A stretch of DNA of 64,000 nucleotides, from assembly GCF_000226095.1 (NCBI RefSeq), contig NC_016478.1, positions 3,462,001-3,526,000 of the forward strand. The letters run 5' to 3'. This DNA is from Thermothelomyces thermophilus ATCC 42464 (Eukaryota > Ascomycota > Sordariomycetes > Sordariales > Chaetomiaceae). The number at the start of each line of letters is the position of its first letter. Position 1 is the first letter of the stretch. The translations under genes were made by a program, and so were the position numbers. Below, piece by piece: positions 1-64,000 of this stretch. The notes below the pieces were generated by a model. That model ran no database searches. It saw only the letters and a program-made list of their open reading frames with translations, and had not been told where the DNA came from.

Positions 1-760
1 GACAACTTGGGTAAGACATTACCTATTAATTAATTACCTACACACCTCTTTCCCATTTGGTTCTTCCCCCCCTTGGTGCGGTGAGAGACTCTGGTTCACC
101 ATCGCGACCTTGGCTATCCTTGAAGAAAAAGCAACTGGAATAGAGAGGGAAAAAAGAAAGAAAAAAAAAATCGAAGCTAACCACAACCCACAATCCATAT
201 TAATAGGCCACCCTATTTGCCCACTCAGGCCTGCACTAGTTGCCGGCGCCGTGTTTGGAACGGTCTTCTCTGTCGGCTTAACTTTATTCGGTTGCTGGTT
301 CATAGGACGGCCCAGGATCATACGCCTGAGCAATGCCGGGAACAGCCTCTCTGGGCACGCGAGCTGCTGTGGAAATCAAGTTGTTTTCAATTCCGTCACG
401 AGGGGGGCCATCGCCAGGCCCCCAGTCTATGGTTCCTTGGGTAGCGCCGGGTTCGGCGTGGTGTCTCGGAGAACCCATGCCCTCGGAATCTACTGGGAGC
501 CTGGTGCGGTTGGCGGGGGCTTGGTCCTCCACGCCGAGTCGTCTGCAAACGATACGGTAAATTACACTACGGGCGGGGCCGAGTTCTTCAGGATGGCTTG
601 AGTCAACACCCAAGACGCCAGCGTCTCATCACGTCCCGAGACGGCGCATTCTTCATCATCATGCTTCTCTACCGAGCCACAGCAGAGAAATTACACAGAA
701 CTTAATTATATAAACCTAAGTATGGCAGTATTGCTTAAGTGCCTACTCCACATGCTATTA
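1..760. other. Left flank without a supported gene
   Basis: This stretch has normal base composition and lies outside the RIP-affected block that starts at 766. Open frames exist on both strands, the longest being 110-601 on the plus strand with a lysine-rich N-terminus. None shows a recognisable domain, and I see no convincing splice structure. It is the original neighbour of 15084 onward, before the Copia insertion separated them. Confidence 0.5.
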
Positions 761-765
761 CCATA

Positions 766-976
766 TGCCAAACGCAGTAGGAGCTCCGGGAGCATTAAAA
801 GCAGTCTATAGTAGGTAGCTATATAAAGGAGACAGTACCTTATTAAACTATCTATAAAGGAGACAAAACGACTAATATTTATAGACAAAGGAACTGGCCA
901 ATGCGTTAGCAATGACGCCTTATACGTTATAGCACGTATATAGCTAATACTCTTAAAAGCTCTATAGCTTCTGATA
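766..976 (-). repeat. Copia copy 1, 3' LTR
   Basis: 211 bp, homologous along its whole length to 14868-15078 and, in opposite orientation, to 46118-46328. On the minus strand it starts TATCAGAAGC (TG changed to TA) and ends CGTTTGGCA. The differences from the 5' LTR that I could see are all transitions, and most make this copy the more A/T-rich one, as RIP would. Confidence 0.9.
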
Positions 977-1101
977 TACCCCCTAGTTAAAGGCAATAGT
1001 CGTTTAACTACACTTTATAGTAATACTGTTCTTAGTATTATATCCTTTGTCACTCTTACCTCGATAGCTCCTTCAGGGGGCCTGCCTTCTATATTTAGAA
1101 G

Positions 1102-1425
1102 TGTAATGTGCTAGCCTTATGGCAACTGCAGATAAGCGCACAATATTCTATTCGACTACCTTAGGGAGGAAAAAGAGAAAGAACACAAGAGTTATACGGA
1201 GGGGCGCCTTTTAAGTATATACGTTGTAACCTAGGTAGGGCCCGGTTAGGCTCCGGGTCGGGCCCTAACCGGGCCTTGGCCGCGTGTCCACCGGACGAGT
1301 TACGAACGAGCAACGAACGCTCTACGGACCTGTGGGGCGTAGGTAAGTGGGGCAGGGTGGGTCTGTTCTGTGCCTGGGTAAAGCCTGGGCATTGTCTAGC
1401 CCGGGTATAGCCTGGGCCTATAATA
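1102..1425 (-). repeat. Gypsy 3' LTR
   Basis: 324 bp, the same length as the partner at 8000-8323. Its plus-strand ends are TGTAATGTG and CCTATAATA. Differences from the partner are transitions. It contains an unusually G+C-rich core at about 1,230-1,340 that resisted the A/T drift. Confidence 0.92.
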
Positions 1426-1869
1426 TACCCCCCCTCTTTTTTCGCGGTTGCTGGGCCGACCTGCCCTATATCGTGCTTTATATATTAGTCCTATAAGCAG
1501 GCCCTATACCTTCCTTCCTTTGTTGCTATAATAATGTAACTTGCGTATATAATAGTATATTATATATAAATAGGTAGCTATTTAAGTTTAGATAAAACCT
1601 ATACCTCCTTATCTTTATTATTAGAATAATGCGACCTATATATATAGTAGTAAGTTATATATATAATAAGTAGTCTGCCTAGGCCTAGTATACTCCTTTA
1701 TTACCCTCCTCTTATACCTATAAATATACCTTCTTTTTCCCTCCTCCTCTTAATTTTTCCTTATTTATAACTAACTCTCTTCCTCTATACCTTCTAACTA
1801 CCTCTGCCTCCTATAACTATACTTACTACCTATGCCCTTGTTATACCCTTAAGTTCTTTTTTTTTTAAT

Positions 1870-2937
1870 TAGTATCTATCTAATATATTAATAGCTATCG
1901 GTTTACTTAGTAGTAGTAGTAATAGTCGCTACTCTAGTAGTAATAAGAATAAAGATTACTATATAAATTTTTCTCTTACCTATACTAATTTTAGCTATTA
2001 TATATATATATAGGGCATGGACTAATTCCTTATTTTATAGCATAAGAATGCTAACCTCTCCCTTGGTAGGTACGCTATTAAGGGCGACTCCTTTAATAAG
2101 GAATTAGAACTATAGCCTAAGAAGTAGTAATATTACCTATTATATATTAACTAACTTCTAAAAGGCAATAAGGTCAAATACGTCTAGGGTTAGGGCGCCT
2201 CCTATACGACGTGCTACAAGAACTATAGGAGCTATATTTAGGATCTATAGCTCTAGGCTAACAACCCCTACCTACATGTAGGCATCAAGAAAATTGTAGG
2301 TTATTACGATGCTAGCACCGCCCTTGCCTCCCCTGCCTATTATAAGACCGCTAACTAGGGCGCCTGTCACGCCGTCCTGACGCCTAAGTTCTCCGCGCTG
2401 GTGCGTTTGTTCTCTGTGCTCTTCGAGGCTGCCTAGTCTAACTATTCGCCTAGATAGGCTACCTTCGCCCCTGCCCTGGCTGTAAGTTCTCGTCGTTCTA
2501 GTAACGACTTTGCCCTAGTTGCTACTACCGCCGCCCCTAATACCCCTACCTATTGTAGTAATATTGTCTAGCCTACTACTAGCCCTAACCTTACCCTATA
2601 AGCTACTAGGCAGCTTATATACTATATTATAGTATAGAATAATAGTATATTATACTAGATATAGTATATAAATAAGAATATATTAACTTTGGTTAATACT
2701 AATGTTACCCTTGTTATCTATATCTTAGGCACCCTATTGCTTGCCTCTTATGCCTATATAAGTGCCTCTATATGCCCTATACCTATGCCGATCGACTTTA
2801 GCCATTCCTATGCCTACTACTCTTCCTTGCCTGCTAAGCGTATAGTATACCTAGTCCGTAACTACAATAACCCTACCCTTACCACTGTAACTATTGTTTT
2901 AGAGGAGGAGGATAAGGAGGAGGATGTTACAAAGTAA
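1870..2937 (+). pseudogene. Antisense accessory ORF remains inside the Gypsy element
   Basis: On the strand opposite to gag-pol, one plus frame can be followed from about 1,870 to the stop at 2935-2937. The last 82 codons (2689-2937) are fully open and end in an acidic tail, LEEEDKEEDVTK. Upstream, clean runs (for example around 2,270-2,355 and 2,380-2,560) are broken by TAG/TAA at positions that suit Gln or Trp. A segment near 2,200-2,235 reads TTCYKNYRSYI, which would be Cys-rich if Tyr codons arose from Cys by G-to-A. It lies between pol and the 3' LTR and converges on the chromodomain end. The function is unknown. Confidence 0.5.
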
Positions 2938-3149
2938 GCGCGTTATACTCTAGTTAGTGTATTTGTTTTTGTTTTTATAATTAGATTATCTCTATAACGC
3001 GTCTATAATACGTTCGCGACGCGTCTGTAACGTGTCTGCCGCTCGTTTGCCTTAGGTTTGCCTGCCTACGTGTAAATTCTAAATTATTTATTTTTATACC
3101 CTTCCCTACCTCTTGTTTATAACTAGTCTATTATTGTAATATATGTCTC

Positions 3150-6100
3150 CCTATTCCTATTTAAACGTATTAAGTGCCTTAGTATTTTCTAGATTTTCTA
3201 ATAGTTCTTAAGTTAGGGTATTATATCCCTTCTATTTTACTAATATATTATATCGGTTTCCTCTCCCCCTTACGTTTCTAGCTATAAGGATCGCTTCTAC
3301 TTTATATTTTTCCTATAGTAGTCCTTCCTAGGAGAGTTCTAATACTAGGTCTAGTTAGAAATCTGATATATATTATAAAGGTAATAGGTTAGATATAGTA
3401 CGCTTGACAAGATCAATATAGAAGGTAGGGTAGAGGCCCTAGGGAACATTTAGAGTCACTATTAGTAATGTCGGTACCGTGATTACCTTATACTTAGCGT
3501 TAACCTAATCGAGTTTACAGCTAGGGCGATTAGTTTTAATATTATATAAGGATAGCTATACTTTATCCCCTACCTTAAATCTCTTAGCTAGGCGTCGAGA
3601 ACGATTAGCGTTTTTTTGCTAGCGCTACTATATATACACGATGGCGGCCTAGATCCATTCTATACCTTCTCTTAGGTAGTATAAGAAATTAGTAGCTCTT
3701 CCTTGTAAGGTCGAGGCAGGAGCGTCTAATAGGTCGATGAACTATATTAGGCTTATATTATAACTATAGAGGAGGTAGCTTACGCTTGTCCTAGTTACTA
3801 TCGAGTCACGGTTATTAATTGTAAGCTAGTATATAGGTAGATGTTTAGGCTAGTCATACTATATAAAGGAAACTATAGTCTATAGGATAGTCTATACCTC
3901 CTAATTTACACGTTCTGTGCCTCTATCTATCTATAGATAATAGGCTATTAATAGTAGCTGCTCGATCCCAACAGTCTTATAGAAAGTGGTCTAAAACTGG
4001 CTAAGCTAGTCCGAACCGTGATTAGTGATAATTTGTATCGGAAATCTGTAAAACCGCCATTATACATCCTAGAACCGGAGCGCGCACGCCTCGGCTCCTA
4101 TCGAGGATATAGCTTCGAGTTAGACGTACTTTGACAGCTGGTCGGTGATTACTATAAGGTACCGGGGAGAATTCTTGTCTTGTGCAGGGAGATCGACCAT
4201 AAAATCGATAGAAATCTATTTCTAGAAGCGGTTGGTGATAGGTAGGGGCTAGAGGAGTCCTTGTTATAGTTAACGCGAAACCTTAGCCTTCTAATATATA
4301 TAATAGTTCCTTGTAAATCTCTTTACGTCTAGAGATATAAAGTCCTAGTAATAGTCCTATTAGAGTATTTTAAATAACCTATTCCTCCCTAGATAGCCTA
4401 ATATAAGGGAGTTATAGATACATTAAAGGATAGTAGTAGTAAGTAGTTCCTATATAGGGAGCTAAAGTCTACCCTAGAACTAGAAAGCACCCTACGTATT
4501 AAGGGAGTAGTCCATAATCTAGGTCTATACTATATTTGCTTCCTTTAGAAATTTTCAGGCCCTATCCTAGATAGCCTAGAGCTAGTATATATAATGTTTA
4601 TCCTTGACAACTCCCTTATCTTATAAGGCTACTAGCTATTTGTCTATAAAAATGGTGCTCCCCTTTGGTAGGTAGGATGCTTTAGATGACATCGAGGAAT
4701 CTGTTATATTTATCTAGATAGTAGGGAGAAGTTATACTATACGTTATACGTCTTCGGGAAAGTCTTGTTTACGACAGGACAGGGCGTTAGGGCGGGATAC
4801 TTACGACCTAGGTCGGTAATAGAGCTTAAAGTGGAAGAGGGAGAGTATCTTAGCCTAGCGAGCTTGTTACTTATTGATTAAACGAGGCTAGGAAAAGTAT
4901 TTAAGGTTTTTATAGTTAGTTAAGATCTAAAAGGGAGCTATAATACTATAGAGCTTGGCTAACTAGGCCTTTAGGTACAAGATAATTATAAGTAACTCCT
5001 TATTATAGATTATATAGTTCTATTTAGCCAGGGTTAGTTTTATAGAGTGGTAGGCTATAAGGTATAGAACCCTATCTTCTTCCTACTAGGATAGGCACCT
5101 TCCTAGCGCTATCCTAGAGTAATCTGCCTTAAGTACCGTCTCCCATTTAGGGTCCTATTATACGAGGATAGGTTCTAATATAAAGGCTATCTTAAAGGCG
5201 TCGAAGGCCTTCTGTTCCTTAATCTCTTACTGGAATGGGGTATTCTTATAGGTTAACTATATTAAGGGTTCTATCAGCCTGGAAAAGTTAGGGATAAAGT
5301 CTTAATAGAAATTAGCAAATCCTAGGAAGCTTTATACTCCCTAAACCTTCTATAGTACCTCCTACTTACAGATAGTAGCTAGCTTTTCAGGGTCTAGACA
5401 GACCTAGGCCCCTACCTTTATAATATAGCTAAGGTATTTGACTTCTTTTATAGTAAACGCGTACTTCTTAAGGTCTAGTATAAGTCTTACTTTTTATAAC
5501 TCTTAGAATATATCCTTTACTTACCTTATATAATCTTTCCTACTACCCGAAGTATAAACTAAGATATTATTAAGATATACCGTTATAAAGTCTCTAAGCA
5601 TTAGACCAAGAGCGTTATTAATATATTATTAGAAGATTACAGGTATACCTATAAGTCTAAAGGGATAGATAAGCCACTTAAAGAGGCCAAACCAGGTCTA
5701 GAATGCTATCAAATGTTCGTAGCCCTCTATAATCCGGATATAGTAGAAGGCTGCCTAGATATCTAACTTTATAAACCACTTAGCTCCGGCTAGGGAGCGA
5801 AGCGTTTCCTTAATAAGCAGGAGGGGGTATCGGTCTTACCTTATAATCTTGTTTAGCGCTTGATAGTTAATATAGAACCTTTAACCTCTATCTGCTTTCT
5901 TTACTAAGAGGATAGGGGCAGCGGCCGAAGAGAAGCTAGCTTAGATCTATCCCTTATCTAGTAAGTTAACGACTTGCTTTTGGACTTCTAATAAATGATC
6001 CTATAGCATGTTGTAGAGAGGTCCCTAAGGGAGTTTAAGGATCTTTCTGTCTAGGCCCTCCTTTAATTTGATGTAATGATTGGCCGCGCTATAATATGGG

Positions 6101-7943
6101 GGAAGTCTGCTAGCTTTCTCCTTGTTAAAGAGGTCGGCAAAGTTACGAAGTTCGTCTAGTAAGGTAACCTCTGACTCTATACTAGGCCCTAGTTAGGTAC
6201 CCCTATTCCCTATATTTTCTCTGTCAAATTGGTATCTTGATTCTAGAATAGTTATTATTTCCTAGATACTAGTAACTAGGAAGGTGTCGGAAGTCTTCTT
6301 TTTCTATACCCTTTAAACTATGCTTATAAAGACTATACCTATAATTTGGGAGATTCCTATCTATCTTATTTATAAAGAGATCTTATAGATAAGTAATCCT
6401 AGTTATATCCTGATTTTAAGAATGCCTATATATATATCTAATCTAACCTCCTAGTATTTTATCTATAGAAGACCTAGTATAATGTTATATACAAGTCCTA
6501 GGACTATATAAAACGCGGCCTAACTCTCCTAGCCATCGATATCTATCGTAATACAGGCTATCCAAGTAATCTTCTAGTCCTGTTATAGCCTAGTTATAGT
6601 CCTAAGGGTATATATAGTAGGCAAACTAATCTACTCGATTCCGAGCTTCTAGTACATTCTCTTGCTAATAATACTATAGCTAGAATATCTATTATCTACT
6701 TAAGTATTTATAAAGCCGGTAGAGTTAAGGAAGATTAGAATGAGAAAAGGAAGTCTATCCATTCTTTTACTAATCTCTATAAACTCGTCTTCTAGGTGGT
6801 CGTAGTCTTCTAGCCCCCTCGTAAGACTTTGCTTAGGGGCTACTCTTTTCCCTACTTACCGTCTTCTTCGTTAGACAGGTCGTCGTCTTCCTTCTAATCC
6901 TTAGCCTCTAAGGCATTAATATCAGTTCTTGGCTAGTTCTACTATACCGGCCTTAAAGTAGAGGCAAAGTGACACTTAGTAATAAAGTGACCTTTCTACC
7001 TATACTAGATATATACTCTAGCTACCTATCGGGCTATACGTACTTCTAGACTAACCTATTTCGCCTATAGGGCATTACCTTTACGTTTTCCTGCCCTGTC
7101 CTTATTAGGTCCCTTCCTCTATAGGTTAGTATATAATAAGTTAATTCCAGTTATCGGTATATCTCCTTCTATATCCTTCTCTCTCTACAGTTCGGGTATT
7201 GCCTACTACCTCTATATCTACTAATACTTGTCACTAAGCTAAAGAGCCTTAAGATCTATAGCAATTTTATAATATTTCTCGACCGCCATTATATAATTAT
7301 CCTAGGGAATCCCTCGTCTGACCGCTATATATTTAAGTTTCAGAGAGAGATATTATTATAATTTGATTAGGCGTAGCTCGTTACTCTAAAGGAGACTACC
7401 TGCCTTCGATAGCTTGGCCTTAAACCGAACAATAAAGGTAGTAAACGGTTCATTATCTCTCTATCAAAGGAATTCTAGTTCTAATAGAGCTACTATCTTC
7501 TTATAAGGGTTAGAGAAGATGCTCTCGAGATATTAAAGGAACTTAGTTAGGTTATACCTAACTTTTAGGCCTATAGATTTATAGTAGGCCGTAACCCGAG
7601 TCTATACCTAGCATATAAGGTTTCCCTAGATAAAGACCTATTAGTTATAATTAAAGCTAATAAAATCTCTATTAGCTATAAGGATATATTCTATTATACT
7701 CTTCTATACTATAAAGAGTTCCTTTTTACCGTCGAAAGGTTAACTAGTTAGGAGACGCTTCTACTATAGCTGCTAAGCTTTAAGGGGCACCCTAGCCGAC
7801 TTAGGGGTTAGGATAGGTTAGGTTTAGGATGCTTAGAGAGTATCGATCGTCACGTTCTACTGTTCTACTACTACTTAAAGGGAGTAGACAAGCTCCTATA
7901 ATTCCGCTAAGCCCAAGGGCCTATATGCCATTGAATCCGTCAT
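3150..7943 (-). pseudogene. Gypsy gag-pol-chromodomain remains
   Basis: Read on the minus strand from a likely gag ATG at 7943. A CCHC zinc-knuckle remnant ending KGHFITKC lies near 6,970-7,010. The RT active site reads VYLNNILV at about 5,560-5,590 (YLDD with Asp to Asn by RIP). RNase H and integrase follow toward 3,700. At about 3,170-3,320 is a chromodomain, recognisable from VEAIL, RYNILVK and an aromatic-rich end. The chromodomain places the element among the chromoviruses, whose integrases use it to target heterochromatin. Stop codons of the RIP type are dense throughout. Confidence 0.85.
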
Positions 7944-7999
7944 GACTACATTATTAATAACTCCCTTAGGGAGTTACTACCAGTAGAAGGTAGTCAAAA

Positions 8000-8323
8000 T
8001 GTAATGTACTAGCCTTATAGCAACTATAGATAAGCGTATAATATTCTATTTAACTACCTTAGGGAGGAAAAAGAGAAAGAATATAAGAGTTGTACAGAGG
8101 GGCGCCTTTTAAGTATATACGTTGTAACCTAGGTAGGGCCCGGTTAGGCTCCGGGTTGGGCCCTAACTGGGCCTTGGCCGCGTGTCTACCGGACGAGTTA
8201 CGAACGAGCAACAAACGCTCTACGGACCTGTGGGGCGTGGGTGAGTAGGGTAGGGTAGGTCTGTTCTGTGCCTGGGTAAAGCCTGGGCATTGTCTAGCCC
8301 GGGTGTAGCCTAGGCCTATAATA
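8000..8323 (-). repeat. Gypsy 5' LTR
   Basis: 324 bp. Its plus-strand ends are TGTAATGTA and CCTATAATA, and it is followed at once by the target duplication AGAAG (8324-8328). On the element's own strand it precedes gag, whose likely ATG is at 7943-7941. Confidence 0.92.
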
Positions 8324-8328
8324 AGAAG

Positions 8329-9374
8329 TCTAAAAGAGTCGAGTATAATAGAGCGATTCCTTTAAAGCTATAGATTAAATATAGCTATTATAGTCGTAGT
8401 ATTAATAGTATTATTAGTTTTAATTGTAATAATAATAAGATAATACCTCTTATGCTTGAATAAATAGATGACTTGTCGGGTATGCTTGTTATAAGTACTA
8501 TAACTGCTAGTAGGTCGACTCTTGCTTCTATAATACCTCGAAAGTATAAGCACGCTAAAGCTTCTAAACTAGCTTCTAAACTATAAGTGTTTCTATTATT
8601 TCCATTTGATTGATTTTATACCGGTTTTGTGGTTTTCTAGCGATTCTAGTGATTTAAGCGGGTTCGTGTAGTTTAGTTTCTTCTGGTTGATTTAATAGCG
8701 ACTCTATTATAGTTTCTAGCGCTCTACTAGTCACGTCTAGATCATTTAGGCTAACTAAATATAGCGATATCGAAGCTAGTAAGCTTTATAAGGTGCCCTA
8801 TAGAATATATATATAGTTAGCTTTAGTAGGATGTTCTTTCGGCAAATGTCGCGATCATTCTAGTACTAGCTCCTACTACTACTATTATACCTATAGTTCC
8901 TATAAGTATAAGAAGATATACGCTAATTGCCTATATATCTAATAGCTTTTATAATACCTATACCAACTATATTAGTAGTCCTACTTCTTACGTTAGGTCG
9001 GCAAAGAATTTGACAAAGGCCCTATTAGATAGAGCTAAGGCTTCTATAAGTCTCTAGATCCTAAACCTCTACCCCTAACGTATAGGCAAATCGCTAATAG
9101 TTATATATGGGATCTTAAGAAGTTATATATAGTCCTTTAGAGTGACTTAAAACGCGCTAGTGTAGACGATACAGAGGAGTACAAGCTTAATAAGGCTAAA
9201 CTCGTACGTTTTACAAAGATCGCCTACTCTATATACGACATCTTCTACTAGTTAGCTAAGATTAAGGAGGCTCGTAATACTCGCGTTAGCACATCTGATA
9301 ACACGTCAGGCGCTATATTGTCGCCTAGCCAAGATAAAGGCAAAGGCAAGGCTATTAATCTCGGCGACGGCTAA
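8329..9374 (+). pseudogene. Antisense accessory ORF remains inside Copia copy 1
   Basis: On the strand opposite to Copia gag-pol, one frame runs from the Gypsy insertion point to the stop at 9372-9374. Its in-frame stops are mostly TAA/TAG where Gln or Trp would fit. The clean part (about 9,055-9,371) reads with normal composition, includes the motif KLVRFTKIAY, and ends in a lysine/glycine-rich tail, KGKGKAINLGDG. Near 8,480-8,520 there is a small Cys/Tyr cluster (ACYKYYNC), possibly once cysteine-rich. The frame can be followed leftward across the Gypsy insertion into 1,020-1,101. I do not recognise the family. It converges on the end of pol, leaving only about 65 bp between them. Confidence 0.5.
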
Positions 9375-9439
9375 TAGTAGTAGATAAGGAGTATTAGGCG
9401 GTATTTTAGTTAACGAATTTGACTTATTTTCTACCCCCT

Positions 9440-12400
9440 AGTTATATAAGCCTGTGACTAACATCTTAAAGATTAAGGAGAGCCCTCTAGCGCTTAAAGG
9501 CTTACCAGCTAAGTTATTTAGTAAGCCTATCTACTAGCATCTAACTAGTTAATAGATATATAGCTTTAAACGTTCCTTTCGCCGCTTCCTAGTATAACCA
9601 TATATTATAGATATCTATATACTATAGGCAAGTATTAATACATTCGTTCTTGGCTATTACTAGTCAAATAGTTTACTAATTGTTATAATAGATGTTCTAG
9701 GGTTCCCCGAGCTTAAGATCGATATCTGTAAATAGCCTTTTAAGTACTATAGCCTCTCTTGCTATAAGGGAGAGCGTTAGAAGTTCTACTTTAGTACTTG
9801 ACGTTATAATAGTATCCTAGTACGACGCCTTTTACGTAATAGGACCTCCGAATGGGAAGAAAATATATCTCTATAACGAATACCGTGTATCTAGATCATC
9901 TACGTATAACGCGTCCCTAGCGATTATAAGCGTTAACCTATCTAGCGCTCGCTTACCTTTATATTAGATTGACAGGCAAGGGCTCCTAAATAGATATCTT
10001 ACTACTTACCGTGCCTCTGACAAGTGGTCTGGTCCTAGGTTAGTTAGGTATTAAGAGAGTACTAAATAGGCATATATAACATCTAGACATAGTATAACTA
10101 TATAGTATAGGATCGATCCGACAAGCTTCTAATACTCTTTAATCTATATATTAGTAACGCTCCCTTTAAACTTCTTAAGTTCTTTATAGCTTAAGGGAGT
10201 TAGCTTATATATACTAGGCACGTTTAGTCTATATCTTCTTACTACCTTTCTAATATATTAGTTATAGACTAACCATATCTTATACGTAGGTCAGTCTTGA
10301 ATCACCCTAATACTAAGGAACTAACTGACATTACCCTGCTCGTAGACGTCGTATCAAGCTTTAATTCTTTCTATCACCCGCTCGGCCGCTATAGCGTTAC
10401 TTTTATAAAAGAAGACCAAGAAGTTATTGATATAGAAGATCAGGATAACTTGTTTGTCATAGCTTAGGAAGAGGCACTTCTCTTCGCCTAATAGTTCTAT
10501 ACCTAGATCTGACAACATTTTATAGAACTCTTTATACTATAAGAGTAACAAGTCTCTTAAGCCGTATAGAGCTCTTTATAACTCTATACATTTCCCTAGC
10601 TACTTGAATCCTTCTAGCAATTCGTAGACGATAGGATCGTCTTCCGGTCGTTCGGCATTAAGGAACACTTATACTACATTAAACTGCTTGACTTCCAAGT
10701 CGAAATACGTAGTAATCGCTATTATTATATAAAACGACTACGCTACTAGAGTAGCTATATATGTACTTTCCACTAAGCTAATATCTCATAGATCTCCTTA
10801 TATATAGATCCTTACCTTATACTTCTCTAAGAAACCGTTCTTATTAAACTTATATATAAAGACCTATTTTAATGGTATAGGTTACGCTTTTGCCTACTTA
10901 TGTAGTACGATCTTTTACGTTCCCCTGCTCTCTAAGTTACGTATCTCCTCACAAGCTATATCTCTAAACTATTGTCCTAACAAGTAATTATATAGGTCTC
11001 GCTAGTTAGTAGGAACACGGATAAGATCGTTAATATACTAACGTAGCTTATTTAAGGCTACTTTAAGATATATAGCATCCTTCTATCGTATAGTGGTGGT
11101 AAATACTATATATACCGTTCGAATGCTCTAATCTTCTAAGTAAGCTTCCTATTAATTAGGTAGGTAAGTCTTATAGAACTGTCGCTAGAGTTCCTTTATT
11201 ACGTAGATAAAGGAGTAGTAGTAATTGACCTTCTCCTTATTTTATAGCCTTTCGCTTGACTAGATAGGGTCCCTAGGCTTACAAGCCCTCCTCCTACCTC
11301 TGCCTCTCCTTGTAGGAGGTTACTAAGTAGCTTTTCCTTCGTTTCTACCTTCTATAGGATATATTAGCTAATCCGGACTTCGCTTAACGCTCTACTCCTC
11401 TAGCCTAGCTAGGTACGATATATCGGTAGTACCGTCCCTAGCTTCTAGCTCTTCTATCTACTCGTTATATACACTAGATTCTTTTATAGAAGGTATTCCT
11501 CTGTTAGATTCGATAGCTTCCCTACTTTCCTTAGCGTCTAGTTAACTAGCTAGCGACTAGGAAGGCCCTAATTTAAACCCTCTTACTTCCTAGTAGATAT
11601 CCCCTTTACTAGCCGGCATAGGGCAAGTTACCAAGGGCTTAGGCATATATTTAGGGGTCAAGAGTCCTCTAAAGCTCTCTATCCATTTGGTAAGTTTATC
11701 TATTACTTATATCTCTACTATAAGAGTCTCTAGAACTAATTATTTACTTATAGGCTACGTATTAGAGAGCTCCCTTACCCCTAAGTCTTGACCTTATTAG
11801 AGAGGTTAGCCTATCGCCAGACTCTCTTATAATAGAGGTAGCCAAGCTACTATAATAGAGTCTTCTACTAGTTGTTAGGTCTATTATAACGCTTCCTAGA
11901 GAAAGTTGGTATCCTAGGAATTTTTGCTAAGATTGAATTAATTGACTTCCTAGCTTATTACTACTAGCAACGACTCTATTGGCTACTCTTTACCTAGATA
12001 GTGGAAAGTCTTCTTATTAAAGCGAACGTTACAAGTTATAATGACCCTATCGAGCTTAGGTATCTAAATATAATGGATATTAGATACGTAATATCTTATA
12101 AGATACCCTATTAGCCTATATAGTAGTATCTTAAAGTCCTTTATATGCTACTTAGCTTCCTTATCCTTATAGAGGATATATACCTAGTATCTATATATAA
12201 AGATGCTACTCTAATCTAGGTATAAGTCGCTAGTTAACGTAATTATCAAGCTAGGTTTATACTAGCGAAAATACTATCTAAACTAGCTATAGAGCACTTT
12301 GTTAGGAGTTCCAAATAAGTAAGTACGGCTTAGGCTTATCGCGTATAAGTACGCTACCGCTTATACGCTTTCTAACTAGAGCTTTATGGATAGATTTATA

Positions 12401-14770
12401 CTATTAAGCATCTTAATTAAGCGTAAGATCAGTTCTTGCCCTACTTGCTCTACTAGACTATTAGGCTTATAGGTATACAAAGATAAGAGTTTAAGATTAA
12501 TACCACTTTCTATAGCCTAAGTCTAGTAGCATGTTAGTACCTGCCTTACTAAACTAACCGTCATAGTATCGTTATCCTACTTAATCTTGTAGATAGCAAG
12601 CCTATATTAGCGTCTTACCTAGCTCTTGAAATTCTAGATAACTCCTATAATCTAGTCTAACGACTTTGTTATTAGGAGGAAAGGGAAGAGCTTCCTACTA
12701 TACTCGTTAATAATTACAAGTAGCTATCGCGATCTATTAATCGCTTTAAGATAGTTAAATAGATCCTAGGCTACTTGCTAGAATAGGCACGTAGACTTCT
12801 ACTTAGGTAGTGTTTTCCTAGGGATTACCTTACTTACGTAAGTACAAACGTAACTCTTGTACTTAATATATACCATCCCCTTAATATAGACGTTTCTAGC
12901 GTTATTAACAAGCGCTTTTAACGCTTCTAGTCTAAGGTAGCTAGCTCTTAAGTGCTAAAGATCTTTAGTATCCTCTCTTATAGTAGGTAATACTTACGTC
13001 TAGGACCTTTTACCGTATATAGTAAATACATTCTATAAGAACATATAAACGTTTATAATACCTGCTTTACTAATTAAGATATAGTCTAGGAAGCTCAAGT
13101 AATAGAAAAGTAGCTTATTTTCGAGGAAGGTAAGATTGTACTTACGTTCTAACTTATGGAGGATAATATTATTTCCTAGTATTCTAAAACGTAATAAGTA
13201 GTGTAAGCTATAATACTAAATGCCTACCTTAAGTAATAGAGCTTCTAAAATAATATTAATATAGAATCCTTTAATAATAGTGATATCCTTAAACGTTAGG
13301 CTCTTGGTATACGGTCTACGTAGTCTATCTAGAACGTTCTCGATCACCTAAGTGCCCCTCTTACTAATAGGGAAGGTCGTCGTACCTGCTTTAACGAACT
13401 TAGGATCTTCTACCTTGACGAACGTCCTAGGTAAAAGGAACTTCTTATCGTTAACCAAGTAGGTCGCGCTATATAAGTCTAGTAAAGTACTTTTCGAAAG
13501 AGGATGATACTATAGAGCGACGGTACTAAACGCCCTATAGTAAGTCGAAAGCTTACTAAGTAGTTAAGGGCTAATAATTGATATATTAAGGGAACTAGGG
13601 TATCCTGCCTTTGATTACCTAGAATAAGATAGCTCCCCCTACTTAGCGATAAGTTAGCTTTTTAGTCTGGCCTACTTCGGCTTATCAAGCTCCTAGCAAA
13701 TCCTCTTATACTCTTTATTAAAAAGGTACAAGCGTTACTTGTTACTATAGACAGCTTACTTAAGTATATAGTAGTCTATTAGATCTTATAGATATCTTAG
13801 ACGCTTATAGGGACATCTCGTATTATACTACTAACCGCTATAAGAGTCTCTACACAAGTCTCCGCCTCTCTCCTTACCGCTCTTCTAAGCTATAGGAAGT
13901 ATTAGTATATAAGTTATCAAGAAGATTCTATACTTCTAAGAGACTCTAGGTTATACGTTATTATTAATTAGGATCTTAGCTATTATAACAAAGGTACTAA
14001 GCTCTAGAAGTAGCTATCTTATACTATTAGTAAGCTTGATTTCTATCCTTTTATTTGCTACCTAAATTAGTAGGATATATATAATAATAGTATTAAGAAA
14101 GGTATAAAGTCCTTATATACCTTATACTTCTAGAATATTATATTAGATAGCTTGCTAGAAGGTAATATTAAAGTTATAAATCCAGCGCTATAGATTAACT
14201 CCTAAACGCTTAGCTATATTAAGACTAGTTATATATTATATAGTAACTATTATATAAAGTATTATAATAAATAGTATAAGTATAGAGCAAAGCGCCTAGA
14301 TAATCCCTTTAATAAGGTTAATATCCTTCTTCCTATATACTTTAGTAGCTTTATAAAGTTTAGGATCTATAGTATATACTAGCTAGCATTATAGCTATCC
14401 TATCTACTTACTAACGTCTATAATATATATAATATCCTTATAAAAGGAGTCTTATAATTATATAAATTCGGCTATAATAGCTATATTAGAAGGCATTAAA
14501 TCTATAGATATCAAAGGTAATAATCCTTCTTAGAGTTACTCCTAGGAAGCTAGGATAAGGTTATCTCTAGCTTACTTATAGGTTAGATACTATAGAACTT
14601 CTAGATCTAGCTTATAGTCACTATCAAGGTTAATAAATCCCTATATACTAGCAAATTTAACCTATAACTATAGTTCAATATACTATAAGTTTTAGGAACT
14701 AGGCCCTATAAGGTATATAGAAGTCTTAACTAGGATCTTAAGCATAATAGACACGTCATCAAAAGCGTAT
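9440..14770 (-). pseudogene. Copia gag-pol remains
   Basis: Read on the minus strand. Near 14,600 a gag-like segment carries a WETW-type motif once Trp-to-stop changes are allowed for. Around 12,950-13,150 is the region before and into integrase, with an LWHLR motif. The reverse transcriptase carries FYINNFLVF at about 10,418-10,440, a YVDD-type active site with both Asp codons changed to Asn by G-to-A. Further on comes the RT/RNase H stretch with a KLVGSILY motif (about 10,100), and a degenerate TKALPGQ-type end near 9,480. In-frame stops number in the dozens and are almost all TAG or TAA. The order gag-INT-RT-RH identifies Copia/Ty1 rather than Gypsy. It is not translatable. Confidence 0.85.
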
Positions 14771-14867
14771 TAAAGCAGGGTAAGAGAGTTCGTAACCAAA
14801 GAAAGAAGCTACTACTAATATTAAAGATACGTCGGCAGAGGAGTAGTCAAGGCGCCAGGCTTATAAC

Positions 14868-15078
14868 TACCGAACGTAGTAGGAGCTCCGGGAGCGTTGA
14901 AAGCAGTCTGTAGTAGGTGGCTATACGAAGGAGATAGTGCCTTGTTAAACTATCTACAAAGGAGACAAAACGACTGATATTTATAGACAAAGGAACTGGC
15001 CAATGCGTTGGCAACGACGCCTTATACGCTGTGGCACGTATGTGGCTAATACTCTTAGAAGCTCCACAGCTTCTGACA
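14868..15078 (-). repeat. Copia copy 1, 5' LTR with TATA box
   Basis: On the minus strand it begins TGTCAGAAGC and ends CGTTCGGTA (original CA changed to TA). A TATA box, TATAAATA, lies at 14985-14978. Directly downstream the minus strand reads GTTATAAGCC, the position of the primer-binding site; I cannot name the tRNA. It sits 5 bp from the start of the gene island and is much less RIP-altered than the 3' LTR. Confidence 0.9.
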
Positions 15079-15083
15079 CCATA

Positions 15084-15446
15084 CAAGACCAAGATCCTGA
15101 TTGCCCTCATCTGGCCGTGACTCAATCCAGCCCCGTAGCCCCGGGGGGAAAGTTGCTTCTCGTGGGTGAGAGATCCAGTGAACTGGGCTGGGAGGCTACC
15201 GTAGGATTAAGGTTAATCCGGGAAACGAGAAGTTGGGCTGAGACTTGACTGACCGCCTAGCCTTTTTTCAATGTTCCCCGACAATAATTAAGATAGAGCT
15301 GTTGCTTCTACCCTTTGATGACCACATTTCCCGTCGCGTAATCCGTAATTCTCGGTCCACTCGTTTCTCCCTCGATGTCTCTTCATCGTCTTGTATTTTC
15401 ATGCCGTCCACCCGCCGATCGGCTTGTCTTCCGTACAAGCATCAGA
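15084..15446 (+). other. Promoter-side intergenic region of the kinase gene
   Basis: 363 bp between the Copia target duplication and the preferred kinase start. The Copia 5' LTR, reading away, now lies where the distal promoter would have been. I see no clear TATA box. An in-frame upstream ATG at 15375 would extend the kinase by 24 residues. Confidence 0.4.
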
Positions 15447-16592
15447 ATGGCATCCACCATAGCAGGCGCGTCCGGGCGCGTGTACGTCCAAGGCGAGTCG
15501 CTTCGTCGCCACTGCGAGGACCCCAAGTTCAGCATCTTCAAAGCCGAGTGCGTCTCAATCTCCATAACTTCACCTAACAGTTTGCACTTTCTAACTATCT
15601 TATTCAGATCCGGAAATGAGTCTTTTGTTCTTAAGCGCGTATCTCGGCCATTCTACGATCTATCGCAACGCTTGGCAGCCGAATTTGCTGGCTCTCGTCG
15701 GCTTCGAATACATGTCGATTCCAACCAGGAAGAAGGCATTCTCTTCTATCCCTACTTCAGAGACACCCTACTCTCGTTGATCCAGAGAGATCCGGATTTT
15801 CCCGTAATAGAACGAAAGAAAATCCTCCGACGCGTAGGAGAGGCATTACAAGAACTTCATAACAAAAACTGGATCCATATCGGTAAACCCATATCGTCTC
15901 AGAATTGGCACTCAAACTTCCAAACATCCGATTTAACTAATTAATTACCCTCGGTAGACGTGAAACCCGATAATGTTTTGGTCAACTGGGCTTGCGACCA
16001 CAATGGGAACAAAACAGTTTCTGAAGTGGTCCTAGGTGACTTTGATATCGCTTTCAAATCAGAAGATGGACGGCCACGTCAAACCCCTTATGCAATAGGG
16101 AATGTCACGTGGCGGAGCCCAGAGGGCCAGACAGGAAGGGGTGTGACGAAGGCATCCGACATATTCTCATTTGGCCTAGTGGTAAGTGGGCCATATTGAC
16201 TTCCGAGAACTAACGCTGAACCCCGTTTATAGTGCATATATGTCCTTGGGGGTGCGGACTTGCTGCTCTTAGACGATTACCAGGAGCTGGCGAAGCATGG
16301 TATAAGCCCAGAACAAGAGATCTTGGTTCGACACTTTTCTTATTTCGGACCTGTGACCGAAGGGCTCCTCAGGCAAGTTGATAGTGAGGATTGGTGTAAC
16401 GCTTTAAAGGGAGCGTCAGAAATGGCCGAGGTGGCAGTGAAGGAACAGCCGGAACTTAGATTCGAGTGGTGGGGGAAGGAGCTTGGTCCCGAGGCACAAA
16501 ACATGATATCTGGAATGACAAAAATGGATCCGATGGCTAGAATGACGATAGATGAAGTCTTGGCGCATCCATGGTGGGAGGAAGTAGACTGA
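15447..16592 (+). CDS. Divergent protein kinase-like protein
   Basis: Four exons: 15447-15547, 15608-15882, 15958-16181 and 16233-16592, giving 319 residues. The introns of 60, 75 and 51 bp have GT...AG ends and CTAAC/CTAAT-type branch points. Joining them restores kinase motifs: the beta-3 lysine in FVLKRV; a catalytic loop HIDVKPDNVLVN that keeps the Asp and Asn but has Ile for Arg of HRD; the metal-binding loop GDFDIAF, with Asp instead of Gly in DFG; SPEG in place of APE; and SDIFSFGLV of subdomain IX. The C-lobe ends at an HPWWEEVD tail. No glycine-rich loop is evident and the N-lobe is short. Essential acidic residues remain, so activity is possible, but the substrate is unknown. The start at 15447 was chosen for its position; 15375 is an in-frame alternative. 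Confidence 0.85.
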
Positions 16593-17445
16593 TTAGTCCG
16601 CAGTTGTTGGAAGCGCAGCATTCTTCGGGTATACTGCAAATGGGATGCGCGAGACGATCGCACGTTGGCAATTCAAGGACCCGCGATGTCGGTGCATCGC
16701 AATGGCTGAGGGGTATCCCACCTTACGCAGGGCAGGATGGTGTGGTTTGTTTGCCTGGGAACGAGCACCCCTAGGGTGCAACTGGGTATAAAATTGGCGC
16801 CTGAGTGGCCGAGAACATGTATGTAATTATCTCTTTTCTTCCTCAGGCATTGGGCACCGTTTCTTTCCAAACATATAGGTATATACCTTAGCCATCTGAG
16901 CCTGCCATGCCCACAACCAATCAAGTCATTCTCTTCTCGCCGCGAGTTTCCCTGCCATTTCCTGGTGCTCGCAAAAAAAAAAAAAAAAAAAAATGGCACA
17001 GCCAAGCTGCATGATCGAGACGGTGACGGCGATACTCATCTCTCAATGGAGGGTGACGTTAATACGACACTCCTGCTTAGAGCCATGCTAAGTTGCTTTG
17101 GCCGCGATTGGGCACGCACAGGGCCAATCTTGCAACCTGTAACAAGTGACAGTACTCGAATGGATGTATATACATACATACATAGGTACCTAAGTACGTA
17201 GCTTATGTACCTTACAGTTCTGTTCCGGGTTGTCATATTACGGATCCGTACTCCCAAGTCTGGTTGGCCCGCCTTCAGCCTTATCCAGCCCAACATTGAT
17301 TTTGCTACGAAAGGTGCAATGTCTACAGGCATACCTTTCAGCTCGTCCATACGTTAGCTCGACCGTCCGCGAGCTGTAAAAAGAAAGGCGGAACTGCGGT
17401 ATCTTGCTACGTTTATCCAACCGGACGACGCGTAAGTGCAGCGGC
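16593..17445. other. Intergenic region between kinase and coiled-coil genes
   Basis: No supported gene. It contains a 21-base A tract at 16973-16993 and a short TACATACATACATA run near 17,170. The small open frames on both strands look like chance. Confidence 0.5.
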
Positions 17446-19287
17446 ATGGAAGGTCTCAACCGCGAGTTCAACGGCGAGCCTGTAAAGGAACTATCGACCC
17501 ACGAAGCTCCGTTGCGAAAGCGTCCTGGAGACCTCCCACTAAACGAGCACTTTGAGATGCTCTGGCAGCCAACAGATCGATCAACGCAGTCTTGTAGCCG
17601 AGGGCTGTCAAGCATTGACGCACGCGGGTCTTTGTCCGCATTGCATAACCGTGGAAATGTCGAGAATGTCGGCAGCCAACATCTAAGGTAAGTGCACTTC
17701 TAGTTCTATCTAGTTCTTCAATCGCCAAGTCCTCCCGTCTTTGCATCGGCTGTTCTGGTGCTTCGGCATCTAATTCGGCCCAAACCACCCGCGGCTCAAC
17801 ACATCGAACAACTTACCAACATTTCCTTGTCCCCAGGCCATCACAATCGCGAGACGACTTGGTCCTTTCCCAGCTGCAACGGAGCAAAGAGAAGGAGCTG
17901 GAGCAGAGGTATCAGCGGGAAATGGATGAGCTACGGGCTCAGCTTCGAGAAGCCAACCATCGTGCCAAGCAGGCAGAGCGCGCAGTTGATCAACTGGCAC
18001 GAGAACTCGCCGTCAAATCCAACGAGATAACAGCCACCGTTGGCGGTAACTTGGCGGAAATGATTGACGCTCTGAAGACAGAGAACAAGGGCCTCAAGAG
18101 AGAGCTCGACGAAGCACGATCCCACATCTTCAGCCTCCAGCCCTACCGGAAGGACCTGACGCCGAAGGAGGTTGGCCAGGTACACAAACCACCACCGTTT
18201 TTAAAGGCCAAGAGCGCGGCTGAACATTTGGATGCAGGACTTTGATGACCTAGTACATGGCATTACCGACTGGATCTCAAGCTTCATGGATCCAATCCTT
18301 GATGACGAAAACAAGAGAAACGGCGTCGTGGAGGCGGCTAAGAAACGGCCAGCAGACATTCAAAAGCTGAGAATGTATCTGCGCAGCGAAGCCGATTTGG
18401 CCTATGGGTGTATGTTCCCCGAGACAGACGTCGACATCCTGATTGCGGTTACGATGCGCTGGCTGCAAGACCAAATCTTCCAGAGGATCCTCTTCGGTCT
18501 GGTCCCTGAGGCCGTCGAGATCATCAGTTTCGTGGAGGGGTCGATGCAGACCAACGTAGAACCCAAACGAGGTGGGTGGTCGCCGAGCTGTTTCTCATGT
18601 GGCAAAACAGAGTGCAATTGCCTTGGTAATTACTGACTGGCCACTTCCCAAGACCTCTTCGCGCTGCGCACATGGAGGGCCGAGGCGCTCAACGCCCTCA
18701 TCTGTTCACCTGACTATCAGCAAGCACGACTTGGACGAATCCGAGAACTGACAGCCGACGTCGCATCCCTGTTCAAAGTGTTCAACCACGACAAAGACTG
18801 GAACAGGCTCTGCCATGCGTGCCAAGAGAGCATCATCAAGCCCGCTTTGAAGCTCCATGAAAAACTGATGACCTCGACGCATCACTTCTACCTCGACCTG
18901 AACCCATATATCGTGTGGAACAGCCAGCAAGAGCTCGAGATGAGCCCGGAGTTCCTGCAGGACCTGCCCAAGCTCAAGTGCGAGAACATTCTGCAGAACC
19001 GCAGGCCGTTCGGCGTAGCCAAGCTGGAGCCCCGGCCGAGCAAACAGCAACTATACAAAGAGCTACTCAACGTCGCCACGGTCGTGCCGGCGCTGTACAT
19101 GAGGAAGGTTGGCAAGGGTGACAATATCAAGGAGCCCACAGTGGTGAGGATGCAGCACGTCTTGGTCGCCTGGGGACCGGAGGAAAAGAGGAAGAGGTTC
19201 TTGGCCAACGGGGAGCGCACCCTGTTGCACCAGTTGTGCTTCACACGGCGCAACAGGCAGGAGCGAGCACAGGAGGGAGACGGCTGA
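17446..19287 (+). CDS. Coiled-coil protein of unknown function
   Basis: Four exons: 17446-17687, 17837-18179, 18238-18571 and 18653-19287, coding for 517 residues. The introns are 149, 58 and 81 bp. The last one uses an AAG acceptor with a CTGAC branch point about 20 bases upstream. A strongly charged heptad-like segment (about residues 90-160, KELEQRYQREMDELRAQ onward) predicts a coiled coil. The rest is soluble and helical-looking, with no membrane span or signal peptide. A conserved-looking block, FDDLVHGITDWISSF, follows the second intron. ATG 17446 has a good context (GGCATGG); an in-frame ATG at 17404 would add 14 residues. I do not recognise a catalytic motif. The general form resembles fungal hypothetical proteins with an N-terminal coiled coil, but that is memory, not a match. 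Confidence 0.8.
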
Positions 19288-19320
19288 ACGCCGTGGATTA
19301 AATCTGCCCTGGAATAGTCA

Positions 19321-19950
19321 GACTCCGGAACTCTGGACTTTGTTTACATAATTATCAAGTGCTGAACTTCCTGTTCTGAGCGCCATGTTTGGGTGAGTCT
19401 CGACAGTGCGGTGCGCTTGGTCACAGCCAGTTATTACATCGACCATTGTCGCGAGAACGGCGGGCTCTTGTTCGAAGACCACCTGCTCCACACGCCCATT
19501 CCCCTCCGACAGCGTCGGGCAAGACAGATCCGGGAAACTGTCGAGCAACTCCATCGCTAACCATAGGCCGAGCTCATGGTCGCCCTGTGCGGACAACGAG
19601 AGACCGCGGAGCGGAACCGCATCCGACGTAGGGCGCCGGCCGATATCACTGTGAAGGAAGAGTCTCCAGTGCCGGACCCCTTCCCGCTCCTGATGGACAG
19701 GAAGCAATGGCCCCCGCGCATCGGGGATGAAACCCGGTCCTATAGAGAAAGGACGCTTAGGTATTGTCGACCGGCGGTGATATACGATTATGCCGAGAGG
19801 AAGCACGCGCGGCAGCTTGGTGCGGTGAAGCAGATATCGTGCAACCACGCGAAGTGTAGAGGGAAGGCGTTGAGAGTTACAAGCACTTGAACCACTTCAA
19901 GAACTACGTAGATAGGGTCTATGGCGTTGAATTACGGTCCTGGGCGTATT
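19321..19950 (+). pseudogene. Relic with a C-terminal zinc-finger-like region, perhaps DUF3435/FluG-domain type
   Basis: A single plus frame from 19321 is coherent to 19889 apart from three stops (TGA, TAA, TAG), each one C-to-T or G-to-A step from a sense codon. A change of frame near 19,870 then continues with KHLNHFKNYVDRVYGVELR, the end of a C2H2-like finger. Before it stands RYCRPAVIYDY...KHARQLGAVKQISCNHAKC, a Cys/His pattern I associate from memory with the C-terminus of fungal DUF3435 ('FluG domain') proteins, some of which are tyrosine-recombinase related. One expected Cys pair reads W-P-P-R, so the finger is damaged. The relic is a decayed fragment. The family call is tentative. Confidence 0.5.
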
Positions 19951-20179
19951 TAGTTGACATTAGTTATAAATTCTATCTATTCTAAGTTCTTGGAGCAGTG
20001 CAATGGACTTGACTTCTTCCTATAGCGCTTCGACGTTACGGTGGAGACTGAGATAATGCCTGTGGCCGGCGAAGGAGAACAGTGACAGGCCGTGTGTTGG
20101 TGTTGCACGAGGCAGGACAGGAACAGTAGCACCGGACCGGGTCCCTTCCCCCAGCGTTTACCGAGGAAAATCGACCATG

Positions 20180-21590
20180 TCAGTAGACGTAGGAGTCTAC
20201 GCCGTCCCTCCACAAGCCAAGGTGGACGAGAAGGCCCAGGTCTGTAGAGCCGTCCGCCTGCACGCCCTGTGTTTCGGCGTCTTCCATGTCTCTGAGGATG
20301 TTATCGATGTAGGCGCCTGCTGCTGACAGGTGGAGGATGCGCGCAATAGCACGGTGGATGGCTAGGAGCCGGGCCGAGGGTGGATCAATCGTGCGGCTGT
20401 CTGTCAGGAAGAGCGTCCGGGTCACGGGAAGAAGCCCCCGCACGAAAGCGGGCCGGAGAAACGATTCGATTCGATAGGTGTGAGGTTCTGCGTCGGGCAC
20501 GGGCTCGAAGTATATATGAAAATTGCCAAACAGGTCGTGCATATAGTGGGTGAGGGTCAAGGCGTTGCGCGGCCGATCAATCTCGACGCCTTCGATCAAG
20601 TGCCCGACTCCGTGGTCGAACATATTGAGAATAGTCAAGGCCGCTTGCTTGGCGGAATTCTAAAAACGAAAGGAGTTTTGGTTAAACAAACGCCTGCGTT
20701 CGCAAACTGCTGGGGCTAAATACCAGTTCTTCGCCGTGTCCAAGCCTTGTCAATGAGTGCGGCAGGATATGGGCGACTTCCAGGGGTTCAAACGACCCAG
20801 GTTGCTCCTCGTTGAGCAAGTTACCGTCGTCATCTCGGGCGTCATCGCCGGCGCTCGCAAAGCGTCTCAGTGCTTCGCTGCTGTCGAATCTTCGTGTCAC
20901 GACGCAACGATGGCGGTCGCGGATGAGGCATCTAGCGCGCAGGGCAGATATTCTATGGGGGGTCCCCACAGATTCCCGTTCTCCCTGCAATCGTTGAATG
21001 GCGGAATGGCTTGCTGGCGAGGGCTGGGGAGTCTTCCTGGCAGATGCCTTGACTAATAGGAGTTAGCTACGTGCATGAAGGTGTGAGGCAAGGGATGGAC
21101 AATGCAACTTACGGGGTAGGAAGAAGTTGTAGAAGAGGTAATCTGCAAAGCTAAAAAACTTCTCCGAAATCTGCTCGTCCAGCGCTTCGTTGCCGTCCAT
21201 AGATAATTCGAGGAAGCCAAAGAAAGCTCGTAGGAAGTTATCCTGTGAGAGTGGCGAGCGAGCATGGTCGTATGTAAGACGAATCAGCCGCGAGCGATTG
21301 TATGGAGGCTTGTTGCTGCCGCCGCCGGCCCCGTTGTTCCCCCCGTTGTCTCTGTTGCTGTTCCCATTCTCAGCGGTCGCCTCAAAATGGTCCACGATAT
21401 GGTAGAATCTGCGCCTGGCCCGGTCGCGCGCATCTGGGCTTAATGGCAATTCGGGTTGAAGTTCAATGATGTTCTCTAGCGAAGATTGGTGCCTGTAGTG
21501 AGGCGAGGATGGCGAGTGCTGCGCCATCGTGTCGATCTGTGGTGGACTTGTGGTTGAACTGCCCTGGTACTGATGTTGACGCAAATCCAT
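20180..21590 (-). CDS. HNH-nuclease-domain (HNH_2 type) protein
   Basis: Three exons on the minus strand: 21590-21113, 21052-20724 and 20659-20180, giving 428 residues. The introns of 60 bp (GTAAGT, branch GCTAACT) and 64 bp (GTATTT...TTTTTAG) restore one frame. The N-terminal third is low-complexity (Ser, Gly, Asn) and likely disordered. The core reads RCLIRDRHRCVVTRRFD, then EVAHILPHS, then NMFDHGV, LIEGVEIDRPRN and LTHYMHDLFG, the Cys, His and Asn pattern of the large fungal family annotated HNH endonuclease (HNH_2). Proteins of this family are common in filamentous fungi, and the cellular role is mostly unknown. The His and Asn positions expected for metal binding are present, so it may be an active nuclease. 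It is convergent with the relic upstream. Confidence 0.85.
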
Positions 21591-24500
21591 ACAATAGTGT
21601 AGATTGCTTCTGTGAAGCTACCTGACTAAGTATGACGTTAGAAAGACCTGTCTGGTGAATCACATGGACCCTCTGAGGCTCCACATGCCACACATCACGT
21701 GGCTGTGGAGTTCGATTAGCTTCTGTGGTGGACTGGGCCCACCAGGGCCCCAGCCCTACCGAGGTTGCAGCCATCCACATCTTCCTGCAGGTTGGCTCTG
21801 GACGCCTCCGTCCTTCTTCCTCCAGAACCATCGCCAACCATCAGACTAGCAGAGATACGAAGATCGTCAGTTCTATCCGCGCATCCACCTGCAAGAGCTT
21901 CTGAGTGCACCGCCCACCTCGGCATTTCAATCGAGTCTCGCCTCTTTCCTGGACTCGATTCCAGTTTTAAGCCTAGCCGTAGGTAGCCAACAGGAAGACA
22001 TACAGGACAATATAATAGTAAGATAATGCTACTACTTTCTATTATAATATTATTATAAAAAGAAAGTGCGTTTGAGAGCTATTTGTAGCTATAGTGTAGG
22101 CACTGCGTTTTTCCTTCTAGGCAAGGGACTTAATGTAGTATGTACGTTGTCTACAAGCGCGTCTATTATGTAAGGTTAGATTAGATAAACCCCTGTAGGT
22201 CCTGGTTTAGTGGGGTAGAGCCTTCTTTGTTCTACCCTCTACTTACATTGGAGCTAGTATACAGGATCAAACAGAAGAAGAGATATCGAACTTTAAATCA
22301 TCTTGATTTTACTAATAGACTGGGGCTGGAAGCTCTCGATGTGACCAGAGGGGCACAGGGTGCAGTTTTGTTTTTCCGGCTCCGTGGAGCTTTGTTATGT
22401 ACGCTAGACATAAATAGGGGTTGCCCATCCAGGGGCACCAACAACAAGAAGGACAGATAGACAGGAACAACAGAGGATCAAGAAGTGGCTTTCAACACCC
22501 GTTTACCCTGATGGATCTGGGTGACGAGATGTGGTTCTTCTTTCTTTTGTGAGTTGGGATATCTTTGTTTCCACGTAAGTGGACTCTTTTACGTCTGTCC
22601 AGAGGGACATCACTATCGCCACCTTCGCTTCCGCCGTCGTTGCCGTCCGAACGGCCGGACTTGTCTGCTGTGATCGAGAATACTCGGACACCCTGGACAT
22701 TTTGAGCCGAAGCTCCTCCCCATCTGACCAGACGGAGGTTTGGTTCTGGAGGTGCTGAGTGGTGTCGTGGAGAGTTGGCACCATCTCACTAAAACTAATC
22801 TTCCATTAGATATGTTTGACCAGTCTCCTGATGGGTGAAGGAGGTCAGAACGAGGCGGCCTAGTGAGGTTGCCTGACGGGCTAGGGAGGTCCGAGTCAGT
22901 AATCTTAGTAGTCTTGAAGAATTAGCTTATTAACTGGTCCCCTAACAGGCTGGTGAAGTTAGAGGAATGGAGTTGAGGAAATTGGTCGTTGGAGGACCAG
23001 TCTGACTTGGTGGAATGGAGCTGGAAAGATGTAATAATTATCGTCGAAGCACCTGGTGAAGTTAGAAGGAGGTATCTTGGTGAGCTTGCAAGGCCCACTC
23101 TGGAAGGACTGATTCGACTGATCTCCGCGCGGATTAATTATAATTAATTAGTCTCCTGGTGGAGTAGAGTGACCGCTCGTTATCTCAAGGTTGAAAGGAG
23201 CGTCTTCTAGGTCGAATGTTGGAATACGTAATGGGATGTCCAAAAGTGGAAGAAATTTGTCGTCCCACTCGCTTCCTGCCATATCGAAAGCAGAGCGACT
23301 CTTTCTCGCTTTAAGCTATAGACAAAATAGTACAGAAGAGCTCCCGGGTGGAGGAGTTAATTAGTTCAGGCTACTTCGTGTAATCCGGACCAGCTTACAA
23401 TAGCACAGCGATCTTGTACTGCCTCCCACTCCTGTTGATTATTCAAGGCGTTGAAATCCAGAGAGCATCTCAGCGGGAGTAGTCCGTAAGAGAACCAGAA
23501 TGGAACAGTGTGGTGTGCACACAGTTTGTGTTAGGTACTGGTTGGCGCATCGCAACCGTTAGCTGACTAAAGGCCTTGGGACAACACACCAGCCAAGAAA
23601 TGGGGACTCGTTCCCGAATCTGGTAAATCCTGGGCCTGAACGTCAGAACCCCATTCCCCCCCCCACTAGCGCACTCGCCGCTTGGCGATCAGGCACTGGA
23701 CAGAGCCTCGTCCAATCTGGGCTGCCAGCGCACCAGGGTTAGGTTGACAACCGTTACCTACCTGACACGAAAAGAGCCGAGCCACGTTGGGTACCGATCC
23801 TCACGGAGGTGGGAGAGTTTTCAAGACTGATTACGATAGTCAAAATGACAAAGAGAGATGCCCAGGCCCACCCTCGCGCTCAGCTTCTCCGCCTAAGGCG
23901 CTCACTAAGGCGCTCACCTTCCCCGGGCCGACCGTGGCTTCCTTCCATTCCTTGCTGCTGCCAGCTATCTTGGCGGGGGACCCAGTGGTCCGCGGGGCAG
24001 TCAATCACAGCATCCTGGCACCATCTAGTTAGGCACAAGGCGGTGAACGGGACGCGGCATCCCTGGTTCTTTGTTTCGTTAGCGATATCCTTAGGCTTCG
24101 TCGGCACCCATCACAACCATCGTGTTTTGCACTCTCGCCCAGGGTGCATACAGATAATTAAACGGAGTGCATAACGGGATGCCGACGAACAGCCAATTTG
24201 CGAGAGACACAATGCAAGGACACTAGGCAGATCAAAAATGACTTTCTTATCGTTGCTAGCAAGCCTTTATGTATCAATGTCCTTGACTTCGTACCCACGT
24301 CATGCTCAGGTTAACCCGCGTGGATCGAACAACACGCGCGGATCTGTCAATTTTGTAAGAGAACTTGATTCTTAGTTCCCTGCAATGAGCTACCGATCGT
24401 GTCTTGTTGGCAAGAAGCACACGTTGCCTCACCTTCTCCCGTGACCTCCCCCCCCCCCACGCTGGCAAACCTCCGTCTTTTCAAAAGTATCCATGTGGCT

Positions 24501-24668
24501 GACCACGATTCGACAAGGCCGTCTGATAAAAGGAGTGCCAGATGAAACTGAACAACGGGAGTGCGTGGTCAGTTTCCGTTCCCCAAAAAAGAACAAAAAA
24601 AAGTTTCGGGGAGTTCGTCTTCATCTTTGTTTACTTCCCGGTTCCCGCCAACTTTGCCAACGGAAACG
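21591..24668. other. Long intergenic region, 3.1 kb
   Basis: It lies between two divergently oriented genes (HNH protein leftward, RBR ligase rightward) and so probably holds both promoters. No supported gene. There is an A/T-rich patch at about 21,990-22,200. At 22,830-23,180 are imperfect GT/GA-rich repeats around the motif GGTGAAGTTAGA (22,952 and 23,055). A C-rich tract lies at about 24,448-24,460. Short open frames such as 22503-22784 (minus) and 23809-24174 (plus) have no recognisable content. Confidence 0.5.
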
Positions 24669-24886
24669 ATGGCGTCCGCTGCCTGGCCGCCAACGACGAG
24701 CTTCTATGGCCCGATCAGCCCCGCGATTCTAGGATCTGATTGGGACGAGGTGGAAGGGGAGGTGATTGCAGCGCCGGCCATCGAAAGTGTGGACAACGGG
24801 AAAGGAATTGAGGTCCAGAACCGGCAACAACCACCAGGAGAATCGCAAACACAGCCACAGGCACAACCACAACCACAATCACAACT

Positions 24887-24923
<37 letters not shown>

Positions 24924-27274
24924 TTCAGACAGCAGTCTAAAATCACTACGGCGAGCCTGAGATCATTGGTGCTGGATTTTTGGGGGTTCAACGCTGCCCT
25001 GCTCGATGATTTCTTCGACGATGGGGCTAGTGAGCTGTCAGGGATGGCCACGGACGGAGGGAGCGTCGCGGGAGATGAGGCCTCAACTGGAGATGGAAAC
25101 TTGGAGCCTCATCCGACACAGCTCGTCCGGGATTCCAATGTGGGCTCTGCCGCTCCAGCAACCCGAAACAAGCGCCCGGAGACGGAGGAGAGCAGATCAT
25201 GGTCAAGGAGAGTCGCGCGGTCCAGAGACACGAGCGCGAATCGATCGGAGCCCGACCGGCCGACCAACCCATACACTGCGGCCATTGAGGAGAAGCAAAA
25301 TGCCATGACTGTCGAGTTCCTCCGCAGCACCGCGGGAATTCGACCTGGCGACGCCTCCCCTATCCCGACTCCCGATGACCTTGGGTATGTGCTGGGTAAC
25401 GCAGACCACAACCTCCTTGCTGACATGTTTAGCTCTGGGCAGCGATACAAAATCGCCGCCGAGACGTCTTCGGTGGTCATTAGCAACCAACGCAGACTAC
25501 CCGACATTCTCGTCGGCGAACGTGAGTGCATTGTTTGCACCGACACCAAGCCGGTGTCGGAGTTTCCCACGGTAGGCATCACCAAGGCATGCAATCACGA
25601 GCCAGCGACCTGCCTCGCCTGTGTCGCGACATCCATCCGGACAGACCTCAACACCCGGCTCTGGAACGAGATCAAGTGCCCGGAGTGCCGAGAAACGCTA
25701 GAGTATGACGACGTCCAGCGCTTTGCCGACGAGGAGACAAAAGAGCGGTAATTAAGCTCTCCCCTGCCTTCAACTTCCTTCAACTCAATCCTCATTCTCA
25801 CAAACTAACCGGACACTCCCCCCAACCCAACAACCCTTCTGCAGCTATCAAACACTCTCCTTCCGCTCCGCCGTCTCCTCCTCCCCAAACTTCCTCTGGT
25901 GCACCGCCGGCTGCGGCTACGGCCAGATCCACGAGGGAGGGGAGTCGTCGCCCATCGTCACCTGCCGGCTCTGCTCGCACCGCTCCTGCTTCCACCACAA
26001 GGTGGCCTGGCACGAGAACCTGACGTGCGACGAGTACGACAGCCTGCTGGCCGACCCGGTCAACTTCCGCAGCCGGTTCGACGCGGCCAACGAGGAGGCC
26101 GAGAAGGCCGCCGCCGCCCGCCGCGCGCAGGAGGACGCCGACCGCGCGTTTGCGCAGGCCCTCGCTGCCGAGGAGCGGAGGGCCCTGGTCCGGCAGAGGG
26201 CTGAGAGAGTGAGGGAGAGAGAGAGGGAAAGAGAAAGGGAGAGAGAGAGGGAGAGGGAGAAGGAAAGGGAAAGTGAAAGGGAAAGGGAAAAGGAAATGGG
26301 AAAGGAAAGGGAAAAGGAAAGGGAGAAGGAGAGAGAGAAGGAGAGAGAGAAGGAGAGAGAGAAGGAGAGGGACAGGGAAAGGGAGAGGGAAAGGGAGAGG
26401 GAGAGGGAGAGGGAAAGGGAAAGAGAGAAGGAAAGGGAGACAGAGAAGGAGAGGGAGCGGAAGAGGGAGGAGCAGGCGCGGCGCGAAAAGGAGGAGAGGG
26501 AGAAAAGGGAGAAGAGAGAGCGCGAGATGCGGGAACTGGCGTTGAGGAGGAAGCAGGACGAGGAGGCCAGTCTCCGTACTGTGGGTACCACGACCAAGCC
26601 ATGCCCCGGGTGCAGAGCGCCCATTGAGAAGAACGCGGGGTGGTACGTACTCACCTTTTCCCCTTCCCATCCCTTCTCTGTTTGGCTTTTGTTGCTCATG
26701 ATGCTGACTCTCGTCTTCTAGTGCACATATGACGTGTAAGCCTTCTTTCCTACTGCCTGTACCACGGCTTCGCCCTACCCGGAGGAAGCTGCGCATGCGG
26801 AAGCCTGCTGCTGCTCCAAGTGGAGAGGAGTACAATCCCTTCTTCCTACCCCGCCGCCTCCAACACACATGATGGTTAAAATAAAAGTGCGTCTCCTCTA
26901 CACAGGTATCAAGTGCCGGTACCAGTTCTGTTGGGGCTGCAATGCCGAATGGACCCGCAGTCACAGTGTCCTCTGCACTGGGGCGAATGGGCGGAGATGA
27001 AGGGTTCAGGTGCGAATCCGGGCGAGAAACGGGCCCTGGATATCAGGTGCGGCCAGCCATGCCCTTATCGATGCTGATGTCGGGGTTATTCTAATGGCAC
27101 AAACCGTCGCCGTGTTCCATGTAACCCTTGGCTGATGATGCCCTCTCGACAGGTGCATTGTGCAAGTACGAATTCTGCTGGGACTGCCTTGCCAGTCATA
27201 GACGAATTATGGAGACCGATAACAGCGCACACAAGGAGGATTGCCCCTGGCATCCGAACAATCTCGAGGACTGA
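24669..27274 (+). CDS. RBR-type (RING-IBR-RING2) E3 ubiquitin ligase
   Basis: Exons 24669-25747, 25845-26642 and a 14-base microexon 26722-26735, then one of two possible last exons: 26906-27000 (661 residues) or 27153-27274 (670 residues). RING1 (about residues 286-337) has [15 protein letters not shown] and CPEC. IBR (about 370-420) has [12 protein letters not shown] and SCFHH. The last zinc domain starts [14 protein letters not shown], is completed across the microexon as AHMTC, and ends FCWGC or FCWDC. RBR ligases carry ubiquitin on a Cys of RING2; here the Cys of AHMTC is the candidate. The N-terminus has a Gln run (CAG repeat, about 24,885-24,921). Between IBR and RING2 is an Arg/Glu-rich segment of about 100 residues, probably a single alpha helix or coiled coil. 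ATG 24669 (ACGATGG) is preferred. Confidence 0.85.
26906..27000 (+). other. Candidate last exon 4a of the RBR ligase
   Basis: It follows the acceptor CTACACAG and begins GTATCAAGTGC. Joined to the microexon it gives [12 protein letters not shown] and then SHSVLC, completing the zinc ligands of RING2, and stops at 26998-27000. Its phase and first two bases (GT) are the same as those of exon 4b at 27153. Confidence 0.7.
27153..27274 (+). other. Candidate last exon 4b of the RBR ligase
   Basis: It follows the acceptor CTCTCGACAG and begins GTGCATTGTGC. Joined to the same microexon it gives [12 protein letters not shown] and AHKEDC, again a complete RING2 end, then [10 protein letters not shown] and a stop at 27272-27274. 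It may be a mutually exclusive alternative to exon 4a or a leftover of a partial duplication. Confidence 0.65.
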
Positions 27275-27948
27275 TGTTGTGAGGACGAGGGTGAAGGATT
27301 GGCTCTGGGACGGACAGGTAGCGTCTACGACTGGACATATAACGGAGTAAAGGGATACCGTCATAGGCAACAGAACAGACTGTGCATATTAGAAAATGTA
27401 AATACAAGCCTTTTTTTTTCTTTTTTTTTCTTTTTCTTTCTTTTCCTTTTTTCTTTAGAGCAATACGAAGTAATACTCCTCGGCGAGTTCGACCGGACCC
27501 TTATTGACGGATGACTATCCGGAGAACGTTTGGTATCTTGGTCAAGGTTTGATCTAATCCAGCTCCGCAATTCGAGGGTATGCGTTTGCGAAAAGTGATT
27601 GAATAACAATAAAGCTATCCAGGAATCCATCAGAGCAGTTCATTTCAGGTTGGCTGCCCTCAAATGGGTGGAATTTTAGAAGTTGTTCCAGAGCTTCACC
27701 GTTTGGGCTCCACAACTGCGGTGGTAGTGGCCCACCAGCCAACAATCGCGTGTGCCCCACTCCACTGAATGGCCCTACAAAAATGAAAATTTCCCAACTC
27801 CAGGAACCCTCCCTCGTTTCCTTCCTACCCTCCGGTCAATTCTAGCAACAACAATAACGCGACACGCCCACGCGTGCCACGCATTCTTACAAGACAGCCA
27901 TGTGCGCATCATAGTGCGAGGCAAGCAGATGCCTTGTCAATCTACACA
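27275..27948. other. Intergenic region
   Basis: 674 bp without a supported gene. It contains a T-rich pyrimidine tract at about 27,410-27,456, plausibly in the 3' region of the RBR gene, and the promoter side of the phosphatase gene. Confidence 0.5.
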
Positions 27949-29010
27949 ATGACAATGCGGCTCTTCCTCGTCCGACACGGGGAGACTGTCGACAACGTCG
28001 CGGGAATCTAGTATGTCCTTTCTGCGAAAACATTTAATAACCTGGCACAAGGAACGAAAGTAGACTGACCAGCGTATCCTTAAAGTGCAGGAACCCACGA
28101 CTCGCCGCTCACGGCCCACGGCGTACTCCAGGCCCGCCGTCTTGGCGCACACCTCGCCTCTCGGTCGGCGACCATCGGCCCCGTTCGACACGTGTTTGCC
28201 TCGGACCTGAAGCGCGCCGTAGAGACGGCCGCGGCAGTGGTTGACGCGCAGACCGCTGCCGTCGGCGGCAACCAGCCCCGCTCCCAGCCGGCCACCTCCG
28301 ACTCGGACTCGGACCCCTTCCGAGTCGATAGTGGTGAGAAGGATGCGGACAGTAATAAGGCTGCAGACCCGGCCGCGTCGCTGAAGCTAGTAGAGCTGCC
28401 CGAGCTGAGAGAGCGGGACTTCGGCTCGGCAGAAGGCGAGAAGTTCGGCGTGGACTTGACCCTGGCCGGTGCTGAGTCTCGGGAGCAGATGAGGCAGCGG
28501 GCGGCGTGGTTCGTGGACACCCATCTTGTGCCGCTGCTCACTGCCGAGCAAGTGGCCTCGGGCGGTTGCATCGTCGTTGTCGCACACGGGCTGATCTTGG
28601 GATCGCTCTTGCGAGTGCTCCTGGCCCGGTATGGCCCTGGGCAGCTGGCACGCCTGGCGGGCGGGAAGATGCCGGGGTGGAGCAACACCGGCTATTACGA
28701 GCTTATTGTTGGCGCGGTCTCGAGCTCGCCGGTCGTGGCAAGTAGTAGTGGTCTGGCAAGTTCGGGAAGCTCAGCTGGAGTGTCTGGTGAAAGGACATCG
28801 AAGTTGACTTTGCCGACCCCGTCGCCACAAGGACCGCACATCACCCTGTCTGTGGCTGGAGTCAACGTGCTGAAACATCTTGAGGGTCTGAAGAAGACTC
28901 GAGGTGGAATCGGCAGTGCCCGGTTTGACAAACGGCAGAGGACAATGGACTCATTCTTTGCCCCAGCGGCGAAGAAGGCTAAGGTTGAACCAGCGCCTGA
29001 CGTGGCTTGA
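27949..29010 (+). CDS. Histidine phosphatase (phosphoglycerate mutase-like) with C-terminal PIP-box-like motif
   Basis: Two exons, 27949-28010 and 28086-29010, giving 328 residues. The 75-bp intron (GTATGT, branch CTGACC) needs the AAG acceptor; the nearby CAG would create an immediate stop. The join restores NVAGIYAGTHDSPLT, typical of the family. The catalytic motif LVRHGE is at residues 7-12 (nucleophile His10). A second conserved His lies in VVVAHG at about residue 186. The acid/base and arginine positions also look present (ELRERDFG). An insert rich in Ser/Asp follows residue 70. The C-terminus carries basic stretches and QRTMDSFF (residues 305-312), matching the PCNA-interacting PIP-box pattern Qxx(M/L/I)xxFF, followed by KKAK. 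The substrate is unknown; nuclear localisation is an inference. Confidence 0.88.
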
Positions 29011-29461
29011 ACTCGACCGGCCGCTCAAGCTTCCTGCTCTGACGAGTCTTCACTATGGAATCTGGTATGTCGACCTCTATTTTCTATCAATCACGCGTGT
29101 CGCTTCTATGATGAGAGAAACAATGTTCACAGACCTGTACCGAAACACAATGTGGAAAAACTTTGTCCAACCGCTATCTGAGAAGCTTCATTCCTTTGTT
29201 CTGTTTTGGCATTGACCTGGTTGTTCACTGCTGACAGTTCTTCCAAGCCAGGTTACCTGCCAGTCCTTGCTCTCCTGATCTTGTTGGGAAGGGAAGTGCT
29301 ATGGACGGTCAATCGAGTTCGCATATTTATTTGGGGGGGGTGGTGGTTGCCTCTCTTGGCCAGTTATGATGATGCTACTTGAGCAGCATCCAGAATACAC
29401 TCCATCAATCTCTACAGCGCCTTACATCTATCTGGTCCCATTGTGTAAACTCATGCCGTTC
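29011..29461. other. Intergenic region between convergent genes
   Basis: 451 bp between the phosphatase (plus) and the Atl1-like gene (minus), so both 3' ends lie here. It contains a G tract near 29,333-29,340. No gene is supported. Confidence 0.5.
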
Positions 29462-30458
29462 CTAAATGTCTCGTGCTTCCTCGTCCTCGTCATCCCCCTC
29501 ATCAGATACATCTAAACCCTGCCCCTCTTCGGAAGGCAAGATGCGGGGGAACCACCCATACTCGGCAAAATCGACCATGAACTCTCCCAGCGCGCTCCTC
29601 GTCACAGTCACGCCCTCGGCTTCCAGCGCGGCAGCCTGGTTCCGCGCCCCTGACGGCTGAGACCTGCCTCTCGTCAGTGCCCTTAGTCCCTCTCCATCCC
29701 TAGCCATTCATTCCTCATATCGATCAGCCCCTGGCCACCACCTCCGCCACCATAGCAACGACCAGACGCTTGAAAAAAAAAAAAAAAAGCTGGTTTGCTC
29801 CCTGTGCCCGCTACCTACTGGGCGGTTCGGAAGCGCGGAAGCGCGGAAGCGCGGAAGACGGGACCCGGGGGGGGGGGGGGGTAAGGCAAAACGAGCCGGC
29901 GCCACAAGATCAGAAGTTCAACTAAAACTAACTACAACTAGAATGCTACGTACCGAGGCGAGATGATGCCCTTGGCGTTGATCACCCGCTGCCACGGCAC
30001 ATTGTCGTGGTTGAAGCGCGCCGACGGGTCCGATGGCAGGTGTTTGAGGCAGACGCCGACCTGGCGAGGACGCTGGGCTGTTTTTGTGTTTGTTTTGCCG
30101 TCGCCGGACAGCGGTGTCGAGGTTAGCGTGGATCTCGGCAAAAGCAGGGGGAAAGCCGTAGGATCGACCGGGTTTACCGGGTTTACCGGGTTCCCCCTTC
30201 AGGTGATGATCCGGCGTATGTGTGTATCGCTGGTAAGGGAGAGGGAATTGACATGTGCGTGGGTTGGGAACTTGGGGTGGGGGGGGGGGGGGAGGCTTGA
30301 GAGGTTTGGGAAAGGGAGGGAAAGGATTTGGGGTTGTTATTACGAGTGCCGACCAGTTTGGCAATGTGACCGTAGCTGGTCACTTTACCAGGTGGGATCT
30401 CTTGTACAGCGCTGTAGACGGCATGGAAGAAAGCCTGGGCTTCGTCGCTGCGTGGCAT
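29462..30458 (-). CDS. Alkyltransferase-like DNA repair protein (Atl1 type)
   Basis: Three exons on the minus strand: 30458-30344, 30077-29954 and 29663-29462, giving 146 residues. The introns are long for this window, 266 bp (GTAATA) and 290 bp (GTACGT). The protein has the winged-helix DNA-binding fold of O6-alkylguanine-DNA alkyltransferases: IPPGKVTSYGHIAKLVGT, then QVGVCLKHLP, then VPWQRVINAKGIISPR. At the place of the active-site Cys of PCHRV stands Trp (PWQRV), as in Atl1 proteins, which bind O6-alkylguanine and flag it for nucleotide excision repair instead of reversing it. The C-terminus has the family's EYGWFP motif and then an acidic tail. The introns hold poly-A, poly-G and short tandem repeats. 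Confidence 0.88.
29831..29881. repeat. Intronic 8-bp tandem repeat and G15 tract
   Basis: Three perfect copies of AAGCGCGG (29831-29854) are followed by 15 G residues (29867-29881), all inside intron 2 of the Atl1-like gene. The same intron has an A tract at 29,774-29,788. Confidence 0.8.
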
Positions 30459-31515
30459 TATCCTCGTGAGGCGCTGACGGAGAGGTGAGCTGTTATGCTA
30501 ATTACTTAAAAGCGGATCTTCATAGTGGGGACGGCATGAGGAAGTGAATCCGCCAAGATATCGCTACGGATCAGGGTTAGGGTTTATCGACACGAAAATG
30601 CTGAACCAAAAGTGACGGAGCAACGTACGGAGTAAAGTCCCCCCCGTATGGGAAAGGAACAAAAGACCATTCAACGACATCGTTCACGACTTCCATACCG
30701 ACATCAAACCGACCTTTTAAGCCTGCCAATCCCAAAGTTCCGTCCATTACGGCGAACGCGCTAGCTCCACCTTCCCGGAAAGGCCAAAGAACAAATGTAC
30801 ATACATACATACAGACATCCCACCGGCGGGAAGACAGAAACTCAAATAAGCAGGTCAGATCGAGCCTCATGACTGTCATGGCATCAAGTCATCCAGGCCA
30901 CTGCTGTTCATTCCCATACCGACCCTTTTTTTATCCCGACAGGCTTAATCCAACACGTGAGAATGGGCAAAGAAAATACCAAGGCTACAACAACAGAAAT
31001 ATTTTAAATCCAGCTCTAGTCATGTCTCCCAAAGCCATCCTGCGCCATTCAAACGTCGGGTGTCCGTAACCAGAGATAATGTCGAGGCGCAAACCGCCCG
31101 CGGCTCGCAGGTTCGGAGCTACCCCGTTGGGGGGGGGGGGGGGGTTCGACTGTTCGTAGGGGGTCTAGGTGCGAAATACTGCCACGCAACCATTCCAGAA
31201 TGGGTTCATGGCGGCACCATCACCATTTTCCGGAACCTAAACCCGAGTTGAGATGAATGCATAATATGGATGGACCGAGATGCCGTCACCCCCCTTGGGA
31301 CAAGGAGCGGTAAAGTGGTGTTTGGGGCACATGACAGATCACCACGTGCTGACTTGGAGGTATCGATAACGAATCTCAAAAAAAAAAAAAAAATGCGAAT
31401 AGGGGGTATCACAAAAAACTACTAAAGACATTGAAGAGCCTTGGGGGATTGAAGGTGAGGGAGGCGGTGATAGGCTAATAGTCGACGTAGCTGGCTGCGC
31501 GAGGACATCCTTGGC
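30459..31515. other. Intergenic region
   Basis: Promoter side of the Atl1-like gene and 3' side of the Ras GEF gene. It contains the 10-mer GTACGGAGTA (30625-30634), a G15 tract near 31,130 and an A tract at about 31,380-31,393. The minus-strand open frame 30577-30879 has no recognisable domain and probably lies in the promoter. Confidence 0.5.
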
Positions 31516-34500
31516 TCAGATCTGAACCGATAGACCATTAAGTCCGGTGCTGTTGCCGCGCATCCAGCTGAACATGCTGCCACCGACCGGGCTGGACGGG
31601 GCCTCGATAGCTGTTCGTGGTTGTTGTGCCTCGCGAGGCTCAAGAAGCAGGCTCTTGCGGTAGTGTACTGCCTGCGTGTTGGCACCAGTTTTCTCCTTCT
31701 CGCGAACACGCTCAATCTCCGCTGTCAACCACTGCTGGAGATCCGGCAACTCGGTGAGGCGGTAGGGAATCTGGAAGCGCTGCAGCTCCCCAATGCTCTT
31801 CGCAGTGCGGGTGTGCTTGTCAAAGTTGATGACGGTCAACCCGGTGTCGCTTGTCTTGGTGGCCGGATTCCCAACGTCCACAAACGTGAGATCGGTCAAA
31901 AACATGCCGAGGAAGGGAAGGCACGGCGGGACCTGGTCGTGAAGTCGGGCGCGGAGAACCTTGAAGTTCTGGTTGAAGTCGACAATGGCTTGTAGCGCCT
32001 TGAGCATCTCCTTGCGCTTGACGGGAACGGCATCCCACGTCATCTTCAAACGCTTGATGCTCGTGTCGGTGAGCGCGCAAGTGATTGCCATGAGCGCATC
32101 GTAGTTGTGAAGCTGGGAGCATTGATTGGCAATCTTGATCCACTGCTTGATGACAAGCGCTCGCTTCTTGACTTCCTCATGATGCAGGATGGTGTCGACA
32201 ACGAGGTTGGTCAAGCCGGTAGTGAACGCCGACATGGCCTTCACATTAGGTGTCTCAGCACCGCCAAACTTGGTCCACTTCGAGCCCAGGAGTTCATCCG
32301 GTGTGATGGAGCAGAAAAGGGCCATTTGCTTCATCGTTAGCTGGCGGGCAATCTCGAGGGAATCGAAATCGAGGATTGAAGGGGAGCTGCCGCCCGCCTT
32401 CCAACTCGTCAACGCGTTCACCTGGCTCCTGCTGATGACAGGGGCGGGAAGCGTCGTCTCGGCGGGGACAAGTTGAGCAGCAGAGGAGCTAGTCTTGCTC
32501 ATGGAGCAGACCAGGCGAGGTACCAGAGCACCATCAACCACGGAGACCTTCTCAGCCAGCTCGAGCAGGCGCTTCCCGGCGGATGGCAGGACGGGGGTCA
32601 GTCGGAACTCGGCAAACTGTTTGATCAGCCCAAGAGCTTCACGGTCGGTCTCATCGCGCCAGTGAGACTCGAGCCACCCCTTAAACACATTGTAAGTTCT
32701 AAGCCGTACAGGTGCGGCAATATGCGGGGCTTCTCCGATGTAGTCAAACCGGTCAATGAGTGCCTCGGTAAGCTTGACCGGTGTGCAAAACAGGCGAAAT
32801 GTGAGGTAGAAGGTCGACACAAACAGTGCGTCCGGGGTTGACTCATGGGTAGTGAGACGCTCGACCAACGCAGGCAACGAACCGCCCGTTACCTGTCCTT
32901 CCTTGTTGAAAATCAATTCATGCGCGTACGTCTTCTCCAGCAACCTCGTCTCCACTTCCTCGTCCTCTGTTGGCGCCAAGCTCTCTGAAATGCTCAGGTC
33001 TGAAAGCGAAGGTTGAGCTTTGGGTGTTGGGTTGGGTGCTTGAGAGTTATCCGGCGTCGTCGCGCGGGTAGACGCCTGCGAAACGATGCTCGACTCCGAG
33101 TCACGACTGATGTACGTGCTGCCAGAGCCAGCACTCGTGGCAGTCATGCTTCCCGACTGGAAAGACTGGAGCTCGGCCTCCTGCGACGCGGATGGTTCCG
33201 TGGGACTGTAACTTTCAGCCGGTAACGATGTGGTCGAGATCCTCGGCAGCGGCGGAAGGTCAGGGCGGAGCGAAGAGACCGGAGGAGCCCCATTTGAGCT
33301 GCCGGCCTCGGGCACAGACGACTCGGAATGCGGTGGAGGACATGACGACTGTGGCATCAGCTGCTCGGAGACGGGCGAGGCTACCTGCGGAAGTTCCGGG
33401 AGCGGCTTGTCGATCGAGAGGGACCTGGCTTGTGCAGCTACCGCCGCGGAGCCCGCCACAGAAGTTGCTGTTGAGTCCGCCATGCCTGCTTCTGGCACTG
33501 TCGATTCGGCAATGTTCGGCAACTCCGCGCCGCTAGGCTTCGACTGTTCATGCAAACCTTGGGCCATGTCGGAGAGTCCAAAATCGATTCCAAGGCTACC
33601 GTGATCAAACTCGAACTCGAAGTCGCCAATCCGCTCGATGACTGACCTTGTCTTCGCGACGCATTCTCCCGTAGCCTTCACACACCCGGTGGCCGCCCCC
33701 AGCAGGCGGCCGTTGTCATGTGGCACGATCACATCATCCTCCATCTCTGGCTCCGACTTGCTGAGAATGTCGCGCGCCGTAAGCACCAAATCGTGGATCC
33801 GGTTGTACATGGCAGTACGAGCCTGCTCTAGCGCGTCGATGCCGATCGAAGCCTGCGCAACAACCACGTCCACGACCACCAGCAACTCTCCGCCGGAGGT
33901 AGCGGACTGCTTTACCGCGACCGCGAGGCTAGGGCGCGACTGAGATTGAAGTTGCAAGCGTCCGATGAAGGATCCCAAATGCGAGAGGAAGATGTCGTGG
34001 CAGGAATTAAGCCGCTCCGAGACGAGGTTCTGAGGGCGCGAGCACGTAGAAAGGCCGGCCAAACTGACCCGGTGTGAGATTGTGGATGACAAACGGTTTG
34101 TTTGTACCAGACTGTTCTGTGATGATCGGCGCCCGTTGGTGACATGTTGCACGTAACCGGATGACAAACGGTTGCCGCTCGGTGTCTGCTCCCGTGCTAC
34201 GTGGCCTGCCGCTGATGGCGTCGGCCCGGAATCCCTGCTCGGCTCGATCATACTTGACTCCGCAGGGCCGGTGTGATCTTGTGCTGCATGAAAAGAGCCC
34301 GAATCGGCTGGCGGCGTTAGTGGAACGGGAACTTCCTCCTGCAGCGTCGTCAATATAGTCACTGCTGGCAGCCGAGATCTCCGGTCATCCTCCAGAATAT
34401 CCAAGAATCTCACGCCTTTGATGATAATCTTGAACGCTCTCAGTATCATCTCGTCCACAACGTCGTTGATGTCTTCGGACCCGATCATCCTTTGCGCGTC

Positions 34501-35214
34501 CTGCAACCGTTTGGCCGTCTTGACCAAGGATGACAGTTCTGATAGCAACGACCTTCGGCTCCGGCGTAGTCCTTCGTGTCTCTGGACCAGTGGGGATTCT
34601 TTTGTCAAGCAGTGCGTCCGTTCCTGCGTAACTTGTGAGATAACCAGACCACTCAAGGTCGACCTTTATGACACCCATTCACCTACCAAGAGGTACCGCA
34701 CACCGGCAATGATCCCCTTCATGAAGTCCTGGTTGCCAAACATCTCATTGTCGTTTACCAGGGCGCTGCGCATCAGGTCCCAGAAGTTGAGAAGCGCCTT
34801 CAGCAGGCTCCTCATCTCCTCCGGTTCGTACGGTTCGCAGTAGTTCGTCGGCAGCCATCCTCTCGCTCCGTTAGCCAGAAGGGTGCCGTCGGCCCAGCCA
34901 TTGGTGTGGATAGAGTGCACAAGAACGACGTCCCCCTCACTCAGCGGTAATGTGACTGTCGACTCGCTCGTCACGTAATCGGGGTGGAATGGGTAGAAAG
35001 CCCGCAAGAAGTTGGAGAAAACCGGGTTGCTAGCTGGCGCATCGCAATCCTCTCGCGACTCATTTGGAGTCGCTGGCGGCGTTATCTGCGTGTCCGACAA
35101 ATCGTTGGTCGGGTCGATTGTGTCCGAGGGCTTCTCAGGCCCCCCACCTCGCGTCTTGTGTATCGTTAACGGAGCCACCTGCAGGCTTGACCGCATGCCC
35201 TGATTGTTCACCAT
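31516..35214 (-). CDS. CDC25-type Ras guanine nucleotide exchange factor with SH3 domain
   Basis: Two exons on the minus strand, 35214-34687 and 34623-31516, joined over a 63-bp intron (GTAGGT...CGCAG), giving 1211 residues. Residues about 68-135 form an SH3 domain (LRAFYPF, then GWADGTL and GWLPTNYCEPY). After a Ser/Pro-rich disordered middle come RasGEF_N (about 725-860, from EVETRLLEKTYAHELIF) and the catalytic CDC25 homology domain (about 930-1170, with LLGSKWTKF, RALVIKQWIKIANQC, LHNYDALMAI, and PFLGMFLTDLTFVDVGNP). Such proteins load GTP on Ras and in fungi act upstream of cAMP and MAP kinase signalling, growth and morphogenesis. ATG 35214 is the first good Met; the frame continues 16 codons upstream without a Met, so a further 5' exon is possible. 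Confidence 0.92.
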
Positions 35215-38200
35215 TGCGCTTGCTGCCCAAAGCCCGTTTCGCGCAACATAGATGACTGACACAGGCCTGCGCTTGGGTCAGTTGACCCGGCCGAGTGACG
35301 GGACCGGCTCTGGTCCAACCCTCCCGCGATAATCTGTTCCCTCTGATGATGATAGCTCTAATCCGTATGACCAAACCACCTTGCACGTCCGCCACAAGGA
35401 TAACGGGTGTCGAAAACTGCGCAGAAGGTTACCAAGATCGCTGCCAGTAGGATCCGGTTCAAATATTTGTTGACGTCTTTCAGTGCGTTTCGGGACTGGC
35501 ATGAGAGGACAGGTTAGATGCAACGGCTCACTTCGCCACAGGTGCTGGGATGTTTTTCGCATATCATGGGGGTGCCTGTTTGAGGACTGTCGGGGGAGCC
35601 TTGTGCGGGGAGGCACGCGGTTGAGGAATGTCGCAGCACGGGTCAGAAGGCAACCGGGGGGAACTTGCATGCCAGGGGAGGGCCCTACCGGCCTTGCAAG
35701 TCACGACATGGTATGGTCTGCCCTCGAGCGTTCAAACGACCTGGAGAACAACAAAACGGCCACCAAAAGCAAAAAGATGCATGTCGTACCTTGTTGTTTC
35801 GAGATTGTTGGGTCAACAACTTTCGGTGTAGCGAACTGGCTTTCCGATATTTGGCGAAGAGATGTTTTGGTGGATCACGGTCTGAGGCCCGAAAGTCGGG
35901 AGGTGTTGAGGGGCGGTAGGATATGCCAGGGAAAAAGACGTTTCGAGCGAGTCAATCGCCGAAGCGAAAAGATCAAGCAACTGATGACGCCTTTCGCGTA
36001 GAATGATATGGTGAAACTGCGATCGCCGACAAAGCCGTATCGTCAAGCTGCCATGCTGCGCACCCGGCGAACGGCGAACGGTGGTGGGATCTCGAAATTC
36101 AATGCGAGATAGTTATTGAGTAACCTCGAACTGTCTGGGTCGCGCCCTGTGCGACAAGGTTGCCGAGGGGTGAGCAAAACCCGGGGAACGACTGGTGCTC
36201 TGCACTTCAGACGAGAATAAAGAAAGGAAATCGAGGGCAAGCTGGGGTGGTAAATCTGGAATTGGATCCTGTCTGGGATGAAGAGAAGACGAAGGAACCC
36301 AAGAACAGGGGACCTCGCAAGGTGTGATCTGGATTGCTCGCGCTCCTTCGATGTTGCTCTTGGTTCTCATTGCCCAATTGCACCTGCCGCCCCTGGCCAC
36401 AAAAAGTTCCCCACCGCTCTCTGCGGGACACGGTCCGGCTGCAATGATTTTTCGTCAATTGCCTGTTGGGTGCAGTTGATGTGGGTCTGGCAGGTTGAAT
36501 CTCGGCATGGGCCAGCCGCAGCCAACCAGGGCTCAGGGGCAAGCTCGGGTACACTAGGCCAAGACCTCTGCTTCCCCTGGCGAGTGGGGTAACAGCCTAG
36601 TGTAATCCGTACTACTGTGATACTGTTATCCAAAAAAAAAACTCGCCCCATCCAGTGTGCTTTTATTGATGCTCAGAGGCGTGCCAGCAACAGAGCGTTA
36701 CGAAAGTTGCTCTACCGGAGTTGGGTCCTATGGCGGCAGAACTTGGCTCAACCACTGCGTAAGCCGGCATCCCGATTCTCCGTATACACACTACAAGTTA
36801 CACGAAACTCTACAAAGCAGGAGTACCTTATACCTATGCTTATAGTCCGTAGCTAATCCGTATACATACAGTTCAGTAACGAGCACTGGCCGCCTCGAAC
36901 CGGCTTCGGATACGCGCACCGTCCGTGCTCATCAAATCGCAACAGTGAAAAGAGTGGCGCAATGGGCGGCGGACGAACCGCTAACTTCCAAATGCGGGTG
37001 GCATCTCTCGAGCTCGACAGAGGGGCTACTCCGTAGTTATCGCCGGAGCGCCTTGCCGGCCACAGGACTTTTCAATGTGGACCCCCCTTCTTCGCTGCGA
37101 TCACGTTATCTTCGGGCTCTGCGGCTTATCACTCCCGATACAGCATGAGCAGTGCCTCACTGTCCGTCTTTACTGTACAAGTCGTGAAGCCTCACCAAGC
37201 CCTTGGGATCGTAGCTGCAGATATCATACAAAGAGCTACCTCATCTGCCGACAGTCCAGGACTAGTGTAGTTGCAGTCTCTTCTGGCCACCTACCTCGCA
37301 AGGCAGTCCCCCAACTATCAGCCAATGTTCCTCGTCGCAGAATTCGACACTTTAGTCGGATCATGAGCAACGAGACATGGCCATACAACCCGTGATCGGC
37401 CCCTCCGAGTGGCAGTCAACTGCAACATCAGCGTCGTGTAGCGCTCAAGCTGAGCGTCGCAGCATGGGATCCTGCATTTGATATCACATCCTGCACTTAC
37501 TGCAGTCGGACTAGCAGCCTACCTTATCCCGCGAGGCAGCGTGAACACCGTCGCAGCGGCAAAGTGGCTGCCGCCTTGGCACCGGGGAAGAACCCGTCGC
37601 GGCGCTGCAAAGCTTACACCCATACGTGCTCCGTACTACACTCCAACTGCCAGTATGTGTAGTACGGGTTCGTGTTGATCAGATAGTTCCTGCGTAGCGC
37701 GGTTAGATCCATATTATGCATTCCTTCTTCGCATGGGACAGCCATTGCCGGGCAACTCTCCCGTCTGCAGCTGGAACGGGAACCGGAGCTGGGAGACTTC
37801 CTTACCCCACTACTCCGTACTGCCCAAGCTGCAGCATGGCCTGGCCAAGTCTGATAAGACCCCTGGTTGCTGGAGCGAGCCGTCGCCAGATTCCGCGGGA
37901 TATGTCAACAAAAGTATACCGTACGGATTTTGGAGTACGGATTGCACGTGTACACATACCCCCACAGTGCCAAGTTCAACCCCCCAAACTTCGACGGCTT
38001 GGCATCGTCAATCATGGGTATCACCAGTCTCCGAGGGCAAAGGAATCTTTCAGTTTATTGAGTCGGTGTCGTGCAGCATGGTGTAGCTTGCAGAGCCGTC
38101 ATCTGCCGACATTGCACACTATGTAGTAAGCGCCTGTTCGGTGCCAAATAGCGTAGAGGATTTGCATGAAGCGAGGATAGTCACGCTACGGTGGAGGGGC

Positions 38201-38657
38201 CTTTCGCCTGAAGGTGGTACTGTACACTAGTTTTGGTAGTGCAGGCTACATAGTACACTACTATTGCGCGCCTGCGCAGACACGAGCCTCCGACCACAAA
38301 GCCTAAAAGTACACTACTGCAACTTTCAAAAAAAAAAATTGTCCCAACATTCTTTCTGAAGTTCATACATGCATACACTCTTAGGTTTGCTAGTGCATCA
38401 TTGATAAGGGGATCAAAAACAGACAAAATCTTTGGACATCATTATCCGATGTTTACTATGTAGGGTACTGTACAGTACGAGGCCCCAGGGCTCTTTACTA
38501 TCGATTGCCGTGTACACAGTATTGTATGTATGTACATACAGTACAATCCGGTGTCGCCACTCAATTTCGGCTTCGCTCCTGTGCCACTACACGTGCAGTT
38601 GCCCAGGTTACTGGGCAACGTGCTCCGTACCGTGTAACCGCCTTAGGTACGTAACTA

Positions 38658-38677
38658 CACTAGGTAGATACCTAGTG
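38658..38677. repeat. Perfect short inverted repeat
   Basis: CACTAGGTA (38658-38666) and TACCTAGTG (38669-38677), separated by GA, form a 9-bp-arm hairpin within a wider imperfect palindrome of GTA-rich sequence. Confidence 0.7.
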
Positions 38678-38930
38678 TGTAACTACGTCCGTAGTGTACG
38701 CTACGCTACACGACTAAAACACATGGAACTTGAAAAGTGATGGACCGGGTCCATAAAGGTGGAGGGATCCGAGAAGTCCGGGTGTGGTTGCGAGTCCCTC
38801 CCAACGCTTTTTGCCGTCTGTCGGTCGCGAAGTTCATGTCCTGTTCGCAACCCACTGTCCACTGAAACCTTGAAAAATGCCCAAGAGAGGCGGCTTCAGC
38901 ATGGAAGGTGGCGCGCAGCAATTGTGAAGG

Positions 38931-38985
<55 letters not shown>
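38931..38985. repeat. Uninterrupted A55 tract
   Basis: 55 consecutive A residues. A 17-18-base T tract follows at about 39,050-39,066. The two tracts bracket about 65 bp of unique sequence. No retroposon body or target duplication is visible. Confidence 0.9.
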
Positions 38986-38989
<4 letters not shown>

Positions 38990-41075
38990 GCAAAGCGTGC
39001 AACACAGAGTGATTGGCCACAGTCAGAAACATCACTTCGGGTTTTGATGTTTTTTTTTTTTTTTTTGGCCGATAATTCTCTGCCCCCCACGGGTGCAGAC
39101 CTGCGTTCATGCTGTTTTCCGCGCTTTTCTGACGGGGAGGCCAAGGCTCGAACCCTCTCCCCGCTCTGCTGCTCTGGAGCTCCTTGGTACTCCATACAAT
39201 ATCCCTCGTGCTTTTTTCCTTGCTACCTGACGATCTTCTTGCTGCTGGTTCCTCCAGATAGCTGGAGCCCAAGAACCTTGACGACCTCGTGGTGGAGCTC
39301 ACTTCTTGGCCATTGGCCTAGCAAGGGGGTTTCGATCCACCATCGCAGGATCGTCACATAACCCACACAACTACTCCATACCACAAAATCGTACATGACG
39401 CTAGTGTAGTGTACGGACGTACTGCAAGCTTGGTGGTCCTTGTTCCTTTACGGTACGTGCCACCATTCGTTATAGTGTAATCCGTACAAGAATCGGTCAT
39501 GTTACAAGGCAGATCATCGGCGGCAATCGTGAGACGAGACCGCGGCTCGCTTCCCAGAGCGCGTGTCGGCTGTTGCAGTCACCACCCACTCCGCCTAAGA
39601 CGACGCGTACACTACTACTGGAACAGAAAGAAGAAATGGACGATCGTCGCCTTCTCTGGTCCGGAAGAAACGAAGGAGCCAAGTAATTCTCACATGTTCC
39701 GAACAAGGCAGTTGCGCGGCAAGTGATTGCTCGGCCAGTCAGACTCGAGAAGATCAGAAAGCAAAACACCCAGTTCGCCTTGCTACGAGGCCGATTCAAG
39801 CTGTTTGCTCAGAGAGCTAATTCACGTTTGGGAGAAGGTTGGTTGGCTTTCTACCAAAAAAACCAATTGAATTGGGACTCGGGACAGCTATACCCGGACT
39901 TAGCTGTTCTTCAGCACTTGCAAGATTTTGTCACTACACCCATTCGATGTTCTCTTGCTGAAAGCACAGCACACTCACCTGATCGCGACCGTTGCTCCAA
40001 GCATTCAGATGCGGCGCAACCAATCAGCGATTTTTTTTTTTTTTTGCTTTTTTTTACCTTTCTTGCATTTTCTTTCCGCTTCTGGGATTGACGACAAGTG
40101 CTCTCTTCCAGTTTCTCGTGCTACCACCACCTTTCGGGGGCCGCGCGTCAGTCACCAACAAGCCTCAAAGACGCGCCCAAGCACGTGCAATACCGCAGTG
40201 TAGAGGCGATTTTGTTCTGCGAGGGTGTGGCCAGGGGGAAAGAAAATCAGGGTCTTCACGGAACTACTCTGTACATACCACGATAAGCACGCTGCGGCGG
40301 TCCAGTCGAGCAGTGTGGAGCAGTGTGGAGGCGTAACGAGGGGCGCAGAAACCCTCCGGCAATCCCCATTGCCCCGCCGTGCCCGCCTGTGGGGTGATCT
40401 CCAAAACACAATGTGCGCACTTGGCCGCTAACTAGTGTACACTAGTGTAGTGGGCACTACGCTAACTAGCGTGGGCGTGGGTCAGTCCAGCTTTGCCCAT
40501 GCGATGGGGTTGCTTTTTTGGACTTGCTCTCAAGGGCATGGCGGCAAGGCGGAGGCACCGCACTGAGGCAACCGACCCATCAATCACTTCCCATGCGTTG
40601 CCCTCGAAATTACAAGGGTCTGAAGCTCGCCCGCACGTGGGCTCTGTCTGAGCAGGGAGTGGACGCAACATGCACTAACACTACGGAGTCCACAGAGTGT
40701 GTTGTGAGAAGCGGCCGTCAGATTTTGACCAAGTTTGGCTTCCTTTCCCATCCTCTTTCATCGTCAAACCGCCATGTCTCAGAAGTTCCCTCTCAACAAT
40801 TCCCCTCTCAACTTACTCCGTACCTGAGTTATTGTTTCAGGCCCCTCTCCCCCTCTTTCTCCCAACCGCTTGCCGAGGGTAGGCATGATGAGGTCAACAG
40901 TGTCGAGACAAAACCTGAGAGCTCGGCGAGACCGACACCGCTAACAGACAACCTCCACCGTCCAGCTGACCGACGAACAACCTAAGTCCCTTTAGCGCAG
41001 TAAGCAGTATTTACAATGTCCACGGTGTAGTGTAACGGACGGACGTAACCGCTGGTCGGGTGGCGCCTTTCGTCA

Positions 41076-42012
41076 TCACCTGGGGGCGTACACGAAAGCG
41101 AGCAGGTCAATCTCGTCGCCGTCCTGTCCGACAAAGCCCACGATCTGCCAGCCATCCTCCGCCGCAGAGGACGTGCAATCTGTGGTGCGGGTGCCGGCCG
41201 CGAGGGTGCGTCCCGCCGAGGTGGCCGCCCGGATGTAGAAGTTTCGCGTCTTGCCGTCCTTCTCCCCCCGGCAGAGCTCCGCCTCGACCCAGTACTCTGC
41301 CGGGCCCAGCTCGAGGGATACCTCGGTCCCTCCCGTGCCGCCGTGGCTCAATTGCGTGCCGTCCGTCAGCGTCAGGGCCACGCCGTCCAGTCTCGACCCG
41401 CCCCTGAACCTCAGCAGCTGCGGCTTGGGCTTGCTGATGGCCGCGAGCGTCGGCACGTCGCTGAACCAAGTACCGTACGCCGCCCCGCCGGAGAAGTCGC
41501 TCTGCCGGAGCGCCGCACCGGCGGCCCACGAGAACTCGACAAAGACGGGGTTGTGGTCCGAGAGGACGTTTTTCCCGTCCGGCTGCAGGAACCGCGCGCC
41601 GTCGTAGCGGAAGGTCGTCGCCCGCAGCGCCACCAGCGGGCTCGAGCGGTAAAACACCTTGTCGACCACCTCGCACGTGTCGCTCTCGGCCGGGTTGCCG
41701 CACGCGCTCTCCGCCGCCGGCACCACGCCGCCGTGCTCCAGCTCGACCCAGGCGTCCGTCATGCCCGGCCCCCCCGCGTTCCCGCTCGCCGCCAGCAGCG
41801 CCCGGATCCCCGTGTCGCCCGCCCGGCTGTACCGGCTGTTGGTGTCGCCGTACACGACCACGGCGTTGCCGGCGCTCCACTGCGCGATGTGCGCGGCCAC
41901 CTGGTTGATGTTGTCCTGGCGGGCGACGAGGTCCTGCTCCTCGGTGCCGGCGTCCGCGTGCAGGTTGTAAAAGTCGACGTACACCGCGGTCGAGTTGTTG
42001 CTGCTGCTGCTG

Positions 42013-42044
<32 letters not shown>

Positions 42045-42608
42045 TGCTGTTGTCGTCGAGTTGGAGATGGCCACCCGCATGAAGGTGAAGCCCTTGGGCG
42101 TCAGACAGTCGAACTGGGACGCGTCCGAGCACTTGTCCCACTTGATCCGCCGGAAGTCGGCCCAGGGGAAGTTGGACAGCGTGTTGAGGCCCGACCCGAT
42201 AGGGACGCCCCCGGACGTGGCGGTCCGGTACGGGTGTGTGTCGGTGCTGTAGATGTAGGCGTGGTAATTGAAGTCCTGTCGTGCGAATGGTCAGTTCTTG
42301 AGCGGTCCCCTGGCAATAATGTCGAGCTATTCCTGACCAACCAGCCAAAGAAACACAGCCAAACAGGGAAGGAATGTTCTTACCTCCTGCACATGGACGA
42401 CGTCGAGGTCATACTGGGCAAACTTGGATCCGAGGGTCGCCGCGTTTGTCGCCTTGTCCCCGGGCACGTCATTGTTGTTCAGGAACGCCGGGAGGCCCGC
42501 GACGTTGATGGACAGGACGTTAAATACACCGGAAGTAGCAGCAGCCAGACATCGGTCAACCAGGAATGCCGCACCAAGAGCGGCGTTCAGTCTTCGCGAC
42601 GGCTTCAT
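41076..42608 (-). CDS. Secreted endonuclease/exonuclease/phosphatase-fold protein with jacalin-like lectin domain
   Basis: Two exons on the minus strand, 42608-42384 and 42275-41076, with a 108-bp intron (GTAAGA...CGACAG), giving 474 residues. The start at 42608 opens a signal peptide (basic MKPSRR, hydrophobic run, CLAAA). The DNase I-like fold carries SINVAGLP, the metal-binding Glu in HVQE, NLHADAG, GDTNSR and a terminal SDHNP, so the catalytic set looks complete. Similar secreted fungal proteins act on phosphodiesters such as sphingomyelin or nucleic acid; the substrate here is unknown. The last 130 or so residues (RFRGGSRLDGVALTL, GGTGGTEVSLEL, and DGDEIDLLAFVYAP) form a beta-prism resembling jacalin lectins, suggesting carbohydrate binding. 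A Ser run (CTG-type repeat, 41,995-42,045) interrupts the enzyme domain. Confidence 0.88.
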
Positions 42609-45600
42609 CTTGGGAGGCTGGCCGCGGTGAGTATAGACCGTCCAGTGGTCAGTGACGGATGTTGACCTGGGCGACGAAAATTCCACCCCGCAACTGCTGC
42701 TGCTCATCTACACACTTATACGCGCCCTTCTAAGAAGGTAGGTAAGGTAGTCACTGTTCTCAATGTCTATCCCCCCCCCCCCCCCCACATCCACCCCTCC
42801 TCGGGCCACATTCTCTTAGTTCAAGATCCTACTCTCCAGAATCCAGTCGGAACCGAGATCCACTGGCACGTGTCAAGAAAAGAGAAAGTGAAGAACAGAG
42901 ATTGCCGGGAAGCGAAAGCAACGCTGGCCGTTGCCAATCTCCTCGATCGTTAATGCGGGCCCTTTTTTCGGTACTCTGCCCCGGCGCGATGTCACCCCGT
43001 CCCGGAGCGCGGCGCTCGGCACTACAACTAATTAAGTCGGCGACTTCCAGTATCAACAACCTCCCCAATTGCGCAGCCTCCTCCGGCCGGAGGGCCGTGG
43101 TAACAGAGCACAAAATGGTCTTCCGGGAAAGCCGGTCTTTTTGAAGGTTTTGTTCATACTTGGAAATGTTAACCGCCTCGGTTGAGATCACTCCACCTCT
43201 GAGTTGCGCGTCCAAATCTCGCTTCTCACAAAGATGGAGTAATGCATTAATTTACTGCAATATTGTTAGTCAAGAAACGTTCAATGTCTACGTCCGCACT
43301 TTCGTTCTGTCAGTTGTCCTTTTTACTCGCTTGTCATCCAAATCTCCCTATCTCAATACTCTGCTTTTTTAGCCCGACGACGGAGGGCCTTTCTGGTGAC
43401 AACACGTCACGAAGTATACTACAAGGGCCTTGAAACGAAACACAAGTCGGATCCGTGGACTGCCAAACGAGCCTCGTCTCAGCTCTCGCTCGGTTTTGTG
43501 CGGGTGGCAGCCACTGTGTCCACTCCTGATTCGAGTTTCGGATGCACGGTGACCCGAAGAAACACGGCACAAGAGCTAACTTTCCATTGGGCAATCTAAT
43601 TCCGGCGCCTCCGATTCCCTAGTTCCCCAGGCATTCGAGATGATAAACCTTCATATCATGTCGGGCCCCTTGTGTAGGCAGTATACTCACAAGTCTAAGT
43701 GATCAAGTTGAAGACAGCTCGACTAACAGCCCAAAACTGGGGAGCACTAGTTACTCCAAATAGACTTTAATAAGATGGTAGGTACCTTACTCAATGCAGG
43801 TGTGCTTGGGGCTAATTGAATCAATATGGCAACTACCCGCGTTTGGAATGATACCTAATTATCTCACTTCGCGTCTTTGGTCTCTCCGTAGGCAGTACCT
43901 GGATTCTCTACGACAGTAAGAGTACAGCGTCCCCCACATTAAGTGGGATGTTCTCCTATCCATGCATAATAGTGCTATTCCCTCAGCCTGGCACCTTCCG
44001 GGTCCAAACCCCTGGTACGGAGTACATCAAACAGAAAGAATCAATGTTCCAGACGATCCTGGGCCACGGAACACCACTGGCCCGAATCCGAACACCTGTG
44101 GTCGGGACTCTCGACAGCCCTGGCCTAAACGGGATCTCGCAGGTACATACATAGTTAGTATTATACGGTGGTGTGACTTGATGGCTTCAGCCTGCTATTG
44201 GGTCAGATATTTCTCAGGGCTCGAGAAACCAGAAACTGAGGGATCCGAGCACGGAGGTCTGCTCGATCGGGAAGGGTCCCTAACGGGAGCCGGTTCTCCG
44301 TTTTGGTTCCGTCACAGGGTTCCAGGCTATGGGGTGCTGAGAACACGCAAAAGGACACTACCGGGCAAATGTACTGCAACGGCAGCAATCAGCATCCTAG
44401 ATGAATTAACTGTTGTATTCAGTACTCCCAGTGGCGTATTATATAAGTGTGTAGTATAGTAAAGGTCAGTATTGTGTCTCCCGAGACCAAGATAAAAGTC
44501 ACCTGTGGTTGTTCCCACCTCCGCGAACACCGTCACATATGGATCCGGTCTGTTCCTCCCAAACTTCTCAGGACTCCGGTTTCGCAACACCCGGGACGAG
44601 CGCCACAAAAAGTGCACAACGTGCACCTCGGTTGAGGAGTGGCTTCAGATCCCGCAGCGTGGCATTTTCGCATCTCTAACCCCTGCCGTTCTCCCCTTTC
44701 CCGACCACAACGTAGTTATATGTCAGTCCCGCGGATCTTTCTCTTGCCTATCGGTAATTAGTACTAGATGTTTTGTGTTTGCCGAGTTTTGTGCTGAAAC
44801 CTCCCATACACCTATCATGTCTGCTTGCTCCCAATATCACAGAGACGAATGCTGCTGTTAGCCGAGACGGAACCCCGTTGCTACCCAGAGGAGCGAACTG
44901 AATGAATCATTCTCTGTTTACCAGGTGATGAGGAGAACAAAGAGAACCACGGAAACCTCGCTTCCCCCACCCCCCCCCCCCCACCCCTTCTCTTCTTTTT
45001 ACAGATTTCAGCACGAACTTTATAGTTTCTTAGCAGTTGTGCCTGGAGCAGTCAGCGAGACTCGAAGCTGCGAATCACTGGCATTCTGGCCATGGAGTTA
45101 ACTTCTAGAAAAGGTACATATAAAAGGTACATATACCCTCTGTCTCTGCTGTCTGTCTCGGGAGTACCCTGTCATCTTCTCGACTCGCCCAGAACGAGAT
45201 AATCAGCTTTTTGGATGTAACAAACGCCGAACGTTTTCAGGTGAACCGTCCATGTGACAATATGTAATTACGTGATGAACACAGCTCCTGCGTCTACCCG
45301 CGACAGCACCCTTCCAACATTTCCAGTACTGCCGCCAGGGGAAAGGGGTAATGGCCCGTGTTTATTATGGTCGCTTGACTCTGTTCCAACTCTGCCATTC
45401 TCTGATTCTCAACTTTGCGCGGGAAAGCCAACAGCAGTTCGAGACACACCACGGTACTGGTTTAGTTGCGTTATGCTCAATTGACATGTGGTGCGCTGCT
45501 TTTGCCATGTTCCTAAGTCAACATTCAGGGCGTTCTGGTCCTGCTTCACCAAAAAAAGGAGACTTGGAAATACCAACCAGAAGGTATTAAGGGAACCCGG

Positions 45601-46117
45601 AAACATCCCAAATCACCTCTGAAGCTACCCTTGGGCAAATTGGTAGACCAATCGAGCTGAAGACAAGTTGAGATTTTATGAACCCAGAGCTAACAGCACA
45701 GTCAGGAGTCCAAATCAAAGCGCCCATATGATAATGAAGAAGTATTACAGGTGAAACATATATATCAAGCAGCAGTAAAATCAGTCAAACTCGCCTGAAG
45801 ATTGGCCCTCGGGGAGGATCTACGAGTGAGATATGAATTGACAGCCGACCAAAATCGTCTCGACGCCAGGGTACTTCGGGGGTCATACATATCTGAGCTA
45901 AGAAGGAAGTTCTCGTAACAATCACGGCTCTATAATATGTAACCTGGGAATTCCAAGGCTATGATCGAGTGACAAACTTGGCTCGTCACTTTTGAAGAAC
46001 CTAAAGTACCCGGAGACGTATGTCTAGCTTCCCTATGAGAGCATTACTACCTAATTAACCGTGACTTTGTTACTAGCTGCCCGCGTGAGTTTCTGGCGGC
46101 TCTACCCTCTATCATAG
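42609..46117. other. Right part of the island, no supported gene
   Basis: 3.5 kb between the start of the phosphatase-lectin gene and the Copia copy at 46118. It contains C-rich tracts (42,771-42,786 and about 44,970-44,990) and one GTACGGAGTA (44015-44024). The longest open frame (43962-44459 plus) shows no domain. Composition becomes more A/T-rich toward the right end. Confidence 0.5.
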
Positions 46118-46328
46118 TGTCGGAAGCTATAGAGCTTCCAAGAGTATTAGCCACGCGTTTGCCACAGCTATATGAGGCTGTTCAACGCATTGGCCAGTCC
46201 CCTTATCTATAAATACCACTCTTTTTGTCTCCTTTGTAGATAGTTCAACAAGGCACTCTTTTTCTTCGTACAGCCACCCACTATAGACTGCTTTCAACGC
46301 TCCCGGAAGCTCATCACTACGTTCGGCA
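46118..46328 (+). repeat. Copia copy 2, 5' LTR
   Basis: 211 bp from TGTCGGAAGC to CGTTCGGCA, both termini intact (TG...CA). A TATA box, TATAAATA, lies at 46208-46215. It is followed by GTTATAAGCCCGGTGCC. The open frame on its minus strand (46127-46375) is incidental to the LTR and not a gene. Confidence 0.9.
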
Positions 46329-49300
46329 GTTATAAGCCCGGTGCCTTGACTACTCCTCTGCCAATGTATCTTCAATATTAATAGTAGCTTCTTCTATTAC
46401 AAACTCTCTTACCCTGCTTTAATATGCTTCCGATGACATATCTGTCTATTATATTTAAGATCCTAGTTAAGACTAAGACTTCTATATACCTTATAGGGCC
46501 TAGTTCCTAGAACTTGTAGTATATTGAACTATAATTATAGGCTAAGTTTGCTAGTATATAGGGATTTGTTAACCCTGATGGTAACTATAAGCTAGATTTA
46601 GAAGTTCTATAGTGCCTAACCTATAAGTAAGCTAGAGATAACCTTATCCTGGCTTCTTAGGAGCAACTCCCAGAAGGATTATCGCCCTTGATATCTATAG
46701 ACTTGATGCCTTCTAATATAGCCGTTATAGCCGAATTCACGTGACTATAGGACTCCTTTTATAAAGATATCGTATATACTATGGACGTTAGCAAGCGGAT
46801 AGGATAGCTATAACGCTAGCTAGTATATACTATAGATCCTAAACTTTACAAAGCTATAAAAGCGTATAAGAAGAAAGATATTAACCTTATTAGGGGGATT
46901 ATCTAGGCGCTTTGCTCTATACTTATACTATCCGTTATGACGCTTTATATAATGGTTATAGCGTAATATATAGCTGGTCTTAATATAGCTAAACGTTTAG
47001 GAGTTAATCTATAGTGCTAGATTTATAACTTTAATATTACCTTCTAGTAAGCTATCTAATATGATATCCTAGAAGTGTAAGGTATATAAGGACCTTATAC
47101 CTTTCTTGACGCTATTGCTATATATATCCTACTAACCTAGGTAGCAAACAAGAGGATAGAAATCGAGCTTACTAATAGTATAGGATAGCTACTTCTAGAG
47201 CTTAGTACCCTTATTACGATAGCTAAGATCTTAATTAATAATGATATATAACCTAGAGTCTCTTAGAAGTATAGAATCTTCTTAATAACTTATATACTAA
47301 CACTTCCTATAGCTTAAAAGAGCGGTAAGGAGAGAGGTAGAGACTCGTATACTTAGTGGTATAATATAAGATATCCCTATAAGTATCTAAGACATCTATA
47401 GGATCTAGTAGACTACTATACACTTAAGCAAGCTATCTATAGTAATAAGTAACGCTTATACCTTTCTAATAAGGAATATAAAAGGATTTACTAGGAGCTT
47501 GATAAGCCGAAGTAGGCTAGATTGAAAAATCAATTTATCGCTAAGTAGGGGGAGCTATCCTATTCTAGGTAATTAGGGGCAGGATACCCTAGTTCCCTTA
47601 ATACGTTAATTATTAGCCTTTAGCTACTTGGCAAGCTCTTAAATTACTATAGGGCGTTTAGTATAGTCGCTCTATAGCGTTATCCTCTTTTAGAAAGTAC
47701 TCTACTAGACTTATATAGTATAACCTATTTAGTTAACGATAAGAAGTTCCTTTTACCTAGGACGTTTGTTAAGGTAGAAGATCCTAAGTTTATTAAAGTA
47801 GGTATAACGACCTTTCCTATTAGTAGAAGGGGCACTTAGGTAATTAAAAACATTCTAGATAGACTATATAGACTATATACCAAGAGCCTAATATTTAAGG
47901 ATATCGCTATCGTCAAAGGATTCTATATTAATATTGTCTTAGAAGCTCTATTACTTAAGGTAGGCACTTGGTACTATAGCTTAGATTGCTCTCTACGTTT
48001 CAAAATACTAGAAAATAATATTATTCTTCGTAAGCTAGAACGTAAGTATAATCTTACCTTCCTCGAATATAAGCCACTTTCCTATTACTTAAGCTTCCTA
48101 GACTACGTCTTAATTAGTAAAGCAGGTACTATAAATATTTATATATCCTTATAGAACGTATTTACTACATATAGTAGAAGATCCTAGATATAAGCGTTAC
48201 CTACTATAAGAGAGGATACTAAGGATCTTTAGTACTTAAGAGCTAGCTACCTTAGACTAGAAGCGTTAAAAGCGCTTATTAATAACGCTAGAAACGTCTA
48301 TATCAAGGGGACAGTATATATTAAGTACGAGAGCTATACTCGTACTTACGTAAGTAAGGTTATCTCTAGGAAAACGCTACCTAAGTAGAAGTCTATATAC
48401 CTATTCTAGCGAGTAGCCTAGGATCTATTCGATTATCCCAAAGCGATTAATAGATCGCGATAGCTGCTTATAATTGTTAACGAGTATAATAGGAAGCTCT
48501 TCCCTTTCCTCTTAATGACGAAGTCGCTAGACTAGATTATGAGAGTTATCTAGAATTTTGAGAACTAGGTAAGATGCTAATATAGGCTTACTATCTATAA
48601 GATTAAGTAGGATAACGATATTATGACGATTAGTTTAGTAGGATATATACTAATATATTATTAGACTTAGACTATAGAAAGCGGTATTAATCTTAAACTC
48701 TTAGCTTTGTATACCTACGAGCCTAACGGACTAGTAGAGTAAGTAGGGTAAGAACTAATCTTATACTTAATTAAGATGCTTAATAGCGTAAATCTCCCTA
48801 TAAAGCTCTAGTTAGAAAGTATATAAGCGGTGACGTACTTATATATAATAAGCCTAACCTATACTTACTTATTTAGAACTCCTAATAAAGTACTCTATAG
48901 CTAATTTAAATGGTATTTTCGCTAATATAAACCTAGCTTATTAATTACGTTAACTAGCGACTTATACCTAGACTAGAGTAGTATCTTTATATATAGATAC
49001 TAGGTATATATTCTCTATAAGGATAGGGAAGCTAAATAGTATATAAAGGACTTTAAGGTACTACTATATAGGCTAATAGGATATCTTATAGAATATTATA
49101 TATTTAATATCTATCGCGTTTAGATACCTAAGCTTAATAGGGTTATTATAACTTATAACGTTTACTTTAATAAGAAGACTTTCTACTATCTAGGTAAAGA
49201 GTAGCCGATAGAGTCATTACTAGTAGTAATAAGCTAAGAAGTTAATCAATTCGATCTTAGCAAAGATTCCTAGGATAGCGATTTTCTCTAGGAAGCGTTA

Positions 49301-49891
49301 TAATAGACCTAATAACCAATGGAAGACTCTATTATAATGGCTTGGCTACCTCTATTACAAGAGAGTCTAGTAATAGACTAACCTCTCTAATAGGGTTAAG
49401 ACTCGGGGGTAAGGGAGCTCTCTAATATATAGCCTATAAGCAAGCAATTAGTTCTAGAGACTCCTATAGTAGAGATATAAGTAATAGACAAACTCACCGA
49501 ATAGATAGAGAGCTTCAGAGGACTCTTGACCCCTAAATATATACCTAAGCCCTTAGTAACTTGCCCTATGCCGGCTAGTAAAGGGGATATCTACTAAGAA
49601 GTAAGAAGGTTTAAATCAGGGCCTTCCTAGTCGCTAGCTAGCTAACTAGACGCTAAGGAAAGTAGGGGAGCCGTCGGATCTAACGGAAAAATGCTTTCTA
49701 TAGAAGAGTCAAGCACATATAGTGTATTAACGGAAGAGCTAGAAGCTAGGGACAGTACTACCGATATATTATACCTAGCTAGGCTAGAGGAGTAGAGTAT
49801 TAAGCGAAGTCCGGATTAGCTAATATATCTTCTAGAAGGTAGAAATAAAGGAAAAGCTATTTAGTAACCTCCTATAAGGAGAAGCAGAGGT
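46118..49891 (+). mobile_element. Copia retrotransposon, copy 2, 5' part, truncated by a LINE
   Basis: Same family as the element at 766-15078 but read rightward. The 5' LTR is 46118-46328, followed by the same primer-site sequence and by gag to integrase remains. The reading frame near 48,000 matches the one near 13,150 of copy 1. The homology stops at AGCAGAGGTA (49891), which corresponds to about position 11,308 of copy 1, so RT and RNase H are missing here. They may lie beyond the window if the LINE simply inserted. It is heavily RIP-mutated, with stops throughout. Confidence 0.88.
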
Positions 49892-52469
49892 ATTATTATT
49901 ATTATTATTATTAGTCCTACACCGCTATGCTAATAAGCATGCCGGAGCCTCTCTAGTTATATATAAAGGAAACTATACCTAATAGGCCGGATAAAAACCT
50001 CTGTCCCGCTTTTTAATGCCCAATCCCGAATACTAATATACTACAAAGAAAAGGAGAAGTGGCTAGAACAGCCCTATAGAGGCCTTGCCTCCCGGTCTAG
50101 CCTTCTTCTCAAGGCGGTATTCCGGAAGCCTCCCTAGGTCCATTAGCCACTGTAGAACCCTCCTTGCCAAACGATAGTTACGGGCCCCTATACCTTGTAA
50201 AACGAGGTCTAGGTCCCTTTGCGACTATATTTCCCAGGATTCCTATGTTCAGCTTCTTAGTAGGTTCGGGCACTATACGACTAGGTGCTCGACAGTCTCC
50301 CTCCCCTGGCCGTAGGCATAGTAGGGGGTACTGACCCCTGGGACTTAAACCCTAAAAAGGAAGTCACGGAGGCTAATAGCCCCTGTACAGGCTTGTACTA
50401 GTAGGGAGCTCTAGGCCTTCGTTAGGCCCTGGTGCCTTTGTAGGCCTTCCCCTATAAAAACTAGGTATAGGGGGTCCTTGTCTGATATACGCTATATCCT
50501 CCTGCCGGCTTGGTCGGCCCTCTAGCGGTTGCTCTAGCTTGCCACTATGGCTAGTTCTGTGGCCTGTAGCCTTTTTCGTAGGGTCTGTAGGGGGAGTCGA
50601 CCCTCTCTATAGCCCTCCTAAACCTACTACTAGACTGTCGATCTTGCTACCTCTAGGGCTATAGGCCTTGGCTCCTAGCCCCTTGTCCTAACCCTTCTCT
50701 TCCAGAACCTCTAGCCTAGCCTATTATAGGCCTATTAGATGAGAGCCCTAGCAGGGACCCAGGGGGCCCCTAGGCCTGCCCTAGTCTGTAGGAGTGGCTA
50801 GTCAAGTTTGGCTTCGAAGTCGGCTAGCCTCTTATTAAGGTAGAGGTCAAAGGGTAGTACCTAGGCTTCCGTTTCGAGGCACTAGATAGGGGTAGCCTTA
50901 TAGGTCCTGGTAACTACTTGAAGGGCCCTATATTAGGCCTTCGATAGTTCCCTAGCAGGGCCTTCCGGCTTGCCCCCTGGCTTGGTAGGCTTATAGAAGT
51001 TCGAGGCCTTATAAGCTAGGGCGCTGTAAATACACTTAGTATAGACCTTACAGGCCTATAGGAGGCTAGGGCCCTAGGTCTTTATAGTAAGTCTGGTCAG
51101 GGTAAACTCCTAGGTTTCTAGCTTCTTAGCCACCTTCGTATAGTAGGGGCCCTACTATAGCCTCTAGTCTAGCCAGACCCCTAGGAATCTGGCCGACTTC
51201 GACAGGGCTATAGTAGTAGTACCCCCTCTAGGCTGTAGGAGCTCTAGCGGTCGTAACCACTATTTCCAGCCCCTATTAAAGTGGATAAGTTCGCACTTTT
51301 CTAGGGCAAAAGCCATACCCTATATCTTAGCCTACTATAGGCAGGCCTTCCAAGCCCTCTGTAGCTAACCGTTATAGGCCTCCTCGGCCCTCCTAAAGGC
51401 TAGAAGGTTGGTATCGTCGGCGAAGCCTATCAAGCTAACCGTAGGGCAGGCCTGGCAAATGGCCTAGTAAAGAGAGGCTATATAGAGGATAAATAGTATA
51501 GGAGAGAGGGGCGACCCCTAGGGGACCCCGGCCCTTACTACTATATCCTCTGTTTCCTAGCCATCAAAGTAAAGGATAGCTACCCTATCCTATAGCCACT
51601 CCCTAACCTAGACCACTAATCACTTTGGGAAGCCCTGGCTCTGTAAGGTGGCTAGTAGCTAGGTATAGTTAATGGTATCGAAAGCCCTTAAGATGTCAAG
51701 CTAGAGGAAGGAGGCAGCCGCCTTATACCTCTAGGCCTCCTAGACCTGAGCCGTAACAAGCCGGATAGCTAGTTCTATAGACCTATATTCCTGGTTACCT
51801 ATCTATTCGGCCGGTAGAAGCCTATAAGCCTCTGCGACGGCCGTTACCTTCCGGGCGACTATAGCTTCTAGTACCTTGCCTACTATTAGTAAGAGTGCTA
51901 TAGGCCTATAGCTACCTAGGGTAAAGTAGGCCTATAGGGGTTTGCCGGGCTTGCGGAGGACCACTGTCTTAGCCCTTTTAAACCAGGCTAGGCAATAGCT
52001 AAGCTAGAGGCTCTCTAAGGCTAGTATAGCTAGTATCCGGTAAAGCGGCCGCCTATAGGCCTTTAGCAGGCCTATAGGGAGGAGGTCCTCCCCCGGGGCC
52101 TTCTATAGGGCTGCTCTAGCTAGTACTACCCTGACGTCACCTACCGTAACCCTCCGACTTATCTCGAACTTCGGCTCCTAGTAGCCATTTAGTTCTAGGT
52201 CGTCGATATCCGAAAGGTCTGCTTCTAGGTTTAGGAAGAACTTATCGGCTAGTGCCTTAGCCTTCTATTAGTAGGTTATAAGCCCTCCTTCGAAGGCTAG
52301 GAGCTTTAGGAGTCGACTAGTAGGTAGCTTTATAGCCTTGCCTACCGCTCTAGCCTCTATAACAGGTCCGGCCGGTTAGTTACTTCCTATAGCGTAGCCC
52401 TCTAGCTCTTAGTCTTTATGGTCGTAATGATCTTAGCCTAGTCCTATAGGGCCTGCCAAAGTACCTCCT
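49892..52469 (-). mobile_element. 5'-truncated LINE (non-LTR retrotransposon) with (TAA)n tail
   Basis: Read leftward. The 3' end is a perfect (ATT)7 on the plus strand (49892-49912), that is, a (TAA)n tail like those of I-type LINEs. The minus strand encodes a reverse transcriptase: GVPRGSPLSPILFILYIA-like at about 51,480-51,540 and an intact GFADDTNLLAF active-site box at about 51,400-51,440. Near 50,270-50,330 is an ETVEHLV segment typical of the end of fungal LINE ORF2 RNase H regions. The endonuclease domain expected upstream is absent, because the sequence is cut at 52470 by the LTR of chromovirus A. It is less A/T-shifted than the neighbouring LTR elements but still full of TAG stops. 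Confidence 0.85.
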
Positions 52470-52893
52470 TACGACGAACCTAGCTCAGACTTCTTCTAAA
52501 AGGGTTCAGACGGAGGTAAATTAAGCGGGACAAGCGTATAGGTCGTCTAAGGGATTCGGTAAAGCCAAAGGGTTTATAACAACACTAGAGTTATCTCCTA
52601 CAATGGTCAGTGATACTTGGTATGAGTACTAGTGATTATAGGTTGGGTTGCTATCACTAGTAAACTCCTAGAGTCCACTATAACGAGTGACTATCTATAT
52701 ATATATATAACCCTGGTGATCACTCCTGATTATAGTGATCGTGAGTGAGCGTATGGTAGTGATTACCCTGATTATTGGTAAATATAGTGATTACAATGCT
52801 TCCTATGTTGTAATTGGTCCTTCTATTCCTTTGGTTAATTGGTCTGTCTGTGCTATTAGCCTAGGCGGTATCTGTATATATATTTCCGTGATA
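52470..52893 (-). repeat. Chromovirus A 3' LTR
   Basis: 424 bp, inverted relative to the LTRs at 54065-54488 and 60459-60884. The element strand begins near TATCAC and ends GGTTCGTCGTA, RIP-altered TG...CA ends. The open frame 52735-52947 on the plus strand is LTR sequence. Confidence 0.85.
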
Positions 52894-53064
52894 CGATGCC
52901 CTCTCTCTGAGGCTTTTGACCTAAAAGCCCTCTTTAGGCCATTTTAAATAGCGCTAACATCCCTTATGCTCCTTATATATATTTTTCTCCTTAGCCTCTT
53001 ATTATCCTTTATACTGTTAATTATGCCATCTAATGTATATAGATCCTAAGTGTCTATTCGTTAT

Positions 53065-53639
53065 AAGCATCTAGCTTAGTTTATTTCTAATCATGGGTTT
53101 GTAGTGATAGCGTGTTCCTATTGTGTAGAGTATAACCAAGTGTGTAAAATGATTGAAAAATCTCGTCGCTACAAGGCTTACGTACGTTGTAGTCGTGCTT
53201 ACAATGGTTCTAGCGTTCCGATTTCTTCTTGTAGGTTCTCGTTACCTTACGAAAGTACGTCGCTAATTGTAATGTAATAGATTATATTATACGTAAGTAA
53301 CGTCGTTTGAAGGCTAAAGAGAAAGAGGCCGAAGCCTTGCTTCGAGAATATTAATATAAAGCTTCTAAGGCATTAGCCTATCTGACTTAGGTTTGTAAAT
53401 AATAAGAGTTCTTAGTAGAGAAGGGGGCAGATATAGTTATATAGGGTTTATCAAATCTAGACGAATTAGAGGCAGTAGAATAGCAGGAATTGGGGGCCGT
53501 TCTAGGTATATAACTTAATGGTAGCATTAACGTTATTAACTAGAGCGCTATTTTCGGTTCTGTCCTAGGTTTACCTTTAGCTAATCTAGGTTCTGCTAAT
53601 AGAACTATTTTAGTTTCTTAGGGTAGTTTAAGTTCTTAA
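53065..53639 (+). pseudogene. Antisense Cys-rich/coiled-coil ORF remains in chromovirus A
   Basis: It lies opposite to pol, between the chromodomain and the 3' LTR. A clean stretch (53,090-53,275) includes the motifs ACSYCVEYNQVCKM and YVRCSRAYNGSSVP, a C-x2-C-x6-C cluster followed by basic residues. After a one-base frame change comes a Lys/Glu/Ala-rich helical part (KAKEKEAEALLRE, then EKGADIVI and LSNLDELEAVE) with stops only at TAA/TAG, ending at 53637-53639. I recall similar small Cys-rich plus coiled-coil proteins among fungal hypothetical proteins but cannot check. It converges on pol and abuts the chromodomain. Confidence 0.6.
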
Positions 53640-54064
53640 CTAGTTCCTATAAGTTATCTTCTAATCTAAAGTCAAGCTATTTAACTAGATACTATAGTTC
53701 CCTATTAATGATACGTAAATCTAGAATTTCTTCGACGTCCTATTCTTCCTCTTTGTCCTCTACTTCGATGTTTATAGCGATTTTGGCGTTCTTTGGCGCT
53801 AGTTTAAGAAGTAAAATATGAAAAATGTCTATCTATAGTCATATAGATAACGGTAACGATAGTCGATAGTTAGATGTCAAGATTTGTTCTTTGATAACGA
53901 AGGGTCTGACCTTCTTAAAGTCTAGCTTTATACTTAGTCGTTTAGTTCGTAAGTTTCGTATAATTAGGTAGACTTTGTCTCCCCTCTCTAGGTAAGGTCC
54001 CTTAAGCCTATGTTTATCATAATAGTTCTTTATTCTAGTTCTAACAAACTCAAGTTCCTTTTTA
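53640..54064 (-). pseudogene. Chromovirus A integrase C-terminus and chromodomain
   Basis: On the minus strand, RIKNYYDKHRLKGPYLERGD and KVYLIIRNL form the end of the integrase. These are followed by a chromodomain remnant (DVEEILDLR, YLVKWLDF with Trp lost to TAG, and an acidic turn). The fragment ends abruptly at 54064, where element B begins. Confidence 0.8.
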
Positions 54065-54488
54065 TTACAGAAATATACATATAGCTGCCGCCTAGGCCAC
54101 CAACACAAACAGGCCAATCAAGCTGAAAAATGATAGACCAATCAGGACAGGATCACACTTGGCAAGAAACGATCCCAGCAAAGGATCACTAGCTCATGAC
54201 GTGATCTAGGTAAGTCAGTACAGAGGATTACCACGACCGCTAGTGATCCTAGGATTATATATATATATAGATAGTCACTCGTTATAATGGACTCTAGGAG
54301 TTCACTAGTGGTAATAATTATAATCACAGTACTTATACCAAGCATTGCTAATTACTATAAGAAATAACTCTAAGTGTTATTATAAACCCTTTAGCTTTAC
54401 CAAATCCCTTAAATGACCTGCCTACCTATCCCGCTCAATCTACCTTGTCTAAACCCTTTTAGAAGAAGTCTAAGCTAGGTTCGTCACA
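54065..54488 (+). repeat. Chromovirus B 5' LTR
   Basis: 424 bp, TATTACAG...TTCGTCACA, with the initial TG changed to TA. It is more A/T-shifted than its partner at 60459-60884. Confidence 0.85.
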
Positions 54489-54554
54489 CGTTATTACTAC
54501 TCCCTTTGTTCTATTATGGTTTAGAATAGAGGTGACCTCGACCTTGACATTAAT

Positions 54555-57500
54555 ATGGCTACTAACGTCACGGCCGAATAGCTACTTGCCTAGCTCGGTC
54601 AACTCTAGCAGCGGATCTAGGAGTTAGACTAGAGAGATAAGGTTACTTAAGCCCGAATTAAGGAACTCGAGAACGGCGAAAAGTACTTGTAGAAACTGGT
54701 TAACGAGGCCTATACCAAAATCGAAGCGCTCGAGACTACTAAAGCAAGCTACATTAAGATCGAACTACCTAGCAAATATAGAGGAACTAAGGAGGATCTT
54801 ATAGGATTCCTAATAAACCTCTAATCCTACTTCCGGCTTAATAATAACAAGTTTCCGGACGACAAAGCCAAAGTTCTCTATATAGCTACGAGATTAGAGG
54901 GCAAGGCACTTAGATAGTTCGAGCCTATGTAGAACGACTATCTTACTAAGGAAGACAAAGACGACTAAGACGTGTTTATATAGGTAGTCTTCTAATCTTA
55001 TGACCGTTTCGAAGAAGAGCTTTAGAAGGTTTTTAGCGACAAAGATAAGAAGATTTATATATAAGAAAGACTCGCTAATCTCTAACAGACCAAGTTAGTA
55101 GCCTCCTACGCTATATAGTTTAGACAGGACATATTTAAGTCTTAGCTTAATAATAAGGCGTTAATGTAACTATTCTATAATGGCTTAAAGGAAAAGGTTA
55201 AAGACGAGCTATACAAATACGATTAGCCTAAGACCCTAGACGAATATATTATATAGGCTATTAGAATCAATAATCGACTCTATACATGAGAATAGCAAAA
55301 ACGAGGACAAATAAATAGAACCGCAGTTAAGGCTAATAATAAGAAAAAGCAAGTATATGTTAGTACCTCGTATAGGACGTACCTAAGAGCCATAGATATA
55401 GATATAACGTAAAAGCAGGACTAGAAGAAGACAACCAAAGACAAGTCTAATACTACCTACTATAACTATAGAAAGAAAGGGCACTATAAGCGAGAATGCC
55501 AGAGCCCGAAGAAAGAATAGAAACTAACCCCTAAGAAGGAAATTACGGCCATCGACGAAACCATTAAGGACGTCATCAAAGTAGCGGCTACAAGCTACAA
55601 AGACAGGGGTAGTAATATAGATAGTCTTGGATATGACGATAATGGTAAAGACGAACAAGTACCGTACTCCGAACTGGTCACTATAGACCTAGAGACAGGT
55701 CTCGCCAAATAGGACATGGCAAGAGGATATATACTGCTAGTTTCGATTCTCCCGGCCTTAAGACAGTAGGGTTTTACGGTCACGTAGAGGTAGGATAGAT
55801 CGTAGACAACCGACACCTAAGGAATCGAAAGACCTAGACCTAATGCTCTATTCCTCTAGGAACGAATCGAATGGTATCATAATGAAGTTTTCTGGCTTAA
55901 TACGGAACTACGTGAACGGGATAGACACTTGATCCGACCTACCTAGTAGAGCGATAGAATACGGGATGAAATAAGGGAACTCTAATATATCGTAAAAACC
56001 ATTAAAGGAGAATAGCCTGCGATATATAATAGGCCTAATAGCTATATCGAGTATCTTAACGGCTAGTAACTTAGCAACGATATGTAGAACCTAGAATACT
56101 AGTTTATACACGCGAACCGCGGAAAAGATAAGCGTATGTGGGAAAACTACTAGAAGAAATACTCCTACCTTAGCATTAGAGTACCTACGGCCTATATATA
56201 GTAGGAAGGATTTGGAAAAGAGTTCTAATACCTTCTAGGCGACGCTACACGACTATACCCACGACACGAGGTATATATATAAGTGCCCTAGTTCTAGTAT
56301 ATAGCATATAAATGCCGATACCACTTTCGCGACAAATTCGAAAACAATTACTAGCCGACCCGACAAGGAAATGAGGATAGAAGCCTCTGCCCTATAGAAT
56401 GGGTCTATAATATAGGAAATAGAGCGGCCGAATTGCTCTGGAAGATCGAAGCCTACGATCTAGAAGGCATTACGATAGTTCCAAGACGAGCCTAGCCTAG
56501 GCACTACAGAACCAGACGAGATATATAGGACTCGTGTTAGAGTAACGATTACCTCTATCACGTAGACAAAAAGAAATTGCGAATTCGGGAGCTTTAGACA
56601 AAGCTATAGCACGCTTGACAGAAAGTAGAATAGACCTAATAGTAGGAAGCCGTAAGCACTTAATGGCTTACGGAAATGAGCACGATTGACGAAGCTACTA
56701 TTAGCTAAACAACCGAAAAGGTTAGCACTGACCTAGGAAATGGGTTAGGGCCCTTCGAGGGGCCCGGAAACTATTAACGCCTATATAGTAGCAGGTAGTA
56801 GCGTAATATAGGAGGAACTAGTATAAGAGACCACTATATCGAGACCTCCTAGTAGAAATATAGGAAATCGCTATAATCTTTGGACGACGGCGGCAAGACA
56901 AGCGATTATGGATAATAGTATAATAGAAATAGCACGAAATGCTCGTACTAGTAGACAGTAAAGCAGAGATAAACCTGATTTTGCTAACGCTTATAAATTA
57001 GCTATAGATACCCTAGAGAATAAAGCGGAAGTATAGTATAGTCAAAAGGCCATTTCCGACACAATAGGTATATAGGGAGACCAAACCGATCGATATCACT
57101 ATGGTAGGAAAGACTATAGCAGTCGTATTTAGCATTATAGATATAGGCAATGACAAAGACATAATATTAGGGTTACTATAGTATAAAGACTATAACCTAG
57201 ACATTAGCTAGAAGAATGGTAGCTACCTATAACCCTAAATAGAGTTATATTTGACTAATAAGATAGGGAGTATACAAGGATCGTGAGCGGATGATGCTTA
57301 AGGGAAGGCATGTCTTACAGATCTACCGCAAGAGATAGATAGTGGTAGGCAGACCACTATAGACTCTAGAAGAAGCGGCATAACGACACTAACATTACGA
57401 TAGGAGGAACGAGCTAAACCGCCGATAGCTGTTCTCTCTGTTAACAAATACAGAGCACTATAACTAGAGTAGTAGGTTGAGACAGGAGAAATCGCTAGCA

Positions 57501-60100
57501 TCGCTATAGATAGAACCAAGTTTGTATACTATCAGAAAGCCGAGAGACGAGACAAGACTAGGGAAGTACCAAAGGAATACAAAGGATACCTAGCATTCGA
57601 ACCAAAGTATTTAGAAGGACTACTAGAGCACGGCCTATAGGATTACGAGATTAAGCTTAAGGAAGGAGTATAACTAAAGTTCTTTAAGATTTACTATACG
57701 AGCTAGATATAGAATGAAGAACTTAAGCAATACTTAGAGGAGAACCTTTGAAGAGGATATATCTGCCCGTCGACATTGCTAGCAGGTTACCTAATCTTGT
57801 TTGTGCCTAAGAAAGACAGAAAGCTATAGTTATACGTTGACTATTAGTAACTTAACGAATAGACTGTAAAAAACCGATACCTATTACCGGTAATCTTACG
57901 GCTCTAAGATTAGTTAGCAGGAGCCTAATATTTTACGCGTCTTGACTTGCCATCAGCCTATAACTATATATAGATCAAAGAAGGCGACGAGTAGAAAACG
58001 GCCTTTAAGACACCCTATGGCCACTATAAGTACCTTATCATGCCATTCGGACTTACGAACGCGTTAGTAACGTTCTAAGCCCTGATTGATCAAGCTATCC
58101 GACCCTTTCTCGACAAATTTACGGTATATTACCTTGACGATATATTTATCTTCTCCAAAGCGATAGACAAATACCAGAAGTATATAAAAGTAATATTAAA
58201 CATATTATATATATATAAGCTATTAGTTAACAAGGAAAAGAGCGAATTCTATATTAGGAAAACGGTATTTTTAGGATACGAGATATCTCTAGGACAAATC
58301 TAGATAGAACCTTTAAAGATTAAAGCTATTAAGAATTGGCTACGACCGACGTCAGTTATAGAAGTACGAAGCTTCATCGGATTTATAAACTTCTACCAGA
58401 TGTTCATTAGGAACTTTAGAGCGATCGTACGACCTTTATACGAACTTACCAGGAAGAACGCTAAATTCTAATAGGAAGAGTAACATGAGCAAGCACTTAC
58501 GTAGATCCGCGACGCCATTACTAAAGACCTAATACTGGTATTGCCAGACCCTAAGAAGCTATTTGAGGTAGAAACGGACGCTTTAGACTACGCTATTAGA
58601 GGACAATTAGGACAATAAGACAGACAAGGAAAGCTACATCCTATAGCCTTCTTTTTAAAGAAGCTCGATAGACTATATCTTAATTATCCGATCTATAACA
58701 AGGAACTACTTACAATTATTAAAGCTTTTAAGGAATGGCGACTATACCTTAATAGTATAATTAAACTAGTATAAGTATATATAGATTATAAGAATTTACG
58801 ATACTTTATGACGACAAAAGAACTTAACGGATAACAAATATGATAGGTAGAATTCCTCGCGGAATTTAACTTTGAGATCTGCTATAAGAAGGGTAAAGAG
58901 AATGTATAAGCAGATGCCTTAAGCCAATAAACAGATCATATAGAAGGACGAACGGAAATAACGCCACCGTTATTCAAGGAACGAATAGACGGAACGCTAT
59001 ATTACGAAACGCAGATACCCGTGGAAGATAACCTACTTGACTCGTTCCTAGAATATTACGTAATCTTTCGAGAAGAAAGGATCGACGAAGCACAGTATCA
59101 AGTAACACCTAGACTAGCGGTACCTAACGAAGTAGAAGAAAAAGATAGGAAACTCTAGTACTAAGGCAAAGTATATATCTATGATAAAGACTAATAGCTA
59201 CGAATGATTCGAAAACTCTATAAGTCGAAACTTAGAGGATATAAAGGAGTTATGAAGACTGTCGCACAAGTCAAGAAACACTACAACTTTCCATAGTTAA
59301 CGATATAAGTTAAAGAAGTTATATAGAGCTACGACATCTACAATCAAAGCAAAACAGTATAATATAAGCTATATAGGCTACTTTAGCCATTGCTAATAGC
59401 TAACAAACTATAGAGTTTAGTTATAATAGACTTTATTACAAAACTGCCAAAATCTAAGGACACGGCTATAGGGGTAATCTACGATAGTATTCTCACTATA
59501 GTAGATCGCCTGACTAAATAGGTATACTTCTTCCTATATAAGGAGTCCTAGACAGCTAAACAGTTGGCGGACGTGATCTATTAGCAAGTCGCATTAGTAC
59601 ATGCTTAGCCACAAGAATAGATTACCGATAGAGATACCAAGTTCGTATCGAAGTTCTGGCAAGCGTTAATGTAACGATTAGGCATTAATAGTAAGCTGTC
59701 GATAGCATTTTACCTACAGACTAACGGACAAACGAAGCGACTAAACTAAGTTATCAAGTAGTACCTCCGTTCTTACATCAACTACCAGCAAGACAATTAG
59801 GTCATACTGTTACTAACGGCGTAACTCGCTTATAACACGACGCTAATAGAAACGACCAAAGTCACACCGTTCTTCGCGAACTATAGATATAAAGCAGACC
59901 TTAGGCAAGGACTAGAGGTCATAGTGCTAAGAGTAGCAGTCAAAGTAGAACAAATACACACAATGTATGAGAAACTCAAAAAGGAACTCGAGTTTATCAA
60001 GATCAGAATAAAGAACTACTACGACAAATACAGGCTCGAGGGACCTTGCCTAGAGAGGGGAGACAAAGTCTACCTGATTACACGAAACTTACAAACTAAA
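54555..60100 (+). pseudogene. Chromovirus B gag-pol remains
   Basis: A possible gag ATG is at 54555. A CCHC knuckle remnant ending KKGHYKREC lies at about 55,450-55,505. The protease motif LVDSKAEINL is near 56,948. RT runs about 57,700-58,200 with TRLDLPSAYNYI and an intact YYLDDIFIF active site. RNase H has EVETDALDYAIRGQLG (about 58,565). Integrase runs from about 59,100, including QITDRDTKFVSKFWQ and LERGDKVYLITRNL at its end (60,100). Dozens of TAG/TAA codons replace Gln and Trp. The frame stops without a chromodomain. Confidence 0.85.
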
Positions 60101-60108
60101 TAACTAGG

Positions 60109-60285
60109 CTACGAACAAGCAGACGCTATGTCAGAACCATCGTAAGAACGACCCCGACGTACACACTTGTTACAGCGAGAAGAGCCTGACGCCATACGAC
60201 AAGCCAAGTTCCGCTTAAAACACCACAAACACGGCATGACGTCTACGCCAGAGGAGTCAATAAAAGAAGCAAGTGCGGCGCGCTG
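60109..60285 (-). pseudogene. Antisense Cys-rich ORF fragment in chromovirus B
   Basis: 58 open codons opposite to pol, just after the truncated integrase, with a stop at 60111-60109. It encodes a cysteine cluster, CLWCFKRNLACRM, then RCNKCVRRGRSYDG, matching in spacing the antisense ORF of element A. Here nearly all Cys are kept and there is no internal stop, and its base composition is less A/T-shifted than its neighbours. The downstream coiled-coil part is missing. Upstream of 60285 the frame is closed by a TAA that could have been Gln. Confidence 0.6.
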
Positions 60286-60458
60286 TTAGGATTTCGAAGA
60301 TTAGCGCTTAGAAATATAATCTGCTATCTTATTAGCTACTAGTAGTACAGAAAAAAGGGAAAAAAAAAATTACGAGGTATACGTAGAAAAGGATATTAGT
60401 GCTATTTAAAACGACCTAAGAGGGCTTTTAGGTTAAAAGCCTTAGAGGGAGGGCATCG

Positions 60459-60884
60459 TGTCACAGAAATATATATACAGCTGCTGCCTAGGCCACTAAT
60501 ACAAACGGGCCAATCAAGCCGAAGAATGATAGACCAATTAGGACAGGATCACACTTGGCAAAAAACGATCCTAGCAGAGGATCACTAGCTCACAACGTAA
60601 TCTAGGTAAGCCAGTACAGAGGATCACCACGACCGCTAGTGATCCTAGGATTATATATATATATAGATAGTCACTCGTTATAGTGGACTCTAGGAGTTCA
60701 CCAGTGGTAATAATCATAATTATAGTACTTATACCAAGTATTGCTAATTACTGTGAGAAACAACTCTAAGTGTTGTTGTAAACCCTTTGGCTTTACCGAA
60801 TCCCTTAGACGACCTGCCTGCCTGTCCTGCTCAATCTACCTCGTCTGAACCCTTTCAGAAGAAGTCTGAGCTAGGTTCGTCACA
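60459..60884 (+). repeat. Chromovirus B 3' LTR
   Basis: 426 bp, TGTCACAG...TTCGTCACA, with both canonical ends intact. It is followed by CTTTTT and the resumed sequence of chromovirus A. Confidence 0.88.
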
Positions 60885-63800
60885 CTTTTTAAGCTTCTCG
60901 TATAGTATGTATATTTGTTCTGCTTTAACTATTGCTCTTGGCACTATAACCTCTAGTCCTTGCCTAAGGTCTGCTTTGTATCTATAGTTTGTAAAGAACG
61001 GTATAACTTTAGTCGTTTCTGTTAGTGTTATATTATAGGCAAGTTATACTATTAGTAATAGTATAACCTAGTCGTCTTGCTAGTAGTTAACGTAAGAACG
61101 GAGGTACTACTCGATAACTTGGTTTAGTCGCTTTGTTTGTCTATTAGTCTATAGGTAATATGCCGTTAATAGCTTGCTATTAATACCTAATCGTTACATT
61201 AATGCTTACTAGAACTTTAATACGAACTTGGTATCTCTGTCGGTGATCTATTCTTACGGCTAAGCGTACACTAATACAACTTGCTAATAGATTACATCTG
61301 CCAACTATTTAGCTATCTAGGACTCCTTATATAGGAAGAAGTATACCCATTTAGTTAGGCGATCTACTATAGTAAGGATACTATTATAGGTCACTCCTAT
61401 AGCTATATCCTTAGATTCTAGTAGCTTCGTAATAAAGTCTATCATAACTAAACTCTATAGTTTGTCAGCTATTAGCAGTAGTTAGAGTAGCCTATATAGC
61501 TTATATTATGCCGTTTTGCTTCGATTGTAGATGTCGTAGCTCCGTATAACTTCCTTAACTCGTATCGTTAGCTATAGAAAGTCGTAGTGTTTCTTAACTT
61601 GTACGACAGTCTTTATAACTCCTTTATATCCTCTAAGTTTCGATTCGTAAAGTTCTCAAATCATTCGTAGCTATTAATCCCTATTGTAGATATATACTTT
61701 GCCTCAGTACTAGAGTTTCCCATCTTTTTCTTCTACTCTATCAAGTACTACTAGTCCAGGTATTGCTTAATACTATACCTCGTTAATCCTTTCTTCTTAA
61801 AAGATTACGTAACATTCTAGGAACGAGTTAAGTAGATTATCTTCTACAGGTGTCTACGTTTCGTAATATAGCGTTCCGTCTATTCGTTCCTTGAATAACG
61901 GTAGCGTTATTTCTATTTATCCTTCTATATGATCTGTTTGTTAGCTTAAGGCATCTGCTTATACGTTCTCTTTGCCCTTTTTATAGCAGATCTCAAAATT
62001 GAATTCCATAAGGAATTCTGCCTATTGTATTTGTCATCTGTTAGGCTCCTTCGTCGTTATAAAGTATTACAAATTCTTGTAATCTATATATACTTATACT
62101 AGTTCAATCGTGCTACTAAGGTATAGTTGCTATTCCTTAAAAGCTTTGACAATCGTAAGTAGTTCCTTATTATAGATTAGATAATTAAGACATAGTCTAT
62201 TAAGCTTCTTTAAAAAGAAGGCTATAGGATATAGCTTCCCTTGTTTGTCTCGTTATCCTAACTATCCTCCAATGGCGTAGTCTAAAGCATCTGTTTCTAC
62301 CTTAAATGGCTTCTTAGGGTCTAGTAACACTAGTACTAGATCTTTAATAATAGCGTTACAGATCTACGTAAATGCTTGCTCGTGCTATTCTTCCTATTAG
62401 AATTTAGCGTTCTTCCTAGTAAGTTCGTATAAAGGTCGTACGATCGCTCTAAAGTTCCTAATAAACATCCGGTAGAAGTTCGTAAACCTAATGAAACTTT
62501 GTACTTCCGTAACTGACGTCGGTCATAGCTAATCCTTAATAGCTTTAACCTTTGAGGGTTCTATCTAGATTTGTCCTAGGGATATTTCGTATCCTAAAAA
62601 CACCGTTTTCCTAACGTAGAATTCGCTCTTTTCCTTGTTAACTAATAGCTTATATATATATAATGTATCTAGTACTACTCTTACATGCTTCTAGTATTTA
62701 TCTATCGTTTTAAAGAAGATAAGTATGTTATCAAGATAATATACTATAAATTTATTAAGAAAGGATTAGATAGCTTGATTAATTAGGGCTTAGAACGTTG
62801 CTAGCGTGTTCGTAAGTCCGAATAGCATAACGAGGTACTTATAATAGCTATAAGGTGTCCTAAAGACCGTTTTCCACTCGTCGCCTTCTTTGATCTATAT
62901 ATAGTTATAGGCTAATGGCAAGTCAAGACGTATAAAATATTAGGCTCCTGCTAACTAATCTCGGAGCCGTAAGATTAGCGGTAACAGGTATTAGTTTTTT
63001 ACGGTCTATTCGTTAAGTTGCCGATAGTCAATATATAACTATAGCTTTCTATCTTTCTTAGGTATAAACAGGATTAGGTAGCCTGCTAGCAATGTCGATA
63101 GGTAGATATATCCCCTTTAAAGATTCTCCTCTAAGTATCATTTAAGTTCTTCGTTCTATATCTAGCTCGTATAGTAAATCTTAAAGAACTTTAGTCGTGC
63201 TCCTTCCTTAAGCTTAATCTTATAATCCCATAGGCTATACTCTAGCAATCCTTCTAGATACTTCGGTTCGAATACTAAGTATCCTTCGTATTCCTTCGGT
63301 ACTTCCCTAGTCTTATCTCGTCTCTCGGCTTTCTAATAGTATACGAACTTGGTTCTATCTATAGTGATGCTAGCGATTTCTCCTATCTCAACCTACTACT
63401 CTAGTTATAGTGCTCCGTATTCGTTAACGGAGAGAATAGCTATTAGCGATTTAGCTCGTTCCTCCTATCGTAACGTCGGTGTCGTTATACCGCTTCTTCT
63501 AGAGTCTGTAATGGTCTGCCTACTACTATCTGTCTCTTACGGTAGATCTGTAAGATATGCCTTTCCCTAAGCATCGTCTGCTTACGATTCTTGTATGCTC
63601 CCTATCTTGCTAGTTAAATACGACTCTGTTCGGGGTCATAGGTAGCTACCATTCTTCTAGCTAATGTCTAGGTTATAATCTTTATACTATAGTAATCCTA
63701 ATATTATATCTTTATCGTCGCCTATATCTATAATACTAAATATAACTACTATAGTTTTTCTTACTATAGTAATATTAATTAGTTTAGTCTCCTTATATAC

Positions 63801-64000
63801 CTATTATATCAGAAATAGCCCTTTGACTATGCTATACTTCTGCTTTATTCTCTAGAGTATCTATAGCTAATTCGTAAGTGTCGGCGAAATTAGGTTTATC
63901 TCTACTCTACTATCTACTAGTACAAGCATTTCATGCTATCTCTATTATACTATTATCTATAGTTGCTTGTCTTGCTACTATCGTCTAAAGATTATAGCGA
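60885..64000 (-). pseudogene. Chromovirus A pol remains (integrase, RNase H, RT)
   Basis: Read on the minus strand from the window end leftward. RT lies at about 62,500-63,150 with the box YYLDNILIF near 62,720-62,750, RNase H at about 61,950-62,480, and integrase down to 60,885. It aligns in reverse with 57,000-59,970 of element B. The plus-strand open frame at 63349-63570 is the shadow of this conserved region. Confidence 0.82.

What the first reader, a model, noticed from the sequence alone, without database searches (positions are those of the whole stretch)
1870..60285. Convergent antisense ORFs between pol and the 3' LTR in all three LTR-element families of the window
Copia (8329-9374), the nested Gypsy (1870-2937) and the second chromovirus family (53065-53639 in A, 60109-60285 in B) each carry a frame on the strand opposite to gag-pol, at the same place, reading toward the end of pol. 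In the chromovirus A/B pair a cysteine cluster is shared. In the other two, clean stretches of 50-80 codons remain, and the stops that occur are mostly RIP-type. The repeated layout suggests an accessory gene, perhaps expressed from an antisense promoter in the 3' LTR, for example to bind nucleic acid or to limit retrotransposition. Function is inference. One family may be a known type of fungal hypothetical protein.
Basis: partly seen in the sequence, partly recalled or inferred. Interest (0 to 1): 0.75.

Follow-up and report, generated by a model that had tools for sequence, protein, structure and literature searches.

The report
Backwards genes in fungal jumping elements
Three unrelated families of virus-like jumping elements in a heat-loving fungus each carry an extra gene written backwards near one end, and one of these looks like a DNA-binding switch that changes together with the control DNA of its own element.

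Summary
The layout is real: in Copia, the nested Gypsy and the chromovirus pair a gene antisense to gag-pol lies between pol and the 3' LTR. Stop counts cannot show this; RIP has put stops into every frame, pol included. Other tests do. The chromovirus gene has relatives elsewhere, a conserved phase-1 intron on the antisense strand, an unRIPped copy with a complete CX2CX6CX8CX2CX6C cluster and a third-position excess. The Gypsy gene is an almost indel-free block between indel-rich spacers. The Copia gene is conserved in a diverged copy. The three proteins are not detectably related.

New: chromoviruses A and B share one backbone (transversion divergence 0.2-0.8% in pol, LTR edge and R-U5) but differ at two modules, antisense gene (24.5%) and a U3 block (19.7%), matched in 37 of 37 typable copies. 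Each U3 block is a dense short-repeat array beside a TATA-like run. I infer a zinc-cluster regulator acting on its own LTR. Antisense accessory ORFs are a known kind. Expression, binding and function are untested.

The parts
8329..9374 (+). Copia antisense gene, read toward the end of pol; window copy broken by a private one-base shift near 8618; conserved end KGKGKAxN; ORF start not determined
   Evidence: one frame in 6 of 7 other copies, shared indels there of 3 or 12 nt; diverged copy L081 keeps the frame, transversions 7/12/18 by codon position of 78/78/77, p=0.036
10225..10893 (-). Copia reverse transcriptase domain of pol
   Evidence: RVT_2 E=4.1e-15 in window:9381-10980:- read with X at stops
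768..974 (-). Copia 3' LTR; about 124 bp of Copia leader (975-1098) lie between it and the inserted Gypsy
   Evidence: LTR and leader are continuous with the ORF in 7 of 7 other copies
2017..2937 (+). Gypsy antisense gene, ~305 codons (start by eye)
   Evidence: 1 indel event in 2100-2899 against 103 in 1600-1999, 29 copies; transversion-polymorphic columns 9/15/22 by antisense codon position; C-terminal stop in 30 of 30 copies
1099..1425 (-). nested Gypsy 3' LTR
53056..53230 (+). chromovirus A antisense gene, exon 1 (zinc-cluster exon; start not determined; several Cys codons read Tyr, the RIP product)
53231..53277 (+). chromovirus A antisense-strand intron, 47 nt, phase 1: T|GTAAGT ... CTAAT ... 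AG
   Evidence: donor GT in 9 of 30 and AT in 21 of 30 (RIP-type), acceptor AG in 27 of 30
53278..53639 (+). chromovirus A antisense gene, exon 2 (charged helix, coiled-coil-like; its end overlaps the 3' end of pol tail to tail)
   Evidence: relatives P0001-P0010; profile match probability 100, 58% identity
52715..52870 (-). chromovirus A variable U3 block with GTGATCAC array next to a TATA-like run
   Evidence: GATCAC/GTGATC 87 against 2.0 expected in 25 copies
52871..52965 (-). conserved LTR edge between antisense gene and U3 block
   Evidence: A-B transversion divergence 0.002
53645..54063 (-). chromovirus A integrase C-terminus and chromodomain (by eye; pol is interrupted upstream by inserted element B)
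60885..64000 (-). continuation of chromovirus A pol on the far side of inserted element B
   Evidence: 3116 bp, 3 transversions, no gaps against B
60109..60327 (-). chromovirus B antisense exon 1; exon 2 is lost in this copy by an internal deletion with junction at about 60106
60483..60660 (+). chromovirus B variable U3 block with AGGATCAC array
   Evidence: AGGATC/GATCCT 30 against 1.4 expected in 9 copies; 0 in A
54067..54492 (+). chromovirus B 5' LTR (3' LTR 60463-60888)

Best explanation
Each family carries a real protein-coding accessory gene that reads from the 3'-LTR side toward pol. In the chromovirus it is a two-exon gene, 69 codons plus 126 with a phase-1 intron in the one unRIPped copy that was read. 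It encodes a zinc-cluster head (CX2CX6CX8CX2CX6C), a charged coiled-coil-like helix and an acidic, hydrophobic tail: the plan of a small fungal zinc-cluster regulator. I propose that it binds the repeat array in the U3 of its own LTR, beside the element's TATA-like run, and so controls sense transcription and copy number, more likely as a repressor. Shown: gene, intron signals, conservation, and the co-variation of gene and U3 array on an otherwise near-identical backbone. Inferred: expression, the LTR promoter, DNA binding, repression. For Gypsy and Copia the gene is supported and its function is unknown; by position and orientation I guess a comparable control role. Confidence: chromovirus gene real about 0.95, Gypsy 0.85, Copia 0.85; regulator of its own LTR about 0.5; repressor rather than activator about 0.35. 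The figure in the confidence field is for the regulator statement as a whole.
For: Relatives: 10 proteins at E<=1e-3 for chromovirus exon 2, one named from Corynascus similis; 58% profile identity. Intron: three alleles, 47 (A), 48 or 49 (B, 5 and 4 of 9 copies) and 68 nt (L079), same donor position, phase and acceptor, each giving one continuous frame; in B the intron length varies by one base while exon 1 has no indel and exon 2 only one 153-nt gap in one copy. Six of ten relatives begin with what reads as the intron 3' end followed by VDRI (my reading). Complete zinc cluster in L080; its only Pfam hit is PF00172, E=0.073, below cut-off. Constraint: transversions between A and L079 by antisense codon position 9/6/17 of 58 each (Fisher p=0.012); Gypsy indel desert; Copia against L081 7/12/18 (p=0.036). 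Modules. Genome: of 150 listed matches to P0001, 18 contain two TGA and no TAA or TAG; in the one read, both TGA lie in the intron.
Against: Stop density does not single out these frames. A purine/pyrimidine coding score was weak (correct frame best in 35 of 77, 19 of 44, 13 of 26 host windows and 28 of 72, 19 of 41, 16 of 25 pol windows) and, at the right codon boundaries, preferred the mirrored sense-strand frame for Gypsy (27 of 27), A exon 1 (29 of 30) and the Copia C part (8 of 8); it preferred the antisense frame for A exon 2 (3 of 3), the Copia N part (4 of 4) and the last 114 Copia codons (7 of 8). A-B transversions show no third-position excess. The Gypsy query found only a protein of this genome itself, the Copia query nothing. 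Zinc-cluster membership is below Pfam's cut-off and PDB sequence searches gave no support. The U3 motifs are not the CGG triplets usual for Zn2Cys6 proteins (recalled), and the A and B arrays share the core GATCAC. Heptad signal is clear in L079 (25 of 5000 shuffles) but marginal in three relatives (258, 316, 302 of 5000). No transcript data.
Confidence: 0.5

Rival explanations
1. Real antisense genes, but the U3 block is the antisense gene's own promoter (or a set of host-factor sites), and gene and block travel together as one transcription unit or by adjacency. The protein does something else, such as nuclear import of the pre-integration complex or RNA binding.
For: Gene and U3 block are neighbours in the element; template switching in reverse transcription can exchange such ends. 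Plant antisense proteins such as Grande GENE23 are nuclear with no known target (PMC7264820). Podospora crapaud shows U3-concentrated subfamily divergence that its authors explain by promoter evolution, competition or chance (PMC10787394 section 8).
Against: The two variable blocks are separated by a conserved edge (0.002 between families), so a single swap should have carried diverged sequence there too, unless that edge is under strong constraint. The repeats sit beside the sense TATA-like run.
Confidence: 0.3
2. The antisense transcript itself, not a protein, is the product (double-stranded RNA and small-RNA control, or interference with the sense transcript).
For: Antisense RNA control is discussed for several elements (PMC7264820).
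Against: Protein-level conservation, third-position excess, in-frame indels and an intron that keeps the reading frame.
Confidence: 0.08
3. A sense-strand third gene (env-like) lies between pol and the LTR in Gypsy or Copia, and the antisense frame is its shadow.
For: The weak coding score prefers the mirrored sense frame in Gypsy and in the Copia C part.
Against: Transversions peak at the third antisense position, which is the first position of that sense frame; diverged Copia copy L081 conserves the antisense protein.
Confidence: 0.05
4. Chance open stretches in AT-rich RIP-mutated DNA.
For: Stop density alone is compatible.
Against: Decisive for the chromovirus, strong for Gypsy, moderate for Copia.
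Confidence: 0.04

Closest known systems
Antisense additional ORFs between pol and 3' LTR (aORF-3R) of plant LTR retrotransposons: Grande gene23, RIRE2, Retand ORF4, PvRetro13 (review PMC7264820; parts 1 and 2 of 3 read)
   Same: Place, orientation, presence in most copies of a family, unknown function, nuclear role suspected
   Different: Host is a fungus; the review names no zinc-cluster protein; here an antisense-strand intron, one case in a Copia element, and co-variation with the U3
brtn of Boty-like elements in Botrytis cinerea (Zhao et al. 2011, Virology 417:248; title seen in reference lists; paper not held)
   Same: Fungal chromodomain-bearing element with an additional antisense gene
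   Different: Sequence relation to the gene here was not testable; no report of an intron or U3 pairing was seen in the passages read
HTLV-1 HBZ (passages and reference titles in PMC3410806)
   Same: Works alike if the model holds: antisense, starts on the 3' LTR side, spliced, encodes a DNA-binding-type regulator of sense transcription
   Different: bZIP protein of an animal retrovirus; analogy only, no homology claimed
Fungal Zn(2)-Cys(6) binuclear cluster proteins, PF00172
   Same: Exact cysteine spacing, followed by a coiled-coil-like helix and an acidic tail; the only Pfam hit of intact exon 1 at E<=10
   Different: 13.6 bits against a cut-off of 21; about 196 residues only; U3 motifs are not CGG triplets
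crapaud of Podospora anserina (PMC10787394, section 8 read and passages)
   Same: Chromodomain LTR element in which subfamilies differ in U3 while R and U5 are conserved
   Different: Only two ORFs are described in the passages seen; the word antisense does not occur in its main text
Heteroimmune phages (lambda, 434, 21; recalled)
   Same: Conserved backbone with a regulator gene and its target sites replaced together
   Different: Analogy; binding and immunity are untested here

Membership tests
[quoted passage not shown]
   All three families; in the chromovirus copy L079 it overlaps pol by about 125 nt
Antisense additional ORF (aORF-3R) of LTR retrotransposons | Present in most copies of the family | tested here: inconclusive
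   Present in the fetched copies (29 A, 9 B, 29 Gypsy, 7 Copia beside the window), but they were fetched with the antisense DNA itself and are the best-scoring ones
Antisense additional ORF (aORF-3R) of LTR retrotransposons | Protein-level conservation | tested here: met
Antisense additional ORF (aORF-3R) of LTR retrotransposons | Antisense transcription from its own or an LTR promoter | not testable with these tools
   No RNA data; intron is indirect evidence
Fungal Zn(2)-Cys(6) cluster (PF00172), chromovirus gene only | Spacing CX2CX6CX5-12CX2CX6-8C (pattern recalled) | tested here: met
   CSWCASQGLVCKMIARTKRCEACVRRGRSC in L080
Fungal Zn(2)-Cys(6) cluster (PF00172), chromovirus gene only | Pfam gathering score | tested here: not met
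   13.6 bits, cut-off 21
Fungal Zn(2)-Cys(6) cluster (PF00172), chromovirus gene only | Two zinc ions bound; DNA binding | not testable with these tools
brtn of Boty | Sequence homology to BRTN | not tested
   Sequence and paper not held
HBZ-like antisense regulator (analogy) | Spliced antisense gene on the 3' LTR side | tested here: inconclusive
   Intron inferred from sequence in three alleles; no transcript
Regulator-operator (immunity) module (analogy) | Gene and putative target sites replaced together on a shared backbone | tested here: met
   0.245 and 0.197 against 0.002-0.008 elsewhere; 37 of 37 typable copies matched, 1 of 38 untypable
Regulator-operator (immunity) module (analogy) | Specific binding and repression of like elements | not testable with these tools
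   Needs bench work

The most novel reading that the evidence does not exclude
Retrotransposon heteroimmunity: chromoviruses of one backbone exist as immunity types. Each type encodes, on the antisense strand and behind an intron, a zinc-cluster repressor specific for the repeat array in its own U3. Resident copies would silence incoming elements of the same type but not of others, which selects for swapping or divergence of the gene-operator pair while pol, LTR ends and R-U5 stay the same.
Probability: 0.35. Interest if true: 0.92.

Novelty: new variant of a known kind. Interest (0 to 1): 0.74.

Why it matters
Antisense accessory genes of LTR retrotransposons have been noted for years without a known function (PMC7264820). 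Here the gene and a repeat array in the U3 change together on an otherwise near-identical element, which gives a concrete target to test and, if true, would link eukaryotic retroelements to the immunity logic of phages. It also shows how such genes can be recognised in RIP-destroyed genomes, by indel deserts, transversion position and introns instead of open frames, and it suggests that some short fungal hypothetical proteins are element genes.

Tried and rejected
Stop counting by frame was dropped as evidence because known pol frames look the same (one search lost the copies in reverse orientation and was superseded). The purine/pyrimidine coding score was too weak and partly contrary. Third-position excess between A and B was absent (exon 2: 30/25/29; exon 1: 12/10/17); the two are saturated, so the pair A-L079 was used, with 58 codons in two gapless blocks that I chose. 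Within-family polymorphic columns pooled 16/19/37, p=0.005; the Copia N part (1/4/1) was left out of that pool because its frame is disturbed in the window copy; with it the sum is 17/23/38. Per family the same counts are not significant by chi-square (p 0.06 to 0.22). I first suspected a cysteine cluster in Gypsy; one search shows that most such columns hold arginine as well, and the idea was dropped. A single shared accessory gene for all three families was rejected. P0011 is not an independent relative: it is a gene model on a RIPped copy of this genome. PDB sequence searches and a plasmid search gave nothing useful; alignment A5 holds RIP-mutated rows, which weakens. CGG/CCG triplets in the U3 blocks were only listed as densities, without a control, and are not used.
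Full report
WHAT THE WINDOW IS. A fungal genome segment of 64 kb: a block of ordinary genes (about 15-46 kb, GC 0.46-0.69) between AT-rich, RIP-mutated ends full of LTR elements. The genome has 38.7 Mb in 7 contigs. A protein that matches it at 96% over 84 residues is named from Thermothelomyces thermophilus ATCC 42464; size and chromosome number fit that species as I recall. Copia: LTRs 768-974 and 14870-15076, gag-pol on minus. A Gypsy element (LTRs 1099-1425 and 7997-8323, gag-pol on minus) is nested in the Copia leader. Chromovirus A (minus strand, 3' LTR near 52.5-52.9 kb) is split by chromovirus B (54067-60888, plus strand) and continues from 60885 beyond the window.

THE OBSERVATION. 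In each family a frame runs opposite to gag-pol between pol and the 3' LTR. Counting stops does not prove anything: in aligned copies RIP has put stops into all six frames, and pol in its own frame carries as many (0.041-0.102 per codon) as the antisense frames (0.018-0.076). I therefore looked for signals that RIP, which makes transitions, does not create: relatives elsewhere, introns, indels and transversions.

CHROMOVIRUS: HOMOLOGY. An alignment of 11 of the 29 fetched A copies of exon 2 found 10 proteins at E<=1e-3. One is a hypothetical protein of Corynascus similis; the others come from sources coded jgi, lgn and ena (presumably metagenomes), one misnamed PilO. Their majority pattern is QRRLKEEEKxAEALLxEYQQKASEALARLSRVRKQKEFLVEKGAEMVARGLSNLDELE; they match the copies with 58% identity at profile probability 100.

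CHROMOVIRUS: INTRON. Exon 1 (zinc cluster) and exon 2 are in different frames in all 30 aligned A copies. At one place in all of them stands T|GTAAGT or its RIP product (GT 9 of 30; AT 21 of 30), then CTAAT and AG (27 of 30): 47 nt. B has T|GTTYGT (GT 6 of 9, AT 3 of 9), CTAAY and AG (5 of 9) at the same place. Its length is 48 nt in 5 and 49 nt in 4 of 9 copies, while the 130 columns of exon 1 have no indel and exon 2 has one 153-nt gap in one copy. An unRIPped copy, L079, has GTAAGC...TTCTAG, 68 nt, also phase 1, with two TGA inside. Although these lengths differ modulo 3, removal gives one frame each time. Six of the ten relatives begin with what reads as the 3' end of this intron just before VDRI (my reading). 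An intron on this strand makes sense only if this strand is transcribed.

CHROMOVIRUS: PROTEIN. In L080/L079 the gene is intact: 69 codons with CSWCASQGLVCKMIARTKRCEACVRRGRSC, then 126 codons with a charged helix and an acidic, aromatic tail. The only Pfam hit of exon 1 at E<=10 is Zn_clus, E=0.073, 13.6 bits against a cut-off of 21. Heptad periodicity of the helix is exceeded by 25 of 5000 shuffles; in three relatives it is marginal (258, 316, 302 of 5000). The gene overlaps the 3' end of pol by about 125 nt, tail to tail. Transversions between the A family and L079 fall 9/6/17 on codon positions 1/2/3 of 58 codons before the overlap (Fisher p=0.012) and 0/0/1 of 35 codons in the part that overlaps pol. 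Of 150 listed genome matches to P0001 (a capped list), 18 contain two TGA and no TAA or TAG, so intact copies exist; one was read.

GYPSY. Between 2100 and 2899 there is 1 indel event in 29 copies, against 103 in 1600-1999, 2 in 2000-2099 and 36 in 2900-2999; in the last stretch all affected positions but one (2916) lie beyond the antisense stop at 2937. Pol shows 0.1-0.6 events per kb and copy. The indel-poor block coincides with the antisense ORF. Transversion-polymorphic columns fall 9/15/22 on antisense positions (chi-square p=0.06; one-sided binomial p=0.029 for the third, 0.10 for columns with minor count of 2 or more), the wrong way round for the mirrored sense frame. The query found only a gene model of this genome, so relatives elsewhere are not shown.

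COPIA. Six of 7 other copies keep about 345 codons in one frame, with 16-20 stops each, nearly all TAA or TAG; shared indels are 3 or 12 nt, and the window copy and L008 carry private shifts. A diverged copy (46% protein identity; 246 bases read as L081) keeps the frame, with two stops at places where the other copies have a stop or Gln, 6-nt indels and the KGKGKA end; transversions 7/12/18 (p=0.036). No relative was found in the protein database.

TWO CO-VARYING MODULES. A and B are one element outside two places. Pol of the two window copies: 3116 bp, 3 transversions, no gaps. Over the fetched copies, mean transversion divergence between families against within (A; B) is: integrase 0.002 (0.002; 0.002), integrase C-terminus 0.006 (0.001; 0.008), chromodomain 0.008 (0.002; 0.011), LTR edge 0.002 (0.001; 0.002), R-U5 0.004 (0.005; 0.004), but antisense gene 0.245 (0.003; 0.005) and U3 block 0.197 (0.004; 0.004) (25-29 of 29 A and 8-9 of 9 B copies per block, the rest not passing the length filter). 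Type of gene and type of U3 agree in 28 A and 9 B copies; one A copy has no typable U3. The copies were fetched by sequence of the antisense region, not by the U3, but they are the best-scoring ones (30 loci given for A from 40 scored of 791 candidates, 10 for B from 40 scored of 174, window copies included), so rare mismatched copies could be missed. The third allele L079 shares the pol-overlapping end (1 difference in 105 sites) but not the core (32 in 174), so it looks like a third type on the same backbone; its U3 was not read.

THE U3 ARRAYS. A: GATCAC/GTGATC 87 times in 25 copies against 2.0 expected from dinucleotide shuffles (RIP-tolerant form 129 against 4.3). B: GATCAC/GTGATC 25 against 0.7, so the core is shared, but in B it stands in AGGATCAC: AGGATC/GATCCT 30 times in 9 copies against 1.4, and 0 in A against 1.9. 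R-U5 shows no such excess (at most 7 against 5.1 in A, 3 against 1.3 in B); the B integrase has a smaller one (6 against 0.6; RIP-tolerant 18 against 3.6). The printed arrays (10 A, 9 B copies) end at GGATTATA followed by TA repeats, a TATA-like run. In the 3' LTR the array lies between the antisense gene and the sense promoter, which point away from each other, a usual place for an operator (recalled).

HOW IT MOST LIKELY WORKS. The antisense gene makes a small zinc-cluster, coiled-coil protein that binds the array of its own type and controls sense transcription. Repression with immunity between like elements explains best why gene and array change together while the rest stays fixed; activation, or an array that is merely the antisense promoter, is not excluded. 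For Gypsy and Copia I claim genes, not functions.

KNOWN AND NEW. Antisense ORFs at this place are known from plants and from Boty in Botrytis (PMC7264820, parts 1 and 2 of 3 read; brtn title in reference lists). U3-concentrated subfamily divergence is known from crapaud (PMC10787394, section 8 read). Passages only were seen of PMC5445492, PMC3248453, PMC8365987, PMC4227169, PMC5987419 and PMC3410806. I found no paper joining antisense gene, intron, zinc cluster and U3 in the listings of searches; most subscription journals are not in that library.

Noticed in passing
G000, 18 of 150 rows: A third chromovirus allele with near-identical scores and no TAA/TAG in the match at 18 places, in a genome that RIPs heavily: it looks recently active or RIP-escaped. 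One place was read (GC 52%).
   Followed up: partly
window 54067-60888 inside 52.5-64.0 kb: Chromovirus B is inserted in the integrase of chromovirus A, in opposite orientation; the window B copy has an internal deletion at about 60106 that the nine other fetched B copies lack (L070 has a smaller one).
   Followed up: yes
window 46474-49892: A second Copia piece in the opposite orientation, 88-89% complementary to 11295-14728.
   Followed up: no
window 26167-26550: Tandem 12-base repeats coding for a long Arg-Glu run inside the ORF 25756-26721, which follows an ORF with a ring-finger-like stretch at 24552-25751 (domain guess by eye).
   Followed up: no
G000:C2:1962596-1963267: The database protein MYCTH_93007 appears to be a gene model with introns laid over a RIPped Gypsy antisense ORF.
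   Followed up: partly
Copia copies, about 8659-8706 in window coordinates: Many Copia copies match in two pieces around this stretch, so the middle of the Copia antisense gene may also be a variable module.
   Followed up: no
window 60540-60660: Besides the AGGATCAC repeats the B U3 of several copies holds an inverted repeat of the form GCTCAC-GTC-GTGAGC (seen in sequences printed).
   Followed up: no
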